Assembly (NCBI GenBank): GCA_014138725.1
Contig: JACJID010000004.1
Coordinates: forward strand, 558,001-622,000
Direction of reading: 5' to 3'
Source of the DNA: Kutzneria viridogrisea
Lineage (GTDB): Bacteria; Actinomycetota; Actinomycetes; Mycobacteriales; Pseudonocardiaceae
DNA: 64,000 nt
Of the stretch, positions 1 to 64,000 are shown piece by piece (within the stretch, counting starts at the first letter, position 1; every line of letters begins with the position of its first letter). Under the pieces are notes generated by a model. It was given only the letters and a program-made list of their open reading frames with translations. It was not told the DNA's origin and did not search any database. A program made the translations under genes and the position numbers.

Positions 1-1434
1 CTGCTGCCCGCCTTCGGCGACGCCCACGCGCACCCCCTGTTCGCCGGGCTGGAGTCGCGCGGGCCGCGCGTCACCGAGCAGTCCACTGTGGACGGCATCG
101 TGGCCGAGGTGCGCCGCTGGGCACTGGCCAACCCCGGGGCGGACTGGGTGGTCGGCGCGAGCTACGACCCCTCGCTGGCCGCCAACGGGGAGTTCGACGC
201 GCGCTGGCTGGACGCGGCCGTGCCGGACCGCCCGGTGGTGCTGCGCTCGCGCGACTACCACGCGGTGTGGTGCAACACCGAGGCACTGCGCCGCGCCGGG
301 GTCGACTCGCGCACCCCCGATCCGAGACTGGGCTGGATCACCCGCCGGGCCGACGGCAGCCCGCTGGGCACCCTGCTGGAGTGGCACGCCTGCGACCTGG
401 TGCTCGACCTGGTGCCGCGCACGCCGCTGGCGGACCTGGTGGCCGCGCTGGAACACGCGGGCCGCCGCTACGCCCAGGTCGGTGTCACCTGGGCGCAGGA
501 CGCCTGGGTGGAACCGGAACTGGTGGCCCCGTACCTGGAGGCGGTGCGCCGCGGCGTGCTGGGCTTCCGCGCCGACCTGGCCCAGCGCGCCGACCCGGAC
601 CGCTGGCGGGCGCAGCGCGCGGAGTTCGCCGAGCAGCGCGAACTGGTCCGGCGGCACGGCGGCGGGCTGGTCACGGCGCGCACCGTGAAGTTCTTCGCCG
701 ACGGGGTGATCGAGGGCGGCACGGGTGCTCTGCTGGAGCCCTACGTGGACGCGCCGCACTCGCACGGCATGGCGGTGTGGCCGCCCGAGGAACTGGCGCG
801 TGCGGTGACGGCCTTCGACGCCGACGGGTTCCAGGTGCACGTGCACGCCATCGGGGACGCCGCGGTGCGGTCCGCCCTGGACGCGGTGGCCGCCGCACGG
901 GCCGCCAACCCCGCGTGGGACCGGCGGCCGGTGATCGCGCACGTGCAGCTCGTGCACCCCGCCGACCTGCCCCGCTTCGCCGAACTCGGGGTGATCGCCA
1001 ACTTCGAGGCGCAGTGGGCCTGCCGGGACGCCACCATGACCGAGCTGACCATCCCCCGGCTGGGCGAGCAACGCGCGGCCAGGCAGTACCCGATGGGCAC
1101 CCTGCACCGGCTGGGCACCCGGCTGTCCCTGGGCAGCGACTGGCCGGTGAGCCCGCCCGACCCGCTGCTGGGCATCGGCACGGCGGTCGCGCGGGACTGG
1201 CTGCCCGCCGAACGGCTGGACCTGACCGCCGCGCTCACGGCACAGACCGCGGGCGCCGCCTGGCAGGCCGGGGCCGAGCACGAATGGGGCCGCCTGGCCG
1301 TGGGGCACAGCGCCGACCTGGTGGCCCTGGACCGCGATCCCACGGCGGTCGAGGCGTGTGATTTGGGCACGATCCGGGTAACAGGTACGTGGCTTGCCGG
1401 CCGAAGGCTCCCGGACGCCTCTACACTGGACTGA
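1..1434 (+). CDS. Amidohydrolase family 3 protein (YtcJ-like), 5' end cut by window
   Basis: The reading frame is open from base 1, so the start lies outside the window. The first residues seen include DAHAHP, the HxH metal pair at the start of the amidohydrolase barrel. Further metal or catalytic positions are VHAIGDAA (about residue 280 of the visible part) and GSDWPV near residue 378. The C-terminal GHSADLVALDRDP is the usual closing strand of the composite beta-sandwich. The family is metal-dependent and hydrolyses amide or ester bonds of small molecules, probably in the cytoplasm; the substrate cannot be told. It stands alone, with 135 bases before the next gene. Confidence 0.85.
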   Translation: MLPAFGDAHAHPLFAGLESRGPRVTEQSTVDGIVAEVRRWALANPGADWVVGASYDPSLAANGEFDARWLDAAVPDRPVVLRSRDYHAVWCNTEALRRAGVDSRTPDPRLGWITRRADGSPLGTLLEWHACDLVLDLVPRTPLADLVAALEHAGRRYAQVGVTWAQDAWVEPELVAPYLEAVRRGVLGFRADLAQRADPDRWRAQRAEFAEQRELVRRHGGGLVTARTVKFFADGVIEGGTGALLEPYVDAPHSHGMAVWPPEELARAVTAFDADGFQVHVHAIGDAAVRSALDAVAAARAANPAWDRRPVIAHVQLVHPADLPRFAELGVIANFEAQWACRDATMTELTIPRLGEQRAARQYPMGTLHRLGTRLSLGSDWPVSPPDPLLGIGTAVARDWLPAERLDLTAALTAQTAGAAWQAGAEHEWGRLAVGHSADLVALDRDPTAVEACDLGTIRVTGTWLAGRRLPDASTLD

Positions 1435-1569
1435 CCCATTTGAGCTGTTGAAGTTTCGAGGAGTGACACCTTCCGTGCCCGATGCGCGGTCACCTGGCAG
1501 GAGTAGTGGGCCGGGGGAAAGCCCCGGCTGCCATACCAACCCGGACACCCGCCTCACCGGAGGCCCGAG

Positions 1570-2907
1570 GTGACCGGACCCCTGATAGATGTGCTCGGCC
1601 TGCTCGCCGTGCTCGCGCTCACCGCGGGTACCGCGATCTTCGTGGCCGCCGAGTTCTCCCTGACCACCCTGGAACGCAGCCAGGTCGACAACCACGTCCG
1701 CCAGGTCGCCGACGCCCGCGCCAAGCGGGTGCAGCAGGCCCACCGGACCCTGTCGTTCCAGCTCTCCGGCGCCCAGCTGGGCATCACGCTGACCACCCTG
1801 GTCACCGGCTACCTGGCCGAACCGGCCATCGCCGGGCTGCTGTCCGGGCCGCTGACCGCGCTGGGCCTGCCGCAACCGGCGGCCGGGGCCGTCGCCGCGG
1901 CCGTGGCCCTGCTGCTGGCCACCAGCCTGTCGATGGTCTTCGGCGAGCTGGTGCCCAAGAACCTGGCCATCGCCAAGCCGCTGCCCACCGCACGCGCGGT
2001 CGCCGGCATCCAGTACCGGTTCTCCACCGCGCTGCGCTGGCTGATCACCGTGCTCAACGGCTCCGCGAACTGGGTGGTGCGCCGGTTCGGCGTGGAACCC
2101 GCCGAGGAGCTGCGCTCGGCGCGGTCCCCGCAGGAACTGGGCTCGCTGGTCCGCTCCAGTGCCGCGCACGGCACCCTGGACCAGGGCATGGCCACCCTGC
2201 TGGACCGCTCGCTGCGCTTCGGCGAACTGACCGCCGAGGAACTGATGACCCCGCGCGTGCAGATCGAGGCGCTGCGCGGCGAGGCCACCGTGCTGGACCT
2301 GATCGACGTGGCGCGGCGCACCGGGTTCTCCCGGTTCCTGGTGCACGACGGGGACCTGGACGACGTGCGCGGGGTCGTGCACGTCAAGCAGTCCTTCGCG
2401 GTTCCGGCCGCGCAGCGGGCCAGCACCCCGGTGTCCGCGCTGACCCGGCCGGTGCAGACCGTGCCGGAGAGCCTGGAGGCCGACGCGCTGCTGGAACGGC
2501 TGCGCGGATCGGGACTACAGATCGCCATCGTGGTGGACGAGTACGGCGGCACGGCGGGCATGGTGACCCTGGAGGACCTGGTCGAGGAGATCGTCGGTGA
2601 CGTGCGCGACGAGCACGACCGGCGGGAGCCCGCCCCGGTGCGCACCCTGGGCACCGCCAGCTGGATGGTCTCCGGCCTGCTGCGTGAGGACGAGGTGGCC
2701 GAGGCCACCGGGTTCCGCATGCCCGACGGGGACTACGAGACCCTGGCGGGCATGGTGCTCAGCAGCCTGGGCTACATCCCCGAGGTGGGCGACGAGGTCC
2801 GCCTGGACGGCTGGCGGGTCACCGTGATGGCCATGGACCGGCACCGGGTGGCCGAGTTGCGGGTCTCCAAGGCCGAACCGGCCCAGCCGCAGGAGGTGTC
2901 GGCATGA
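1570..2907 (+). CDS. DUF21/CBS-pair/CorC_HlyC membrane protein (CNNM/hemolysin family)
   Basis: The 445-residue protein has a hydrophobic DUF21 N-terminus (about residues 7-140, several membrane segments), a CBS pair (about 215-340) and a C-terminal CorC_HlyC domain (about 350-430). ELVPKNLAI and DEYGGTAGMVTLEDLVEEIVG are typical family signatures. Family members are linked to Mg2+/Co2+ export or other ion transport at the cytoplasmic membrane; the ion here is not known. The GTG start at 1570 is preceded by a GGAGG-like site at about 1558. Its last four bases overlap the next gene (ATGA), so the two are translationally coupled and probably work together. Confidence 0.88.
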   Translation: MTGPLIDVLGLLAVLALTAGTAIFVAAEFSLTTLERSQVDNHVRQVADARAKRVQQAHRTLSFQLSGAQLGITLTTLVTGYLAEPAIAGLLSGPLTALGLPQPAAGAVAAAVALLLATSLSMVFGELVPKNLAIAKPLPTARAVAGIQYRFSTALRWLITVLNGSANWVVRRFGVEPAEELRSARSPQELGSLVRSSAAHGTLDQGMATLLDRSLRFGELTAEELMTPRVQIEALRGEATVLDLIDVARRTGFSRFLVHDGDLDDVRGVVHVKQSFAVPAAQRASTPVSALTRPVQTVPESLEADALLERLRGSGLQIAIVVDEYGGTAGMVTLEDLVEEIVGDVRDEHDRREPAPVRTLGTASWMVSGLLREDEVAEATGFRMPDGDYETLAGMVLSSLGYIPEVGDEVRLDGWRVTVMAMDRHRVAELRVSKAEPAQPQEVSA

Positions 2908-3953
2908 ACGATGTGCTGCTGATCCTGCTGACGTTCGTGTTGCTGCTGTGCAACGGGTTCTTCGTGGGCGCCGAGTTCGCGATCATCACGGCCCGGCCGG
3001 ACCGGCTGGAGCCGATGGCCCGCGCCGGGGTGGGCCGCGCGCGCACCGTGCTGCGCGCCGGGCAGGAACTGCCGCTGCTGATCGCCGGTGCCCAGCTGGG
3101 TGTCACGGTCTGCTCGCTGGTGCTGGGCGCGCTGGCCGAGCCGGTGGTGGCCGGGCTGTTGGAGCGCCCGCTCGCCCCGCTGGCCCTGCCCGCCGCGCTG
3201 GTGCACGGCATCGCGTTCACGATCGCGCTGGTCGTGGTGTCCTTCCTGCACACGGTGATCGGCGAGATGGTGCCGAAGAACCTGACCATCGCCGGTCCCG
3301 AACAGGCCGCGCTGTGGCTGGTGCCGGTGCACTTCGCCTTCTGCCGACTGGTCCGCCCGCTGCTCAGCGCGTTCACGGTGATCGCGCAGGGCGTGCTCAA
3401 GCTGATCAAGGTCACGCCCAAGGACGAGCTGGAGGGGGCCTACACCCCCGACGAGCTGGGTTCGCTGCTGGCCGAGTCCCGGCAGGAGGGCCTGCTGGAG
3501 GACTCCGAGCACCGCAGGCTGGCCAAGACCCTGTCCTCGGTGGCCCGCACCGTCTCCGACGTGCTGGTCCCGCTGGAGCGGGTGACCGCCGTGCCCGCGG
3601 AGCCCACCGTGGGCGATGTGGAGGCGGCGGTGGCGGCCACCGGCTTCTCCCGGTTCCCGGTCCGCTCCGCCGAGGGCAAGCTGGTCGGCTACGTGCACAT
3701 CAAGGACGTGCTGGGCCTGGCCGCCGAGCCACCGGCCACCCCGCTGCCGCGCACGCTGGTCCGCGGGCTGCCCGAGCTGCCCGCCGACGCGCGGCTGGAC
3801 GAGGCCCTGTCGGCGCTGCGCCGCGCGCAGAGCCACCTGGCCAAGGCGGTCGGCACCGACGGGCAGCAGCTGGGCGTGGTCGCGCTGGAGGACCTGGTCG
3901 AGGAGTACGTGGGCACCGTGCGCGACGGAACCCACGTCGGCCGCGTCGGCTGA
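2904..3953 (+). CDS. Second DUF21/CBS-pair membrane protein, lacking the CorC_HlyC domain
   Basis: This 349-residue paralogue of the preceding gene starts inside its stop region (ATGA overlap). The DUF21 part (residues 1-150) carries four hydrophobic stretches and GEMVPKNLTI. A CBS pair follows (about 200-330), ending in VALEDLVEEYVG. The protein stops right after the CBS pair, so the C-terminal CorC_HlyC domain of its partner is missing. Tandem long and short copies of this family are common in actinobacteria and suggest a hetero-oligomeric ion transporter in the cytoplasmic membrane; that role is inferred. Confidence 0.87.
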   Translation: MNDVLLILLTFVLLLCNGFFVGAEFAIITARPDRLEPMARAGVGRARTVLRAGQELPLLIAGAQLGVTVCSLVLGALAEPVVAGLLERPLAPLALPAALVHGIAFTIALVVVSFLHTVIGEMVPKNLTIAGPEQAALWLVPVHFAFCRLVRPLLSAFTVIAQGVLKLIKVTPKDELEGAYTPDELGSLLAESRQEGLLEDSEHRRLAKTLSSVARTVSDVLVPLERVTAVPAEPTVGDVEAAVAATGFSRFPVRSAEGKLVGYVHIKDVLGLAAEPPATPLPRTLVRGLPELPADARLDEALSALRRAQSHLAKAVGTDGQQLGVVALEDLVEEYVGTVRDGTHVGRVG

Positions 3954-3972
3954 GCCGGATAGCCTGGAGCAC

Positions 3973-4854
3973 ATGGGTTTCACGGTGCTGGCCGAGCCGG
4001 AGTGGCGGGCCCGCCAGCAGGCTCACCTGGACCGGGTGAGCCGCTGGACGGGCCCGCACGCCCGGCGCAGGTCGCGCGGCGAGAAGCACCCGGTGGTCGA
4101 CTTCCTGTTCACCTACTACAGCCACCGGCCCGCGCACCTGGAGCGCTGGCACCCCGGCCCCGGCGTGCTGCTGGCCGGGCCCGGTGCGCGGGAGCGGCTG
4201 TCCTGGCGGGGCTACCACGAGGTGGCCGGCGGGGTGGCGCTGGACGTGGCGGAGTTCGGCGAACCCCGTCGGCGCAACGCCGCGTTCTCCCGCTCGCTGC
4301 TGACCGCCACGGCCGCCCGGCGGGCCCGGCTGGGCTGCTTCGGCCTGCACGAGTGGGCAATGGTGTACCGCACCCAGCCTGCACAGATCCGGCACGTGGG
4401 CTGGCCGCTGCGGCTGGGCCACGGCGGCACCGACCGCGTGGTGGAGTCCCAGCGCGTGCAGTGCAGCCACTACGACGCGTACCGGTTCTTCACCGAGCCC
4501 GCGCGCCCGCTCAACGCCGTGCGGCCCACCCGGCAGCGGCAGCTCGAGCTGGAACAGCCTGGTTGTCTGCACAACAACATGGATCTGTACCGGGCCGCGT
4601 ACAAGCTGGACCCCTTCCTGCCCTCCGAACTGGTCGCGGACTGCTTCGAGCTGGCGGTGGACATCCGCGAACTGGACATGCGGGCCAGCCCGTACGACCT
4701 GTCCGAGCTGGGCTACCAGCCGGTGCGCATCGAGACCGAGGAGGGCAGGGCCGAGTACGTCCGCGCCCAGGCGAGCTTCGCCGAGCGCGCCCGCCCGCTG
4801 CGGCAGGCCCTCATCGAGCACTGCGGCACACTGTTGGACTGGTCGGCATCCTGA
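3973..4854 (+). CDS. Conserved actinobacterial protein, usually annotated 3-methyladenine DNA glycosylase
   Basis: The gene starts at ATG 3973, 19 bases after the DUF21 gene, and encodes 293 residues. The frame runs open further upstream, but that part only shadows the previous gene. FLFTYYSHRPAHLERWHPG near the N-terminus and the CLHNNMDLYRAAYKLDPF block are characteristic of a conserved actinobacterial family that automatic pipelines call 3-methyladenine DNA glycosylase. I recognise the family but see no helix-hairpin-helix or other known glycosylase signature, so the enzymatic name rests on annotation habit. There is no signal peptide or membrane segment, so it is probably cytoplasmic. Confidence 0.6.
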   Translation: MGFTVLAEPEWRARQQAHLDRVSRWTGPHARRRSRGEKHPVVDFLFTYYSHRPAHLERWHPGPGVLLAGPGARERLSWRGYHEVAGGVALDVAEFGEPRRRNAAFSRSLLTATAARRARLGCFGLHEWAMVYRTQPAQIRHVGWPLRLGHGGTDRVVESQRVQCSHYDAYRFFTEPARPLNAVRPTRQRQLELEQPGCLHNNMDLYRAAYKLDPFLPSELVADCFELAVDIRELDMRASPYDLSELGYQPVRIETEEGRAEYVRAQASFAERARPLRQALIEHCGTLLDWSAS

Positions 4855-4864
4855 GCAACTCACC

Positions 4865-4892
4865 TTGACCGAACCGTTTCACCTGTTAGGTT
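4865..4892 (+). promoter_or_regulatory. Candidate housekeeping promoter of the solute-binding/VWA gene
   Basis: TTGACC (4865-4870) and TAGGTT (4887-4892) are separated by 16 bases and match the -35/-10 pattern of the principal sigma factor. They lie about 60 bases before the ATG at 4955. A short hairpin (4909-4914 with 4919-4924) sits in the leader. Confidence 0.45.
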
Positions 4893-4954
4893 GACAAACC
4901 TCGATTCCTCCCCCATTCGGGGGACGGGTACTCGCCGTGCGGGGAAGGGACAGG

Positions 4955-6742
4955 ATGGCTCGCCATCGCGCGCTCGTGACCAGGGTCCGACGCGGGGTCG
5001 CACGCTGGCCGCTCGCGATCGTCGCCCTGGTCGTGCTGCTCGGACTGGGCTGGCTGGGCTGGACCTGGCTGGGCGGGGTGCTGGAGCGCAGAGCCACCGC
5101 CGAGGCGGCGGGCTGCCCCAGCGGTGAGGTCAGCCTGCGGGTGGCCGTCACGCCCAGCGTGGCCGACCCGGTCCGGGACGGGGCACAGCGCTGGACCGAC
5201 CAGCACCCGGTGGTCAACGACCACTGCGTGCGGGTCGAGGTGCAGTCGGTGGACTCCAAGACCATCCTCACCGGCCTGACTCAGAGCTGGGACGAGAGCA
5301 AGCTCGGCCCCAAGCCGGTGGCCTGGCTGCCCGACTCCACGCTGTGGGCCAACCGCCTGTCCGCGCAGAACACCGCGCTGGTCGGGGCCGCGGGCCAGTC
5401 CGTGGCCAGCAGCCCGGTGGTGCTGGCCACCCAGTCCCCCGCCTACGACGCGCTGACCACCGGCAACCTGCTGCGCTGGACCGACCTGCCCGAGCTGACC
5501 GCCGACCCGGCGGGCTGGGCGCGGTTCGGCAAGCCGCAGTGGGGCAAGTTCCGCATCGCCGTGCCGGACCCGGCCTACAGCCCGGCCAGCGCCATGGCCA
5601 TCCAGTCCGCCCTGGCCGGTGCCACCGGGCAGGGGCTCGGGCCGGTCACCACCGACATGCTCGCCCAGCAGCCGGTGAAGGACCTGATCGGCAAGCTGGC
5701 CGCCGCGCGGGCGGCCAACGCGCCCGCCAGCGCCCAGGACGCGCTCGACGGGCTGTCCAGGGCCGGGGACATCGCCACCGCGAGCTACAGCGCGGTGCCG
5801 ATCACCGAGGTGGACCTCTACCGGCGCAACCTGGGCCGGGACGGCGCGCCCGCACCGGGTACCCCGCTCTACGAGGTGCCGGTCGGCGGCGCGAGCCCGC
5901 AGGCGGACTTCCCGTTCGTGACCCTGGCGGGCAACTGGGTGAACACCGTGCAGGGCAAGGCGGCACAGCAGTTCCGCGAGTTCCTGCGCCAGCCCGCGCA
6001 GCAGAAGCTGTTCGCCGCGGCCGGTCTGCGCGTGGACGCCACCTCGGATCGGCCCAAGCAGGCGCCCGGCATGCGCTGGCCCGCCACCACCCAGCGCCTG
6101 GTCCCCGCCGACGCCACCACCACGCAGCAGATCTCCGCGGGCTGGGCGGCGGCGGCCTCCGGCGACCTGATCTCGGTGCTGGTGGACGGTTCGGCCGCGA
6201 TGGGCCAGGACGGCGGGGACGGCCGCACCCGGTTGGACTGGGTCCGCGACGCGCTGGTCGGCCAGGTCGACCGGTCCGTGGCCGGGGCCTCGCTGGGGCT
6301 GTGGCAGTACTCGGCAAACCTGGACGGGGACAAGCCGTACCGGCAGCTCTCCCCCGTGGTGCAGACCGACCAGCACGCCGACCAGCTGCACTCCGCGCTG
6401 GGCAAGCTCGGCACCGGCCAGGGTGCGCAGCTCTACAGTTCGGTGCTCGGGGTGTACCAGTCGGTGCTGGCCAACTACCAGGCGGGCAAGCACAACCGGA
6501 TCGTGGTCATCGTGGGCAGTGCCAACGAAGGCGGCACGGACCTGGCTCAGCTGCGCAGCCAGCTCGGTCAGCTCCGCGACGCCAAGCGACCGGTGCCGAT
6601 CAGCTTCATCGCCCTGGGCGACGGCCCGCAGCGGGACCAGTTGGCGGGCATCGCCCAGGACGCCGGCGGCACGGTTTCCGCTGTGCAGAACGCCAAGGAC
6701 GTCGCGGCGGCCCTGGGACAGCTGCTGTCGGTCGCGAGCTGA
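4955..6742 (+). CDS. Membrane-anchored solute-binding / von Willebrand factor A fusion protein
   Basis: The 595-residue product starts at ATG 4955 with a GGGAAGGGA site just upstream; a GTG 18 bases earlier is in frame but badly placed. One membrane helix spans about residues 20-42. An extracytoplasmic part resembling a periplasmic binding protein (about 55-390) follows, then a VWA domain (about 405-590). The VWA start reads VLVDGSAAMGQD, so the MIDAS DxSxS motif is DGSAA, with the second serine replaced. Similar actinobacterial proteins are annotated as substrate-binding and VWA domain proteins; ligand and partner are unknown. It is a single-gene unit flanked by a promoter and hairpins. Confidence 0.75.
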   Translation: MARHRALVTRVRRGVARWPLAIVALVVLLGLGWLGWTWLGGVLERRATAEAAGCPSGEVSLRVAVTPSVADPVRDGAQRWTDQHPVVNDHCVRVEVQSVDSKTILTGLTQSWDESKLGPKPVAWLPDSTLWANRLSAQNTALVGAAGQSVASSPVVLATQSPAYDALTTGNLLRWTDLPELTADPAGWARFGKPQWGKFRIAVPDPAYSPASAMAIQSALAGATGQGLGPVTTDMLAQQPVKDLIGKLAAARAANAPASAQDALDGLSRAGDIATASYSAVPITEVDLYRRNLGRDGAPAPGTPLYEVPVGGASPQADFPFVTLAGNWVNTVQGKAAQQFREFLRQPAQQKLFAAAGLRVDATSDRPKQAPGMRWPATTQRLVPADATTTQQISAGWAAAASGDLISVLVDGSAAMGQDGGDGRTRLDWVRDALVGQVDRSVAGASLGLWQYSANLDGDKPYRQLSPVVQTDQHADQLHSALGKLGTGQGAQLYSSVLGVYQSVLANYQAGKHNRIVVIVGSANEGGTDLAQLRSQLGQLRDAKRPVPISFIALGDGPQRDQLAGIAQDAGGTVSAVQNAKDVAAALGQLLSVAS

Positions 6743-6796
6743 TCGCGCATAGGGGTCCCGCTCGCACCGCGGACGCTCTAAGCTGAGTGCCGCCAC

Positions 6797-6862
6797 GTCG
6801 CCAATCCCCCCTGGCGACCGGCACGCTGGAGCCCTTGCCTACCCCCCGGACGAGGGCTCCAG
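6797..6862 (+). terminator. Two consecutive hairpins after the VWA gene
   Basis: The first stem pairs 6797-6803 with 6812-6818 (7 bp, C-rich loop). The second pairs 6826-6835 with 6853-6862 (10 bp, 17-base loop). They follow the stop codon at 6742 and precede a repeat cluster, which fits a transcription end. There is no T-tract. Confidence 0.45.
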
Positions 6863-6873
6863 TCCCCCAACCA

Positions 6874-6956
6874 CCGCGAGTCCCGCTCTGGGCAGCGCGA
6901 ATCCCGCTCTGGATAGCGCGAATCCCGCTCACCAGCAGGCGAATCCCGCTCGGCCG
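6874..6956. repeat. Cluster of four GCGA(G/A)TCCCGCT repeat modules
   Basis: Four copies of GCGAGTCCCGCT or GCGAATCCCGCT occur with a period of about 19-23 bases between the VWA gene and the convergent hydrolase. The same module recurs at about 28.4-28.6, 29.3-29.45, 48.6-48.8 and 49.85-49.94 kb. It is non-coding, and the function is unknown. Confidence 0.7.
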
Positions 6957-6960
6957 GTCG

Positions 6961-7692
6961 TCACTTCCGTGCCGTGTCAAGGAATTCGACGGCCAGCGAC
7001 GCCAGCTCGACGGGCTGCTCGAAGACCATGCCGTGGTTGGCGTCGACCTCGACCACGGTCAGCAGCGGGTTGGCGGCGCGGGCCGCGTCGAGGTCGCGCA
7101 GCAACCCGCGTCGGTGTGCGGCCGTCAGCTCGGCGAAGGGCGCGGCCTGCGGCAGGGCCTTTCCCGCCAGCACAAGCAAAGCCGGGCATCGCAGCGCGGC
7201 GAGCACGGCCACGGTGTCGTCCTGGCGGAACGAGTCGGCGACCTGGGCGAGCAGGTCCGCGCCGGGCCGGGTGAGCGTGGCGGTCTGCGCGTCGAAAGCG
7301 GCCCGCAGGCGCGCCAGCTCGGCGAGGACCCGTTCGCGGGGCAGGCCCGCGTAGTGCTCCGGCGCGGTGGCCGCCGCCCGGTGCCCGTCGAAGCTGATCA
7401 CGCCGGGGCACTCGGGGTGCCGCGCCGCCCAGTGGGCCGCGATCATGCCGCCCAGGGACATGCCCACCACCGCGGGGTTGTCCAGGCCGAGCAGCTCGAT
7501 GTCGTCCAGCACGGCCCGCCAGCTCCACGGGCCGTCAGCGGAGCGCCCGTGGCCGCGCAGGTCGATCGCCACCACCCGGTGGGCGCGGGTCAGCTCGGCG
7601 GCGAACCGGTCCCAGTCCCGCGCCTGCCCGCCCAGGCCGTGCAGCAGCAGCACGTCCGGGCCGGTTCCGCCGTACTCCACCCGGTTGGTCAT
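6961..7692 (-). CDS. Alpha/beta hydrolase
   Basis: The 243-residue protein begins at the ATG at 7692, which overlaps the stop of the preceding minus-strand gene (ATGA), so the two are coupled. LLLHGLGG is the oxyanion-hole segment, VVGMSLGGMIA the nucleophile elbow with the catalytic serine (about residue 97), and NHGMVFEQP carries the catalytic histidine near the C-terminus. GHGRSADGPWSW marks the usual loop before the acid strand. There is no signal peptide, so it is cytoplasmic. It belongs to the broad esterase/haloperoxidase-like fold; the substrate is unknown. The longer frame upstream of 7692 only shadows the HTH gene. Confidence 0.82.
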   Translation of the reverse strand: MTNRVEYGGTGPDVLLLHGLGGQARDWDRFAAELTRAHRVVAIDLRGHGRSADGPWSWRAVLDDIELLGLDNPAVVGMSLGGMIAAHWAARHPECPGVISFDGHRAAATAPEHYAGLPRERVLAELARLRAAFDAQTATLTRPGADLLAQVADSFRQDDTVAVLAALRCPALLVLAGKALPQAAPFAELTAAHRRGLLRDLDAARAANPLLTVVEVDANHGMVFEQPVELASLAVEFLDTARK

Positions 7693-8147
7693 CGCGTCCC
7701 CCGCAGCCTGTCGCGCACCGAGTCGGTGCTCACCCCGCCCCCGGCGTGCCGGGTCAGCTTGCCCCTGTTGACCAGGTCGAACACCCCCTGCCTGGTGACC
7801 CCCAGCATCGCCCCGGCCACCGGGAAGGAGACGTGCTCCCGGCCCGGGTAGCCGAAGCGCCGGGCCACCAGCCGTCCCAACGGGGTCTGCCACCACCGCA
7901 CGGGCGGGTCGAACTCGTCCGCGGGGTGCAGGGCCGCCAGCAGGGTGGACAGCCGCTGCCAGGCCACGGCGTCCGTGCCGTCGAGCAGCTGGGCCGCCCA
8001 CATCTCGGCCTCGTAGGACAGCCGCTCGGCCAGGGCGTCCACCGAGGCGGCGGGCCCGAGCAGGATCGACAGCGGGTCGAGCACGCGGATCCGCACCGCC
8101 TCGACCAGGTCGGCGACCAGCGCCACATGGTCCTCGCTGGTGGTCAT
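7689..8147 (-). CDS. Small DNA-binding-like protein (HTH at C-terminus), candidate local regulator
   Basis: The product has 152 residues. The C-terminal 55 residues ([19 protein letters not shown], then [19 protein letters not shown]) look like an excisionase/MerR-type helix-turn-helix followed by a wing. The N-terminal 95 residues are helical and unassigned. It is the first gene of a two-gene unit with the alpha/beta hydrolase and is divergent from the APC permease gene. A TTGACG inverted repeat overlaps its own promoter, which would fit autoregulation. The regulator role is inferred from the HTH and the operator-like DNA; no family name is claimed. Confidence 0.6.
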
Positions 8148-8161
8148 GCCGGGCTCCCCTC

Positions 8162-8202
8162 TACTTGACGCTGACCGTAAAGTACTTGACGAAGTGCGTC
8201 AA
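8162..8202 (-). promoter_or_regulatory. Promoter and operator-like repeats between the HTH gene and the permease gene
   Basis: On the minus strand, -35 TTGACG (8202-8197), a 17-base spacer and -10 TACGGT (8179-8174) form a good promoter for the HTH gene. TTGACG-AAGTG-CGTCAA (8186-8202) is a perfect 6-bp inverted repeat over the -35. TACTTGACG is repeated directly at 8162-8170 and 8183-8191, exactly 21 bases (two helical turns) apart. Confidence 0.55.
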
Positions 8203-8259
8203 GCGGTCCTGATCCGTAGGCTGTCGGCCAGCATCGATCCAGTTCTGGGGAGCAACGCC

Positions 8260-10218
8260 GTGGCCACCACCACCGAGCCGAAACGACCGGCACCGCACCG
8301 CCTGGGGCAGTGGCTGTTGCAGGGCCAGCACCCGCAGGTGCACAAGCGCCAGGGCAGCACCGAGGAGCCGGCCGCCACCCAGCACACCGAGCCCTGGTGG
8401 AAGGTCATGTGCCTGACCGGTGTGGACTACTACTCCACGCTGGGCTACCAGCCGGGCATCGCGGCGCTGGCCGCGGGCGTGCTCTCCCCCGTGGCCACCC
8501 TCGTGCTCGTGCTGCTCACCCTGGCCGGGGCGCTGCCGATCTACCGCAGGGTGGCCCGGGAGAGCCCGAACGGGCAGGGCTCCATCGCGATGCTGGAGAA
8601 GCTGCTGCCGCAGTGGAAGGGCAAGCTGCTCGTCCTGGTGCTGCTGGGCTTCGTGGCCACCGACTTCGTGATCACCATGACCCTGTCGGCCGCGGACGCC
8701 TCGGCGCACGCGCTGGAGAACCCGTTCATGCCGGAGTTCCTGCGCGACCACCAGGTGCTGCTCACCCTGGTGCTGCTCGCGGCGCTGGGCGCGGTGTTCC
8801 TCAAGGGCTTCACCGAGGCGATCGGCATCGCGGTGACCCTGGTCGGGGTGTACCTGGCGCTCAACGTGGTCGTGGTCGTGACGGCGATCCTGCACGTGGT
8901 CGGCAACCCCGAGGTCGTGCTCACCTGGCAGAACCTGTTGACCAGCCAGTACGGCAATCCCTGGCTGATGATCGGCGTTGCCCTGCTGGTGTTCCCCAAG
9001 CTGGCGCTTGGCCTGTCCGGGTTCGAGACCGGGGTGGCCGTCATGCCGCAGGTGCGCGGGGCGGCCGGGGACACCGCCACCAGGCCGGAGGGCCGCATCC
9101 GCAACACCCGCAGGCTGCTCACCACCGCGGCGCTGATCATGAGCGTGTTCCTGATCTGCTCCAGCTTCGTGACCACCGTGCTGATCCCGCAGAAGGAGTT
9201 CCAGTCGGGCGGTTCGGCCAGCGGGCGCGCACTGGCCTACCTCGCGCACTCCTACCTCGGCGACGCCTTCGGCACCGTGTACGACCTGAGCACGATCGGC
9301 ATCCTGTGGTTCGCGGGCGCCTCGGCCATGGCCGGGCTGCTCAACATCGTGCCGCGCTACCTGCCCGGCTACGGCATGGCCCCGGACTGGGTGCGCTCCA
9401 GCCGCCCGCTGGTGCTGGTCTTCATGGTGATCGCCTTCGCCATCACGATCATCTTCGAGGCCAACGTGGACGCGCAGGGCGGGGCGTACGCCACGGGTGT
9501 GCTGGTGCTGATCTCCTCGGCGGCCCTGGCGGTGACCCTGTCGGCGGTGCGCAGGCGGCAACGGCCCGCCACCATCGCCTTCGCCGTGATCACCGCGGTG
9601 TTCGCCTACACCACGGTGATGAACATCGTGGAGCGCCCGGACGGCGTGAAGATCGCCTCCTTCTTCATCCTGGCGATCATCGTGACCTCCTTCGTCTCCC
9701 GGGCGACCCGCTCGCTGGAACTGCGCTTCAGCGAGGTGCAGTTCGACGAGACGGCGCGGCGGCTGATCGCCGAGCACGCGGCCGAGGGCGAGATCCGGAT
9801 CATCGCCAACGAGCCGGACGCCCGCGACGAGGCCGAGTACGTGGACAAGGAGCGCGAGCAGCGGGAGGACAACCACATCCCGGCCGGGGACCCGGTGTTG
9901 TTCCTGGAGATCACCATCGGCGACTCCTCGGACTTCACCGACGAACTGGACGTGTGCGGCGAGGAGCGGTTCGGCTACAAGATCCTGAAGGTGAACAGCC
10001 CCACGGTGCCCAACGCCATCGCCGCGATCCTGATGCGGATCCGCGAGGACACCGGCAAGGTGCCGCACGTGTACTTCGCCTGGGCGGAGGGCAATCCCTT
10101 CCAGTTCCTCTTCAAGTACATGTTCTCCGGCTCAGGTGACGTGCCGCCGGTGACCCGCGAGGTGCTGCGGCGCGCGGAACCCGACCCCGAGCGCAGGCCG
10201 ATGGTGCACGTCGGCTGA
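8260..10218 (+). CDS. APC-superfamily amino acid permease
   Basis: The preferred start is GTG 8260, with GGGGA 9 bases upstream, giving 652 residues; in-frame codons back to 8140 overlap the divergent gene and are unlikely. The N-terminal 45 residues are polar, followed by about twelve hydrophobic segments (about residues 45-510). A cytoplasmic C-terminal domain of about 140 residues follows, with [39 protein letters not shown] matches the first discontinuous helix of APC transporters with long C-terminal extensions. It probably imports amino acids or related cations. It may be controlled by the divergent HTH gene. Confidence 0.8.
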
Positions 10219-10235
10219 CCACAGTGGACGGTGAA

Positions 10236-10275
10236 CGCCGCGAGGTCCCGGCCCTGCTACCGGGGCCTCGCGGCG
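10236..10275. terminator. Hairpin between convergent permease and copC genes
   Basis: Bases 10236-10251 pair with 10260-10275 (16 bp, one T.G wobble, 8-base loop). It lies between the ends of two convergent genes and is probably a shared terminator. Confidence 0.6.
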
Positions 10276-10303
10276 CGTCTCCCTCTGCCGCGGTTCGGGA
10301 CCT

Positions 10304-10861
10304 TCACGAACCGGGGCGTGCGAGTCGATGCGCCAGGATCGCGCCGCCCGCGATCACGGCCGCGACACCGGCGAGCCAGACCCACGGCGGCACACTGGCC
10401 TCGTCGGCGGAGGAGGCCCGAGCGACCGGCGCCGCGTGCTCCAGCGCCGCCACGGGGGTGCCCCGACCTGCCGTGGTCAACTGGAACCCGATCCGGCCGG
10501 ACACCGGGTGCCCGTCGGCGGAGATGATGCGGTAGTCGACGGTGTAGCGCCCGGCAGGCCCCAGGGGCGACAACGGTGCCGAGACCACCCCTCCGCTGAC
10601 CGTCGGCGGACCACCCTCCCAGTGCGAGCCGCAGTCGGGGCCGGTCACGACTAGCGTGGTCAGCCCGTGTTCGACCGGCAGGTCAAAACTGAGCTGTACT
10701 CGGTTCGGTCCGGCACTGATCGAGGCCCCGTCAGGCGGGTCGGAGGAAACGAGCACGTTGTGCGCGCTCGCGGGCGCGACACCGAGCACGAGGTTCAGGC
10801 CGATGAGTGCCGCGACGAGGCCGGTGCACGTGGTGACGCGGAATTCCCAGCGAAGTGACAT
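10304..10861 (-). CDS. CopC-domain copper-binding protein
   Basis: The ATG at 10861 gives a 185-residue precursor. A signal peptide ends at PASA (about residue 30), and the mature protein begins with His (AHNVLVSSDPPDGA), the typical N-terminal CopC copper ligand. SADGHPVSG carries a second conserved His. A C-terminal hydrophobic segment (PPWVWLAGVAAVIAGGAILA, about 155-175) anchors it to the membrane. CopC domains bind Cu(II) outside the membrane and pass it to CopD. The longer frame to 11038 has no supporting start. It is divergent from the CopD/cupredoxin genes. Confidence 0.87.
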   Translation of the reverse strand: MSLRWEFRVTTCTGLVAALIGLNLVLGVAPASAHNVLVSSDPPDGASISAGPNRVQLSFDLPVEHGLTTLVVTGPDCGSHWEGGPPTVSGGVVSAPLSPLGPAGRYTVDYRIISADGHPVSGRIGFQLTTAGRGTPVAALEHAAPVARASSADEASVPPWVWLAGVAAVIAGGAILAHRLARPGS

Positions 10862-11267
10862 GACACCCTCAGATCCTGGTGGAAGCCGGAGTCGCTGCTC
10901 CCCGCAGGTTAGGACCGCGGGGATTGCGGCGGGTTTTCCGGAGATCACCTGATGCTTCCTCCTCGTTAACAGGCCCGCACAACGCAAATCCGGCACACCG
11001 CGACCAGAATGTTCACTCGAACGGTCCAGCAGGTGCACCCGACAACCGGCCCAACGCCTCAGAACAGGGGTTTCTGAACTGGCGACGTTGCCCTCACCAC
11101 CCCGAAACCCGCACGGTGAGATCAGGTTTACCGCGTCGGCACGGTTCGGTCATCCTCGGCAATCGGGTTTGTGGTCGACTCCGTCACAGATCGATCGGAA
11201 CGTGTTTTCCCCTCATATCGCGTATCCACAGACTCCTTTCTGTCGACGAAGTGGACGGAAGCGACAC
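10862..11267. other. 406-base divergent intergenic region of the copper cluster
   Basis: This region is less GC-rich than its neighbours and contains no credible gene. It separates copC (minus) from the surface protein/CopD/cupredoxin genes (plus) and must hold both promoters. One ECF-type candidate is listed separately. No CsoR or CopY gene lies in the window. Confidence 0.6.
11197..11226 (+). promoter_or_regulatory. Candidate ECF-sigma promoter before the copper-cluster plus genes
   Basis: GGAACG (11197-11202) and CGTATC (11221-11226), 18 bases apart, resemble the GGAAC / CGT elements of extracytoplasmic-function sigma factors. The predicted start would leave a leader of about 35 bases before ATG 11268. 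Confidence 0.3.
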
Positions 11268-11816
11268 ATGCCGGTACGACGTGAACAGGTGGTCGCCGCG
11301 AGCCTGGTCGGCTCAGTGGTGGTGGTCCTGGGTTTCGCATCCGGGCTCGGCGTGCACAACGCGGCCGATGGCGGTGGCACCAGCGCCCAGGCAGGTGGCC
11401 TGTCGACACCGTCATCAGCCAGCCCGCCGATGACCAGCGAGCCCGCACAGCCTGGCGGCACGCAGTCCTCTGACAGTCAGTACCCCGGTGACGCCCGTGG
11501 CCAGGCGAGCACCGGGCAACCGATCATGACCGAACTGCCGCTGCCACCGACCGGGCCCGTGGCCACCTGGCCCGCGCAGCCGCCGACCACAACACCGACG
11601 CCTTCGGTTACGCCGCAACCGGAAACCCCATGCCACCCCGGGCTGCTCGGCCCCTTGCTGGCCCCCGTGGTGCAGCCAGGGCTCCCCCTGGTCGGTGGAC
11701 TGGTGGCCGGGGTGACCACGGCGCTGCCGCTCAACGGCCTGCTGTCACCACTTGTCGGCGCCTGCCCGACCACGTCGACCACCGTCCCCACAACGACTCC
11801 GACTCCGGGGCCGTGA
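11268..11816 (+). CDS. Membrane-anchored Thr/Pro-rich surface protein, function unknown
   Basis: ATG 11268 with GGAAG upstream gives 182 residues. A single N-terminal hydrophobic helix (about residues 9-28) is followed by about 90 residues rich in Ser, Thr, Pro and Gln. A hydrophobic Gly/Leu-rich stretch (about 118-165) follows, bounded by two cysteines (PCHPG and VGACP). I do not recognise a family. The copC/copD/cupredoxin context suggests a cell-surface role in copper handling or anchoring, but no His/Met-rich copper motif is visible. Its stop overlaps the copD start (TGATG). Confidence 0.6.
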   Translation: MPVRREQVVAASLVGSVVVVLGFASGLGVHNAADGGGTSAQAGGLSTPSSASPPMTSEPAQPGGTQSSDSQYPGDARGQASTGQPIMTELPLPPTGPVATWPAQPPTTTPTPSVTPQPETPCHPGLLGPLLAPVVQPGLPLVGGLVAGVTTALPLNGLLSPLVGACPTTSTTVPTTTPTPGP

Positions 11817-12763
11817 TGGCCATGGGCGAACTCCTTGCACAGCAAGCGTTTGCGGTTCCAGAGGCCCGGGCCTGGTACGTGATCGCCCGCGTCCTCGACT
11901 ACACCGCGACCGCGTTGTTCCTGGGTGGCTCGGCGTTCGTGACACTGCTGTGGCCCGCCGGAGCCGGCGAGCGCCGAACACGGCGGCTGCTCACCGTCGG
12001 CTGGGTGTTCGGATTGCTGAGCACGGTGGCCGGAATCGGGTTGGAGGGCGTCTGGGCGACTCAGCGGCCGATCATCGACGCGGTGGACTGGCAACTCCTG
12101 CAACAGGTCCTGCACCTGGACTTCGGACGGGTGTGGGTGGCCAAGGCCCTGCTGTGGGTCCTCGCCGGAGTCGTCCTCGCCGATCTGCTGCACCGCGGTG
12201 AGGACGCGGCCCGATCGGTGGCCTGGCGCGTGGGGGCGCTGGCCATCGGCGTGGGCTTGCTGCGCACGACCGGGATGACAGGACACGCCTCCGATGCCGC
12301 CGAGGCCGGGATCACCCAGATCGCCGACCTGGTGCACCTGGCCGGGATGTGCCTGTGGGTGGGCGGTCTCGCGGTGCTGTTGATCGGTGTACTGCCGCGC
12401 CGCCGGGCCCAGGAACTCGCGGTCGTCGTGCCGCGCTACTCCACGCTGGCCCTGATCTCGGTGCTGGCGGTCCTCGCCGCCGGAGCAGTGCTGGCCTGGC
12501 AACTGGTCGGATCGGTGGACGCCGTGCTGCACAGCGGGTACGGCCAGATCCTGCTGACCAAGCTGGCGATCCTGCTCGTGCTCCTCGCTGCCGCCCAAGC
12601 CAGCAAGTCCTGGGTCAAGCGCCGACTGGACCTCGCCGTGGTGCTGCGCGGCGACGCGGCCACGGTCCGCCCGTTCGTCTACTCCGTGGCCGCCGAGACG
12701 GTCCTGGTCCTGATCGTCCTGCTCGCAGCGGCCTTCCTCGTCACGGCCAGTCCCGGCCGCTGA
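11816..12763 (+). CDS. CopD-family copper transport membrane protein
   Basis: ATG 11816 overlaps the previous stop, giving 315 residues; GTG 11813 is one codon earlier in the same frame. About eight hydrophobic segments are visible. Conserved CopD features include YVIARVLDYTATALFLGGSAF at the start and a DLVHLAGMCLWVGGLAVLL segment in the fifth helix. CopD proteins work with extracytoplasmic CopC in copper uptake or transfer across the cytoplasmic membrane. It sits in a run of four plus-strand genes with 27 bases to the next, which fits one transcript. Confidence 0.85.
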   Translation: MAMGELLAQQAFAVPEARAWYVIARVLDYTATALFLGGSAFVTLLWPAGAGERRTRRLLTVGWVFGLLSTVAGIGLEGVWATQRPIIDAVDWQLLQQVLHLDFGRVWVAKALLWVLAGVVLADLLHRGEDAARSVAWRVGALAIGVGLLRTTGMTGHASDAAEAGITQIADLVHLAGMCLWVGGLAVLLIGVLPRRRAQELAVVVPRYSTLALISVLAVLAAGAVLAWQLVGSVDAVLHSGYGQILLTKLAILLVLLAAAQASKSWVKRRLDLAVVLRGDAATVRPFVYSVAAETVLVLIVLLAAAFLVTASPGR

Positions 12764-12790
12764 ACTCCCGACCCAGAAAGGAACTCCACC

Positions 12791-13759
12791 ATGCACAGCC
12801 CTGCACCCGCCGATGCCGAGAAGATCGCACCACCGACACGGCGCGGCCGTGGCGGCGTGCTGCTGCCCGCGATCGCACTGCTGGCCGTGGCCGGCTCGAT
12901 CCTCGCGCTGACCACGATGCGCGGCAACGACCAGCAGACCACGGCACTGTCCGGTGTGGACTTGGCAGCACAGAGTGCGGCGCTGCCTGAGTCCGTGCTG
13001 AGCCAGCAGAAGGTGGCGGCGGTCCAGTACTCGCCGGAGCTGGAGGCGAAGTCCGCGGCCTCCGCCCCGATCGCGGTGGACATCAAGAACTACGCCTACG
13101 CCCCGACGGCGGTGACCGTGGCGGTGGGCGACACGGTCGTCTGGACCAACCGGGACACCGCCCCGCACACCGTGACCGTCAGCAGCGGTCCGGAGATGGT
13201 CAACTCACCCACCCTGCAACAGGGTCAGAGCTTCACCTTCACCTTCACCAAGCCGGGCAGCTACTCCTACTACTGCGCGGTGCACCCGGACATGAAGGCC
13301 ACCCTCACCGTCACCGGCTCCGCCCCGCCGCCGACCACCACGACCGCTCCGCCGACGACGACCACGGGCACCACCACGACCTCGATGCCGATGCCTCCCC
13401 CGTCCTCCGGTGGCTGCGCGGTGAAGGCGGCGCTGGCGCCGTTCATCGCCCACCTCAAGGCGGCCCACCTGGAGGAGGGGGTGGGTCAGCAGGTCACCGA
13501 CCTGCTCGACCTCGACCAGTACGTCAAGACGCACACCGTGCTGATCGAGAACATGCTCACCCCCGTCCTCAACGGCGATGCCGACCAGGCGGTCAAGGAC
13601 GTGCTGACGCCGTTGCTGGCCCACCTCAAGGCAGCGCACCTGGAGGAGGGCCTTGGCCAGCAGGTCACCGACCTGCTCAACGTGGACCAGTACGTCAAGA
13701 CCCACACCGTGTTGATCGAGAACATGCTCACCCCGGTGTTCAACCAGCTGACCTGCTGA
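12791..13759 (+). CDS. Membrane-anchored cupredoxin with a C-terminal tandem repeat domain
   Basis: The 322-residue protein has one N-terminal membrane helix (about residues 22-41) and a blue-copper domain (about 95-175). The type-1 ligands are clear: His in APHTV, then CAVHPDM (Cys-x2-His-x2-Met). A Thr/Pro linker (about 178-205) leads to two near-identical repeats of about 51-57 residues (215-271 and 272-322), each with HLKAAHLEEG, QQVTDLL, DQYVKTHTVLIENMLTP. A lone Cys precedes the repeats and another ends the protein. The cupredoxin should carry electrons or copper outside the cell; the repeat domain is unassigned. It has a GGAA-type RBS and follows copD closely. Confidence 0.85.
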   Translation: MHSPAPADAEKIAPPTRRGRGGVLLPAIALLAVAGSILALTTMRGNDQQTTALSGVDLAAQSAALPESVLSQQKVAAVQYSPELEAKSAASAPIAVDIKNYAYAPTAVTVAVGDTVVWTNRDTAPHTVTVSSGPEMVNSPTLQQGQSFTFTFTKPGSYSYYCAVHPDMKATLTVTGSAPPPTTTTAPPTTTTGTTTTSMPMPPPSSGGCAVKAALAPFIAHLKAAHLEEGVGQQVTDLLDLDQYVKTHTVLIENMLTPVLNGDADQAVKDVLTPLLAHLKAAHLEEGLGQQVTDLLNVDQYVKTHTVLIENMLTPVFNQLTC

Positions 13760-13850
13760 TCGGCCCACCACGCCCCGCTGGCACGGCAGCACCACCGTGC
13801 CAGCGGGCGGGTCGCATCGTCCGCCGGATCACCGCCGAGGAGACCGACCG

Positions 13851-14468
13851 ATGACCCGTCGTACCGCCGGGCGAGCGCCCGCCCTGCTGCTCTTGCTGGC
13901 CCCCTGGTTCCTCGTGGGGCCAGCACACCCTGCTTTCGCCGCCGCACAACAGGTCTCGATGGCCCAGTACGCCTTCGGGCCCGCGGCACTGACGGTGCAC
14001 GCCGGGGACACCATCACCTGGACCAACCAGGACAAGGCGCCCCACGACGTGACCACCACCAGCGCGCCCGTCGCCCTCCACTCGCCCATGCTCTCCACCG
14101 GGCAGTCGTTCAGCTACACCTTTCGCCAGCCGGGCACGTACGCCTACTACTGCTCGATCCACCCGGACATGCGCGCACAGATCACCGTCCTGGCCGCACC
14201 GACCACCGCACCGCCTGTGGCCTCCAGGGCGCACCAGCCCGCCAGCACCGCAGCGCCCAGGTCTTCCTCCGCACCACCGATGACCAGCACCGACAGCACA
14301 CCGTCCGCGCAGCCGGAACCGCAGCACGCCGCCGGCGATCAGCCGCAGGCCGTCGCCGCCTCGACCCACGCCACCCTGGACCCGATGCTGCTCGTCGCGG
14401 GCCTGGTCGCCGGGGTGGCCACCCTGTGCCTGCTGCTGATCAGCTCACGAGCACAGGGCCAGGCGTGA
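13851..14468 (+). CDS. Secreted cupredoxin with C-terminal membrane anchor
   Basis: ATG 13851 follows a CGAGGAGACC site. The 205-residue precursor has a signal peptide ending at AFA (about residue 29). A plastocyanin/amicyanin-like domain follows, with His in APHDV and the CSIHPDM ligand cluster. A Ser/Thr/Pro/Ala-rich stalk (about 120-175) leads to a C-terminal helix (MLLVAGLVAGVATLCLLLIS). It is a paralogue of the preceding cupredoxin without the repeat domain and is anchored at the opposite end. It probably belongs to the same copper/electron-transfer system. Confidence 0.86.
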   Translation: MTRRTAGRAPALLLLLAPWFLVGPAHPAFAAAQQVSMAQYAFGPAALTVHAGDTITWTNQDKAPHDVTTTSAPVALHSPMLSTGQSFSYTFRQPGTYAYYCSIHPDMRAQITVLAAPTTAPPVASRAHQPASTAAPRSSSAPPMTSTDSTPSAQPEPQHAAGDQPQAVAASTHATLDPMLLVAGLVAGVATLCLLLISSRAQGQA

Positions 14469-14633
14469 CAGAGAGACATGACAACGATGTCATCCGTGGC
14501 GGCGCAACCATCCTGCCGGGCACGCCGTCTCAGGAACAACAGCCATGCGGAGGGTTTCGCCGGATATCCTGGCGACCGAGCGTCGACGAGGACGTCGGCC
14601 CCACCCCGGACCAGCACGAGGACGAACCAGCCG

Positions 14634-15674
14634 ATGACCACCGTCGCCCCGCGCCGCACGCGCGCCGCGCTCCTGCTCGCCCTCGCCGCGGTCGCGGTGC
14701 TGGGGGCGTGCGCGCAGCCCGGGCAGGTGGCGACGGCGATCGGTGCGCCGCCCACGCCGACCCCACAGGCGGGCGGCCTGCCCGCCACGCAGGGCGGCCC
14801 CTGCCCGACCTCCGAGGTGCCGACCGGGTTGAGCAGCCAGAGCGTGCTCTCCGGCGGGCAGCGCAGGCCGGTGCTGGTGTACCTGCCGCGCGGCCGCCGC
14901 GCGGGCAAGCCGATCCCGCTGGTGCTCGACCTGCACGGCAGCGGCAGCACCCCCAAGCAGCAGTTGGAGTCCACCGGCATCACCAGGACCGCCGACCGCA
15001 ACGGATTCGCCGTGGTCGCGCCACAGGGCGGGGTGCCGTTCACGCTCGGGCGCACCCACGGCTTCGCCTGGAACGTGCCGGGGGTGCCGCTGGTGGACGG
15101 CAAGCCGGTGCCGCGGGGCGCGCCCGACGACGTGCAGTACCTGCGCGAAACCGTGGAGACAGTGACGAAGCTGGTGTGCGGGGACAGCCAGCGGGTCTAC
15201 GTCACCGGCTTCTCCGGTGGCGCGCGCATGACCTCACAGCTGGGCTGTGAGCTGTCCACCCGCGTGGCGGCGATCGCCCCCGTGTCCGGGCTGCGGCTGC
15301 CCACCGGCTGCCGCCCCACCCGGCCGGTGCCGGTGGTGGCCTTCCACGGCACCGCTGACACGGTCAACCAGTACAACGGGGGCAAGTCCCCGACCTGGGA
15401 CTACAGCGTGCCGGTCGCCGCGCAGCGCTGGGCCGGGGCCGACGGCTGCGCGCCGACCCCGGGCGCCCAGCAGGTGGAACCGCTGGTCACCGCGACCACG
15501 TACCAGGGCTGCGGTGGCGGGGCACAGGTGCGGCTCTACACGATCAGCGGGGGCAAGCACGCCTGGCCGGGCACCCCGGGCTCGATGGCCAAGGGCCTGA
15601 CCCCGCCCAGGATCGACCCCAACGAGCTGATGTGGACCTTCTTCGCCGCGCACCCGCTGGGCTCAACCGCCTGA
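14634..15674 (+). CDS. Secreted PHB-depolymerase-like esterase (lipoprotein)
   Basis: ATG 14634 gives 346 residues with a lipoprotein signal (VLGAC, Cys at about residue 25). The alpha/beta-hydrolase core shows LVLDLHGSG (oxyanion hole), VTGFSGGARM (nucleophile serine), AFHGTADTVN (acid) and GGKHAWPG (His), as in the LpqC/poly(3-hydroxybutyrate) depolymerase and feruloyl-esterase family. Paired cysteines suggest disulfides, as expected outside the cell. The frame runs open to 14478, but that part lacks a signal and an RBS. The natural substrate is uncertain; an ester-linked polymer or cell-wall ester is likely. Confidence 0.83.
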   Translation: MTTVAPRRTRAALLLALAAVAVLGACAQPGQVATAIGAPPTPTPQAGGLPATQGGPCPTSEVPTGLSSQSVLSGGQRRPVLVYLPRGRRAGKPIPLVLDLHGSGSTPKQQLESTGITRTADRNGFAVVAPQGGVPFTLGRTHGFAWNVPGVPLVDGKPVPRGAPDDVQYLRETVETVTKLVCGDSQRVYVTGFSGGARMTSQLGCELSTRVAAIAPVSGLRLPTGCRPTRPVPVVAFHGTADTVNQYNGGKSPTWDYSVPVAAQRWAGADGCAPTPGAQQVEPLVTATTYQGCGGGAQVRLYTISGGKHAWPGTPGSMAKGLTPPRIDPNELMWTFFAAHPLGSTA

Positions 15675-15691
15675 GCGGGGCCCGGGCAGTG

Positions 15692-15742
15692 CCATGAAAG
15701 TGCCGTTCACTGCGCTGAGCGCAGTGAACGGCACTTTCATGG
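15692..15742. terminator. Long perfect hairpin, copy 1 of the ATGAAAGTGCC family
   Basis: Bases 15692-15715 pair perfectly with 15719-15742 (24 bp), leaving a TGA triloop. It lies between convergent genes. The outer arm (ATGAAAGTGCCGTTC) recurs at 38805 and, with changes, at 61982. It is likely a bidirectional terminator or a mobile repeat element. Confidence 0.75.
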
Positions 15743-15757
15743 CGGTAGGGCGCGGCC

Positions 15758-16444
15758 TCAGCCGCGCAGCTCCACGCAGCAGCCCCCGGCCCCCGGCACC
15801 AGCTCGGCGCGGACCGTACCGGCCGCCAGCCCCGCCAGCACCCCGCTCAGCAGCGCCTGGTTGAGCCCGCACACCAGCTCGGGTGCCCTGGCCACCACCG
15901 GGTGGAACGGGCAGCTGCGCAGCCGCACACAGGTGGGCGCGCTGCGCTCGGGCTCGAATCCGCAGCCCGCCAGCACCGACTCAGCCAGGGTCAGCGCGCG
16001 CTCGGTACCCAGCCTGCCCGGCCTGCTGCGCTCGCGCTCGGCGGCGCCCAGGGCATGTCCGCGCTCCGCGGCCACCCGCAGTCCGGCCTCGCGCGCGGTC
16101 TCCCCCGGTCGCTCGGCAAGCGCGGCGTCGACCAGCAACTCGGCGAGCAGGTCGTGGCGGCGCTGCGGGATGGACACGCACACGTCCTGAGCTGCGGGCT
16201 CGTAGACTGTGGGGCGCCGCCCGACGCGTCGCGCCCCGGCAGTGTCGGCGGGCCGCGCGCTCAGCAGGCCCGCGTCGACCAGCTTGTCCAGGTGGAAGGC
16301 GGCCAGCTTGCGCGAGATGCCCACCGAGCTCGCGGCCTCGTCCCTGGTCACGGGCCTGCCCGCGCGCCGGATGTACTCGTACATGCCGTGCCGCAGGTCG
16401 TCGTCCAGCGCGGCCACCGCCGCGATGCCAGGACGTACCGTCAT
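15758..16444 (-). CDS. SufR-like / COG2345 winged-helix regulator with C-terminal cysteines
   Basis: The 228-residue protein has an ArsR/DeoR-like winged helix at residues 10-70 (RPVTRDEAASSVGISRKLAAFHLDKLVDAGLL, shown here as helices two and three). The C-terminal half carries spaced cysteines: AGCGFEP, TCVRLRSCPFHPV, LVCGLNQALL and the terminal GGCCVEL. The CPFHPV...CGLN spacing resembles SufR, where cysteines hold an Fe-S cluster and the protein represses suf genes. An Fe-S or redox sensor role is therefore plausible but unproven. No suf genes are nearby; the divergent neighbour is folE. The gene ends beside the long hairpin. Confidence 0.7.
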   Translation of the reverse strand: MTVRPGIAAVAALDDDLRHGMYEYIRRAGRPVTRDEAASSVGISRKLAAFHLDKLVDAGLLSARPADTAGARRVGRRPTVYEPAAQDVCVSIPQRRHDLLAELLVDAALAERPGETAREAGLRVAAERGHALGAAERERSRPGRLGTERALTLAESVLAGCGFEPERSAPTCVRLRSCPFHPVVARAPELVCGLNQALLSGVLAGLAAGTVRAELVPGAGGCCVELRG

Positions 16445-16556
16445 GGGTCCATGATATCGCTCACAGCAATGGGTGATAATTGGGTACCCGCTGGCTGTTG
16501 ACGGTGAGATGTCAATAAGTCCAAGCTTTGTTGGAGAAAGTACGAGGAGGCTGGCC

Positions 16557-17141
16557 GTGAGTCTGCATGTGGCGCCCGAGGTGGGTCAGCCCGATCTGGC
16601 CGCCGCCGAGCTGGCCGCCGGGCAGTTCCTGCGCGCACTGGGCATCAGCACCGAGTCGGAGAGCCTGCGCGACACCCCGCGCCGCATGGCCAAGGCCTAC
16701 GCGGAGCTGTTCAGCCCGCGGCCCTTCGACCTGACGACCTTCCCCAACGACGAGGGCTACGACGAGCTGGTGCTGGCCCGCAGCATCCCGCTGCGCTCGG
16801 TGTGCGAGCACCACCTGCTGCCCTTCGTGGGCGTGGCGCACGTGGGCTACCTGCCGGGCAGCCGCATCCTGGGCCTGTCCAAGCTGGCCAGAGTGGTCGA
16901 GCACTTCGCGTGCCGACCCCAGGTCCAGGAGCGGCTGACCAAGCAGGTCGCCGACTGGCTGCACGCGCAGTTGCAGCCCAAGGGCGTGGGCGTGGTGATC
17001 GCGGCCGAGCACACCTGCATGACCCTGCGCGGGGTGCAGGCGGTTGGCTCCTCCACCGTCACCTCCACCCTGCTGGGCACGCTGCGCTCGGACGCCCGGT
17101 CCCGCCAGGAGTTCTTCGCCCTGACGGGCATCAACCCCTGA
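16557..17141 (+). CDS. folE: GTP cyclohydrolase I
   Basis: GTG 16557 lies 6 bases after AGGAGG (16545-16550) and gives 194 residues, the usual length. The enzyme converts GTP to 7,8-dihydroneopterin triphosphate, the first step toward folate and other pterins, as a cytoplasmic toroid. Zinc ligands are visible in SVCEHHLLPFVG and HTCMTLRG. GYLPGSRILGLSKLARVVE and QERLTKQVADWL are signature segments. The frame open back to 16473 has no RBS. It is divergent from the SufR-like regulator and ends one base from the convergent E2 gene. Confidence 0.93.
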   Translation: MSLHVAPEVGQPDLAAAELAAGQFLRALGISTESESLRDTPRRMAKAYAELFSPRPFDLTTFPNDEGYDELVLARSIPLRSVCEHHLLPFVGVAHVGYLPGSRILGLSKLARVVEHFACRPQVQERLTKQVADWLHAQLQPKGVGVVIAAEHTCMTLRGVQAVGSSTVTSTLLGTLRSDARSRQEFFALTGINP

Positions 17142-17142
17142 G

Positions 17143-18351
17143 CTACAGCCCGGCCAGCAGCACCAGTGGGCGCTCCACGCAGTCGGCCACGAAGCGCAGG
17201 AAGCCGCCAGCGGTGCCGCCGTCGCACACCCGGTGGTCGAAGGTGAAGGACAACTGGGTCACCTTGCGCACCGCGAGCTGCCCGTCCACCGCCCAGGGCT
17301 TGTCCACGATGCGCCCCACGCCCAGCAGGGCCGCCTCCGGGTGGTTGATGATCGGCGTGGAGCCGTCCACCCCGAACACCCCGTAGTTGTTCAGGGTGAA
17401 CGTGCCGCCCGTCAGCTCCTCGGTGCGCAGCGAGCCCGCGCGCGCCGCCTCGGTCAACCTGGTCAGCTCGGCGGCCAGCTCGGTCGTGGTGAGCTGGTCG
17501 GCACCCCGCACCACCGGGACCACCAGCCCGCGGTCGGACTGCACCGCGAAGCCCAGGTTGATCCCCCGCAGGCGGACGATCTCCTGCCGCTCGGTGTCCA
17601 CTGTGGAGTTCAGCTCGGGAAACTTCCGCAGCCCCGCGACACAGATGCGGGCCATCAGCGGCAGCACCCCGACGCCCAGCACCTTCTTGGCGTCCATCAG
17701 CCCGGTGGCGTCCACGTCCACCCAGGTCGTGGCGTCCGGTATCTCGTGGCGGCTGCGGGAGAGCTTGTCAGCGATGGCCTTGCGCACCCCCTTGAGCGGC
17801 ACGCGCTCGGCATCGGCCTGCGCCGCAACGGGTTGGGGCGCGGGCTTGGCGATCGCGGCTTCCACGTCCTTGCGCAGCACCACACCGGCCGGTCCGCTGG
17901 GCGTGAGCGTGGCGATGTCGATCCCGTTGTCCTTGGCCAGCTTGCGGACCACCGGCGAGAGGACCCTCGGCGCCACGGCCTGCGCGCTCGGCGCGATCTT
18001 CGGGCCGCGCCGCCGTCGGGACACCACTTCTTCCTTGGTGCCGTAGCCGATCAGCACGTTGCCCGAACCGGCCTTCTCCTCCTCGCGGTACCGCTCCGCG
18101 GCGGCGTCCCCGCCCGACACGGAGATCAGCGGGGCGCCGACCTCCACCACGGCGCCCGCGTCGGCGTGCAGGGTCAGCACGGTTCCCGCGTAGGGCACCG
18201 GCACCTCGACCGCGGCCTTGGCCGTCTCCACCTCGACCACCACCTGGTCGATGCTGACCGTGTCGCCCACGGCGACCCGCCAGGTGAGCACCTCGGCCTC
18301 GGTCAGGCCCTCACCGAGGTCGGGCAGGCGGAAGAGCTGCTCCACGGTCAT
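17143..18351 (-). CDS. Branched-chain 2-oxoacid dehydrogenase E2 (dihydrolipoyl acyltransferase)
   Basis: The 402-residue product has an N-terminal lipoyl domain (residues 5-80; lipoylated Lys in VETAKAAVEV), a hinge, and a peripheral subunit-binding domain (about 125-165; SPVVRKLAKDNGIDIATL). A catalytic acyltransferase core with FDHRVCDGGTAGGF near the end carries the catalytic His and Asp. It transfers acyl groups from E1 to CoA. The gene is third in an E1 alpha-E1 beta-E2 operon, overlapping E1 beta by 4 bases. No E3 lies here. Branched-chain specificity is inferred from the operon and the Lrp regulator. Confidence 0.9.
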   Translation of the reverse strand: MTVEQLFRLPDLGEGLTEAEVLTWRVAVGDTVSIDQVVVEVETAKAAVEVPVPYAGTVLTLHADAGAVVEVGAPLISVSGGDAAAERYREEEKAGSGNVLIGYGTKEEVVSRRRRGPKIAPSAQAVAPRVLSPVVRKLAKDNGIDIATLTPSGPAGVVLRKDVEAAIAKPAPQPVAAQADAERVPLKGVRKAIADKLSRSRHEIPDATTWVDVDATGLMDAKKVLGVGVLPLMARICVAGLRKFPELNSTVDTERQEIVRLRGINLGFAVQSDRGLVVPVVRGADQLTTTELAAELTRLTEAARAGSLRTEELTGGTFTLNNYGVFGVDGSTPIINHPEAALLGVGRIVDKPWAVDGQLAVRKVTQLSFTFDHRVCDGGTAGGFLRFVADCVERPLVLLAGL

Positions 18352-19361
18352 GCCCTCACCCCGGTCAGGTAGCGGCCGTCGGGCTCGTCACTGAACTGCA
18401 GGCGGTCCACCGCGTCCAGCACCCGGTCCACCCCGGGCAGGTGCGAGTGCTCCAGCATCGGCGGCGGGTAGGGGATGTCGAAGCCGCCGACGCGGATCAC
18501 CGGCGCCGACAGCGAGTGGAAGCAGCGCTCCTGCACGCGGGCGGCGACCTCGGCCCCGAACCCTGCGAAGCCCTGTGCCTCCTGCACCACCACGCACCGG
18601 CCCGTGCGCCGCACCGAGGCGGTGACGGTCTCGTCGTCGAAGGGCACCAGCGAGCGCAGGTCCACGACCTCCAGGTCGAGCCCGTCCTCCGCGGCGACCT
18701 TGGCCGCCTGCATGGCAACCGGCACGGACGGACCGTACGCGATCAGCGTGGCGTCCTTGCCGCTGCGCCGGATCGCCGCGCGCCCCAACGGTTCCGAGTC
18801 GTAGCGCAGCTCTGTGTCCTCTTTGGACCAGTACAGCTTCTTCGGCTCCATGAACACGACCGGGTCCGGGTCGTCGATCGCCGCGCGCAGCAGGGTGTAG
18901 GCGTCCGCGGGCGTCGCGGGCGTGACGACCTTGAGCCCCGGCGTGGCCACGTAGTACACCTCGCTGGAGTCACAGTGGTGCTCCACCCCGCCGATGCCGC
19001 CCGCGTAGGGCACGCGGATGACCATCGGGATGGACAGGGCGCCGCGCGTGCGGTTGCGGATCTTGGCCACGTGCGAGGCGATCTGCTCGAACGCCGGGTA
19101 GGCGAAGGCGTCGAACTGCATCTCGACCACCGGCAGGAAGCCGCCCATGGCCAGCCCAACCGCGTAGCCGACGATGCCCGCCTCGGCCAGCGGCGTGTCG
19201 AAGCAGCGCTGCTCCCCGAACTGCGCGGTCAGCCCGTCGGTGATGCGGAAGACCCCGCCGAGCTGGCCCACGTCCTCACCGAAGACCAGCACCCGCTCGT
19301 TCTCGCTCAGTGCGTCGCGCAGGGCGGCGTTGAGCGCCTGCGCCATGCTTGTCGCGGCCAT
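18348..19361 (-). CDS. 2-oxoacid dehydrogenase E1 beta subunit
   Basis: The 337-residue protein begins MAATSMAQALNAALRDAL and contains VFGEDVGQLGGVFR, PLAEAGIVGYAVGLAMGG and VVVQEAQGFAGFGAEVAA, typical of the transketolase-like beta subunit of branched-chain or pyruvate E1. With E1 alpha it forms the thiamine-diphosphate heterotetramer that decarboxylates the 2-oxoacid. The stop overlaps the E2 start (ATGA), and the ATG at 19361 is one base past the E1 alpha stop, so all three genes are tightly coupled. Confidence 0.92.
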   Translation of the reverse strand: MAATSMAQALNAALRDALSENERVLVFGEDVGQLGGVFRITDGLTAQFGEQRCFDTPLAEAGIVGYAVGLAMGGFLPVVEMQFDAFAYPAFEQIASHVAKIRNRTRGALSIPMVIRVPYAGGIGGVEHHCDSSEVYYVATPGLKVVTPATPADAYTLLRAAIDDPDPVVFMEPKKLYWSKEDTELRYDSEPLGRAAIRRSGKDATLIAYGPSVPVAMQAAKVAAEDGLDLEVVDLRSLVPFDDETVTASVRRTGRCVVVQEAQGFAGFGAEVAARVQERCFHSLSAPVIRVGGFDIPYPPPMLEHSHLPGVDRVLDAVDRLQFSDEPDGRYLTGVRA

Positions 19362-19362
19362 G

Positions 19363-20460
19363 TCAGCCCTCCTGCGCCTTCAGCTCGGTGGCCAGCAGAT
19401 CGCGCTGCTCGGCCAGTTGCGGGGTCGGCACCGCGTAGACGTGGTCGAACAGGCTCATCGGGTCCAGGTGCGGGTCGGCGTTCATCCGCTGCCGCAGGTC
19501 CGCCGCCAGCCGCTCGCCCTCCTCCTGGGCCGCCCGCACGTCCTCATCGGTCAGGGCGCCGACATCGCGCAGGTGCTTCTCCAGGCGCGGCAACGGGTCC
19601 GCCGCCAGCCAGCCCCGCACCTCCTCCTGGTCGCGGTACCGGGTCGCGTCGTCGGCGTTGGTGTGCGCCTCCAGCCGGTAGGTGTGCGCCTCCACCAGGA
19701 ACGGGCCGCCACCGGAGCGCGCCCGGTCCATCGCCGTGCCCAGCACCGCGAGCATGGCGGCGGTGTCGTTGCCGTCGACCTGCTCGGAGCGCACCCCGTA
19801 GCCGATGCCCTTGTACGCAAGGGAGGGCGCCGCGCTCTGCTTGGACAGCGGCACCGAGATCGCGTACCCGTTGTTCTGCACCAGGAACACGACCGGGGCG
19901 TTGAAGACCGCCGCGAAGTTCAGCGCCTCGTGGAAGTCGCCCTCGCTGGTGGCCCCGTCGCCGATCAGCGCCAGCACGGCGGTGTTCTCGCCCTTGCGGC
20001 GCATCGCGCTGGCCAGGCCCGTGGCGTGCAGCACCTGCGTCGCCAGCGGGGTGCACTGCGGCGCCACGCGCACCGCCTTCGGGTCGTAGCCGCAGTGCCA
20101 GTCCCCGCGCAGCAGGGTCAGCACCTCGACCGGGTCCACTCCCCTGGCCACCAGCGCCACCGAGTCCCGGTAGGTCGGGAACAGCCAGTCGCCCGGGCCC
20201 AGCACCTCGGCCGCCGCGATCTGGCACGCCTCCTGGCCGTGGCTGGACGGGTACACCGCCAGCCTGCCCTGCTTGGTCAGGGCCGTGGCCTGGGCGTCGA
20301 ACCGCCTGCCGATCACCATCTTGCGGTGTGCCGCGAGCAGTTGCGGCACGGTTGGCCGCTCGTAGCCGGTGGGGCAGCCCTCGACGGTCGTGCCGTCCTC
20401 GGCCAGCAGCCGCACCGGTGTCGGGGAGGGCAACAAGTCCTGGACGACGCTGTCGGACAT
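19363..20460 (-). CDS. 2-oxoacid dehydrogenase E1 alpha subunit
   Basis: The 365-residue protein shows the thiamine-diphosphate motif ALIGDGATSEGDFHEALNFA, followed by NNGYAISVP, and the phosphorylation-loop-like segment YRLEAHTNADDATRY. The N-terminal PSSHGQEACQIAAAEVL segment is also typical. It catalyses decarboxylation of branched-chain 2-oxoacids (or pyruvate) together with E1 beta. It is the first gene of the operon and is divergent from an Lrp/AsnC regulator gene; 115 bases separate the two starts. The product acyl-CoA, including isobutyryl-CoA from valine, could feed the IcmF mutase encoded 7 kb away. Confidence 0.92.
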   Translation of the reverse strand: MSDSVVQDLLPSPTPVRLLAEDGTTVEGCPTGYERPTVPQLLAAHRKMVIGRRFDAQATALTKQGRLAVYPSSHGQEACQIAAAEVLGPGDWLFPTYRDSVALVARGVDPVEVLTLLRGDWHCGYDPKAVRVAPQCTPLATQVLHATGLASAMRRKGENTAVLALIGDGATSEGDFHEALNFAAVFNAPVVFLVQNNGYAISVPLSKQSAAPSLAYKGIGYGVRSEQVDGNDTAAMLAVLGTAMDRARSGGGPFLVEAHTYRLEAHTNADDATRYRDQEEVRGWLAADPLPRLEKHLRDVGALTDEDVRAAQEEGERLAADLRQRMNADPHLDPMSLFDHVYAVPTPQLAEQRDLLATELKAQEG

Positions 20461-20575
20461 GACGAACCCCTTCCGCTGACGTTTGACACGTGATACTCGA
20501 CATTTTGAGCTACATGTTCAACACTGCGACCGAAGTAGCGATGGATTGTTGGAAATACGCGGACGGGAAGACAAC
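20461..20575. promoter_or_regulatory. Divergent control region of the E1/E2 operon and the Lrp regulator
   Basis: This 115-base region is unusually AT-rich for the window. It contains TTGACA at 20483-20488 and the stretch around 20500-20520 with half-site-like TTTTGAG and ATGTTCAA. Lrp-type regulators generally bind such divergent regions. Exact -10 boxes are not convincing. Confidence 0.5.
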
Positions 20576-21085
20576 ATGTCCTTCGAGACCCACGCCACAC
20601 CGACGGCCGGTGGACGATCGGCCGCCCAGTTGGACGAGATCGACCGGGCGATCCTGTCGGAACTGCACAAGGACGGCCGGGTCTCGATCCGCGTACTGGC
20701 CGAACGCGTGCACATCTCGCGCACGAACGCCTACGCACGGTTGGACCGGCTGCTGTCCGAGCACGTGATCACCGGGTTCACCGCCGAGGTGTCCCCGCAC
20801 CGCGCCGGGCTCGGCACCAGCGCGTACGTGCTGCTGACCATCGAGCAGAACTCCTGGCGGACCGTGGCCGGGGCGCTGCGCAAGATCCGCTACATCGAGC
20901 ACCTGGCCATGGTCGGCGGCGACTTCGACGTGCTCGCACTCGTGCGCGCCCCGGACAACGCCGCGCTGCGCGAGGTGGTGCTGGAGCAGATCCAGAGCGT
21001 GAAGGGCGTTCGCGCGACCCGGACCTGGCTGGTCTTCGACGAGGCCGAGGGCCGGGGCCCGGAGTGGGTCCCGGCCGGGAAGTAG
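20576..21085 (+). CDS. Lrp/AsnC-family regulator, probable BkdR
   Basis: ATG 20576 gives 169 residues. The N-terminal HTH (about residues 20-75) reads DEIDRAILSELHKDGRVS, then LAERVHISRTNAYARLDRL. The C-terminal RAM/AsnC ligand domain (about 80-160) includes ALVRAPDNAALREVVLEQI. Lrp family members sense amino acids and bind DNA as dimers or octamers. The divergent position directly upstream of the branched-chain dehydrogenase operon is the classic bkdR arrangement, so control of that operon is likely. The frame upstream to 20483 lacks an RBS. Confidence 0.88.
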   Translation: MSFETHATPTAGGRSAAQLDEIDRAILSELHKDGRVSIRVLAERVHISRTNAYARLDRLLSEHVITGFTAEVSPHRAGLGTSAYVLLTIEQNSWRTVAGALRKIRYIEHLAMVGGDFDVLALVRAPDNAALREVVLEQIQSVKGVRATRTWLVFDEAEGRGPEWVPAGK

Positions 21086-21086
21086 C

Positions 21087-22109
21087 TCAGGCGTACCGCA
21101 CAACACCGTCCACAGTGGATGAACGCAGCCTGCCAAGCCGCACCAGCACGTCCAGGTGCGCGGCCGTCTCAGCGACGGCCAGGAACTTGTTGAACAGGTC
21201 CATGTCGGCGAGCTTGCGGTTGTGCCGGGTCCAGCCGATCCGCCCCGCGACCTCCAGCGCCGTGCTGGCGGTCTCGCCCACCGCGGCGCAGGTGAGGTCC
21301 AACCGCCGCTCGTGGTGGGCGAGCAACTCGTCCACCCGGGCGTGCGCGCTGGCGGTCACTGGCCCGTGCGCGGGCAGCAGCCGCATGTCCGGATAGGACC
21401 GCACGAGCCGCAGGGACTCCAGGTAGTCCGAGAGCGGGGATCCGGCACGGGCCAGTTCGAAGCCGATCGACGGGGTGATGTGCGGCAGCACGTGGTCGCC
21501 CGCGAACAGCAGTTCGGCCTCGGGGTCGAGGAACACGAGGTGCCCGTTGGTGTGGCCGGGGGTGGGCACGGCGCGCAGGATCCGCTCCGCCAGCGGCACG
21601 TCCACCGCGCCGGGGATCCAGTCGTCCGGGGGCTCGTACCCGTCGACGCCCTCGCGGTCGCCCGACCTGGCCTGCCGCAACGGTTCCACGAGTTCGCCCG
21701 CGCCCCAGCGGACCAGGTCCCGATACTGGCCCTCCACCCGGCCCGCGAGGATCGCCGCCATCGAGGGCTGCTCCCCCGCGCCGAGGCTGATCCTCGTGCC
21801 GAAGGTCCTGCGCAGGGTGACGCCGAGCGTGTAGTGGTCGCGGTGCAGGTGGGTGACCAGGAACCGGTGCACGTCCTCGAACCCGTGGCCGAGTTGGTCC
21901 AGAGCCCGTTCCAACTGCTGGCGGGCCTCCGCCAGGGCCCAGCCGGAGTCGATCAGCACGAGCCCGTCGCCGTCACGCACCGCGTACACGTTGACCGCAC
22001 GCAGCCCGTCGTTGGGCAGCGGCAGCGGGATCCGGTGCACCCCGGGCGCCACCTCGAACGCGCCGGGCTCCATCCACGCGGTGCGGGCGTCCGCCACATC
22101 AGTTGCCAA
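21087..22109 (-). CDS. MBL-fold metallo-hydrolase
   Basis: The product has about 340 residues. An AGGAGG lies 6 bases before TTG 22109, the best-spaced start; TTG 22115 and ATG 22073 are alternatives. Metal ligands: VTHLHRDHYTLGV (HxHxDH), PGHTNGHLVF and FAGDHVLPHITPS. LLPAHGPVT follows. A C-terminal winged-helix-like segment (about 275-335) resembles glyoxalase-II-like/LACTB2 relatives. It probably hydrolyses a thioester or lactone in the cytoplasm; the substrate is unknown. It converges with the Lrp gene (1-base gap) and is followed upstream by another minus-strand hydrolase gene. Confidence 0.83.
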   Translation of the reverse strand: MATDVADARTAWMEPGAFEVAPGVHRIPLPLPNDGLRAVNVYAVRDGDGLVLIDSGWALAEARQQLERALDQLGHGFEDVHRFLVTHLHRDHYTLGVTLRRTFGTRISLGAGEQPSMAAILAGRVEGQYRDLVRWGAGELVEPLRQARSGDREGVDGYEPPDDWIPGAVDVPLAERILRAVPTPGHTNGHLVFLDPEAELLFAGDHVLPHITPSIGFELARAGSPLSDYLESLRLVRSYPDMRLLPAHGPVTASAHARVDELLAHHERRLDLTCAAVGETASTALEVAGRIGWTRHNRKLADMDLFNKFLAVAETAAHLDVLVRLGRLRSSTVDGVVRYA

Positions 22110-22170
22110 AGCCAACCTCCTGACCGGAGTCTGTCACGGCCAGGCCGAACTCACCTGTGGTCTGCGCCAC

Positions 22171-23217
22171 TCAGCGCAGGACTCGCCCCTTCAGGACGAC
22201 CCGGCTCGGGTGCGCCAGCACCGCGAGGTCCTCGGTTGGATCGGTGTCGTAGGCGAGCAGGTCCGCGAGCCCGCCGTCGACCAGTCCGGGCAGTCCCAGC
22301 CAGCAGCGGGCCGTCCACGAGGCGGCACCCAGCGCCTGTTCGGCGGGCACACCGGCCTGGGCCAGCCAGTTCACCTCGCCGGCGACCGTGCCGCAGGGGA
22401 AGCTGTCGGTACCGGCGAGCACCGTGACCCCGGCTTCGTGCGCCGCGCGGACGTTGGTCAGGAGCCCTTCCCAACCACTGAGCCACCAGTCCTTGCGCGG
22501 GCCGGGCTCCGAGGCGCGCTTGCGGTCCACGCTCGCCCCGAACACGCTCAGCGTGGGCACGAGCGCGGTGCCCTGGGCCGCCATCCGGTCGATCAGCTCG
22601 GGGTCCAAGTGCATGCCGTGCTCCAGGCTGTCCGCCCCGGCGAGCACGGCGTTGCGGCTGCCCTCGGCGGTCTGGCAGTGCACCGCGACCCGGCCGCCGA
22701 CCGCGTGCACGGCCTGGACCGCGGCGGTGAGGATCTCCAGCGGCAGCGCGGGTTTGTCGTACCGCCAGTCGCCGATGACCTTGCACCAGCCCGATCCGGC
22801 CTGCGCCTCCTCGACGGCGGCCCGCACCACCTCGTCCTCGCCGATGTGCCGCCCGAGGCCCTCGATGAACCGCCCCGGGGTGGCCAGCCAGCGCCCCGCC
22901 GACCGCACCCTGGGCAGCTCGGGGTCCTCGTCCACCCAGCCCGGGATGCGCTGGTCGGAGCCCGGGGTCCGCACCAGCAGCACGCCCGCGTCCCGGTGGT
23001 CGACCAGGTGCTGGCGCAGCACGTCCTTACTGAAGGGCTGGTCGAGGTCCGCACGCCCGGGGTGGGTGTGCACGTCGACCAGTCCGGGCAGCAGCCAGCC
23101 GCCGTCCACGACGAACTCCCCGCCCGGCACGGGATCGGCACGCAGCAGCTCCCCGTCGATCCAGAAGGACCGCTCCTCGCGCTCCGGCAGCACGATTCCC
23201 CGCACCCGCAACACCAT
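22171..23217 (-). CDS. Amidohydrolase, imidazolonepropionase/prolidase-like
   Basis: The 348-residue protein has the short N-terminal beta domain, then LPGLVDVHTHPG with the HxH metal pair. GGRVAVHCQT and DSLEHGMHLDP provide further metal ligands, and VLAGTDSFPCG the conserved Asp of the barrel. GLADLLAYDTDPTEDL closes the C-terminal beta domain. It belongs to the amidohydrolase family containing imidazolonepropionase-like and Xaa-Pro dipeptidase-like enzymes. There is no signal peptide. The substrate is not known. It lies 55 bases upstream of the MBL hydrolase gene on the same strand, possibly co-transcribed. Confidence 0.82.
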   Translation of the reverse strand: MVLRVRGIVLPEREERSFWIDGELLRADPVPGGEFVVDGGWLLPGLVDVHTHPGRADLDQPFSKDVLRQHLVDHRDAGVLLVRTPGSDQRIPGWVDEDPELPRVRSAGRWLATPGRFIEGLGRHIGEDEVVRAAVEEAQAGSGWCKVIGDWRYDKPALPLEILTAAVQAVHAVGGRVAVHCQTAEGSRNAVLAGADSLEHGMHLDPELIDRMAAQGTALVPTLSVFGASVDRKRASEPGPRKDWWLSGWEGLLTNVRAAHEAGVTVLAGTDSFPCGTVAGEVNWLAQAGVPAEQALGAASWTARCWLGLPGLVDGGLADLLAYDTDPTEDLAVLAHPSRVVLKGRVLR

Positions 23218-23258
23218 CAGGCCACGTTAGTCTCAGAACCGCTGGGCACGCAGTCGAA

Positions 23259-23939
23259 TCACCTCGGCAGTCCGACGTCCTCCACGGTCAGCGGGCCGTA
23301 GACCGGACTGCCGATCACGGAGTCGAAGCTGACCGACAGTGAGGTGGCTCCGGCGGTGAGCGGCATGTCGAGCTTGATCGTGCCCTTGGCGGTCTGTCCG
23401 GACTGCACCAGGTACGGCCAGCCGGTCAGGATCGCCGCGGCGTGGTAGGTCGTGCCCCGGTCGTCCGTGGCGGTGAAGTTGCCCGGTGCGATCAGCATGA
23501 CGGTGACCGGGCTGTTGTTGACCGCCTCCAGGTGCAGGGTCACCAAGCCGTTGGCGGCGTCCACCTGCGTCACGGCGAGCTTCACCGCCCCGAGGGAGCC
23601 CTCCCACCTGCCCCGCACCGACCTCGCGCCACCCGGGGAGACCGCCGAGGTGCGTGGCGGCGAGGAGGCTGCGGGCGGGGCGGCCTCCGGCGTCCCGGGC
23701 ACCGAGCCCGTTGTCATGGCGGCAGGCAGGAATCCCGTGACCACAACGGCCATCCCGATCACGGTGAGCAGAACGCCAACGGCCACAGCACTTCTGGGCG
23801 TGCGAGCGGGCCGGTTCCCGTGGATCACCACGGAAACCGGCCCCCAGCCGAGCTTGCGCAGCACCCCGCCCTGCATGACGGCACCGCCGATCAGGACCAG
23901 TGCGGCACCGATGACGATCCGGACCAGCTGCGCATCCAC
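23259..23939 (-). CDS. Two-helix membrane protein with extracytoplasmic beta domain
   Basis: GTG 23939 gives 226 residues. Two hydrophobic segments (about 6-26 and 48-70) flank a short basic loop. A Pro/Ser/Ala linker (about 75-105) leads to a domain of alternating hydrophobic strands (about 105-226) with LHLEAVNNSPVTV and FTATDDRGTTYHA. This looks like a DUF4352/Telo-Ig-type beta sandwich exposed outside. I do not recognise a named family. It sits between the amidohydrolase and icmF genes, all on the minus strand. Confidence 0.6.
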   Translation of the reverse strand: MDAQLVRIVIGAALVLIGGAVMQGGVLRKLGWGPVSVVIHGNRPARTPRSAVAVGVLLTVIGMAVVVTGFLPAAMTTGSVPGTPEAAPPAASSPPRTSAVSPGGARSVRGRWEGSLGAVKLAVTQVDAANGLVTLHLEAVNNSPVTVMLIAPGNFTATDDRGTTYHAAAILTGWPYLVQSGQTAKGTIKLDMPLTAGATSLSVSFDSVIGSPVYGPLTVEDVGLPR

Positions 23940-23978
23940 GAGCCCAACATCGAGCCCTGCCGCGCCCGCGTTACGGGC

Positions 23979-26900
23979 TCAGATGTTGCGCCGGTACTGG
24001 CCGCCCACCTCGAAGAACGCCTCGGTGATCTGACCAAGGGTGCAGACCCTGGCCGCGTCCATCAGCACCGCGAACACGTTCTCGTCGGTGGCCGCGGCGG
24101 CGCGCAGGCGGGCCAGCGCCTGCTGGGCCTGCTCCCGGTGCTCCTGCTGGAACTGCCTGGTCCGCTCCACCTGGGAGGCCTTCTCCTGCTCGGTGGCGCG
24201 GGCCAGCTCGATCTCGAAGGCCTCGTCCTCCGCGTGCTCGGGCAGGAAGGTGTTCACGCCGACCAGCGGCAGCGAGCCGTCGTGCTTGCGCTGCTCGTAG
24301 AGCATCGACTCGTCCTGGATGCGGCCGCGCTGGTAGCCGGTTTCCATCGCACCCAGCACGCCACCGCGCTCGGAGAGCCGGTCGAACTCGGCCAGCACGG
24401 CCTCCTCGACCAGGTCGGTCAGCTCCTCGATCACGAACGAACCCTGCAACGGGTTCTCGTTCGCGGACAGGCCCCACTCCTTGTTGATGATCAGCTGGAT
24501 GGCCATCGCGCGGCGCACCGAGCTCTCGGTCGGCGTGGTGATCGCCTCGTCGTAGGCGTTGGTGTGCAAGCTGTTGCAGTTGTCGTACAGCGCGCACAGC
24601 GCCTGCAAGGTGGTGCGGATGTCGTTGAAGTTCATCTCCTGCGCGTGCAGGGAACGGCCTGAGGTCTGCACGTGGTACTTGAACTTCTGCGAGCGCTCGT
24701 TGGCCCCGTAGCGCTCGCGCATGGCCACCGCCCAGATCCGCCGCGCCACCCGGCCGATCACGCTGTACTCGGCGTCCATGCCGTTGGAGAAGAAGAAGGA
24801 CAGGTTGGCCGCGAAGTCGTCGATGTCCATGCCACGGGCCAGGTAGGACTCCACGTAGGTGAAGCCGTTGGCCAGTGTGAAGGCCAGCTGGCTGATCGGG
24901 TTCGCCCCGGCCTCGGCGATGTGGTAGCCCGAGATCGACACCGAGTAGAAGTTGCGCACCTTGTTGGCGATGAACCACTCCTGCACGTCGGCCATCATGC
25001 GCAGGCTGAACTCGGTGGAGAAGATGCAGGTGTTCTGGCCCTGGTCCTCCTTGAGGATGTCGGCCTGCACCGTGCCCCGCACGTTGGCCAGCGCCCATGC
25101 GCTCAGCTCGGCGTGCTCCTCGGCGCTGGGCTCGCGGCCGTGCTCGGCGCGGAAGGCGTCCACCCGCTGGTCGATCGCGGTGTTCAGGAAGTACGCCAGG
25201 ATCGTGGGCGCCGGGCCGTTGATCGTCATCGACACCGAGGTGGTCGGCGAGGTCAGGTCGAACCCGTCGTAGAGGGCCTTCATGTCCGCCAGCGAGGCGA
25301 TGGACACCCCGGAGGTGCCGATCTTGCCGTACACGTCCGGCGGGGTGTCGGGGTCGCGACCGTAGAGCGTCACCGAGTCGAAGGCCGTGGACAGCCGGGT
25401 GGCCGCCGACCCGCTGGACAGGTACTTGAAGCGCTTGTTGGTGCGGAACGCGTCGCCCTCACCGGCGAACATGCGCGCCGGGTCCTCGCCCTCCCGCTTG
25501 AACGGGAACACGCCCGCGGTGAACGGGAAGGCCCCGGGCAGGTTCTCCTTGCGCAGGAAGCGCAGCAGCGTGCCCTCGTCCTCGTAACGCGGCAGCGAGA
25601 CCCGGCGGACCTTGTTGCCGGACAAGGTCTCCCGCGTCAGCTGGGTGCGGATCTCCTTGTCCCGCACCTTGAACACCAGTTCGTCACCGGAGTACTGCTC
25701 CACCGTGGCGGGCCACTGCGCGAGCAGGTCCTCGGTGTCCCGGTCCACCTTGCGCGCGGCACCGGCGACCAGTTCGTCCAAGTCCACAGTGGACTTTTCG
25801 GCCGCCTCGAGCGCCTTGGCCGCACCGGCGAGCTGACCGTGCCTGCGCACCGCGGCGACCTGCTCCTCGGTGTGGCGGTGGTAGCCGCGCACGGTGTCGG
25901 CGATGTCGGACAGGTAGCGGGCCCGCGCGGCGGGCACGATCGTCGCGGCCGAGGTGGACACCTTGCCCTGCACCGCGGGCAGCACGCCCTCGGCAAGGTC
26001 CAGGCCCTTCTCCGCCAGCTCGGACACCAGGTGCTGGTAGAGGGCGGTGACCCCGTCGTCGTTGAAGGTCGCCGCGCTGGTGCCGAACACCGGCATGTCC
26101 TGCCAGGTGGAGCCGAAGGCCTCGCGGTTGCGCACCAGCTGTCGCGCCACGTCGCGGCGGGCGTCCTCGGCCCCACGCCGCTCGAACTTGTTGATCGCCA
26201 CGGCGTCGGCGAAGTCCAGCATGTCGATCTTCTCGAGCTGGGAGGCCGCGCCGAACTCGGGGGTCATCACGTACAGCGAGATGTCCACGAACGGCACGAT
26301 CGCCGCGTCGCCCTGGCCGATGCCGGGCGTCTCCACCACGACCAGGTCCGCGCCGGAGGCCTTGCAGGCGGCGATCGCCTCGGCCAGGCCGTCGGGCACC
26401 TCGGCCCCGGCCCGCCGGGTGGCCAGCGAGCGGAAGAACACGTGCTCGCCGTCCAGGCAGTTCATCCGGATCCGGTCGCCCAGCAGCGCCCCGCCGCCGC
26501 GGCGGCGGGTCGGGTCGATGGCCAGCACTGCGATGCGCAGCTTGTCCTGCTGGTCCTGGCGGAAGCGGCGGACCAGTTCGTCGGTCAGCGAGGACTTGCC
26601 GGAGCCACCGGTACCGGTGATGCCCAGCACGGGCACGTGGCGGCGGTCGGCGGCCTCGGTGATGCCCGCGCTCACGGCCGAGGGCAGCCTGCCCGCCTCG
26701 ATCAGCGTGATCGCCCTGGCCAGCGCGTCCTGCGCCCCGGTGAACAGGCCGTCCCAGCTGGCGGGCACCTGCTCGGTGAGGTCGGTGTCGCAGGCCCGCA
26801 CCATGGTGTTGATCATCTCGGCGAGGCCCATGTGCTGGCCGTCGGCGGGCGAGAAGATCCGCGCCACCCCACGGGAGTGCAGCAGTTCGATCTCCTGCGG

Positions 26901-27215
26901 CACGATCACGCCGCCACCGCCGCCGAACACCTGGATGTGCCCGGCGCCGCGCTCGCGCAGCAGCTCGACCAGGTAGCTGAAGTACTCGACGTGCCCGCCC
27001 TGGTAGGCGCTGATGGCCACGCCCTGGGCGTCCTCCTGGATCGCTGCGTTGACCACCTCGTTGACCGAGCGGTTGTGCCCGAGGTGGATCACCTCCGCGC
27101 CCTGGGACTGCAGGATGCGGCGCATGATGTTGATCGCCGCGTCGTGCCCGTCGAACAGGCTCGCGGCCGTGACGAAGCGAACCGGGTTCACCGGCCGGTG
27201 CAATGCGGCGCTCAT
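23979..27215 (-). CDS. icmF: Fused isobutyryl-CoA mutase with G-protein chaperone domain
   Basis: ATG 27215 with AAGGAG upstream gives 1078 residues, the usual IcmF length. An N-terminal B12-binding domain (about 12-140; FDGHDAAIN is the DxHxx motif) precedes a MeaB-like GTPase domain with P-loop GITGTGGSGKSS (about 198-209). The large mutase barrel fills roughly 520-1078. IcmF interconverts isobutyryl-CoA and butyryl-CoA using adenosylcobalamin; the GTPase part protects and reloads the cofactor. Valine-derived isobutyryl-CoA from the nearby dehydrogenase operon is the likely substrate. The open frame upstream to 27812 is antisense to the PLC gene and is not coding. Confidence 0.93.
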   Translation of the reverse strand: MSAALHRPVNPVRFVTAASLFDGHDAAINIMRRILQSQGAEVIHLGHNRSVNEVVNAAIQEDAQGVAISAYQGGHVEYFSYLVELLRERGAGHIQVFGGGGGVIVPQEIELLHSRGVARIFSPADGQHMGLAEMINTMVRACDTDLTEQVPASWDGLFTGAQDALARAITLIEAGRLPSAVSAGITEAADRRHVPVLGITGTGGSGKSSLTDELVRRFRQDQQDKLRIAVLAIDPTRRRGGGALLGDRIRMNCLDGEHVFFRSLATRRAGAEVPDGLAEAIAACKASGADLVVVETPGIGQGDAAIVPFVDISLYVMTPEFGAASQLEKIDMLDFADAVAINKFERRGAEDARRDVARQLVRNREAFGSTWQDMPVFGTSAATFNDDGVTALYQHLVSELAEKGLDLAEGVLPAVQGKVSTSAATIVPAARARYLSDIADTVRGYHRHTEEQVAAVRRHGQLAGAAKALEAAEKSTVDLDELVAGAARKVDRDTEDLLAQWPATVEQYSGDELVFKVRDKEIRTQLTRETLSGNKVRRVSLPRYEDEGTLLRFLRKENLPGAFPFTAGVFPFKREGEDPARMFAGEGDAFRTNKRFKYLSSGSAATRLSTAFDSVTLYGRDPDTPPDVYGKIGTSGVSIASLADMKALYDGFDLTSPTTSVSMTINGPAPTILAYFLNTAIDQRVDAFRAEHGREPSAEEHAELSAWALANVRGTVQADILKEDQGQNTCIFSTEFSLRMMADVQEWFIANKVRNFYSVSISGYHIAEAGANPISQLAFTLANGFTYVESYLARGMDIDDFAANLSFFFSNGMDAEYSVIGRVARRIWAVAMRERYGANERSQKFKYHVQTSGRSLHAQEMNFNDIRTTLQALCALYDNCNSLHTNAYDEAITTPTESSVRRAMAIQLIINKEWGLSANENPLQGSFVIEELTDLVEEAVLAEFDRLSERGGVLGAMETGYQRGRIQDESMLYEQRKHDGSLPLVGVNTFLPEHAEDEAFEIELARATEQEKASQVERTRQFQQEHREQAQQALARLRAAAATDENVFAVLMDAARVCTLGQITEAFFEVGGQYRRNI

Positions 27216-27246
27216 GCGAACTCCTTGTGGGGGTAGGCCTGACCTA

Positions 27247-27266
27247 ATAGTAGGCCTTCCTACTAT
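27247..27266. promoter_or_regulatory. Perfect palindrome upstream of icmF
   Basis: ATAGTAGG (27247-27254) and CCTACTAT (27259-27266) form an 8-bp inverted repeat with a 4-base spacer, in an AT-rich patch 32 bases before the icmF start codon. TAGGCCT is also repeated at 27234. It looks like the operator of a TetR-type dimer; the regulator is not in the window. Confidence 0.55.
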
Positions 27267-27365
27267 CGGACGGACAAGTAACGTGGCGTGGGCCACGTCG
27301 CTGTAGAGTCCCGCCTGGTGCCGCCACACCGCATCGCATTGCTTGGGGACTCTAAGGAGAGTGCT

Positions 27366-28400
27366 ATGCGGGTGAGCGCAGTAGCGGTCGCGCTGCTTGC
27401 CGTGACCGGCCTGGGTCTGTCCACCGGTACGGCCGGGGCGGACACCGGATCGCTGCGGCTGTCCGAGGCCACGACCGTCGGCGTGCACAACACCTACGAC
27501 AAGGGCGCCTACACCTACCTCGCCGACGCGCTGGACGCGGGCGCGGGCATGATCGAACTGGACGCCTGGTTCAACATCTTCACCAGGAAGTGGAACGTCA
27601 GCCACAGCAACCCGCTGGGCAGCGACAACAACTGCGTGCAGGCCAAGTCGCCCACCGCGAACCTGCACACCGGCAACCGCGACCAGAACCTCAACGACTG
27701 CCTGGACGACGTCAACGTCTGGCTGGCGCAGCACCCCGGTGCCGGACCGCTGACCGTCAAGCTGGAGCTCAAGGCCGGGTTCGACGCCACCATCGGCATG
27801 GGGCCCGCGCACCTGGACGACTACGTGCGCACCAGCCTGGGCTCACGGGTGTTCAAGCCCGCCGACCTGATGGGCGGCAAGTACGCCACCCTGGACGACG
27901 CCGCCAGGGCCAACAACTGGCCGTCCCGCTCCGCGCTGGCCGGCAAGGTCATCGTGGAGGTCATTCCCGGCACCGTCGAGGAGGGCAACCCCACCGACCA
28001 CCTGTGGACCGACGTGGAGTACGCCCGCTACCTGCGCGACCTGGCCGCCGCCGGGCACGCCGACCAGGCGCAGATCTTCCCCGCGGTGCACAACTCCGCC
28101 GCGGGCGACCCGCGGACCCGCTACTCCGAGACGAACCTGCGGCCCTGGTTCGTGGTCTTCGACGGGGACGCGAGCTCGTACGTCGACGGCGGCATCGACA
28201 CCTCGTTCTACGTCAACAACCACTACTACCTGGTCATGACTGACGCCCACAACGTCAAGCCGGCGATCGACGACACGAACCCGACCGAGCAGCAGGCCAA
28301 GGACCGGGTCGCCCTGCTGGCCGCCAAGGGCGCGAGCGTGGTCGGCACCGACTGGCGCAAGCTCACCGCCGTCCTGCCCGAGGTCCTCCCCCGCACCTGA
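27366..28400 (+). CDS. Secreted phosphatidylinositol-specific phospholipase C-like protein
   Basis: ATG 27366 with AAGGAG (27354-27359) gives 344 residues. A signal peptide ends at about residue 25 (GTAGA). The mature part shows VGVHNTYDKGA, GAGMIELDAWFN and WNVSHSNPLG, matching the catalytic His/Glu/Asp/His arrangement of the PI-PLC TIM barrel, Ca2+-dependent actinobacterial type. VKLELKAGFD and the YYLVMTDAHN segment follow. It probably cleaves a phosphodiester of a lipid head group outside the cell; the natural substrate is unknown. A 9-bp inverted repeat abuts its RBS. Confidence 0.78.
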   Translation: MRVSAVAVALLAVTGLGLSTGTAGADTGSLRLSEATTVGVHNTYDKGAYTYLADALDAGAGMIELDAWFNIFTRKWNVSHSNPLGSDNNCVQAKSPTANLHTGNRDQNLNDCLDDVNVWLAQHPGAGPLTVKLELKAGFDATIGMGPAHLDDYVRTSLGSRVFKPADLMGGKYATLDDAARANNWPSRSALAGKVIVEVIPGTVEEGNPTDHLWTDVEYARYLRDLAAAGHADQAQIFPAVHNSAAGDPRTRYSETNLRPWFVVFDGDASSYVDGGIDTSFYVNNHYYLVMTDAHNVKPAIDDTNPTEQQAKDRVALLAAKGASVVGTDWRKLTAVLPEVLPRT

Positions 28401-28409
28401 CCCGCCTCA

Positions 28410-28616
28410 CCCCGCGTGTCGGCGCTTGCGGGCACGCGTGTCGGCGGTTCCAGGGCGGTGTGTCGGCGCTTCGCGGGCGGCGTGTCCCGCTCTCCGGAGC
28501 GCGAGTCCCGCTCTGGGGAGCACGAATCCCGGTGTGAGGCGCGCGAGTCCCGCCCTGGGGCAAGCGAGTCCCGCTGAGCGGTCGGCCCTGGGCCACTGCT
28601 CGGCGGGACTCGCCGG
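28410..28616. repeat. Mixed cluster of the two short repeat modules
   Basis: Three GCGTGTCGGCGCTT-type modules, one hybrid (GCGTGTCCCGCT) and about four GCGAGTCCCGCT-type modules follow each other with a period near 20-27 bases. A final inverted copy GCGGGACTCGC at about 28605 could pair with the copy at 28572 to make a large hairpin between convergent genes. Confidence 0.7.
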
Positions 28617-28617
28617 T

Positions 28618-28962
28618 TCAACGGGCGTGGCGGGCTCCGGCCCTGCGCACCGTGCGCCGCAACTGGAGGATGCGCGCCCCACCCGGTACGGCCACCAGCA
28701 GCACCCCGCAGATCGCCGCCAACAGCAGCGCGACCCCCAGCGGGAACTGTCCGCTCATGCCGAAGAACGCGATGTCCACCGGCTGGTTGTTCTGCAGGAT
28801 GAACACCAGCAGGAGCAGCAGCACGACAGCCGCCAGGATCATGCCGATCCACAGCCCGCTGATCCGCGTCCTGCGCACTTTCACTGTCGGTGCTGGTGGT
28901 GGGGTCGTCTCCGGCTCGACCGTGGTGGCCGGTTCCTGCCTTGCACTGTCATGATCGATCAT
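28618..28962 (-). CDS. LapA/DUF1049-like small membrane protein
   Basis: ATG 28962 lies 8 bases after AGAGGG; GTG 28971 is in frame but overlaps the ribosome site. The 114-residue protein has a polar, Pro/Thr-rich N-terminus (about 1-32), then two hydrophobic helices (about 37-60 and 73-93) joined by FILQNNQPVDIAFFGMSGQF, the hallmark of the LapA (lipopolysaccharide assembly A) domain. A basic C-terminal tail follows. In Gram-positive actinobacteria the role of this domain is unknown. It converges with the PLC gene across a repeat cluster. Confidence 0.78.
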   Translation of the reverse strand: MIDHDSARQEPATTVEPETTPPPAPTVKVRRTRISGLWIGMILAAVVLLLLLVFILQNNQPVDIAFFGMSGQFPLGVALLLAAICGVLLVAVPGGARILQLRRTVRRAGARHAR

Positions 28963-29180
28963 GACGTTCACCCTCTTCCACCGAGGAGCAGCTACTGGAC
29001 GGATGCGCCAACCCGGTGAACCTCCACGGTAGACCCGGGGCCGCGACCTGGCAGAGTGACGTCACGTGGTCGGATCAGCGGCATGACACCAGGCGCGTCG
29101 TCTGTGAAGGTGCTCGGTTGACGGCGCGGGAGAAGTGATGCGGGTTTGCGGCGGGCTGTCGCATCGCCGCAGGTCAGGAA

Positions 29181-29272
29181 GCGTCCTCCCCGCGCGAGCG
29201 GGGGTATTCCCTTCACCTATGTGTACGGCGGTGCAAAGGCGCCGTCCCCGCGCGAGCGGGGTTCCGCACCGA
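29181..29272. CRISPR. Two-unit CRISPR-like remnant, type I-E-like repeat
   Basis: The core CCCCGCGCGAGCGGGG occurs at 29188-29203 and 29246-29261, 58 bases apart. The flanks of the first unit (GTCCT before, GTATTCCC after) resemble actinobacterial type I-E repeats; the second unit is degenerate outside the core. No cas genes are in the window. An orphan or decayed mini-array is the best reading. Confidence 0.45.
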
Positions 29273-29302
29273 ATCCAGGCCTGCCACCGACCCGACCGCC
29301 GC

Positions 29303-29455
29303 CAGCGCGGGACTCGCCCACCGGCGAGCGGGACTCACACGCTCCAGAGCGGGACTCGCCGTACTGGAAGCGCCGACACACCATGCGCGAACCGCCGACA
29401 CGCCGTACCGGAGGCGCCGACACGCGGGGCAGGAAGCGCCGACACGCGGTGGGGC
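29303..29455. repeat. Cluster of inverted-orientation repeat modules
   Basis: Three AGCGGGACTCGC-type modules are followed by four GCGCCGACACGC-type modules, the reverse complements of those at 28.4 kb. They run up to the stop codon of the lipid kinase gene. Confidence 0.7.
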
Positions 29456-29459
29456 TGGG

Positions 29460-30320
29460 TCAGGCGACGAGGGTGAGGGCGTTCGGGACACAGTCCAGGT
29501 GCAGGGGCAGTTCGCGCTGGCGTTCGCCGTCGGCGTAACCGACCCAGTCGTTGCCCTCGATCGTCAGCGACCTGGCCCGCAGCGTGGTGACGGCCGGGTG
29601 ATCGGTGTGCCGGCCCGCCCGCAACTGGGGCAGGATGCGGACCAGTTGGCCGCGGCCGACCCGGCGGGCGATCGTCACGTCGAGCAGGCCGTCGGCGGGG
29701 TCGGCGTCGGGGCAGACGGGGATGCCGCCGCCGTAGTACGGGGTGTTGCCGACGGCGATCAACGTGGCGTCCAGTTCGAGCGACTCGTGCTCGGTGCGGA
29801 CCACGAGCGGGTCCGCCCGCAGCTGGGCGATCTCGGCGAGCACGGCGAGGTCGTAGCGCCGCGGCCCACGGGGCCAGCGCAGCTGGTTGGCGCGTTCGTT
29901 GACGCGGGAGTCGAACCCGGCGCAGAGCACGGTGCCGAACCACGCCCCGCCGCGGACCCGGCCCAGGTCGACCTGGCGGCGGCTGCCCTGGCGCAGCGCC
30001 TCGTCCACCCCGTCCAGGCTCAGCGAGAAGGCGCGGGCGAAGTCGTTGCCGGTACCGGCGGGGATGATCGCCAGCGCGGTCTGGGACCCGGCGCAGGCCT
30101 GCACGGCGGCGTGGGCGGCGCCGTCCCCACCGAGCACGGCCAGCACGTCGGCGCCGCCGGTCACCGCCTCGTGGGCGAAACGTGCGGTGCCCTCGGCGTC
30201 ACGGGCCACGAAGGGCTGCACGTCGGGGCTGATCTGCCGCAGGCACGCGGCCACGGTTCCCGCGACGCGCCCGGCCGCGCCCAGCCCCGAGGCCGGGCAG
30301 ACCAGTAGGGCGATCCTCAT
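29460..30320 (-). CDS. Diacylglycerol/lipid kinase family protein
   Basis: ATG 30320 overlaps the tatC stop by 4 bases (ATGA), giving 286 residues. The DAGK catalytic domain shows VLGGDGAAHAAVQA (GGDG nucleotide site) and IIPAGTGNDFARAFSL, then GVDEALRQGSRRQVDLGRV. The C-terminal beta domain contains GNTPYYGGGIPVCPDADPADG. It phosphorylates a lipid, probably diacylglycerol or a related alcohol, at the inner membrane face. It is last in the pafB-pafC-X-tatC run. Conserved linkage to tatC is also seen in mycobacteria-like loci (family knowledge); the functional tie is unclear. Confidence 0.87.
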   Translation of the reverse strand: MRIALLVCPASGLGAAGRVAGTVAACLRQISPDVQPFVARDAEGTARFAHEAVTGGADVLAVLGGDGAAHAAVQACAGSQTALAIIPAGTGNDFARAFSLSLDGVDEALRQGSRRQVDLGRVRGGAWFGTVLCAGFDSRVNERANQLRWPRGPRRYDLAVLAEIAQLRADPLVVRTEHESLELDATLIAVGNTPYYGGGIPVCPDADPADGLLDVTIARRVGRGQLVRILPQLRAGRHTDHPAVTTLRARSLTIEGNDWVGYADGERQRELPLHLDCVPNALTLVA

Positions 30321-31276
30321 GTGGCGTCGTCGTAGCGCTGCTTGGCCTCGGCGGCCAGCTGCGACTCGGGCGTGGGCTGCTCGGGATGCGTGGACAGGTC
30401 CAGCGGGGAGGCCTCGTCGTCGGACAGCTCCGACCAGTCGTCCTCGGTCTTCTTCCTGCGGTCGTTGAGCCGGGAGAGCTGCACGGCCAGCTCGAACAGC
30501 ACGGTCAGCGCACCGGCCAGCACGCACATGGAGATCGGGTCCTGGCCGGGGGTCGCCACCGCGGCGAAGCAGAACAGGCCGAAGATGATGCCGCGGCGCC
30601 ACTTCTTGAGCTTGACGTAGGGCAGGATGCCGACCCGGTTGAGCATGACCACCAGCAGCGGCAGCTCGAAACTCACGCCGAAGACCAGGATCAGCGCCAG
30701 CAGGAAGGACAGGTACTTGTCAGCGGTGAAGGCGTTGACGAACTCACCGGAACCGATACTGGCCAGCACCAGCAACGCCTCGGGCACCACGTAGTAGGCC
30801 AGCGCCGCGCCCGCGAGGAACAGCAGGGCGCCCGCGCCGACGAACACCCGCGCGAACTTCTTCTCCTTGGCGTACAGACCGGGCGTGATGAACGCCCACA
30901 GCTGGTACAGCCACATCGGGCTGAACACCACGGTGCCCGCGACCAGACCGACCTGCAACCGCACCATGAACTGCTCGAACGGCGCGGTGGCCAGCAGCTT
31001 GTCCTCGGTGCCCGGCAGCTTCAGGTTGTTCGGCAGGCTCGTGTACGGGGCGAGCAGCAGCCTGCCCAGCGAGGGCACCGGCCCGAGGCTGACCCCGAAC
31101 CACACGAAGCCGAAGATCGCGCCGATACCGATGCCGATCAGTGCGAGGCCGAGCCGGTAGCGCAGCTCGTACAGGTGCTCGACGAGCGTCATGGTGCCGT
31201 CGGGGTTGTGCCGACGGCTGCGGCGACGCCGCTTGGCCTTGCGCTCCGTGCCCTTGCCTGACGGCTGCTCCGTCAC
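30317..31276 (-). CDS. tatC: Twin-arginine translocase subunit TatC
   Basis: The 319-residue protein has a very basic N-terminus (RKAKRRRRSRRHNPDG), the conserved LVEHLYELRYRLG start and six hydrophobic segments between about residues 45 and 250. ALLFLAGAALAYYVV and PGQDPISM are further typical segments. A charged C-terminal tail follows. TatC is the signal-peptide receptor of the Tat export system in the cytoplasmic membrane. It overlaps its upstream and downstream genes by 4 bases each. No tatA is present between pafC and tatC, where it usually lies. Confidence 0.93.
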   Translation of the reverse strand: MTEQPSGKGTERKAKRRRRSRRHNPDGTMTLVEHLYELRYRLGLALIGIGIGAIFGFVWFGVSLGPVPSLGRLLLAPYTSLPNNLKLPGTEDKLLATAPFEQFMVRLQVGLVAGTVVFSPMWLYQLWAFITPGLYAKEKKFARVFVGAGALLFLAGAALAYYVVPEALLVLASIGSGEFVNAFTADKYLSFLLALILVFGVSFELPLLVVMLNRVGILPYVKLKKWRRGIIFGLFCFAAVATPGQDPISMCVLAGALTVLFELAVQLSRLNDRRKKTEDDWSELSDDEASPLDLSTHPEQPTPESQLAAEAKQRYDDAT

Positions 31277-31518
31277 CGTGTCGCCCCTGCCCGCTCGCCG
31301 CCGTCACGGCGACCCCAATGATTCCGCCTGCGTTCCGCGATCGCCACGCCCAGTGCGGCCACCCGCGCGCGCAACAAGCCGGAGCGGTCGCTGAACCTGG
31401 CACGTGCAAGCCTGCTTGCCGAGGACAGTCCGCGCAAGGACCTGAACACACGCAACAGGGCGAGCACCAGCAGGACAAGGCCCAGGATGATCAGCAACGC
31501 ACTTGGCAGGTACGGCAC
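31273..31518 (-). CDS. 81-residue single-helix protein in the tatA position
   Basis: The product has one N-terminal hydrophobic helix (ALLIILGLVLLVLALLRVF, about residues 7-25), then about 50 strongly basic residues with helical pattern (RLARARFSDRSGLLRARVA, ALGVAIAERRRN). The layout, N-terminal membrane helix plus amphipathic basic helix, resembles TatA, but the Phe-Gly hinge motif and the acidic tail are absent. Small proteins of this type are also known beside tatA in related actinobacteria. Its stop overlaps the tatC start. Function is unknown. Confidence 0.6.
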   Translation of the reverse strand: MPYLPSALLIILGLVLLVLALLRVFRSLRGLSSASRLARARFSDRSGLLRARVAALGVAIAERRRNHWGRRDGGERAGATR

Positions 31519-31536
31519 GGGTACACGGTAACCGGA

Positions 31537-32511
31537 TCACCCGTCGAGCTGGTCACCTGCCCTGCGCAACGCGTCCTGGGCCCGGTGCAGCACCCGCTCG
31601 GCCAACTCGGGCGGGCTGAGCACGACCGCCTGGCCACCGGTGCCCAGCACCAGCCGCACCACCCAGTCCGGGTCGGTGTAGCGCATCGTGATCCGGCAGC
31701 GGCCGCCGTCCAGCTCGGTGACCCGCTCCACCGCGTAGTACTCGGCGATCCACCGCCCGTCCGGCTCCAGCACCAGCTCGACGTTGCGGTGCCCCTCCTG
31801 GGGCCGGAACAGGCCCTCGGACACGTCGGTGGGCTCGGCGTAGGGCGGCGGGGCGGCGGGCTCGTCCAGCACCTCGATGGCGTCGATCCGGTCCAGCCGG
31901 AACAGCCGCACGCCCTGCGCGCTGCGGCACCACGCCTCCAGGTAGCTGCGGCCCTCCACCAGCAGCACGCGCATCGGGTCCACGGTGCGCTCGGTGATCT
32001 CGTCCCGGGAGGCGGTGTAGTACCGGATGTGCACGGCCCTGCGCCCCTGCACTGCCTGGGTGACGGCCGACCGCACCTCGGGCGTGGCCTCCGGCTCGCG
32101 GGTGGCCAGCCCGACCACGACCCCGGCGGGACGTGCCTCCCCGCCGGCGGCCTCCACCTTGGCCAGTGCGCGCTGCACGGCGTCGGCGTCGGCCACGCCG
32201 GGGGTCTCGGCCAGTGCGCGCAGGGCGACGACCAGTGCGGTGGCCTCGGCCCCGGTCAGCCGCAGCGGGCGGCGCATGCCCGCGTCAAAGCCCACCGTGA
32301 TCGTCTCACCCTCGAAGGACAGGTCGATCAGGTCGCCGGGGCCGTAGCCGGGCAGCCCGCACATCCACAGCAGTTCCAGGTCGCGGCGCAACTGCCTGGG
32401 CGACACGCCGAAGTCGGCGGCGGCCTCGTCCACGCGGATGCCCGGCCGGGCGATCAGGTAGGGCACCAGCGCCAGCAACCTGGCCAGGCGCTCCGTCGCC
32501 GCCGTACTCAT
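31537..32511 (-). CDS. pafC: WYL-domain regulator PafC
   Basis: ATG 32511 gives 324 residues. An N-terminal winged helix (about 5-60; VDEAAADFGVSPRQLRRDLELL) precedes a WYL domain (about 125-210; HIRYYTASRDEITERTVDP, then GRSYLEAWCRSAQGVRLFRLDRI). A WCX domain completes the C-terminus. PafB and PafC form a heterodimeric transcription activator of the LexA/RecA-independent DNA-damage response in mycobacteria; the WYL part is thought to sense single-stranded DNA. The gene follows pafB after a 73-base gap. Confidence 0.9.
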   Translation of the reverse strand: MSTAATERLARLLALVPYLIARPGIRVDEAAADFGVSPRQLRRDLELLWMCGLPGYGPGDLIDLSFEGETITVGFDAGMRRPLRLTGAEATALVVALRALAETPGVADADAVQRALAKVEAAGGEARPAGVVVGLATREPEATPEVRSAVTQAVQGRRAVHIRYYTASRDEITERTVDPMRVLLVEGRSYLEAWCRSAQGVRLFRLDRIDAIEVLDEPAAPPPYAEPTDVSEGLFRPQEGHRNVELVLEPDGRWIAEYYAVERVTELDGGRCRITMRYTDPDWVVRLVLGTGGQAVVLSPPELAERVLHRAQDALRRAGDQLDG

Positions 32512-32584
32512 CCGCCGCACCTCGCTCCGCTCGGCGCGTGCATTCGCACTGGCCCTGCGCTGAATGGTTCGCGCGCAAGCTCGC

Positions 32585-33574
32585 TCACCCGTTCACCACC
32601 TTCCGCGCCGCCGCGACCGCACCGAGCAGCCGTTCGTACACGGCCTTGCGCAGCACCTCGGGTTCGAGCACCGCCACGTCCGCGCCGAACCCCGCGATCC
32701 AGCCCGCGGCCGATTCGGGCAGCCGCAGCTCGATCTCCAGCAGGTCGCCCGCCACCCCGTCCACGGTGCGCGTGCCGACCACCTTCGCGCGCCTGCGCAG
32801 GCCCTGGGCCTGGCCCCGGGCCACCCACAGCAGGGCGGTGGTGCCGGTGACCGGCTCGTCCCCGCTGCCCCGCACGAACTGCATCAGGTCCACCTCGCCC
32901 GGCGGCTGCACCACCCCCGGCCTGCCGACCGCCCGCGCGGTGCCGACGATGCGGGACAGCCGGAAGCAGCGCACGGCCTCGCGGTCCCGGTCGTGGCCGA
33001 CCAGGTACCAGCGACCGCGCCAGGACACCACGCCCCAGGGCTCCACGGTCCTGGTCAGCACCTCCACCGGCGCGGGCTTGCGGTAGTCGAACCGCACCAC
33101 ACTGCCGGTCTGCACGGCGGCCAGCAGTGGGGCGAACGCGGGCTCGGAGGTGCGCACCCTCGGTTCGATCACGGCGGGGGTGGACTGGTCCACGTCGACC
33201 CCCGCGGCGCGCAGCTTGAGCAGCGCTCCCTCGGCGGCCCCGGTCAGCTCCGGGGAGTCCCACAGCCGCACCGCGAGCGCCACCGCGGCGGCCTCGTCCG
33301 GCTCCAGGTCGATGTCGCCCAGCTCGTAGTCCCGGCGCGCGATCCGGTAGCCCTCGGCCTGGTCGAAGGCGGTGTTGCGGCCGGTCTCCAGCGGGATGCC
33401 CAGGTCGCGCAGCTCGGCCTTGTCCCGCTCGAACATCCGGTAGAACGCCTCGGGTGTGGCGGCGTCGGTGTAGCCGGGCACGATCGTCCTGACGCGCTCA
33501 GCGGACAGGTACTGGCGCGTGGACAGCAGGCACAACACGAGGTTGACCAGACGCTCGGCACGGACTATGGACAC
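32585..33574 (-). CDS. pafB: WYL-domain regulator PafB
   Basis: The 329-residue protein starts MSIVRAERLVNLVLCLLST with a winged helix in residues 1-70. A middle segment follows, then a WYL domain (about 155-215; VRFDYRKPAPVEVLTRTVEPWG, read in two parts, then GRWYLVGHDRDREAVRCFRLSRI). A WCX tail ends the protein. It is the partner of PafC. In most actinobacteria pafB directly follows pafA; here an opposite-strand STAND gene is inserted, so pafBC must have a separate promoter in the 98-base gap before 33673. Confidence 0.9.
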   Translation of the reverse strand: MSIVRAERLVNLVLCLLSTRQYLSAERVRTIVPGYTDAATPEAFYRMFERDKAELRDLGIPLETGRNTAFDQAEGYRIARRDYELGDIDLEPDEAAAVALAVRLWDSPELTGAAEGALLKLRAAGVDVDQSTPAVIEPRVRTSEPAFAPLLAAVQTGSVVRFDYRKPAPVEVLTRTVEPWGVVSWRGRWYLVGHDRDREAVRCFRLSRIVGTARAVGRPGVVQPPGEVDLMQFVRGSGDEPVTGTTALLWVARGQAQGLRRRAKVVGTRTVDGVAGDLLEIELRLPESAAGWIAGFGADVAVLEPEVLRKAVYERLLGAVAAARKVVNG

Positions 33575-33672
33575 GGTGGCACCCTAACGCCGTGCGGCCC
33601 CGGTGCGTCCGCGCGACCTCCCGGTGCTCGGGTGAAAGGCACATCTGGTCGGTTCTCGTAAGGTTGCTCCCC

Positions 33673-35883
33673 GTGGAGGGGCGAGCGGACAACAGCGTGT
33701 CCGGCACGGTGCACGGCACTGTCGTGCAGGGCAACCAGGTGCACATCACGCAGGTCACGCACACCGTGCCGGTGCCCTGCCAGCTGCCACCCGAACTGCC
33801 CGACTTCACCGGACGCGCGAGCGACCTGGCCGCGCTGGACGCGCTGCCCGCCGACCGGGGCACGGTGCTGATCACCGCGATCCACGGCATGGGCGGCGTT
33901 GGCAAGACCGCGCTGGCGGTGCACTGGGCGCACCGGGTCCGCGACCGGTTCCCGGACGGCCAACTGCACGTGAACCTGCGCGGCTACGACCCGGGACAGC
34001 CCGCCCGCCCCGACGAGGTGCTGGACGGCTTCCTGCGGGCGCTGGGCGTACCGGCCGAGCAGATCCCGGCCGGGCTGGACGCGCGCACCGCGCAGTTCCG
34101 CGCGCTGTGCCAGGGCCGCAGGCTGCTCGTGCTGCTGGACAACGCCAACAACGCCGAGCAGGTCCGCCCGCTGCTGCCCGGCTCACCGGGCTGCCTGGTG
34201 CTGGTGACCTCGCGGGACAGCCTGCACGGGCTGGCCACCACCGAGGGCGCCGGTCGGCTGGCGGTGGACCTGCTGCCCGAGGCCGAGGCGCTGGCCCTGG
34301 TGCGGGGGATCATCGGCGAGCGCCGGGCCGAGGCCGAGCCGGCGGCGGTCGCCGAGATCGTGCGGCTGTGCGCCGGGCTGCCGCTGGCGCTGCGCATCGT
34401 GGCGCACCGGGTGGGCGGCCCGCTGGCGGTCGTCGCCGAGGAGTTGGCCGACGAGCGGGAGCGACTGGACGCGCTGAGCGCGGGCAGTGACGAGCGCAGC
34501 GCGGTGCGGGCGGTGTTCTCCTGGTCCTACCGGGCGCTGAGCGCCGAGCAGGCCGCCGCGTTCGACCTGCTCGGACTGGTACCGGCGCCCGAGGTGAGTG
34601 TGCACGCCATGGCCGCGCTCGCGAACACCTCGGTGGCCAGGGCACGGCGCACGCTGACCGCGCTGGCCGAGGCGCACCTGGTCGACCAGGTGGCGCCCGA
34701 CCGGTACGGCTGCCACGACCTGCTGCGCTCCTACGCCCGCGAGCTGGCCGCCGAGCGCGATCACGACGCGGCACCGCACCGGCTGCTCGGCTTCGCCCTG
34801 CACACCGCCTCGGCCGCCGACCACCTGCTGTTCCCGGCCGCCAACGCCTGGTCCAGCGACGGGGCGCCGCCGCCTGCCCACCCGCTGCCGCTGGCCGACC
34901 ACGCCGCCGCGCTGGCCTGGTTCACCGCCGAGCGCCCCCTGCTGATCGCCCTGGTGCGGCAGGTCACCGGCATGGACCGGGCGGTGTGGCAGCTGACCGC
35001 CGCCATGTGGTCGTACTTCAAGCGGCAGATGGTGTTCGACGCGGTGTGGGTGGAGGTCTTCGAGCTGGGCCTGGCGGCGGCGCGGCGCTGCGGCGACCGG
35101 CTCGGGCAGGCACACCTGCACAACTGCCTGGCCGACGCGTACCGGATGGCCAGGCGGGCCGAGGACGCGGCGGCGGCGGCCAACCGCGCGCTGGCCCTGT
35201 GCCGGGACCTGGGTGATCGCAACGGCGAGGCCGCCGCGCTGAACAACCTCGGCACCTCCAGCCGGGACGCAGGCGAGCACGAGCAAGCGCTTGAGCACTA
35301 CCGCAGGGCCCTGCGGCTACGGGAGCGCACCAAGGACCGGTACCGGCAGGCGATCACCCTGAACAACCTCGGCAGCACCTGCATCACCCTGCGCCGCTAC
35401 GACCTGGCCCTGGAGTACCTGACCGAGGCGCTGGCGCTGCGTGAACGGCTGGATGACCCGAACGGGCTCAGCGTCTCGCTGAACAACCTGGGCAACCTGC
35501 ACCGCTACGAGCGCCGCTACGAGCAGGCCATCGACTACTACCGGCGCGTGCTGGCCCTGCGCGTGGAGCTGGGCGACACCTTCGGGCTGGCGCTGACCAC
35601 GAACTGCCTGGGCATGACCTACGCCTCGATGGGCCGCCCGCAGGAGGCGATCGACCAGTTCGAGCACGCGCTGCGGCTGCGCCGCGAGGCCGGGGACCGC
35701 GACGGCGAGGCGTTCACCCTGAGCAAGATCGGCTACGCCCTTGAGGTGCTCGGCCGGAGCGGGGAGGCGGTCGCGCACTGGCGGGCCGCCCTGGCCGTCT
35801 TCGAGGAGACCGGCAACGCCCGCCGGGCCGAGGAGATGCGGGGGCTGCTGGCCAGGGGCGGCCCGGACCGGGCCGCCCCCTAG
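33673..35883 (+). CDS. STAND NTPase (NB-ARC, TPR) with an N-terminal RHIM/BASS-like amyloid motif
   Basis: GTG 33673 gives 736 residues. Residues 8-27 (SVSGTVHGTVVQGNQVHITQ) match the Gly/Val/Gln pattern of RHIM-like bacterial amyloid signalling sequences. The NB-ARC core follows: P-loop GMGGVGKTAL (about 72-81), RRLLVLLDNA (Walker B), LVTSRD (sensor 1), GLPLALRIVAHR. A winged-helix part with LLGLVPAPEVSVHAMAAL comes next, then at least six TPRs from about residue 470 (NNLG at most repeat starts). This is NLR-like architecture. Such proteins oligomerise on ligand sensing and template an effector with the same motif. No effector gene is adjacent. It ends 1 base from pafA. Confidence 0.8.
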   Translation: MEGRADNSVSGTVHGTVVQGNQVHITQVTHTVPVPCQLPPELPDFTGRASDLAALDALPADRGTVLITAIHGMGGVGKTALAVHWAHRVRDRFPDGQLHVNLRGYDPGQPARPDEVLDGFLRALGVPAEQIPAGLDARTAQFRALCQGRRLLVLLDNANNAEQVRPLLPGSPGCLVLVTSRDSLHGLATTEGAGRLAVDLLPEAEALALVRGIIGERRAEAEPAAVAEIVRLCAGLPLALRIVAHRVGGPLAVVAEELADERERLDALSAGSDERSAVRAVFSWSYRALSAEQAAAFDLLGLVPAPEVSVHAMAALANTSVARARRTLTALAEAHLVDQVAPDRYGCHDLLRSYARELAAERDHDAAPHRLLGFALHTASAADHLLFPAANAWSSDGAPPPAHPLPLADHAAALAWFTAERPLLIALVRQVTGMDRAVWQLTAAMWSYFKRQMVFDAVWVEVFELGLAAARRCGDRLGQAHLHNCLADAYRMARRAEDAAAAANRALALCRDLGDRNGEAAALNNLGTSSRDAGEHEQALEHYRRALRLRERTKDRYRQAITLNNLGSTCITLRRYDLALEYLTEALALRERLDDPNGLSVSLNNLGNLHRYERRYEQAIDYYRRVLALRVELGDTFGLALTTNCLGMTYASMGRPQEAIDQFEHALRLRREAGDRDGEAFTLSKIGYALEVLGRSGEAVAHWRAALAVFEETGNARRAEEMRGLLARGGPDRAAP

Positions 35884-35884
35884 G

Positions 35885-37243
35885 TCACAGCGAGGCGATC
35901 AGCCGTTCCACCCGCTCGTCCACGGCACGGAACGGGTCCTTGCACAGCACGGTGCGCTGTGCCTGGTCGTTCAGCTTCAGGTGCACCCAGTCGACCGTGA
36001 AGTCCCGGCCCGCGGCCTGTGCCGCGGCGATGAAGTCACCGCGCAGCTTGGCCCTGGTCGTCTGCGGCGGGGTGTCCTTGGCGGCCTCGATCTCGCCGTC
36101 GTCGGTCACCCGGTGCACCAGGTCCTTGCGCTGCAACAGGTCGAAGATGCCCCGGCCACGGCGGATGTCGTGGTAGGCCAGGTCCAGCTGGGCGATGCGC
36201 GGGCTGGACAGCTCCAGCCCGTGCTTGGACTGGTAGCGCTCGATCAGCCGGTGCTTGACCGCCCAGTCGATCTCCCGATCGATCTTGGACAGGTCCTGGG
36301 CCTCCACCGCGTCCAGGGTCTTGCCCCACAGCTCGACCACCCGCTGCGCGGTCGGGTCCGGCGCGCGCTGCGCGACGTGCTCCACCGCCTTGGCGTGGTA
36401 CTCGCGCTGGATGTCCAGCGCGCTGGCCTCCCGGCCACCGGCCAGCCGCACCAGCCTGCGCCCGGTCAGGTCGTGGCTGATCTCGCGGATGGCCCGGATC
36501 GGGTTGTCCAGGCTGAAGTCGCGGAACTGCACGCCCTGCTCGATCATCTCCAGCACGAGGTTGGCGCTGCCCACCTTGAGCAGGGTCGTCACCTCGGACA
36601 TGTTCGAGTCGCCCACGATCACGTGCAGCCTGCGGTAGCGCTCGGCGTCCGCGTGCGGCTCGTCCCGGGTGTTGATGATCGGCCTCGACCGGGTGGTGGC
36701 GCTGGACACGCCCTCCCAGATGTGCTCGGCCCGCTGGGACAGGCAGTACACGGCCCCGCGCGGGGTCTGCAACACCTTGCCCGCCCCGCAGATCAGCTGC
36801 CTGGTCACCAGGAACGGCAGCAGCACGTCGGCGATGCGGGAGAACTCCCCCGCCCTCGCGACCAGGTAGTTCTCGTGGCAGCCGTAGGAGTTGCCCGCCG
36901 AGTCCGTGTTGTTCTTGAACAGGAAGATGTCGCCGCCGATGCCCTCGTCGGCCAGCCTCCGCTCGGCGTCGACGAGCAGGTCCTCCAGGATCCGCTCACC
37001 GGCCTTGTCGTGGGTGACCAGCTGTGTGAGGTCGTCGCACTCCGCTGTCGCGTACTCGGGGTGCGAGCCGACGTCGAGATACAGGCGCGAACCGTTGCGC
37101 AGGAACACGTTCGAAGATCGTCCCCACGACACGACGCGCCGGAACAGGTACCGCGCCACCTCGTCGGGGGACAACCGACGCTGCCCGTGAAAGGTGCAGG
37201 TCACCCCGAACTCGGTCTCGATGCCGAAGATCCGCCGCTGCAT
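35885..37243 (-). CDS. pafA: Pup--protein ligase
   Basis: ATG 37243 gives 452 residues, as in mycobacteria. [15 protein letters not shown] holds the catalytic Glu/Asp-containing first strand. [34 protein letters not shown] and [13 protein letters not shown] are glutamine-synthetase-like nucleotide and metal sites shared with Dop. PafA uses ATP to form an isopeptide bond between the Pup C-terminal Glu and a substrate lysine. The frame extended to 38701 is antisense to the PAP2 gene and is not real. A plus-strand gene separates it from pafB, so the usual pafABC transcript is broken. Confidence 0.95.
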
Positions 37244-37330
37244 CTCTCCACAGTAGGCGGTTGTCGGCCAACTGACCGTGCGCCGTTCGGGGAAGCGTGC
37301 GGATTTTCCACTACCTTCCCATAACGGTAG

Positions 37331-38812
37331 GTGTCGCCGACCCCCGATTGGACGCCTGTGAGCCCCCGGTTTCGCCCGGTCAACCGCCTGGACCACGCAC
37401 TGATGCAACGCAGCGCCGCACTGCCCCGCTCGCGCGCCGACACCGTGCTCAAGGTCATCTCCGCGGCCGCCAACCACAGCCTGCTGTGGGGTGCGGTGGC
37501 CGCCGTGCTCGCCGCGCGCAAGGGGCCAACCCGGCGGGCCGCCCTGCGCGGCATCGCGGCGATCGCGGGCGCCAGCTTCACCGCGAACGCGGTCGGCAAG
37601 ACCCTGCTGCCCCGCCGCCGCCCGGCCGCCGAACTGGTCGCCGAGCACCGCCGCCTGGTCAAGCGGCCGACCTCCTCCTCGTTCCCCTCCGGGCACGCCG
37701 CCTCCGCCGCCGCGTTCACCACCGCCGTGGCGCTGGAATCGCCCAAGGCGGCGGCCGTGGTCGCCCCGCTGGCGGCCGCGGTGGCGTACTCGCGGGTGCA
37801 CACCGGGGTGCACTGGGGCTCCGACGTGGCCTGCGGGGCGCTGGTCGGGGTGGCCGCCGGGCTGCTCACGCGGCGCTGGTGGCCGGTGGTGGACGAGCAG
37901 GCGCCGCCGACCCGGCGCCGGGTCGAGGTCCCGGCCTTCGAGCAGGGCGAGGGCCTGCTGTTCGTGGTCAACCCCAACTCCGGTCCCGGTGAGGGCGACT
38001 TCTCCGAGCAGGTCCGCGAGAACTGGCCCTCGGCGACCGTCGTGCTGCTGGACCAGGACACCGACCTGGACGCCCTGGTCGGCGAGCACGGCCCCAAGGC
38101 GCTGGGCGTGGCCGGGGGCGACGGCACCGTGGCCGCCATGGCCGCACTGGCCACCGAGCACGACCTGCCGCTGGTCGTGCTGCCCGCGGGCACCCTCAAC
38201 CACTTCGCCCGCGACCTTGGCGTGGACGCCGTGCAGACCGCACGCGCCGCCGTGCGCGCCGGCGACGGGGCCGCCGTGGACCTGGGTGCGGTGACCGTGG
38301 GCGGGTCCGAGCCGCGGCTGTTCCTCAACACCGCGAGCCTGGGCGGCTACCCCGACCTGGTCCGGCTGCGCGACAAGCACGCCGACCGCTGGGGCAAGTG
38401 GCCCGCCGGGGCGTACGCGCTGATCCGCGTCCTGCACGAGGCCCGGCCACTGGACGTCACGATCAACGGTGAGCGGCTGCGGGTGTGGATGCTGTTCGTC
38501 GGCAACAACGTGTACCTGCCACGCGGTTTCGCCCCGCTGACCCGCGCGCGCCTGGACACCGGCCTGCTCGACGTGCGCTACCTGCGTGCCGACCTGCCCC
38601 TCTCGCGGACCCGGTTCATCCTCGCCGCCGTGCTGGGCGCCCTGCACCGCAGCCACGTGTACCGCCAGGCTGACCTGCCCCGGCTGCGCGTCACGGTGCA
38701 CAGCGCCCCCGTGGCCATCGCCACCGACGGGGAGGTCGGCGAGCAGGCCACCCGGTTCGAGTTCACCGCCCGCAGGGCCGCGCTGGTGACCTACCTGCCC
38801 CAGCTGTCATGA
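37331..38812 (+). CDS. PAP2 phosphatase - diacylglycerol kinase fusion protein
   Basis: The 493-residue product starts at GTG 37331 (GTG 37358 also possible). The N-terminal PAP2 domain (about 20-190) has [19 protein letters not shown] and [12 protein letters not shown], the phosphatase motifs. The C-terminal DAGK domain (about 215-490) has [25 protein letters not shown] and [14 protein letters not shown]. The fusion is common in actinobacteria. It could dephosphorylate and rephosphorylate lipid or isoprenoid substrates at the membrane; its real substrate is unknown. The stop codon lies inside a long hairpin repeat. Confidence 0.87.
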
Positions 38813-38859
38813 AAGTGCCGTTCCTGGCGTTGAACGCCAGGAACGGCACTTTCATGACA
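38805..38859. terminator. Long perfect hairpin, copy 2 of the ATGAAAGTGCC family
   Basis: Bases 38805-38830 pair with 38834-38859 (26 bp, perfect, TGA triloop). The outer 15 bases equal copy 1 at 15694; the inner stem differs but stays paired. It includes the stop codon of the PAP2 fusion gene and faces a convergent gene. Confidence 0.75.
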
Positions 38860-38865
38860 TCGGTG

Positions 38866-39948
38866 TCAGCGCAGGGCGAGGAACTGCTTGCCCGACTTGT
38901 CGGCCCCGCCGGCCCACAGGCCGCCACCGGGGACGGCGGTCAGCACGCCCACCCGCCGGGTCGGAGCCGTCGGGCCGGTGGCCGTCTGCCAGCCGGAACC
39001 GGTCCAGCTCAGCAGCCCGTTGGTGGTGTCGCCACTGCCGCCGATCCCGGCGTACAGGGTGCCGCCGTCCTCGGCGAAGCCGGTGAGCCGGGTGTCACCG
39101 GTGTCCGGCACCGGCACGAGGCCGAAGCCCTGCGCGGTCCCGCGCAGCACGATCGCCTTGCCCGGGACGTACTTCGACTGGTAGCCGCCGGCCCACACCT
39201 CACCGTTGGCGCGCACCAGCACCGAGGTCAGCCTGACGTCCTCGGTGAACCCGGGCAGGGCGGCCCTGGTCCAGCTGGTGCCGTCCCAGTGCACCAGGTA
39301 GGGCTCGGACTTGGCGTTGGCCACGTCCGCGCTGATCGACCCCGCCGCCCACACGTTGGTGGCCGACACGGCGTGGACGGCGGTCAGCGAACCCGAGTAA
39401 CCGGCGGGCACCGGGGTCCGGGTGACCGACCAGCTGCTGCCGTTCCAGTGGCCGACCTGCGGGTGGAAGAAACCGTCGCCGCGATCGGAACCCGCCGCCC
39501 ACAGGTCGCTGGCCGACTTGGACTGCGCGGCGAGCACCTCGAAGTCCTTCGAGCCCTGCTCGGTCCACCGCCCGCCGTTCCACCGGTATCCCGGGAACCT
39601 GGTGGCGCCACCGCTGTCATCGCGGCCGAAGACCCACTCGTCGGTGGCCGACACCCCGGTGACCGCGCCGGGCACGAGGGACTCGCTGGGCAGTGTCAGT
39701 GTGGTCCACTGCTGACCGCCCCACTGCCAGACGCGCTTGTACGTGCGGTGGTTGCCGATGATCCAGTACTCGGTGCCGAGCGCGATCGCCGAGTCGTGGC
39801 CGAACGCGGTGATCTGGTCGGTGTACCAGCCGTCCATCGTGGTCGGTGGGTTGTGCACCTGCCAACCGGGCTCGGCCGCACCCGCCTGGGCGCCGGTGCC
39901 GAGCACCAGCAGCAATCCCGCTGCCGCGGCAGCCAAGAGTCTTCGCAT
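38866..39948 (-). CDS. Secreted beta-propeller-like protein
   Basis: ATG 39948 gives 360 residues with a signal peptide cut near residue 25 (AQAGAAEP). The mature protein has repeated short blocks of the type W-x-W-x-G-x-x-W followed by S-A-x-D-x-W-A-A-G (WQWGGQQWTT, VSATDEWVFG; WNGSSWSVTR, VSATNVWAAG; WDGTSWTRAA, RANGEVWAGG). This indicates a 5-7 blade propeller similar to WD40/Kelch-like secreted actinobacterial proteins. I do not recognise an enzymatic site, so a binding or surface role is likely. It sits between prcA and the PAP2 gene, interrupting the usual proteasome locus. Confidence 0.7.
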   Translation of the reverse strand: MRRLLAAAAAGLLLVLGTGAQAGAAEPGWQVHNPPTTMDGWYTDQITAFGHDSAIALGTEYWIIGNHRTYKRVWQWGGQQWTTLTLPSESLVPGAVTGVSATDEWVFGRDDSGGATRFPGYRWNGGRWTEQGSKDFEVLAAQSKSASDLWAAGSDRGDGFFHPQVGHWNGSSWSVTRTPVPAGYSGSLTAVHAVSATNVWAAGSISADVANAKSEPYLVHWDGTSWTRAALPGFTEDVRLTSVLVRANGEVWAGGYQSKYVPGKAIVLRGTAQGFGLVPVPDTGDTRLTGFAEDGGTLYAGIGGSGDTTNGLLSWTGSGWQTATGPTAPTRRVGVLTAVPGGGLWAGGADKSGKQFLALR

Positions 39949-40018
39949 GGGCGGGATGCTAAGGAACTCGTATATCGGGCGATTATCGCGTTGTGGCAAG
40001 AAAAGCTAGGCTCCGCCC

Positions 40019-40205
40019 GTGACGCGGTGGCGGGCACTGGGCTGGACCGCCCGCGGCGTCCTGACCGTATGCCAGCGGCGTGTGGACCGCCCTCGCCGTG
40101 ATGACGAATTGGTTGCCGCAGAACGTCTTCGCCCTGTTCGTGTTCGTCACCGCCGTGCCGCTGAGCCGGGTACTGGCGCAGCACGGGCAGCGGCGAGTGC
40201 GGTGA
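40019..40205 (+). pseudogene. Possible frameshifted small membrane protein gene
   Basis: From GTG 40019 the frame encodes a short basic start (TRWRALGWTARGVLTV). Joining it at about 40065 to the next frame gives YASGVWTALAVMTNWLPQ and then NVFALFVFVTAVPLSRVL, ending at 40203-40205. Together this would be a protein of about 60 residues with one membrane helix. A one-base change seems to have broken it; alternatively only 40080-40205 (41 residues) is translated. No family is recognised. Confidence 0.3.
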
Positions 40206-40212
40206 ACGCGCG

Positions 40213-40247
40213 GCGGCGCCACCCGCGACGAGCACGGGTGGCGCCGC
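40213..40247 (-). terminator. Hairpin after the proteasome operon
   Basis: Bases 40213-40225 pair perfectly with 40235-40247 (13 bp, 9-base loop), 13 bases beyond the prcA stop on the minus strand. There is no T-tract, which is usual in this GC range. Confidence 0.6.
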
Positions 40248-40260
40248 GTGGGACCTCAGG

Positions 40261-40998
40261 TCACTGCTCGGGCTTGGGCTCCTCGGCCGCAGGCTCCGCC
40301 GCGGGCGCGGTGCTGGCCAGCAGGGTCTCCAGGGCAGCGCCCTGGATGCGCCGGAACGCCCTGCGCGGGCGCGAGCGGTCCAGCACGGCGACCTCCAGCG
40401 GGCGGGCCGCGCCGTTGGTGGCGGCGGAGCTGCCCGCGTCGAAGGCGGAGACCGCCACCCGCAGCGCGTCGGCGAGCTCGGCGCCCTCCTGGTAGGAGTT
40501 CTTCAGCGCGGTGGAGATCGCCTCGGCCTGCCCGCCCATCACCACGTACTGCGGCTCGTCGAAGATCGAGCCGTCGTAGGTGAGGCGGTAGAGCTGGTCC
40601 TGCCCGTACTCGGTGCCGACCTCGGCGACGCAGACCTCCACCTCGAACGGCTTGAGCTGCTCGGTGAAGATGCTGCCCAGCAGACCGGCGAAGGCGTTGG
40701 CCAGCGCGCGGGCGTTGACGTCCCGCCGGTCGTACTGGTAGCCGCGCAGGTCGGCGTGCCGCACACCGGCCACCCGCAGGCTCTCGAACTCGCTGTAGCG
40801 GCCCACGGCGGCGAAGCCGATGCGGTCGTAGATCTCCGACACCTTGTGCAGGGTGGAGGAGGGGTTCTCGGCGACGAACAGCACGCCGCCGGTGTAGGTC
40901 AGCACGACGACGCTGCGCCCCTTGGCGATGCCCTTGCGGGCGAGCTCGGAGCGGTCCCGCATCACCTGCTCGGCCGAGGCGTACAACGGCATGGTCAC
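40261..40998 (-). CDS. prcA: Proteasome alpha subunit
   Basis: The 245-residue protein starts [20 protein letters not shown], the conserved N-terminal gate region of actinobacterial alpha subunits. [10 protein letters not shown]-like [28 protein letters not shown] and [15 protein letters not shown] follow. Seven alpha subunits form each outer ring of the 20S core and dock the ARC ATPase. The tail is Ala/Glu/Pro-rich and ends KPEQ, not the classic C-terminal docking motif. It is last in the dop-pup-prcB-prcA run and is followed by a hairpin. Confidence 0.95.
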
Positions 40999-41041
40999 GA
41001 TGCGGCTCCCAGGAGTGAGGTGGTCAACGAAAGGCTCCGGC

Positions 41042-41878
41042 TCAGCGCGCAGCGCGGGTTCGGTCGGCGACGACGGCCTCGGCCACGGCGGCGGTCCGCT
41101 CCTCGGGCAGCCGCACCGCGCCCTCGGCGGTCACCGTGATGACCACCGGGAAGATGCGGCGCACCAGGTCGGGACCGCTGGTGGCGGAGTCGTCGTCGGC
41201 GGCGTCGTAGAGCGCCTCGACGGCGGCCCGCACCGCGGCGTCGGCGTCCCCGTCCGGGTCGTGCAGCTTCTTGAGCGAGGACTTGGCGAACACCGAGCCC
41301 GAGCCGATCGAGTGGTACCCGGAGTGCTCGTCGAACCGGCCGCCGGTGACGTCGTAGGTGACGATGCGCCCGGCCCGGTCGGGGTCGGCCGCCTCCACGT
41401 CGTAGCCCACGAACAGCGGCAGCACGACCAGACCGGCCATGGCCGCTTCCAGGTTGCCCTTGAGCATCGTGCCCAGCCGGTTGGCCTTGCCGTCCAGGGT
41501 GAGCGAGACACCCTCGATCTTCTCGTAGTGCTCCAGCTCCAGGGCGTAGAGCCGCACCATCTCCACGGCCAGGCCCGCGGTACCCGCGATGCCGACCGCC
41601 GAGTACTCGTCGGTGACGTAGACCTTCTCCATGTCCCGGTGGGCGATCACGTTGCCCTGGGTGGCCCTGCGGTCGCCCGCGATCAGCACACCGCCCTTGT
41701 AGGTCACCGCGACGATGGTGGTGCCGTGGGTGAACTCCACCGGGTGCGCGCCCGGTGCGACCCGGCTGACCGGGAGCAGTTCGGGGGCCTGCACACGCAG
41801 GAAGTCGACGAAGGAGGACGTGCCCGCGCTGAGATAAGCCGCGGGCAGCGCCGCACCCGAAGAGGACCTGTGGTTCAC
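41042..41878 (-). CDS. prcB: Proteasome beta subunit
   Basis: GTG 41878 follows GGGAGGAG with good spacing, giving 278 residues. A propeptide of about 54 residues ([16 protein letters not shown] is the conserved part) ends at FTHG before the catalytic N-terminal threonine of [21 protein letters not shown] and [15 protein letters not shown] are active-site and ring-contact segments. Beta subunits form the two inner proteolytic rings. It lies 43 bases upstream of prcA. The frame start at 41938 has no RBS. Confidence 0.95.
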
Positions 41879-41971
41879 CGTGCTGTCTCTCCTCCCGTAG
41901 TGAAACCGGGCGCGGCCTTGTACCGCGAACGGCAACACACTCGACCGTTCACCGAAGAACTGCGCTGGCGG

Positions 41972-42166
41972 CTACTCGCCGCCCTTCTGCACGTAGGCCC
42001 GGACGAAGTCCTCGGCGTTCTCCTCGAGGACGTCGTCGATCTCGTCCAGGATCGCGTCAACGTCCTCGCCGAGCTTCTCGCGACGTTCCTGGCCTGCCGG
42101 GGCCGCGCCCTCGGCGGACTCGTCGCCGTCACCGCCGCCGTGCTTCTGGACCTGCTCCTGGGACAT
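41972..42166 (-). CDS. pup: Prokaryotic ubiquitin-like protein Pup, ending in Glu
   Basis: The 64-residue protein is disordered and acidic. It starts MSQEQVQKHGGGDGD, with the ARC-binding helix in VDAILDEIDDVLEENAEDFV, and ends VQKGGE. Pup is attached by PafA to lysines of proteins destined for the proteasome. The last residue is encoded as Glu (GAG), not Gln as in M. tuberculosis, so it can be ligated without prior deamidation by Dop. It lies 93 bases upstream of prcB. Confidence 0.96.
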   Translation of the reverse strand: MSQEQVQKHGGGDGDESAEGAAPAGQERREKLGEDVDAILDEIDDVLEENAEDFVRAYVQKGGE

Positions 42167-42297
42167 CTCGCCTCCCTGAACTCCTGGTGGCCCACCCGCA
42201 ACGCGATGTGCCTGACAAGAACACTACCCAGCGACACCGACATTCGGTGCCAGCCACTCGGGTCGTGATCAACCTCTTACCCGGTTACGCCCTGGGC

Positions 42298-43797
42298 TTA
42301 ACCCCGGGTCAGGGCGTCCACCAGCTCCTCGGCGGTGTTCGCGGCCTCCAGCAGCGCGCCCACGTGTGCCTTGGTGCCCCGCAGCGGCTCCAGGGTGGGG
42401 ATGCGCACCAGGGAGTCCCTGCCGATGTCGAAGATGACCGAGTCCCAGGAGGCGGCGGCCACCGCAGCCGGGTAGCGCTCCAGGCAGCGGCCCCGGAAGT
42501 AGGCCCTGGTGTCCTCCGGCGGGGTCGTGACCGCCGCGCGGACCTCCTCCTCGCTGACCAGCCGCTTCATCGAGCCTCGGGTCACCAGCCGGTTGTACAG
42601 GCCCTTGTCCAGGCGCACGTCGGAGTACTGGAGGTCGACCAGCTGCAACCGCGGCGAGGCCCAGTTCAGGCCGTCCCGGGAGCGGTAGGCCTCCAGCAGC
42701 CGCAGCTTGGCGGGCCAGTCCAGCCGGTCCGCGCACTCCTGCGGGTCGCGGGACAGCGCGTCGAGGACCTCGCCCCAGGTGCTCAGCACGTGCTGGGACA
42801 CCCGGTCCGCGCCCTCGCGCTCCAGGAACTCCCCCGCCCGCTCGTGGTAGGCGTACTGGAGGTCCAGGCCGGTGAACTTGCGCCCGCCGGTGACCTCCAC
42901 GGTGGCCTTGAGCGTGGGGTCGTGGCTGATCGTGTGCACCGCGCGCACCGGGTCGGTCAGCCGCAGGTCGTCGAACCGTCGCCCGGCCTCGATCATGTCC
43001 AGCACCAGCGCGGTCGTGCCCACCTTGAGGTAGGTGGAGTACTCGGCGAGGTTGGCGTCACCGATGATCACGTGCAGCCTGCGGTACTTGTCCGCGTCGG
43101 CGTGCGGCTCGTCGCGGGTGTTGATGATGCCGCGCTTGAGCGTGGTCTCCAGGCCGACCTCGACCTCGATGTAGTCGGCGCGCTGGGAGAGCTGGAAGCC
43201 CGCGTGGTCACCGGAGGGCCCCACGCCGACCCGGCCCGAGCCGCAGATCACCTGGCGGGAGGTGAAGAACGGGGTCAGGCCGCTGATCACCGAGGTGAAC
43301 GGGGTGCTGCGGGACATCAGGTAGTTCTCGTGCGTGCCGTAGCTGGCGCCCTTGCCGTCCACGTTGTTCTTGTACAGCTGCAACCGGGGCTGGCCGGGCA
43401 CGGTGGCCGCGCGCATCGCGGCCTCCTCCATGACCCGCTCCCCCGCCTTGTCCCAGATCACCGCGTCCCGCGCGTTGGTGACCTCGGGTGCGGAGTACTC
43501 GGGGTGCGCGTGGTCCACGTAGAGCCGGGCGCCGTTGGTCAGGATGACGTTGGCGGCGCCCAGGTCCTCCACGTCGGGGTCGGTGGGTGGCACGCCGGGG
43601 GCGCCCAGGTCGAAGCCGCGCGCGTCGCGCAGCGGGGACTCCACCTCGTAGTCCCAGCGGGCACGCCGGGCCCTGGGGATCTCGGCAGCCGCCGCGTAGG
43701 CCAGCACCACCTGGGTGGAGGTCAACACCGGGTTGGCCGTCGCATCGCCGGGCACGGCGATGCCGTACTCGACCTCGGTTCCCATGATCCGCCGCAT
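42298..43797 (-). CDS. dop: Depupylase/deamidase Dop
   Basis: The 499-residue protein starts [20 protein letters not shown] 43785 (MGTEVEYG) is another possible start. It is a PafA homologue with [34 protein letters not shown] and [23 protein letters not shown]. The extra loop after the first strands (about residues 40-75) is the Dop-specific insertion. Dop removes Pup from substrates, and deamidates Pup-Gln where needed; with a Pup ending in Glu its main role here should be depupylation. It precedes pup by about 130 bases. Confidence 0.94.
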
Positions 43798-43856
43798 GAG
43801 GGCAGCCTACGACCTCCGGGCGAGGGGGCCACCAGAAGTGGCCCCCGTGACCCAGC

Positions 43857-46328
43857 TCACCCGCTGGCCAGTCCCGCCGCCGGGCGTACCCTCGCCGCCA
43901 ACCGGGCGGGGAACACCGAGGTCAACACGGCCAGCGCCACTACGACAGCACCGCCGACCAGCAGCGGGACCAGTTGCGCCGAGGGCAGCACGTAGACGCC
44001 GACCCCGGCCATCAGCAGCTCCCCGTACGCCAGACCGAGCACCCCGCCGCCGACCAGACCGACCAGTGAGAGCAGCACCGCCTCCGCGATGATGCCCAGG
44101 AGTACACCCCCACGGGTGACACCAAGGGCACGGCGCAGCGCCAGTTCCTTGCGGCGCTCGCGGACCGAGATGGTCAGCGCGGTGCCGATGCCGGTGACCG
44201 CCACGGCCACGCTCAGGCTCAGCAGCACCATGAGCGCCACGGTGGCCAGGTCCATGTTGCGCTGCAACTCCGCGGAGTGGTCGGCGGCCGTCTTGACCTG
44301 CACGGTGGGCGCACCGGCCAGTGCGGCGGTCACCGCGTCCCGGTAGGCCGCCGGATCGGCATCGGGCTTGAGCGCGACGAGCACGGAGCTGGCCGGGGCC
44401 AGGTTCGGGTCGCCGAGCACCACCCCGTTGCCGCCGAGCAACTCGTTCGGCACGAGGGCGGCGACCGTCACCGTGCGGGAGCCGCCGGGCAGGCCGTCCA
44501 AGGTGATCCGGTCGCCCTCAGCGACGGGCAGCCAACTGGACACCAGCGCGCTGTCGGCGCCCGGTACGGGCTTGCCGAGGTAGTCCGCCAGCGCCGCCGG
44601 GTCGCCGCCCGCGACCGTCACCCGGCTCGGACCGCGCCGGCCACCGGGCATCGTGACCTCCTGCGTGACCTGCCCCAGCACCGCGCTGGCCCGGACCTGC
44701 GGCTGCCGCACGGCGTTGAGGACCTGTCCCGGCAGCGGGCGGTCCCCCGTGTCGCTGACCACCACGTCCGGCCGGGGGCGTGAGTCGGTCTTGATGGCGA
44801 AGTCGCGCATCGAACTGGTCGTCACCACGGTGAAGGCCACGATGGCGCTGGCCAGTACCAGCGGCATGGCCACGGCGGCGGCGCGGGCGGGCACCCTGCC
44901 CAGTTCGGCGCTGGCCAGCCGAGCGTGGGTGCCGAACAGCCTGCCCGCGACCGAACCGAAGACCCGTCCGAGCGCGGGCACCACGGTGGGGCCGAGGGAG
45001 CCGAACAACCCTGCGGTGCAGGCGATCGCGGAGAACAGGGCGAAGAACGGCGAGGCGACGGACCTTGTGGTGGCCAGCGCCCCGAGCGCGAGCACCCCGG
45101 CCACGCCCAGCAGCAGCAGACCGCGCACGACCCGGCGGCGGGCCAGCTTGGTGTCCGGGGTGGCGTGCTCGGCGGTGCGCAGGGCGGCCAGCGGGGAGAC
45201 GCGGGCGGCGGCGATCGCGGGCCGCAGCGCGGCGGCCCCGCTGAGCACGCAGGCGACGATCACGCCCACGATGACATGGCCGGGGCTGGGCAGCAGGGCG
45301 GGCTCCAGCTGTACCGCGCCCATCATCGGGGACACTCCCGTGACGTCCAGGACCCAGCCCAGCAGCTGGGCGAACGGCCCGCCGAGCAGTGCGCCCGCCA
45401 CACCCGCGAGCGCGCCGGTGAGCAACGCCTCGACCAGGTTGGCGGCCACCAGCGGGCCGCGGTCGGCGCCGACGCAGCGCAGCAGCGCGGTCTGCCGCTG
45501 GCGTTGCAGGTAGACGGCGCGGAAGGTGGCGCCCGCGACGAACACCGAGGTCGCCAGCGCGAGCAGGCTGAACAGCATCAGCAGGGTGCCCAGGGTGCCC
45601 GCGCCGCTGCGGTCCGCCTTGTGGTCGGCGCTGAACACGCGCAGCCCCGCGCCGACCGCCGGCTGCACGGCGGCGGCCGTGGTGCCCGGGTCCACCTGGA
45701 GGTCCACCTCGGTGGTGGTGGCCTTCGGGTTCAGCTTGCCCGCCAGTTGCGGCCCGACGATCAGGAAGGACTCGCCGCCCATGGAACCGCGCTGGGTGAT
45801 CCCGCTGACCGTGACCTCGAAGGGGTGCCCCGCGGCGTCGGCCATCGCGACCGTCGAACCCGGGTGCAGTCCGCGCTGGTACGCGGTGACCCGGTCGACC
45901 GCGATCTCCCCGTCAGCCGCGGGCGCCTTGCCCTGCGCCAGTGTGTAGCGGCGCAGCGAGTCGTCTCCGGGATCGATGGCCGCCTCGCTCCGCTGCTGCC
46001 CCGCGCGACCGTTCGCGTCGAGCAGGTCCACCTCCGTGGTGCGGACCGGCACCACGCGCCGCACGCCGGGGGTACCGCCCAGCTTCGCCGCCGCGGCGCC
46101 GAGATCGCCGGGCTGGTCGGCCCTCGTGTCGCGCTCCACGGTCAGCCCGATGAGCGCGGGTGTGCGCTCGGAGCCGTCGCTGACCGCGCGCACCATGGCG
46201 TCGCCGAGCACGAGGGAGGCCACCAGGCAGGCCACGCCGACCAGCAGCGCCAGCCCCGGCAGCAGCGCGCGGCCGGGGTGGCTGCGGTACTCGGACAGGC
46301 CGAGCCGGAGCACAGTCACAGGATTCAC
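43857..46328 (-). CDS. FtsX/MacB-type ABC transporter permease
   Basis: The 823-residue protein (GTG 46328) has ten hydrophobic segments in the arrangement of long FtsX-like permeases. One N-terminal helix (about 17-38) precedes a large extracytoplasmic domain (about 40-240). A first FtsX block (about 255-385) follows, then middle helices, a second extracytoplasmic domain (about 525-680) and a final FtsX block (about 690-815; RERRKELALRRALGVTRGGVL). Such permeases work with a separate ATPase to export lipids, peptides or drive envelope hydrolases. No ATPase gene lies next to it. It lies between dop and the sedolisin gene and is not part of the usual proteasome locus. Confidence 0.82.
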   Translation of the reverse strand: MNPVTVLRLGLSEYRSHPGRALLPGLALLVGVACLVASLVLGDAMVRAVSDGSERTPALIGLTVERDTRADQPGDLGAAAAKLGGTPGVRRVVPVRTTEVDLLDANGRAGQQRSEAAIDPGDDSLRRYTLAQGKAPAADGEIAVDRVTAYQRGLHPGSTVAMADAAGHPFEVTVSGITQRGSMGGESFLIVGPQLAGKLNPKATTTEVDLQVDPGTTAAAVQPAVGAGLRVFSADHKADRSGAGTLGTLLMLFSLLALATSVFVAGATFRAVYLQRQRQTALLRCVGADRGPLVAANLVEALLTGALAGVAGALLGGPFAQLLGWVLDVTGVSPMMGAVQLEPALLPSPGHVIVGVIVACVLSGAAALRPAIAAARVSPLAALRTAEHATPDTKLARRRVVRGLLLLGVAGVLALGALATTRSVASPFFALFSAIACTAGLFGSLGPTVVPALGRVFGSVAGRLFGTHARLASAELGRVPARAAAVAMPLVLASAIVAFTVVTTSSMRDFAIKTDSRPRPDVVVSDTGDRPLPGQVLNAVRQPQVRASAVLGQVTQEVTMPGGRRGPSRVTVAGGDPAALADYLGKPVPGADSALVSSWLPVAEGDRITLDGLPGGSRTVTVAALVPNELLGGNGVVLGDPNLAPASSVLVALKPDADPAAYRDAVTAALAGAPTVQVKTAADHSAELQRNMDLATVALMVLLSLSVAVAVTGIGTALTISVRERRKELALRRALGVTRGGVLLGIIAEAVLLSLVGLVGGGVLGLAYGELLMAGVGVYVLPSAQLVPLLVGGAVVVALAVLTSVFPARLAARVRPAAGLASG

Positions 46329-46347
46329 GGGGCAAAGCTATGGAGGT

Positions 46348-46385
46348 GGGCCGTCAGCCTGCGTCGGTCCGCAGGCTGACGGCCC
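46348..46385 (-). terminator. Perfect 16-bp hairpin after the sedolisin gene
   Basis: Bases 46348-46363 pair with 46370-46385 with a 6-base loop. It is located downstream of the minus-strand sedolisin gene and just upstream of the permease start. Confidence 0.65.
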
Positions 46386-46408
46386 AGTGATACCCCAGTC
46401 GCAGGCGA

Positions 46409-48019
46409 CTACGACAGCAGTGCGGCCACCAGCTTCACGGCGTCGTAGCTGCCGAGCCCGGTCACCTGGTCGTAGCCGGGCACGGCCTGGAACGCGCCGT
46501 TGCTGCCGCCGACGATGTCGTGCAGGCCGCTGGAAGCCTTGGCGTACAGGGCGGGATTGGCGAAGCCCAGCGCGGGCTTGCCCTTCGAGGCCGCGATCTG
46601 GTTGTACAGCAAGACGAATCCCGCCCACTCCGGCGCCGCCGCGCTGGTGCCGCCGACCACGCCGAACTTGCCCTGGCTGAACACGGTCAGCCCGGAGGCC
46701 GGGTCGGCGTCGGCCGCGATGTCGGGCACCATGCGCTGCCCCTTGCCCTTGCCCGCCTGGTAGTCCGGCACGGTGAACAGCGCCGAGTTGCCGCCGCCCG
46801 CGCCGCTCCAGCCGGTCTCGCCCGCCCGGGTGTTGTCCGGGTTGACCGTCAGATGCGTGCCGCCGGTCCCGGTCACGAACGGGTCGCTGGCCGGGTAGTC
46901 CACCGCGAGGCCGCCGTTCTTCTCGTCGTCCGAGCCGTTGTCCCCGGAGGCCGCGAACAGGCTCTGCCCCTGGGCCGCCGCCTGCTTGTACAGGTTGTGC
47001 AGGGTGGTCACGTCGGACGGGGCCAGCTGCGGCTCGGGCAGGCCCCAGCTGATCGAGACCACCGGGATGCCGCTGTTCACGATCGCCGCGTAGGTGTCGA
47101 TCAGGCCCTGACTGGTGTTGGGCCCCTCGAACACGACCTGCCGCGCGTTGGGCGCGATCGCGCGGATCGCCTCGATGTCCAACTCCACCTCGACCTGGCC
47201 CTCGCCCAGCTTCGGCACGCCACCGTCGACCTTGCGCACGATCGGCGCGGGCGAGCTGAGCCCGAACTGGCGGTCGTAGGCGTCGATGTTGGACTGCTCG
47301 AAGCCGTCGAACTCCAGCAGGGCGACCTGTTGGCCGTCACCGCGCACGCCGAGCCCGTTGACGTTGTAGGCGCCCTTGAGCTGAGCCGGGCTCATGCCGG
47401 GCACGTCGGCGCGCGGTCGCACCGGCGGGTGGTTCACCCGCGGGCGGTTGTCCAGCCCTGCCACGCCGGTGACCACCGTCGCGAGGTCGGTCGGCAGGGT
47501 GGGCGCGGAGTCGTTGGCGTAGTACTCACGGCCGGTGCCCGCCTCGCGCCGAGTGGACAGGTTCGTGGCGAAGGCCCGCTCCACGGCGGAGGCCGGACCC
47601 GAGGCGTTGACCAGCAACCCGTTGGGGTTGACCGAGTCCACGGTCAGGCCCTGGCCACGCAGGTAGCCGGTGAGCTGGTCGATCTGCTCGGCGGTGGCGC
47701 CGAACCGGTCGGCGAACTGGGCCGGGGACAGGTAGCGGCCGTGCTGTGCCGAGCGCGGGTCGCTGACCTGGGCGATGAAGCCGTCCAGTGCGGCGCCGTC
47801 ACGCGGGGCGACGCTGATCGACACGGCGGTGCGCTGCCCGGCGGGCACCGCACCGGTGCGCGGGGCGGCGGCGAGGTCGGCCACCCGGGAACCGGCCACG
47901 GCGGCACGGGGCTGGGGCTGGAGGGGGTCGGCGCTGGCGGACTGCCGGATCGCGGCGAGTCCGGCGAGGACGGCGAGCGGGGTGGCGACTGCGGCCACGA
48001 CGCGGAGGCTCTTGGGCAA
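46409..48019 (-). CDS. Secreted S53 (sedolisin/kumamolisin) serine-carboxyl peptidase
   Basis: TTG 48019 lies 6 bases after AAGGAG and gives 536 residues; the frame to 48079 lacks a better start. A signal peptide (about 1-32) and a pro-kumamolisin propeptide (about 55-200) precede the catalytic domain. Sedolisin residues are visible: Glu and Asp in VEVELDIEAIRA, the oxyanion Asp in FAASGDNGSDDE, and Ser in GGTSAAAPEWAGFV. A calcium site is likely near the C-terminus. It is an acid-acting endopeptidase secreted outside the cell. It is an accessory gene between dop and arc. Confidence 0.9.
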   Translation of the reverse strand: MPKSLRVVAAVATPLAVLAGLAAIRQSASADPLQPQPRAAVAGSRVADLAAAPRTGAVPAGQRTAVSISVAPRDGAALDGFIAQVSDPRSAQHGRYLSPAQFADRFGATAEQIDQLTGYLRGQGLTVDSVNPNGLLVNASGPASAVERAFATNLSTRREAGTGREYYANDSAPTLPTDLATVVTGVAGLDNRPRVNHPPVRPRADVPGMSPAQLKGAYNVNGLGVRGDGQQVALLEFDGFEQSNIDAYDRQFGLSSPAPIVRKVDGGVPKLGEGQVEVELDIEAIRAIAPNARQVVFEGPNTSQGLIDTYAAIVNSGIPVVSISWGLPEPQLAPSDVTTLHNLYKQAAAQGQSLFAASGDNGSDDEKNGGLAVDYPASDPFVTGTGGTHLTVNPDNTRAGETGWSGAGGGNSALFTVPDYQAGKGKGQRMVPDIAADADPASGLTVFSQGKFGVVGGTSAAAPEWAGFVLLYNQIAASKGKPALGFANPALYAKASSGLHDIVGGSNGAFQAVPGYDQVTGLGSYDAVKLVAALLS

Positions 48020-48101
48020 CCTAAGCTCCTTGCAGGGGGTGGTGCTGTGCGCCAGGTCACTACGCCATCCGGGTGACATGGGTTCAGGGAGGATGAGCGG
48101 C

Positions 48102-48632
48102 GTGCTGGCTGGCGAGGAACTGGTCGCGGTCTACGACGCGGACGGGCAGGTGGTGGGCAGCGCCCCGCGCCGGCGCGTGCGGGCCGAGGGCCTGTGGCAC
48201 GCCGCGACGATGGTGCTGGTGCGCTCGGTGGACGGCAGCCGCGTGTACGTGCACCGGCGCAGCCTGGTCAAGGACATCTACCCGGGCATGACCGACTGCT
48301 TCGCGGGCGGGGTCGTGGACGCCGGGGAGCACCCCGACGACGGGGCGGTACGCGAGGTGGCCGAGGAGCTGGGCATCACCGGGGCCCCGTTGACGGAGCT
48401 GTTCACGTTCCGGTTCGAGCAGCCCCCGTTGCGCTGCCACTACTTCGTGTACGAGGTGCGCTGGGACGGCCCGCTGGTGCACCAGCCGGAGGAGATCATC
48501 GACGGGGCGTGGGTGGAGCTGCCGGACCTGATCGCCGCGCTGGCCGACCCCGATTCGGACTACGTGCCCGACGGCAGGCAGATCGCCATCGAGTGGCTGA
48601 ACCGCCTCACCCCCCACGGCGAGTCCCGCTGA
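48102..48632 (+). CDS. Nudix hydrolase (isopentenyl-diphosphate isomerase-like)
   Basis: GTG 48102 lies 9 bases after AGGGAGG; ATG 48093 touches the site directly and is less likely. The 176-residue protein contains the Nudix box GGVVDAGEHPDDGAV, then REVAEELGI, at about residues 65-87. An N-terminal VYDADGQVVGSAPRRRVRAEG and HRRSLVKDIYPGMTDCFAG pattern resembles YfcD/Idi-like Nudix proteins. The substrate, probably a nucleoside diphosphate derivative, is unknown. The final codons (GGCGAGTCCCGC TGA) coincide with the first module of the adjacent repeat cluster, so the C-terminus seems to be made of repeat DNA. Confidence 0.85.
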   Translation: MLAGEELVAVYDADGQVVGSAPRRRVRAEGLWHAATMVLVRSVDGSRVYVHRRSLVKDIYPGMTDCFAGGVVDAGEHPDDGAVREVAEELGITGAPLTELFTFRFEQPPLRCHYFVYEVRWDGPLVHQPEEIIDGAWVELPDLIAALADPDSDYVPDGRQIAIEWLNRLTPHGESR

Positions 48633-48830
48633 GCCGCACACGAGTCCTGCCCTGGGGCGCGCGAATCCCGCTCAGCCGGGGCCGAGACCCGCGCAAGTGC
48701 AGCGCGTGTCGGCGCTTCCGGTACCGCGTGTTCGCCCTTGCGGCACGAATTCCCACGAGTTGGGAAATCGCCCGCCCAGCGCCGACACACCGCCCGCCCA
48801 GCGCCGACACGCGAGGACCTTCTGGCGCTG
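48617..48830. repeat. Repeat-module cluster between Nudix and protease genes
   Basis: GCGAGTCCCGCTGAGC-type modules (three, the first inside the Nudix gene end) are followed by two GCGTGTCGGCGCTTCC-type modules. At the right side two inverted AGCGCCGACACGC copies follow, allowing a long-range hairpin. It is the same family as at 6.9, 28.4, 29.3 and 49.9 kb. Confidence 0.7.
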
Positions 48831-48887
48831 GACGGATCCGCACAGCGCCATCACGGGTTCGTCACAGGTCTTGGCCAGCATCGACCC

Positions 48888-49847
48888 ATGCGGATCACAC
48901 GAGTTACCGGCCTCGCCCTCGCGCTGGCCCTGCTGGGCGGCGCACCCGCCGTGGCGTCCACCGGGCCCTCGGTACACGGCGGGGCGACCACTGCCGAGCA
49001 GCAGCAGGCCGTGGACGCGTACTGGACCCCGGACCGGATGCGGCTCGCGGGCGCGCTGGTCCCGGAGATCACGCCCATCCCGCCGGACGACACCACCCCG
49101 GACGTGGACACCCCGCCAGCACCGAACACCGCGACCACCGGCGAGGTCTGGCGCTTCAAGGGCGCCGTGGACGGCACAGTCGGGCGGCTGTTCTTCACCT
49201 TCAGCGACGGCTACGACGGCAGCTGCACCGCCACGGTCGTCGGCCGCGACACGGTGGTCACCGCGGCGCACTGCCTGCGCGCGACCGGCGCGGACGAGTG
49301 GCGGCACAACGTCTACTTCGTGCCGGGCTACCGCAACGGCAGCAAGCCGCACGGCGGGTTCAGCGCGCGGACGATGATCACCTCCACCGACTGGGACACC
49401 GGCAGCTCCTCGCAGGACGTGGCGGCGGCCGGGCACGACGCGGCGTTCGCCGTGCTCAACCGGGCGGGCGGCAGGCCGGTGGCCGAGGTGGTGGGCAGCC
49501 AGCGGATCGGTTTCACCCCTCCGGCCAGCGGTCGGTTCGAGCACGCCTTCGGCTACCCGCACGTGCAGTCCGGGACGAAGTGGCTGGGCGCCCGCATGGT
49601 GCACTGCGCCGGTCCGGTCCAGCAGGCGCCGAAGACGCCCGCGCTGTGGGGGATGCGCTGCGACATGGCGCACGGCGCCAGCGGCGGACCGCACTTCGCC
49701 GAGTTCGACCCGGCCACCGGCCGGGGCCGGGTCGTGGGCGTCACGACCACCGGCACCGAGTTGGGCGGCGGCGCCGGCGAGTACTCGTACGCCACGCCGC
49801 TGGGGCCCGAGGCGGCTCTGCTCTACGCGTACGCGCTGACCCGCTGA
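48888..49847 (+). CDS. Secreted trypsin-like serine protease (V8-like)
   Basis: ATG 48888 gives 319 residues; the frame runs open further upstream into repeat DNA. A signal peptide ends near residue 23 (PAVAS). A propeptide-like region (about 25-95) rich in Pro/Asp/Thr follows. The chymotrypsin-fold domain shows SCTATVVGRDTVVTAAHC (catalytic His), GHDAAFAVL (Asp) and CDMAHGASGGPHF (Ser). Four cysteines suggest two disulfides. It is probably an extracellular endopeptidase. The gene ends at another repeat cluster. Confidence 0.85.
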   Translation: MRITRVTGLALALALLGGAPAVASTGPSVHGGATTAEQQQAVDAYWTPDRMRLAGALVPEITPIPPDDTTPDVDTPPAPNTATTGEVWRFKGAVDGTVGRLFFTFSDGYDGSCTATVVGRDTVVTAAHCLRATGADEWRHNVYFVPGYRNGSKPHGGFSARTMITSTDWDTGSSSQDVAAAGHDAAFAVLNRAGGRPVAEVVGSQRIGFTPPASGRFEHAFGYPHVQSGTKWLGARMVHCAGPVQQAPKTPALWGMRCDMAHGASGGPHFAEFDPATGRGRVVGVTTTGTELGGGAGEYSYATPLGPEAALLYAYALTR

Positions 49848-49849
49848 GC

Positions 49850-49944
49850 GGAACTCGCGCTCCCCAGGCCGGGACTCGCGCTCCCCGGAGCGGGACTCGC
49901 CGGCAACTCGGCGTGTCCCGCTCAGCCGCGCGCGAGTCCCGCTC
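49850..49944. repeat. Repeat-module cluster between protease and lipoprotein genes
   Basis: Three AGCGGGACTCGC-type copies are followed by two in the opposite orientation (GCGTGTCCCGCT, GCGAGTCCCGCT), making an inverted arrangement able to fold into a hairpin between convergent genes. Confidence 0.7.
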
Positions 49945-50611
49945 AGCCGTTGAGCTTGGCGGCGGCGATGGGCGTGACCTGGCCGAGCAGGTCACGGGCC
50001 TTGGCGTCACTGGTGGTGACGACCTGCACCCTGGCCACCAGCTCGCCCTTCGCCAGCAGCATCGAGCAGCTGTACGACTGGCCGTGCTCGCACCAGGAGG
50101 CGTGCGAGTCCACACCGGTGGGCTGCTTGGCCAGCTCGATCGGCGTGACCGTGCCGCCCGGGTAGGACCTGCACCCGTTCAGCGCCTGCTTGACCTTGGC
50201 CACGACCTGCGCGCCGGTGCTGCCCTGGTAGCTGCCCACGTACTCGGTCAGGGTCGTGACCGCGGAGGAGCCGACCAGCCCGATCTGGGCGCCGGACACC
50301 GGCTTGCCCAGCGGTACGGCACAGGTCTCCAACTGGGCCACGCTGGCCGCGTGTTCGGCTTCCTTCGGGTTGAACCCGATCTCGGCCACCGACTCGGCCG
50401 TCAGCACCGCGGCCACGGCCCTGAGCTGCGCTGCCTGCGGGTCCGCGGTGGGCTTGGCGCTGCTCGACACCGCGGTCGTGCTCGCCGGGGCCTCGGCGGT
50501 CGTGGTCGGCTGCTCCTCGTCCTGGGCATAGTGCCGCAGGTCGTTGGGCTTGCCGGAGCAGCCAGCCACCAGGACGGCGACTCCCACGCCGACCACCAAC
50601 GCGCGACGCAC
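49943..50611 (-). CDS. Lipoprotein of unknown function (DUF3558-like)
   Basis: GTG 50611 lies 7 bases after GGAGG and gives 222 residues. The lipobox VLVAGC places the lipidated Cys at about residue 18. A Thr/Ser/Ala/Pro linker (about 35-60) leads to a compact domain (about 65-222) with four cysteines (ETCAVPLG, LNGCRSYPG, ASWCEHGQSYSCSM). The overall pattern resembles DUF3558-type actinobacterial lipoproteins, but I am not certain of the family. It would be anchored to the outer face of the membrane. The frame continuing up to 51670 is antisense shadow. Confidence 0.7.
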   Translation of the reverse strand: MRRALVVGVGVAVLVAGCSGKPNDLRHYAQDEEQPTTTAEAPASTTAVSSSAKPTADPQAAQLRAVAAVLTAESVAEIGFNPKEAEHAASVAQLETCAVPLGKPVSGAQIGLVGSSAVTTLTEYVGSYQGSTGAQVVAKVKQALNGCRSYPGGTVTPIELAKQPTGVDSHASWCEHGQSYSCSMLLAKGELVARVQVVTTSDAKARDLLGQVTPIAAAKLNG

Positions 50612-50682
50612 CGCTGCACCTCCGGGATTGGTCTGATCTTCGCCCGAGGGTAGTGGTCGGCCTGGACGGGCCCGCGATCGGC

Positions 50683-51609
50683 TCAGTTCCAGGCCAGCGC
50701 GGACCGCTCCGCCCAGTAGCGCCGCGCGGGCACGGCCAGCGCCGCCAGCCGCTCGTACGGGGGCAACCGCACGTGCAGGGCGGCCAGGTTGGCCCGCACC
50801 TGGGCCGGGCTGGCGGCACCGAGCAGCACCGTGCCCGCCCAGGGCTGGGCCAGCGCGGCGGCCAGGGCCAGCGCGTCGCAGCCCACGCCCGCGTCCTCGG
50901 CCATGGCCAGCAGGTCGGCGGGCGGGTCCACCGCGAGCCGCCCGTTGGCCAGCGCCTCCTTGACCAGCACGTGCGCCCCGGCCTCGTAGGCCTCGGCCAG
51001 CGCGGGGCCCGCCGAGGGGTCGAGCAGGTTCCAGGTGGACTGCACCACGGAGAACAGCGGGCGGCCCTGCACGCGCAGCGCCATCGCCCGCCGGATCGTG
51101 TCGGCCTGCTGCGGGCCGCTGGTGCTGAACCCGACCCGCACGCCCTGCTCGATCAGCCCGGCCAGCGACTCCAGCAGCAGCGGGTCGTTGAACAGCGGAC
51201 TGTCCAGGGTCAGCGAGTGCACCTGGTACACGGCCAGCCGGTCGCCGAGCAGTTCCTCGCTCTGCGCCCACTGCTGCTCGAACCGGTCCAGGCTGTGCTG
51301 CTTGACCTCGTGCACCTCGGCGTCGGGCCGCCAGTCGGCCACGTAGGCGTAGCCCCACTTGCTGGACACCACCACGTCCTCGTGGCCCCGGTCGGTCAGC
51401 CACCCGGCCAGGAACTCCTCGGCCCTGCCGTAGGAGCGGGCCGCGTCCACCCAGCGCACCCCCGCCGCGTAGGCCTCGTCCAGCACCTTCCAGCTGGCCG
51501 CCCGCATCGCGGGCACGGTGCGGACCTCGGGCAGCGCGCCCTGCCGCCCCAGGTTGATGTAGGCCGGTCTGCCCAGCGCCGCCAGCCCCAGTCCGATCCT
51601 GTCGAGCAT
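50683..51609 (-). CDS. Aldo/keto reductase
   Basis: ATG 51609 with AGGA about 8 bases upstream gives 308 residues. The barrel shows AGVRWVDAARSYGRAEEFLAGW (catalytic Asp and Tyr), VVSSKWGYAYVADW (Lys) and LAVYQVHSLTLDS (His in the fourth strand), then VGFSTSGPQQAD. NADPH-dependent reduction of a carbonyl compound is likely, in the cytoplasm. The substrate is unknown. It lies downstream of arc but is separated from it by a strong hairpin. Confidence 0.86.
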   Translation of the reverse strand: MLDRIGLGLAALGRPAYINLGRQGALPEVRTVPAMRAASWKVLDEAYAAGVRWVDAARSYGRAEEFLAGWLTDRGHEDVVVSSKWGYAYVADWRPDAEVHEVKQHSLDRFEQQWAQSEELLGDRLAVYQVHSLTLDSPLFNDPLLLESLAGLIEQGVRVGFSTSGPQQADTIRRAMALRVQGRPLFSVVQSTWNLLDPSAGPALAEAYEAGAHVLVKEALANGRLAVDPPADLLAMAEDAGVGCDALALAAALAQPWAGTVLLGAASPAQVRANLAALHVRLPPYERLAALAVPARRYWAERSALAWN

Positions 51610-51670
51610 CCCCAGTTCCTCCCCGTGCACTCCCCCAGCCGAACCTAATCGGCCGAGGACCCGCGCGCAC

Positions 51671-51716
51671 GGCAAAACGGAGGCCCTGTCGCCACGACCT
51701 GGCGACAGGGCCTCCG
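51671..51716 (-). terminator. Intrinsic-type terminator of arc
   Basis: Bases 51678-51694 pair perfectly with 51700-51716 (17 bp, 5-base loop), 10 bases beyond the arc stop on the minus strand. On that strand the stem is followed by TTTT (51677-51674), making it the clearest Rho-independent terminator in the window. Confidence 0.8.
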
Positions 51717-51726
51717 CAGTGCTCAC

Positions 51727-53520
51727 CTACAGGTACTGACCAGTGTTGTTGGCGGTGTCGATCGCGCGACCCGACTCCTGGTTCTTGCCGGTCACCAGGG
51801 TGCGGATGTAGACGATGCGCTCGCCCTTCTTGCCCGAGATCCTTGCCCAGTCGTCCGGGTTGGTCGTGTTGGGCAGGTCCTCGTTCTCGGCGAACTCGTC
51901 GATGATGGCGTCGACGAGGTGCTGCACGCGCAGGCCCGGCTCGCGGGTCTCCAGCACGGCCTTGATCGCGGCCTTCTTGGCCCGGTCCACGATGTTCTGG
52001 ATCATCGCGCCGGAGTTGAAGTCCTTGAAGTACAGGACCTCCTTGTCACCGTTGGCGTAGGTGACCTCCAGGAACCGGTTGTCGTCGGACTCGTCGTACA
52101 TCCGCTCGACGGTGTGCTGGATCATCGCCTCCATGCACCGCTTGGCATCGCCGGCGAACTCGGCGAGGTCGTCGGCGTGGATGGGCAGCGTCTCCGTGAG
52201 GTACTTGGAGAAGATGTCCTTGGCCGCCTCGGCGTCCGGACGCTCGATCTTGATCTTCACGTCCAGCCGGCCCGGGCGCAGGATGGCCGGGTCGATCATG
52301 TCCTCACGGTTGGAGGCGCCGATGACGATGACGTTCTCCAGGCCCTCGACACCGTCGATCTCGGCCAGCAGCTGCGGCACGATCGTGGTCTCCACGTCGG
52401 AGGACACGCCGCTGCCACGGGTGCGGAAGATCGAGTCCATCTCGTCGAAGAACACGATCACCGGCGTGCCCTCGGAGGCCTTCTCCCTGGCCCGCTGGAA
52501 GATCAGCCGGATGTGCCGCTCGGTCTCGCCAACGAACTTGTTGAGCAGCTCGGGGCCCTTGATGTTGAGGAAGTAGGACTTGGCCTGCCCGTCGTCGTCA
52601 CCACGGGCCGCCGCGACCTGCTTGGCCAGGGAGTTGGCCACCGCCTTGGCGATCAGCGTCTTGCCGCAGCCGGGAGGGCCGTAGAGCAGCACGCCCTTGG
52701 GCGGGCGCAGCTGGTACTCGTGGAACAGCTCGGCGTGCAGGAAGGGCATCTCCACGGCGTCGCGGATCTGCTCGATCTGCCGGAACAGGCCACCGATGTC
52801 GGCGTAGTCGACGTCGGGCACCTCCTCCAGCACGAGGTCCTCGACCTCCGCCTTGGGCACCCGCTCGTAGGCGTACCCCGCCTTGCTGTCCACCAGCAGG
52901 GAGTCGCCCGGCTTGAGCGGGGCGTCGACCAGCGGGTCGGCCAGCCAGACCACGCGCTCCTCGTCGGCGTGCCCGACCACCAGTGCCCTGGTCGCGCCCG
53001 ACTCGAAGTCGGTGAGCAGCTCGCGCAGCGTGCACACCTCGCCGGTGCGCTCGAAGCCGCCGCCCTCGACCACGGTCAGCGCCTCGTTGAGCCGGACCGA
53101 CTGGCCCAGGCGCAGCTCGGAGCCGTCGACCGCGGGCGAGACGGCCACCCTCATGCGCCGGCCCGCGGTGAACACGTCCACCGTGCCGTCCTCGTGACCT
53201 GCCAGGTAGACGCCGTAGCCGCTGGGTGGCTGCGCGAGGCGGTCGACCTCCTCGCGCAGCGCGAGGAGCTGACTGCGTGCTTCCCGGAGGGTGTCCACCA
53301 GCTTCGTGTTGCGCTCGGTCAGCTGACTGACGCGCTCGGACGCCTCTGCCAGTCGCTGCTCGAGCAGCCGGACGTGTCGTGGGGATTCCGTCAGTTTGCG
53401 CCGCAACAGCGCGATCTCGTCCTCGAGGAACCTGACCTGCGCGGACAACTCAGCGGCCGTCATGCCACTGTTCAGCTCGCCACCCTCATCGGGCTGGCTG
53501 CCGGGACGGTCGGTCTGCAT
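51727..53520 (-). CDS. arc: Proteasomal AAA ATPase ARC/Mpa
   Basis: The 597-residue protein has an N-terminal coiled coil (about 21-97) that captures Pup, two OB folds (about 100-230), and an AAA module with [14 protein letters not shown] (about 281-294, Walker A), FFDEMDSIF (Walker B) and [18 protein letters not shown]. It ends NNTGQYL, the C-terminal motif with penultimate Tyr that docks into the proteasome alpha ring and opens the gate. The hexamer unfolds pupylated proteins. About 8 kb of accessory genes separate it from dop, although in mycobacteria the distance is short. Confidence 0.95.
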
Positions 53521-53903
53521 GTCGGCACCCTCCTCCCGTGTTACGTCTTCCCACGGTACCGGCGATCACCGACAACCGAGAGGCCCCCAGGCCGAGCCTG
53601 GGTTCCGAAACGGATACGAAACGCCCGCTCGGCCGGATGAACTACTCCAACTCGGTGTCAGGGGGAACCAGTCAGCCACTACGGTGCGTCTCAGGTGCTC
53701 GTCGTCCGAGGTCGTCCGGGCAGTGTCCCCAACGGCCACCGGCAGTGCTAGGAGAAAGTGATGACCGTCCCTTCACCCAATCGGCCCATAGCTGGCCGCG
53801 AGGGTGGTCATCCCCGGCAATCGGGTGGTTGCGCACAGCTACCCCGCCGGGCTCCGCAGACCTACCTGACCAGTGCAACACCCAGTTCGGGGGAGAGACT
53901 CCA
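53521..53903. other. 383-base divergent region between arc and the first Pro/Gln-rich gene
   Basis: This region must contain the arc promoter and the promoter of the plus-strand gene at 53904. Frames open across it in both directions have no RBS-linked start and no family features. I see no repeat module or strong palindrome here. Confidence 0.55.
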
Positions 53904-54782
53904 GTGACCTACCCACCGCAGCAGCCCGGCCAGCCCGGACCCTACGGACAGCCCGGCGGCTTCCCGCAACAGCCGCAGCAGCCCGGTGGGTACCCGCAGC
54001 AGCCCGCGGGCGGGTTCCCCCAGCAGCCCGGGTACCCGCAGCAGCCCACCGGCGGGTTCCCCCAGCAGCCGCAGCAGCCCAACCCGTACGGGCAGCAGCC
54101 CTCCGGCGGGTTCCCGCAGCAGCCCTCCGGTGGCTTCCCCCAGCAGCCACAGTTCGGGCAGCAGTTCGGCCAGCCCGGCGGCTACCCCGGCGGGCCGGTG
54201 CCCGGCAAGAAGAGCCCGCTGCCGTGGATCCTCGGCGGGGTGGGCGTGCTCGTGGTCGTGGCCCTGATCGTGGTGTTCGTCTTCGTCAAGCCCTTCGGCG
54301 GCGGCACCAGCGGGTCCCCCGAGGACGCGGCGCAGGCGATCGTCGACATGTACAACAAGCAGGACGCCAGCGGCATCCGCGCCGCCACCTGCAAGAAGCT
54401 GCAGGACGACGTCGACAACGCCATGAAGAACCTGGACCCGAGCAAGCTCACCGCCTCGCTGCCCGCCGAGCTGCGCAACATGACGCTGAAGGCCAGCCTG
54501 GTCGGGGTCACCTCCGTGAGCGACAGCTCGGCGGATGCCAAGGTGTCCCAGCACTTCGAGAACGTGCCGTCCAAGTACGCCTCGATGATCAAGGACCGGA
54601 CCGTCACCATGAAGATGGTCAAGGAGAGCGGGAGCTGGAAGGTCTGCGGGCTCAGCGGCCTGTCCTCCGGCGGTTCCACCAGCCCCAGCGGCTCCACCCG
54701 GCCCAGCAGCTCGGGCGGCTACGGGGGTTACGGCAGCTCGGTGATCCCGACCTACCCGACCTACCCCAGCTACGGCAACTGA
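53904..54782 (+). CDS. Pro/Gln-rich membrane protein with extracytoplasmic DUF4878-like domain
   Basis: GTG 53904 after a GGGGGAGAG site gives 292 residues. The first 95 residues are a cytoplasmic low-complexity region of PQQPGG-type repeats. A single membrane helix (about 105-127) is followed by a domain (about 133-250) with [19 protein letters not shown] and [11 protein letters not shown], which resembles DUF4878/lumazine-binding-like folds. A Ser/Gly/Tyr/Pro tail ([11 protein letters not shown]) ends it. It is the first of a paralogous group (also 55549 and 56359). Function is unknown; such proteins are often called putative membrane or secreted proteins in actinobacteria. Confidence 0.75.
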
Positions 54783-54795
54783 TCCCAGCACGCCC

Positions 54796-54830
54796 GACGG
54801 CACGCCGATCCCCGCGATCGGCGTGCCGTC
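54796..54830 (+). terminator. Perfect 15-bp hairpin after the Pro/Gln-rich gene
   Basis: Bases 54796-54810 pair with 54816-54830 with a 5-base loop, 14 bases after the stop. The right arm reaches into a decayed paralogue fragment. Confidence 0.6.
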
Positions 54831-55029
54831 CAAGTACCAGTCGCTCTACAAGGACCGGCAGATCGACCTGACGCTCACCAAGGAGATCGGCTCCTGGATG
54901 CTGTGCGGCATGTCCTTGGGTAAGTCCAGCACAGGGGGCGGCACCAGCGAGTCCCCGACGTACCCGAGTGCGCCGACCCACAGCTCCGGGTACCCGAGCT
55001 ACACCTACCCGACCTACCCCACTCGCTGA
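54823..55029 (+). pseudogene. Decayed 3' fragment of a paralogous membrane protein gene
   Basis: The frame encodes 68 residues: VPSKYQSLYKDRQIDLTLTK, then EIGSWMLCGMSLG, and a Ser/Thr/Tyr/Pro tail. This is clearly homologous to the C-terminus of the gene ending at 54782 ([32 protein letters not shown], then the Tyr/Pro tail). The N-terminal Pro/Gln region, membrane helix and most of the domain are absent. The only start, GTG 54823, lies inside the hairpin arm. It is probably a remnant of a tandem duplication. Confidence 0.65.
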
Positions 55030-55079
55030 AGGGTTCGTGCACCAGTGGGGCCGGCCGGTCGCCGGGCCCCACTCGGCGA

Positions 55080-55367
55080 TCAGGTGGACGCGGCGAGGCA
55101 CGCCTTCCACGCGAGGTCCCCGTCAACCTGCCGATTCATCAGAATGCCGAGGCAGACCCCCATGTCACCGGTCGCACCCGCCCCGCATGCCGCGGCAGTG
55201 AACTCGCCGACCGGGTAGCCAGCGTCGTGGACGATCTGCTCGCAGGCCGCGACGGTGGCCGGAGCCGCCGGGGCGGCCTGCGCGAGCGCCGGCGAGAGCA
55301 ACACGAGAGCACCAGCGGTCAGTGCGGCACAAGCGACAACAGATCGACGCGCAACACGAAATGTCAC
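55080..55367 (-). CDS. Small secreted four-cysteine protein
   Basis: GTG 55367 with GGGGG upstream gives 95 residues. A signal peptide (about 1-33; LTAGALVLLSPALAQAAPA) precedes a mature domain of about 60 residues. Four cysteines are seen: VAACEQIV, TAAACGAG, MGVCLGIL and AWKACLAA, so two disulfides are likely. No family is recognised. It is transcribed against its Pro/Gln-rich neighbours, so it is an independent unit. The frame extended to 55547 has no RBS. Confidence 0.6.
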   Translation of the reverse strand: MTFRVARRSVVACAALTAGALVLLSPALAQAAPAAPATVAACEQIVHDAGYPVGEFTAAACGAGATGDMGVCLGILMNRQVDGDLAWKACLAAST

Positions 55368-55548
55368 AACAACCCCCAAGAAAGAACGTGACTGAACCTC
55401 GATTCCGACGCTAGCAGTCGCCTGCTGACATCGTCCCAGCTTTCCGCGAGGTCGGGTCCGTTGTCCCTCGAACAGCCCCTTCCCGAGACATGCCCCTGAA
55501 CGGGGCGCATAATCGACCGGCCGTGCGATCAGGAGGAGATGCAGCACC

Positions 55549-56325
55549 GTGACCTACCCACCGCAGCAGCCCGGCCAGCCCGACCCGTACGGGCAGCAGC
55601 CCCAGCAGTACGGGCAGCAGCCGTGGGGCCAGCAGCCCACCGGTTACCCGCAGTCCGGCGGCTTCCCGCAGCAGCAGCCCGGCGGTTACCCGCAACAGCC
55701 GGCGAACCCGCAGCAGCCCTACGGCCAGCCGCAGCCCCAGCAGTACGGCCAGCAGCCAGGCTGGGGTCAGCAGCCCGGTGAGCAGCAGCAGTTCGGGCAG
55801 CAGCCGTACGGCCAGCCGCAGCCGGGTGAGCAGCAGTTCGGGCAGAACCCGGGCTGGGCACAGCAGCAGCCGCAGTTCGGCCAGCCCTACGGCCAGCCGC
55901 CCGCCAAGCGCAAGCGCACCGGGCTGATCATCGGCGTGATCGCGGCGGTCGTGCTGGTACTCGGCGGCGGTGTGGGCGCCTACTTCCTGTTCTTCACCAA
56001 GAACGCGCAGTCCGACCCGGAGCAGACCGGCCGCGCCGTCATCGACGCGCTCAACGCCAAGGACGAGCCCCGCGTGCTGGAGCTGACCTGCTCGTCCTAC
56101 CAGGCCACGCTCAAGAAGCGGCTGGACCAGGCCGACTCGATCATCGGCTCGAACGCGCAGCTGAAGTTCAGCTTCCAGGGCATCAAGACCGAGGGCGACA
56201 AGTCCACCGTGTCCATGCACTACGAGGGCACCCTGGGCAACGACAAGGGCGCCAAGGACGACACCATCGCCCTGGTCCGCAGCGCGGACAGCGGCAAGTG
56301 GGAGATCTGCCCGTCCAAGAAGTAG
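55549..56325 (+). CDS. Pro/Gln-rich membrane protein, paralogue 2
   Basis: GTG 55549 follows AGGAGGAG, giving 258 residues. The N-terminal 120 residues are an extreme low-complexity region of PQQ, YGQ and QQPG units. A membrane helix (about 125-147; GLIIGVIAAVVLVLGGGVGA) precedes an extracytoplasmic domain (about 155-258) with QTGRAVIDALNAKDEPRVLEL and SGKWEICPSKK. It shares its first residues ([15 protein letters not shown]) and layout with the gene at 53904 but differs in the C-terminal tail. It probably forms a unit with the next gene, 33 bases downstream. Confidence 0.75.
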   Translation: MTYPPQQPGQPDPYGQQPQQYGQQPWGQQPTGYPQSGGFPQQQPGGYPQQPANPQQPYGQPQPQQYGQQPGWGQQPGEQQQFGQQPYGQPQPGEQQFGQNPGWAQQQPQFGQPYGQPPAKRKRTGLIIGVIAAVVLVLGGGVGAYFLFFTKNAQSDPEQTGRAVIDALNAKDEPRVLELTCSSYQATLKKRLDQADSIIGSNAQLKFSFQGIKTEGDKSTVSMHYEGTLGNDKGAKDDTIALVRSADSGKWEICPSKK

Positions 56326-56358
56326 TCAGGCACGAAGCAGCGAGCGGGAGCAACACGC

Positions 56359-58861
<2,503 letters not shown>

Positions 58862-58950
58862 CGCCGGCCAGCGTATTGCCTGGAGTGTTGTGCCGGGGTG
58901 ACGAGGTGTCGATCACCAGCTTGTCAGGGGTCTGGCTTACTGTGCGTGGC

Positions 58951-59805
58951 ATGTCCGAGCACGTAGTGCGCAGGCCGGCGCTGTCCCCCTCGCGGGCCAG
59001 CGACTTCAAGCAGTGCCCGCTGCTCTACCGGTTCCGCGCGGTCGACCGGCTGCCCGAGAAGCCGACCAGGGCGCAGGTACGCGGCACCGTGGTGCACTCG
59101 GTGCTGGAACAGCTGTTCGCGCTGCCCGCGGACCAGCGGGTGCCCAGCACCGCACAGGACCTGCTGCACCCGTCCTGGAGCAGGCTGCTCGCCGAGCGCG
59201 CGGAGCTGGCCGAGCTGTTCAGCGGGGAGCAGGACCCGGAGTTCGGCCGGTGGCTCGAGGACGCGCAGAAGATGCTGACCGGCTACTTCGGCCTGGAGGA
59301 CCCGCGCAGGCTGGAGCCGGAGGCCTGCGAGCTGCTGGTGGAGGCCGAGCTGCCCTCCGGGGTGCTGCTGCGCGGCTACATCGACCGGCTGGACGTGGCC
59401 CCGACCGGGGAGATCCGGGTGGTCGACTACAAGACCGGGGCAGCGCCGAGGGAGATCGGCGAGGCCAAGGCCATGTTCCAGATGAAGTTCTACGCGCTGG
59501 TGCTGTGGCGGCTGCGCGGGGTGGTGCCCCGGCAGCTGCGGCTGATGTACCTGGCCGACCGGCAGAACCTGGCCTACGCCCCGGACGAGGCCGAGCTGCG
59601 CCGGTTCGAGCGCACCCTGGAGGCGATCTGGGCCGCGATCCTGCGCGCGGGCCGGACCGGGGACTTCCGGCCCAACCCGAGCAGGCTGTGCGACTGGTGC
59701 GACCACAAGGCGCTGTGCCCGGAGTTCGGCGGCACCCCGCCGCCCTACCCCGGCTGGCCGGAGCCGGACCCGGGGGTGGAGACCGCACTGGACCGCTCCG
59801 ACTAG
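58951..59805 (+). CDS. RecB-family PD-(D/E)XK nuclease with Fe-S cysteines
   Basis: ATG 58951 gives 284 residues. LSPSRASDFKQCPLLYRFRA supplies the first Cys (about residue 22), and CDWCDHKALCPEFG near residue 250 the other three, the AddB/Cas4-type 4Fe-4S pattern. GTVVHSVLEQLF, RGYIDRLDVAP and IRVVDYKTGAAP provide the His, Asp and D-x-K nuclease residues. It is an orthologue of the RecB-like exonuclease next to trmI in mycobacteria (Rv2119-like). No cas genes are near, so a DNA repair role is more likely than CRISPR adaptation. Confidence 0.87.
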   Translation: MSEHVVRRPALSPSRASDFKQCPLLYRFRAVDRLPEKPTRAQVRGTVVHSVLEQLFALPADQRVPSTAQDLLHPSWSRLLAERAELAELFSGEQDPEFGRWLEDAQKMLTGYFGLEDPRRLEPEACELLVEAELPSGVLLRGYIDRLDVAPTGEIRVVDYKTGAAPREIGEAKAMFQMKFYALVLWRLRGVVPRQLRLMYLADRQNLAYAPDEAELRRFERTLEAIWAAILRAGRTGDFRPNPSRLCDWCDHKALCPEFGGTPPPYPGWPEPDPGVETALDRSD

Positions 59806-59866
59806 GGTGGGGGTACCCGACCCGCACGCCGGTGCGCACGGAGTGCCCGGCGGAACGGAGCCCCTC

Positions 59867-60247
59867 ATGCCCGCTGCTCCCTTCGACCACGGCGAGCTGA
59901 TCGCACTGGACAGCGAATCGGTCGGTGACGCCGTGGTGGTGCACGTGACCGGTGAGCTCGACCTGCCGACGGCCGCGGCCGCCGACGCCGAGCTGGCCAG
60001 GGCGGTCGACAGTGGGGCGCGCGCCGTGGTGGTGGACCTGGACAAGGTGCACTTCCTGGGGTCCAGCGGGCTGCGCGTGCTGCTCACCGTGCGTGACAAG
60101 GCCGAGCAGGGCGGGGTGGACCTGCGGCTGGTCTGCCAGGAGCGGGTGGTGGTGCGCCCGCTGGAGGTCACCGGGCTGCTCTCGGCGTTCCAGATCCACC
60201 CCTCGGTGCGCGAGGCGGTCGACGCGGCGGCTCAGCGAGCGCGCTGA
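59867..60247 (+). CDS. STAS-domain anti-sigma factor antagonist
   Basis: ATG 59867 with GGAG upstream gives 126 residues. The STAS fold is clear: VVVHVTGELDLPTAAAAD, VVVDLDKVHFLGSSGLRVLL with the phosphorylatable Ser in SSGL, and a C-terminal helix. Such proteins bind anti-sigma kinases (RsbW type) and are released by phosphorylation. No partner kinase or sigma gene lies here, so the pathway is unknown. The frame open to 59807 lacks an RBS. It is 18 bases from the next gene's start region. Confidence 0.85.
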   Translation: MPAAPFDHGELIALDSESVGDAVVVHVTGELDLPTAAAADAELARAVDSGARAVVVDLDKVHFLGSSGLRVLLTVRDKAEQGGVDLRLVCQERVVVRPLEVTGLLSAFQIHPSVREAVDAAAQRAR

Positions 60248-60256
60248 GCGTGCACA

Positions 60257-60823
60257 ATGGCCCCCGTGGGGGAGCACAAGCAACGCATGCTGGCCGGGGA
60301 GCTCTACCGGGACAACGATCCCGAGCTGCTCGCCGAGCGCAAGCACTGCCAGCGCCTGCTGGACCGGTTCAACGCAACGACCGCCGACCAGGACGAGGAA
60401 CGGTCGGCTCTGCTGGCCGAGTTGCTCGGCGGCATCGGCGAGGGCTCCTGGGTGATGCCCCGCTTCCAGTGCGACTACGGGTACCTGATCACCTTGGGCC
60501 GCAACAGTTTCCTCAACTACGACGCGATTCTCATGGACTGCGCGCCGATCACCATCGGCGATGACGTGTCCATCGGGCCGCGCGCGCAACTGCTCACGGC
60601 GCTGCACCCGGTCGCCGAGCACGACCTGCGCCGCGAGCGCTGGGAGTCGGCGGCACCGATCAGCATCGGCGACAACGTGTGGCTGGGTGGCGGCGTGATC
60701 GTCTGCCCGGGGGTGCGCATCGGCGCCGACACCGTGGTCGGCGCGGGCAGCGTGGTGACCAGGGACCTGCCCGAGCGGGTGCTGGCCGCGGGCAATCCGT
60801 GCCGCGTGATCCGACCCCTGTAG
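60257..60823 (+). CDS. Hexapeptide-repeat O-acetyltransferase (maltose acetyltransferase type)
   Basis: The 188-residue protein starts at ATG 60257; GTG 60266 is possible. The N-terminal helix pair (HKQRMLAGELYRDNDPELLA) is typical of the Mac domain. Left-handed beta-helix repeats follow (about 75-180): ITIGDDVSIGPRAQLLTALH carries the catalytic His region, then ISIGDNVWLGGGVIVCPGV and RIGADTVVGAGSVVTRDLP. It transfers acetyl from acetyl-CoA to a sugar or similar hydroxyl, as a trimer. The last base of its stop is the first base of the MFS gene. Confidence 0.88.
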   Translation: MAPVGEHKQRMLAGELYRDNDPELLAERKHCQRLLDRFNATTADQDEERSALLAELLGGIGEGSWVMPRFQCDYGYLITLGRNSFLNYDAILMDCAPITIGDDVSIGPRAQLLTALHPVAEHDLRRERWESAAPISIGDNVWLGGGVIVCPGVRIGADTVVGAGSVVTRDLPERVLAAGNPCRVIRPL

Positions 60824-62001
60824 TGCGCTCCTACCTGGTGCTGCTCCGCCTGCCGGGCGCGGCGGGCTTCGTCGGCGCGGGCCTGGTCGCGCGGCTGCCG
60901 ATCGCGATGCGCTCGGTGGGCTGCGTGCTGATGGTCTCCGCGCTGACCGGGTCCTACGCGCTGGCGGGCGCGGTGGCGGCCACGCTCGTGCTGTCCCAGG
61001 CGGCCGTCGCACCCGTGGTGGGCAGGCTGGTGGACCGCCGCGGACAGGCACCGATCATCTACGGGGCGCTGGCCGTCAACGTGGTGGGCACCCCGCTGCT
61101 CGTGGGCCTGGCCGTGGCGGGCGCCCCGCTGTGGACCTTGCCGCCCGCGGCGGTGCTGGCCGGGGTCTCGGCGCTGCCGATGGGCTCGCTGGCCCGCGCG
61201 CGGTGGAGTGCCGCCGCCGCGGGCACACCGCACGTGGCCAGCGCCTACGCCCTGGAGTCGGTGCTCGACGAGGTCATCTACGTGACGGGGCCGGTGCTGG
61301 TGACCGCGCTGGCCGTGGGGGTGTTCCCGGGCGCGGGCCTGCTCGGCGCGCTGGTGCTGTACGTGCTGGGCGGGATCGCGCTGGCGCTGCAACGCGGCAC
61401 CGAGCCGCCCCGGCACGAGCCCGCGCGCAGTAGTGGCCGGATCGCCTCGCCCGGCCTGCTGCTGGTGCTCGTCCTGGGCCTGCTCACCGGGACGTACTTC
61501 GGCGACCTGGACGTGTCGATGATCGCCTTCGCCGGGGAACACGGTGGGCTGGGTCCCGCTGGTCTGCTGATGGCGATGATCGCCGCGGGCAGTCTCGTGT
61601 CCGGCCTGGTGTACGGGGCCGTGCACTGGCGGGCGAGCACTGGCCGCCGCACGGTGATCGCGGCGCTGGGCCTGGCGGTGGGCACCGTGCCGCTGCTGCT
61701 GGCGGGCTCGGTCCCGGTGATGGCGGCCTGCGCGGCCCTGGCCGGGCTGGCGGCCTCCCCGTTGTTGATCTGCTCCTACACGCTGGTGCAGGAGCTGGTC
61801 CCCGCGCGGTCGCGCACCGAGGGCTTCGCCTGGCTGTCCAGTGCGATCACGCTGGGCATGGCACTGGGCTCGGCGGTCGCGGGCGGCCTGGTCGACCTCG
61901 GTGGCAGCCCTGCCGCGCTGCTACTGGGCGTGGGCTGCACGGCGGCGGGCTTCCTCACCGCGCTGGCCCGTTCCGCGGGCCGTCATGAAGGTGCCTTTTG
62001 A
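60823..62001 (+). CDS. Major facilitator superfamily transporter
   Basis: GTG 60823 overlaps the preceding stop by one base, giving 392 residues. About twelve hydrophobic segments are visible. PVVGRLVDRRGQAPIIYG is the loop 2-3 signature (GRxxDRRG). PARSRTEGFAWLSSAITLGMALGS resembles the later-half loop of drug-efflux type MFS proteins (SetA/YfkF-like). The substrate is unknown. The final codons (GRHEGAF and stop) lie inside the third long hairpin. Confidence 0.84.
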   Translation: MRSYLVLLRLPGAAGFVGAGLVARLPIAMRSVGCVLMVSALTGSYALAGAVAATLVLSQAAVAPVVGRLVDRRGQAPIIYGALAVNVVGTPLLVGLAVAGAPLWTLPPAAVLAGVSALPMGSLARARWSAAAAGTPHVASAYALESVLDEVIYVTGPVLVTALAVGVFPGAGLLGALVLYVLGGIALALQRGTEPPRHEPARSSGRIASPGLLLVLVLGLLTGTYFGDLDVSMIAFAGEHGGLGPAGLLMAMIAAGSLVSGLVYGAVHWRASTGRRTVIAALGLAVGTVPLLLAGSVPVMAACAALAGLAASPLLICSYTLVQELVPARSRTEGFAWLSSAITLGMALGSAVAGGLVDLGGSPAALLLGVGCTAAGFLTALARSAGRHEGAF

Positions 62002-62034
62002 GACGTTGGGCGTCTCGAAGGGCACCTTCATGAC
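61982..62034 (+). terminator. Long hairpin, copy 3, with two G.U pairs
   Basis: Bases 61982-62005 pair with 62011-62034 (24 bp, loop TTGGG). Two positions are T.G, which pair as U.G only if the plus strand is transcribed. The outer arm (GTCATGAAGGTGCC) is a variant of copies 1 and 2. It ends the MFS gene and faces hisG. Confidence 0.72.
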
Positions 62035-62041
62035 ACGGGGC

Positions 62042-62887
62042 TCACAGGCGGCAGGAGCGGATGTCGGAGGCCAGGATCGCCTTGGCGCCCAGCGCGGACA
62101 GCTTGTCCATCACCGGGTTGGCCTCGCGCCGGGACACCATCGCGCGCACCGCGACCCAGTTCTCGTCGGCCAGCGGGGCCACCGTGGGCGACTCCAGGCC
62201 GGGGGTCGTCTTCAGCGCCACGTCCAGCAGGGCCTTGGGGCAGTCGTAGTCCAGCATCAGGTACTGCTGGGCCAGCACCACGCCCTTGAGTCGGTTGGTC
62301 AGCTGGGCCTTGGCCGCGCACTCCTCGGCGCCCTTGCGCTGCACCAGGATCGCCTCGGACCGGCAGATGACCTCACCGAAGGCGACCAGGTTGTGCTGGC
62401 GCAGGGTGCGGCCGGAGCCCACCACGTCGGCGATGGCGTCGGCGACCCCGAGCTGCACCGAGATCTCCACCGCCCCGTCCAGGCGGATCACCTCGGCCTC
62501 GATGCCGTGCTTGGCCAGGTCCTCGCGGACCAGCCGGGGATAGGCGGTGGCCAGCCGCTTGCCGTGCAGGTCCTTGACCTCCCAGGTCTGACCCGCGGGC
62601 GCGGCGTAGCGGAACTGCGAGCCGCCGAAGCCCAGCTCCAGCCGCTCGTCCACGGTGGCCCCGGAGTCCCTGGCCAGGTCGCGGCCGGTGATGCCCAGGT
62701 CCAGTTCCCCGGAGCCCACGTAGATCGCGATGTCCTTGGGGCGCAGGAAGAAGAACTCGACCTCGTTGGGCTGGTCGAGCACCGTGAGGTCGCGCTGCTC
62801 ATGGCGTCCCCGGTACCCCGCCTCGGCCAGCATCGCGGCGGCGGTCTCGGCAAGCGCGCCCTTGTTGGGCACGGCAACGCGCAGCAT
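62042..62887 (-). CDS. hisG: ATP phosphoribosyltransferase
   Basis: ATG 62887 follows GGGAG at 7 bases and gives 281 residues. ATG 62911 overlaps the hisE stop (ATGA) but has no site of its own. The enzyme condenses ATP with PRPP in the first step of histidine synthesis. [59 protein letters not shown] (PRPP loop) and the C-terminal ACT-like regulatory domain (long HisG form) are visible. It is coupled to hisE, as in mycobacteria. Confidence 0.95.
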
Positions 62888-62907
62888 CTGTGCACTCCCG
62901 GTGGTGG

Positions 62908-63171
62908 TCATAGGTGGCGGTAGACGTCGTCCAGGCCCAGCCCCCGGCCCAGCATCAACACCTGAAGCCGGTACAGCAGCTGGGAGATCTCCTCGGCCAG
63001 CCGCTCGTCGGACTCGTGCTCGGCGGCGATCCACACCTCGCCGGCCTCCTCCAGGACCTTCTTGCCCTGGGCGTGCACCCCGGCGTCCAGCGCCGCCACG
63101 GTGCCCGAGCCCTCGGGCCTGCTCCGCTGGCGGTCGCTGAGCTCCGCGAACAGCTCGTCGAACGTCTTCAC
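62908..63171 (-). CDS. hisE: Phosphoribosyl-ATP diphosphatase
   Basis: GTG 63171 gives 87 residues, a normal HisE length. The MazG-like helical fold shows [20 protein letters not shown] (metal-binding Glu residues) and [19 protein letters not shown]. It cleaves PR-ATP to PR-AMP in the second step of histidine synthesis. It is the first gene of the hisE-hisG pair; a GGGAGGA site lies about 10 bases upstream. The frame open upstream to 63663 is antisense to the monooxygenase gene and is not coding. Confidence 0.94.
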
Positions 63172-63284
63172 GGGACGTGATCCTCCCATCCTCCGTTCGG
63201 CGGCTTCCGCTCCGGGGTCCCTGCCTGTGACCAACGTGACTCCGCCAGGGGAAGCACCTGGCAGTCCGGGCCGTTGCACGGGTC

Positions 63285-64000
63285 GTGATCGGCACTCGTG
63301 AGGTGGACGCGCTGGTGGTCGGGGCCGGGCAGGCGGGCCTGTCCACCAGTTACCACCTGCGCAGGCTCGGCGTGCGCCACCTCGTGCTCGACGGCAACGA
63401 CGGTCCCGGCGGGGCGTGGCGGCACAGGTGGCCCTCGCTGCGACTGGGCAAGGTGCACGGCATCCACGACCTGCCGGGACTCGCGCTGGGGCACGCCGAT
63501 GACGACCGGCCCGCCTCGGAGGTCGTGGCCGACTACTTCGCCGCCTACGAGCGGAGGTTCGACCTGCCGGTGCTGCGCCCGGTGCGGGTCCGCGCCGTGC
63601 GCGAAGGCGAGGGCGGCCGCCTGCTGGTGCGGACCGACCACGGGGACTGGGCGGCCCGCGCACTGGTCAACGCCACCGGCACCTGGGACCGGCCGTTCTG
63701 GCCGCGCTACCCGGGCCAGGACACGTTCACCGGGCGCCAGCTGCACACCGCCGACTACCTGGGGCCCGAGGAGTTCGCGGGCAGGCACGTGGTGGTGGTC
63801 GGCGGTGGCGCGTCGGCCGTGCAGCAGCTGGCGGAGATCTCCGAGGTCACCAGCACGACCTGGGTGACGCGCCGGCCGCCGGTGTGGCACGAGCGGTTCG
63901 ACCAGGAGGCGGGTCGTGCCGCCGTGGCACTGGTGGACCAGCGCGTGCGCGCCGGGCTGCCCCCGGCCAGCGTGGTGAGCGTGACCGGGCTGGGCCTGAC
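63285..64000 (+). CDS. FAD-dependent monooxygenase-like protein, 3' end cut by window
   Basis: The frame from GTG 63285 stays open to the window end (238 codons seen). [20 protein letters not shown] is the FAD-binding GxGxxG start. [20 protein letters not shown] is the conserved GGxW segment of flavin monooxygenases. [15 protein letters not shown] and [20 protein letters not shown] (NADPH-binding GxGxxA) follow. It belongs to the FMO/Baeyer-Villiger or TrkA-like oxidoreductases. The substrate is unknown. It is divergent from hisE with a gap of about 110 bases. Confidence 0.83.

Follow-up and report, generated by a model that had tools for sequence, protein, structure and literature searches.

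A dispersed 55-bp hairpin element between convergent genes of Kutzneria viridogrisea and related actinobacteria: a candidate bidirectional, U-poor terminator

Results

The stretch of Kutzneria viridogrisea DNA that was analysed, 64 kb in length and referred to here as the window, carries three long hairpins, and by gene calls and Pfam all three lie between convergent genes, as the first-pass annotation had stated; the gene coordinates and gene ends given here come from our own rough gene caller. Copy 1 (15690-15744, no strand assigned to this or the other copies; units 15690-15714 and 15720-15744, linker 15715-15719) is preceded by the 3' end of an esterase/abhydrolase-like gene on the plus strand (14634..15674; PF10503) and is faced by a minus-strand gene (15758..16417) with a helix-turn-helix match under the Pfam cut-off. 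Copy 2 (38805-38859; units 38805-38829 and 38835-38859, linker 38830-38834) contains the TGA stop (38810-38812) of a plus-strand gene with PAP2 and diacylglycerol kinase domains (37331..38812), and the gene converging on it from the minus strand (38866..39999) has a weak beta-propeller match under the cut-off. Copy 3 (61981-62035; units 61981-62005 and 62011-62035, linker 62006-62010) encodes the last six codons (RHEGAF) and the TGA stop of a plus-strand MFS transporter gene (60823..62001), and a hisG-like gene identified by the gene caller and Pfam converges on it from the minus strand (62042..62911). No Rfam family was matched at gathering score anywhere in the window.

When the plus strand was folded as RNA, copies 1, 2 and 3 gave -49.5, -49.6 and -44.0 kcal/mol (z of -14.3, -13.0 and -12.0), and 0/200 shuffles folded equally well; on the minus strand, copy 3 gave -35.0 kcal/mol (z of -9.8). 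The hairpins were found where they had been annotated, the limits of the family making each of them 55 bp, and the stem of copy 2 is perfect and has the 26 pairs counted before, whereas the stems of copies 1 and 3 have 25 pairs by folding and not 24. Copies 1 and 2, which belong to the GAAAGTGCC class, have ATGAAAGTGCCGTTC in common and differ in the inner stem by changes that are matched between the arms, and copy 3, which belongs to the GAAGGTGCC class, has two T.G pairs on the plus strand; both observations agree with the annotation. By eye, neither copy 1 nor copy 2 is flanked by a T run, and copy 3 was not among the terminators listed by a U-tail scan of 50000-64000. As in an intrinsic terminator, the hairpin is stable, GC-rich and situated where a gene ends; the U-rich tract that should follow the stem is absent.

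The 64 copies found in a 1.2-Mb sample of the genome were aligned and have a single anatomy, two 25-bp units and a linker that is 5 nt long in 64/64 copies, and this 25+5+25 plan recurred in 17/19 loci fetched from other genera, where the only Rfam match was an L31 leader lying apart from the element. Each unit is nearly palindromic (YGYCnnGAAnGnnnCnTTCnnGRCR), a mismatched dyad with three unpaired bases at its centre and no asymmetric tail, and the two units stand in inverted order around the linker as a single hairpin that is repeated as a doublet. The fixed columns are symmetric about the unit centre, a 30-bp register recurs across sequence families, and the linker is poorly paired yet retains its purine/pyrimidine pattern. 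The consensus foot, YGYC, is itself paired; its commonest start is TGTC or CGTC followed by AT, but TGCC, CGCC and other forms are frequent. The motif CATGAARGTG occurs 79 times in the 1.2 Mb, with 3 occurrences outside elements, and a DNA uptake sequence was rejected because lone arms are nearly absent.

A genome-wide search, as the first-pass annotation had called for, gave 171 matches to a strict pattern and 243 to a wider one in K. viridogrisea, compared with 0 for the reversed-pattern control, and the element is thus far from confined to the window. Elsewhere in a 397-genome sample of the order, the pattern was matched 0 times in six congeners and 4 times in three other genomes, and one 53-mer had 39 and 27 plus-strand matches in two species, any match being carried by 3/249 genomes. 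A covariance model, whose per-genome counts are lower bounds with both strands counted, found the same form in 65/120 genomes of the same family, K. viridogrisea included, and few matches outside this family, which is probably Pseudonocardiaceae; the sequence versions of the element differ by lineage. A pattern scan of named genomes returned at least three records, of which by eye the Lentzea alba locus agrees with the 55-bp plan, an actinobacterial MAG has a partial hairpin and a Methylomirabilota MAG has no hairpin. The element has amplified independently in a large number of related actinobacteria, in a species-specific manner. Clusters occur, with several copies 96 bp apart. One pattern scan of viral contigs matched 0 stretches and another matched 1, L178, which is an AT-rich hairpin, and a plasmid search with the element of one relative gave no match; carriage by phage or plasmid was therefore rejected.

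Convergent gaps, which make up 18% of the intergenic bases of the 1.2-Mb sample, hold 38/64 copies, while 8/64 lie in divergent gaps and 17 are codirectional; in many copies the GAA core is 7-24 nt from a stop codon. At least one element is present in 27/183 convergent gene pairs, and 7 of these 27 gaps contain a further strong hairpin. Among element-free convergent gaps of at least 30 bp, 36/75 have a hairpin at -30 kcal/mol or below, compared with 2/75 control intragenic stretches of the same length. Strong hairpins are general in convergent gaps.

At an orthologous convergent site in another genus (g19), the element lies between the same stops in 6/7 species, with 96.2% of cells paired (89.8% in shuffles) and 8 pairs changed on both sides, a number reached in 0/500 shuffles. 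The seventh species (G724) carries an unrelated 42-bp palindrome at this site, indicating that the hairpin is kept and its sequence is replaceable. Within the genus of K. viridogrisea no adjacent convergent pair with an element is shared between species, so single neighbouring genes were compared; at two element sites the congeners by eye carry ordinary hairpins in place of the element.

Covariation differs between classes: in the GAAAGTGCC class the arms match within a copy in 15/20 cases (3.4 expected), but the statement that the fold and not the sequence is kept fails as a general rule. In the largest class, GAAGGTGCC (27/64 copies, copy 3 among them), the arms match at columns 19-21 in 2/27 copies, compared with 3.3 expected if they were independent, and the outer sequence is strongly conserved. 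Nor can an RNA role be argued from the U.G pairs of copy 3, since wobbles have no RNA-strand bias: 20 are valid in the transcribed strand and 20 in the opposite strand of the 17 codirectional copies, and 52 stand against 51 in convergent copies. In the 8 divergent copies the counts are 6 against 16.

In the search for a mover, the Y1 (RAYT) transposase PF01797 had 0 matches in K. viridogrisea and was absent from 18/22 element-rich relatives, being present in four, one of them as a fragment; a RAYT-borne REP was rejected on these grounds. Direct repeats of 4-6 bp were not clearly enriched at the flanks of the element (3-bp repeats just outside the element numbered 4, with about 1.5 expected), and a classical MITE was rejected for want of a clear target-site duplication. 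An empty allele that would mark a recent insertion was likewise not seen. The ten proteins flanking clusters include 0 transposases. One of the ten is a Uma2 'putative restriction endonuclease'.

Discussion

We consider it reasonably probable that this is a dispersed REPIN-like element, most likely a U-poor terminator that also stabilises 3' ends between convergent genes. The element, fixed in size and extragenic, multiplies lineage by lineage and its copies persist chiefly between convergent genes; a hairpin of 25-26 pairs would form in RNA from either gene and would act in both directions as a terminator and stabiliser. Its dispersed nature follows from species-specific amplification (243 matches against 0 in six congeners; the 53-mer in 3/249 genomes), and it probably spreads by a copying process, although the evidence for mobility is indirect because neither a clear target-site duplication nor an empty allele was found. 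A role in transcription termination is suggested by the convergent 3' ends and by the hairpin at the g19 site, kept by compensatory change or replaced by another. The first-pass annotation had proposed either a class of terminators scattered through the genome or a mobile hairpin that is non-autonomous, and both halves fit the placement, the g19 site and the amplification, but the supporting arguments from U.G pairs and general covariation did not hold. In favour of the terminator reading, Streptomyces terminators are described as long, stable and U-poor; against it, the same source takes A-tracts as the mark of bidirectional terminators and describes them as virtually absent in Streptomyces, where many 3' ends may come from Rho or RNA processing (PMC12207403). 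Also weighing against the reading are the absence of copy 3 from the U-tail list, the 8/64 copies in divergent gaps, the arms of the GAAGGTGCC class that do not covary at columns 19-21, and the further strong hairpins in 7/27 element gaps.

A purely selfish REPIN-like repeat, for which convergent 3' ends are the least harmful insertion sites and termination is incidental, would explain the species-specific bursts, the clusters with several copies 96 bp apart and the copies in divergent gaps; if tolerated, it predicts an equal 3'-end bias, and such a bias has been reported for REPs (PMC3733652). We think this unlikely, as compensatory change keeps pairing in six g19 species, an unrelated hairpin stands in the seventh, and the Y1 search of K. 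viridogrisea and 18/22 element-rich relatives found no mobilising enzyme.

The same g19 site bears on two further explanations. Each 25-bp unit might be bound by a protein as a site with two-fold symmetry, the two sites lying 30 bp apart, and the bound protein might block or insulate converging polymerases or organise DNA; this would account for the symmetry of the fixed columns, the 30-bp register across sequence families, the pattern retained in the poorly paired linker, the wobbles without strand bias and the independent arms at columns 19-21 of the GAAGGTGCC class. It is nevertheless improbable, given the compensatory changes in the long stem at g19 and the G724 hairpin there without unit sequence. 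Templated repair, in which one arm serves as the template for correcting the other as the near-palindrome is replicated and pairing is kept without selection, predicts the matched multi-base changes seen in the GAAAGTGCC class and at g19, but it seems very improbable, because the GAAGGTGCC class, of equal length and in the same genome, is uncorrected (2/27 matched), and the unrelated G724 hairpin is left unexplained.

Beyond the reading as a dispersed, probably terminating element, we regard as possible but rather doubtful that it represents a new type of mobile hairpin, REPIN-like, RAYT-free and centred on one actinobacterial family, in which two units of two-fold symmetry form a rigid 55-bp doublet whose exact 30-bp register is read by a putative recombinase or binding protein and which the host employs wholesale as interchangeable two-way terminators. 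If true, a bacterial family makes terminators from a self-multiplying palindrome, without the transposase credited for the best known dispersed hairpins, and the elements are natural libraries of candidate two-way actinomycete terminators.

Terminators are usually unique sequences, and the 55-bp elements differ from intrinsic terminators in being copies of one fixed-length element. They resemble the GC-rich intrinsic terminators of actinomycetes in having a long stable stem with few U behind it at gene ends (PMC12207403). With REPINs/BIMEs they share short palindromic units, an inverted pair forming one hairpin, the doublet as unit, high copy number, extragenic location, compensatory changes and some tandem clusters; however, their linker is fixed at 5 nt, whereas GI 16-mers are 71 bp apart (PMC3116915), each unit is nearly two-fold symmetric by itself, the foot is YGYC rather than GTAG, and no RAYT match was found in K. 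viridogrisea or 18/22 element-rich relatives. The CGTC-tagged REPs are similar in having dimers, convergent placement near both 3' ends and no dedicated transposase, and their CGTC or TGTC tag followed by AT at the stem start corresponds to the commonest of the several starts of the 55-bp element, but their stems of 8-9 bp, loops of 4-5, CCA-like tails and spacers of mostly 20-100 bp are unlike the 55-bp element, in which the spacer is 5 nt in 64/64 copies and the tag is itself paired; the five phyla that this source names for them exclude Actinobacteria (PMC3733652). How REPs spread when they have no dedicated enzyme was a question already raised by the CGTC REPs (PMC3733652), and it becomes testable in genomes that carry dozens to hundreds of copies and lack a Y1 match.

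Copy number, anatomy and classes of the element

The three hairpins that the first-pass annotation had placed in the window (C4:558001-622000) were borne out; within the limits of the family they span 15690-15744, 38805-38859 and 61981-62035, and their plus-strand folding z-scores are −12 to −14. The genome-wide search it had proposed brought many further copies to light, with 171 matches to ATGAARGTGCC N{10,40} GGCACYTTCAT in the 10.25-Mb Kutzneria viridogrisea genome and 243 to the wider pattern TGAARGTGSC N{23,27} GSCACYTTCA. Reversed versions of the strict and wider patterns had no match in this genome, and the reversed-pattern control matched once in the order sample (genome G156). Among the matches listed, the places in K. 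viridogrisea had a single length throughout. A close survey of 1.2 Mb (three 400-kb blocks) was performed with a looser search allowing gaps of 17-33; copies with a 43-base core, at most two mismatches and at least 12 pairs were kept, yielding 64 copies that align in 55 columns. Eight candidates of other lengths had at least 13 pairs, each with three mismatches and all inside predicted genes.

Over the 64 copies, a 25-bp unit (consensus YGYCnnGAAnGnnnCnTTCnnGRCR) is followed by a linker, YYNRR, and a second unit of the same consensus, with a distance of 30 bp between the unit centres. The 25-bp units are individually near-palindromic, and pairing covers 89.1% of cells when the 64 copies are folded as a single long hairpin, compared to 87.4% when folded as two small hairpins. 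Across the 1.2 Mb, the spacing of unit pairs (at most four mismatches per unit) peaked at 30 bp (66 pairs). Partnerless units with at most three mismatches numbered 109, compared to 81 units in shuffled sequence at the same threshold, and the only exact lone unit adjoined a complete copy. The copies fell into a GAAAGTGCC class (20 copies, with nearly perfect stems), a GAAGGTGCC class (27, including the third window copy), and a GAAGGTGGC class (8), with 9 further copies mixed or of other kinds.

Clusters of three to five elements were seen on contig C2 (518632-519109, 543640-543864 and 734390-734626) and on C4 (737185-738106), where a HutD gene is flanked by two elements on one side and three on the other. 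Several clustered elements are separated by 96 bp, and some share a similar spacer that includes CAGGCTCACC; these perhaps represent a larger composite repeat. A second, unrelated family of long palindromes, CCGACACGCGG / GGAAGCGCCGACACGCGG, with arms of up to 36 bp, was found at C4:404143-404216 and at several places in the C1 and C2 blocks, and the window has long inverted repeats outside the element family at 46347-46386 and 51678-51716 (scores 17 and 18).

Placement relative to genes

The copies were situated in convergent gaps (38 of 64), codirectional gaps (17), divergent gaps (8) and, once, inside a predicted gene, while convergent gaps made up 19,428 of the 108,095 intergenic bases surveyed. 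The element was present in 27 of 183 convergent pairs. With 55 bp deducted for each copy, the median gap of these pairs was 22 bp, versus 19.5 bp in element-free gaps. Among 93 pairings of an element with a gene end, 13 have the stop codon wholly or partly within the 55 bp: the kinase gene (37331-38812) takes its TGA from the second window copy, and the MFS gene (60823-62001) takes its final six codons and its stop from the third. No flanking direct repeats clearly stood out around the elements, and no transposase was found among the neighbours of the three window copies (8 proteins) or of the clusters (10 proteins).

Strong hairpins are frequent at convergent ends as a whole. At −20 kcal/mol or below, hairpins were found in 70 of 75 element-free convergent gaps of at least 30 bp versus 52 of 75 intragenic stretches of the same length; at −30 kcal/mol or below, the counts were 36 and 2. 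The fetched blocks, with congener families counted, have 36 other palindromes scoring at least 18; 21 of these lie in convergent gaps and 2 inside genes.

Covariation and wobble pairs

Changes on both sides of a pair occurred in 208 cells over the 64 copies, compared to 87.6 in shuffles, the copies being related to one another. The covarying inner stem described in the first-pass annotation held for the GAAAGTGCC class, in which 15 of 20 copies had the identical triplet in both arms at columns 19-21 (3.4 expected), and failed for the GAAGGTGCC class (2 of 27; 3.3 expected); the GAAGGTGGC class gave 7 of 8 (5.6 expected). In the latter two classes, the two arms of a copy resembled each other no more closely than did arms taken from separate copies (21.7/27 versus 21.2/27 and 22.5 versus 23.4, respectively). 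The RNA role argued from U.G pairs found no support, as wobbles in the 17 codirectional copies numbered 20 on the transcribed strand and 20 on the opposite strand.

Spread among relatives

The strict sequence is species-specific, while the architecture is not. The strict sequence was found in 4 of 397 genomes of the order sample, K. viridogrisea among them, and in none of six congeners. In three congener blocks, 14 of 57 long palindromes contained a sub-palindrome whose centre lay 15.0 bp off the midpoint (0 in one shuffle); those sharing the architecture had sequences other than those of K. viridogrisea. A covariance model, which had also been suggested at the outset, was built from the 64 copies and matched related genomes: at E ≤ 0.001 it matched 65 of 120 genomes (K. 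viridogrisea included) and 33 of 46 genera of the family, inferred to be Pseudonocardiaceae; among the matches listed, the places all measure 55 bp. At E ≤ 0.0001 it matched 10 of 197 genomes of the class sample, one being K. viridogrisea; the other nine had one or two matches each, which in seven genomes were weak and of other lengths, and G481 and G489 had one 55-bp place each (8e-11 and 2e-10). With class-sample matches so few and these two 55-bp places present, the element family is centred on this family and not strictly confined to it.

Loci were fetched from 14 genomes representing 13 genera, 19 in all, and the 25+5+25 arrangement was present in 17; the only exceptions, L172 and L176 of genome G274, had related units and measured 59 and 60 bp. 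The one named relative examined was Lentzea alba. A single 53-bp sequence, with three linker bases partly free, had 39, 27 and 4 plus-strand matches in G458, G446 and G251 and none in the remaining 246 genomes; these are bursts of near-identical copies.

Further palindromes were met in these searches. The syntenic blocks of G398, G399 and G401 (L076-L135) carry the families GCCACATGCGCTTCC..ATGTGGC, ACGTGAGTGGCTCACTTGG and GGAAAGGACCATTCC, and in G401 three consecutive units, two of them good and one degenerate, are spaced 30 bp apart (C1:1359020-1359104). A 45-base hairpin starting TGAAAGTGCC, otherwise AT-rich, on an IMG/VR contig (L178:927-971) is probably unrelated to the element.

Orthologous sites

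Two loci of one genus of the family (g19) turned out to be orthologous (86% across 3 kb). Among 15 genomes of this genus, seven, counting that of the query, gave collinear matches of nearly full length and eight gave partial ones, and the site was compared in the seven. Six carry the 55-bp element between flanking spacers of varying length, with eight pairs changed on both sides (columns 3/53, 7/49, 8/48, 9/47, 21/35, 22/34, 25/31 and 26/30), including a G-C to C-G swap. Pairing reached 96.2% of 156 cells, with 3.8% unpaired, compared to 89.8% in shuffles and at most 52.6% in slid registers. In the seventh genome, G724, the element is missing, and the same pair of stops encloses a different palindrome of 42 bp, whose 20-bp arms are perfect. 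Sites in the genus Kutzneria were compared by eye. Where K. viridogrisea has the element beside gene 237, all three congeners have a GC hairpin and T run, one of them with its own long palindrome in addition; beside the kinase gene, two of three have a plain hairpin. At a third site, two of three congeners have their own long palindrome and the other a short GC hairpin alone; a fourth congener has a codirectional neighbour there and is not comparable.

Proposed role and comparison with known repeats

Our best reading joins a terminator or 3'-end stabiliser role with a REPIN-like supply. On this reading, what gene ends retain is a hairpin of any sequence, the behaviour expected of a terminator or 3'-end stabiliser; being symmetric, it could serve both converging genes, and a repeat multiplying like a REPIN would supply hairpins of like kind. 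The U run of textbook terminators was absent after the third window copy in a U-tail scan, and Streptomyces terminators are described as long, stable and U-poor in the available part of PMC12207403. According to the same paper, A-tracts, which it regards as the mark of bidirectional termination, are almost wholly lacking in Streptomyces, which gives no help to the bidirectional-terminator reading.

The main alternative is a protein that reads the two-fold symmetric units of the element. Regarding the supply of hairpins at gene ends, a Y1 transposase is absent from K. viridogrisea and from 18 of 22 element-rich genomes, and is present in 3 of 11 genomes without covariance-model matches.

No description of the element family was found among the papers listed by full-text searches; most subscription journals lie outside this coverage, so an earlier report is possible. 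A word search of certain Pseudonocardiaceae genome descriptions found no "palindrom-", "terminator", "hairpin" or "stem-loop", and Saccharopolyspora, Amycolatopsis, Actinobacteria and Actinosynnema are all absent from the REP survey PMC3733652. The RepRanger paper, in its available part, names three actinomycetes. No Rfam family matched the element in the window or the 19 fetched loci; an L31-Actinobacteria ribosomal protein leader lies near an element in G144 (L173:730-779, minus strand). The three named actinomycetes we take to belong to families other than the host's. The element resembles REPINs in the multiplication of a repeat, as described in the accessible part of PMC3116915, and its unlike-armed copies resemble the REP heterodimers in the portion available of PMC3733652. 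We file it as a dimeric extragenic palindrome, a known kind, set apart by its fixed 5-nt linker and by having no RAYT in most carriers.
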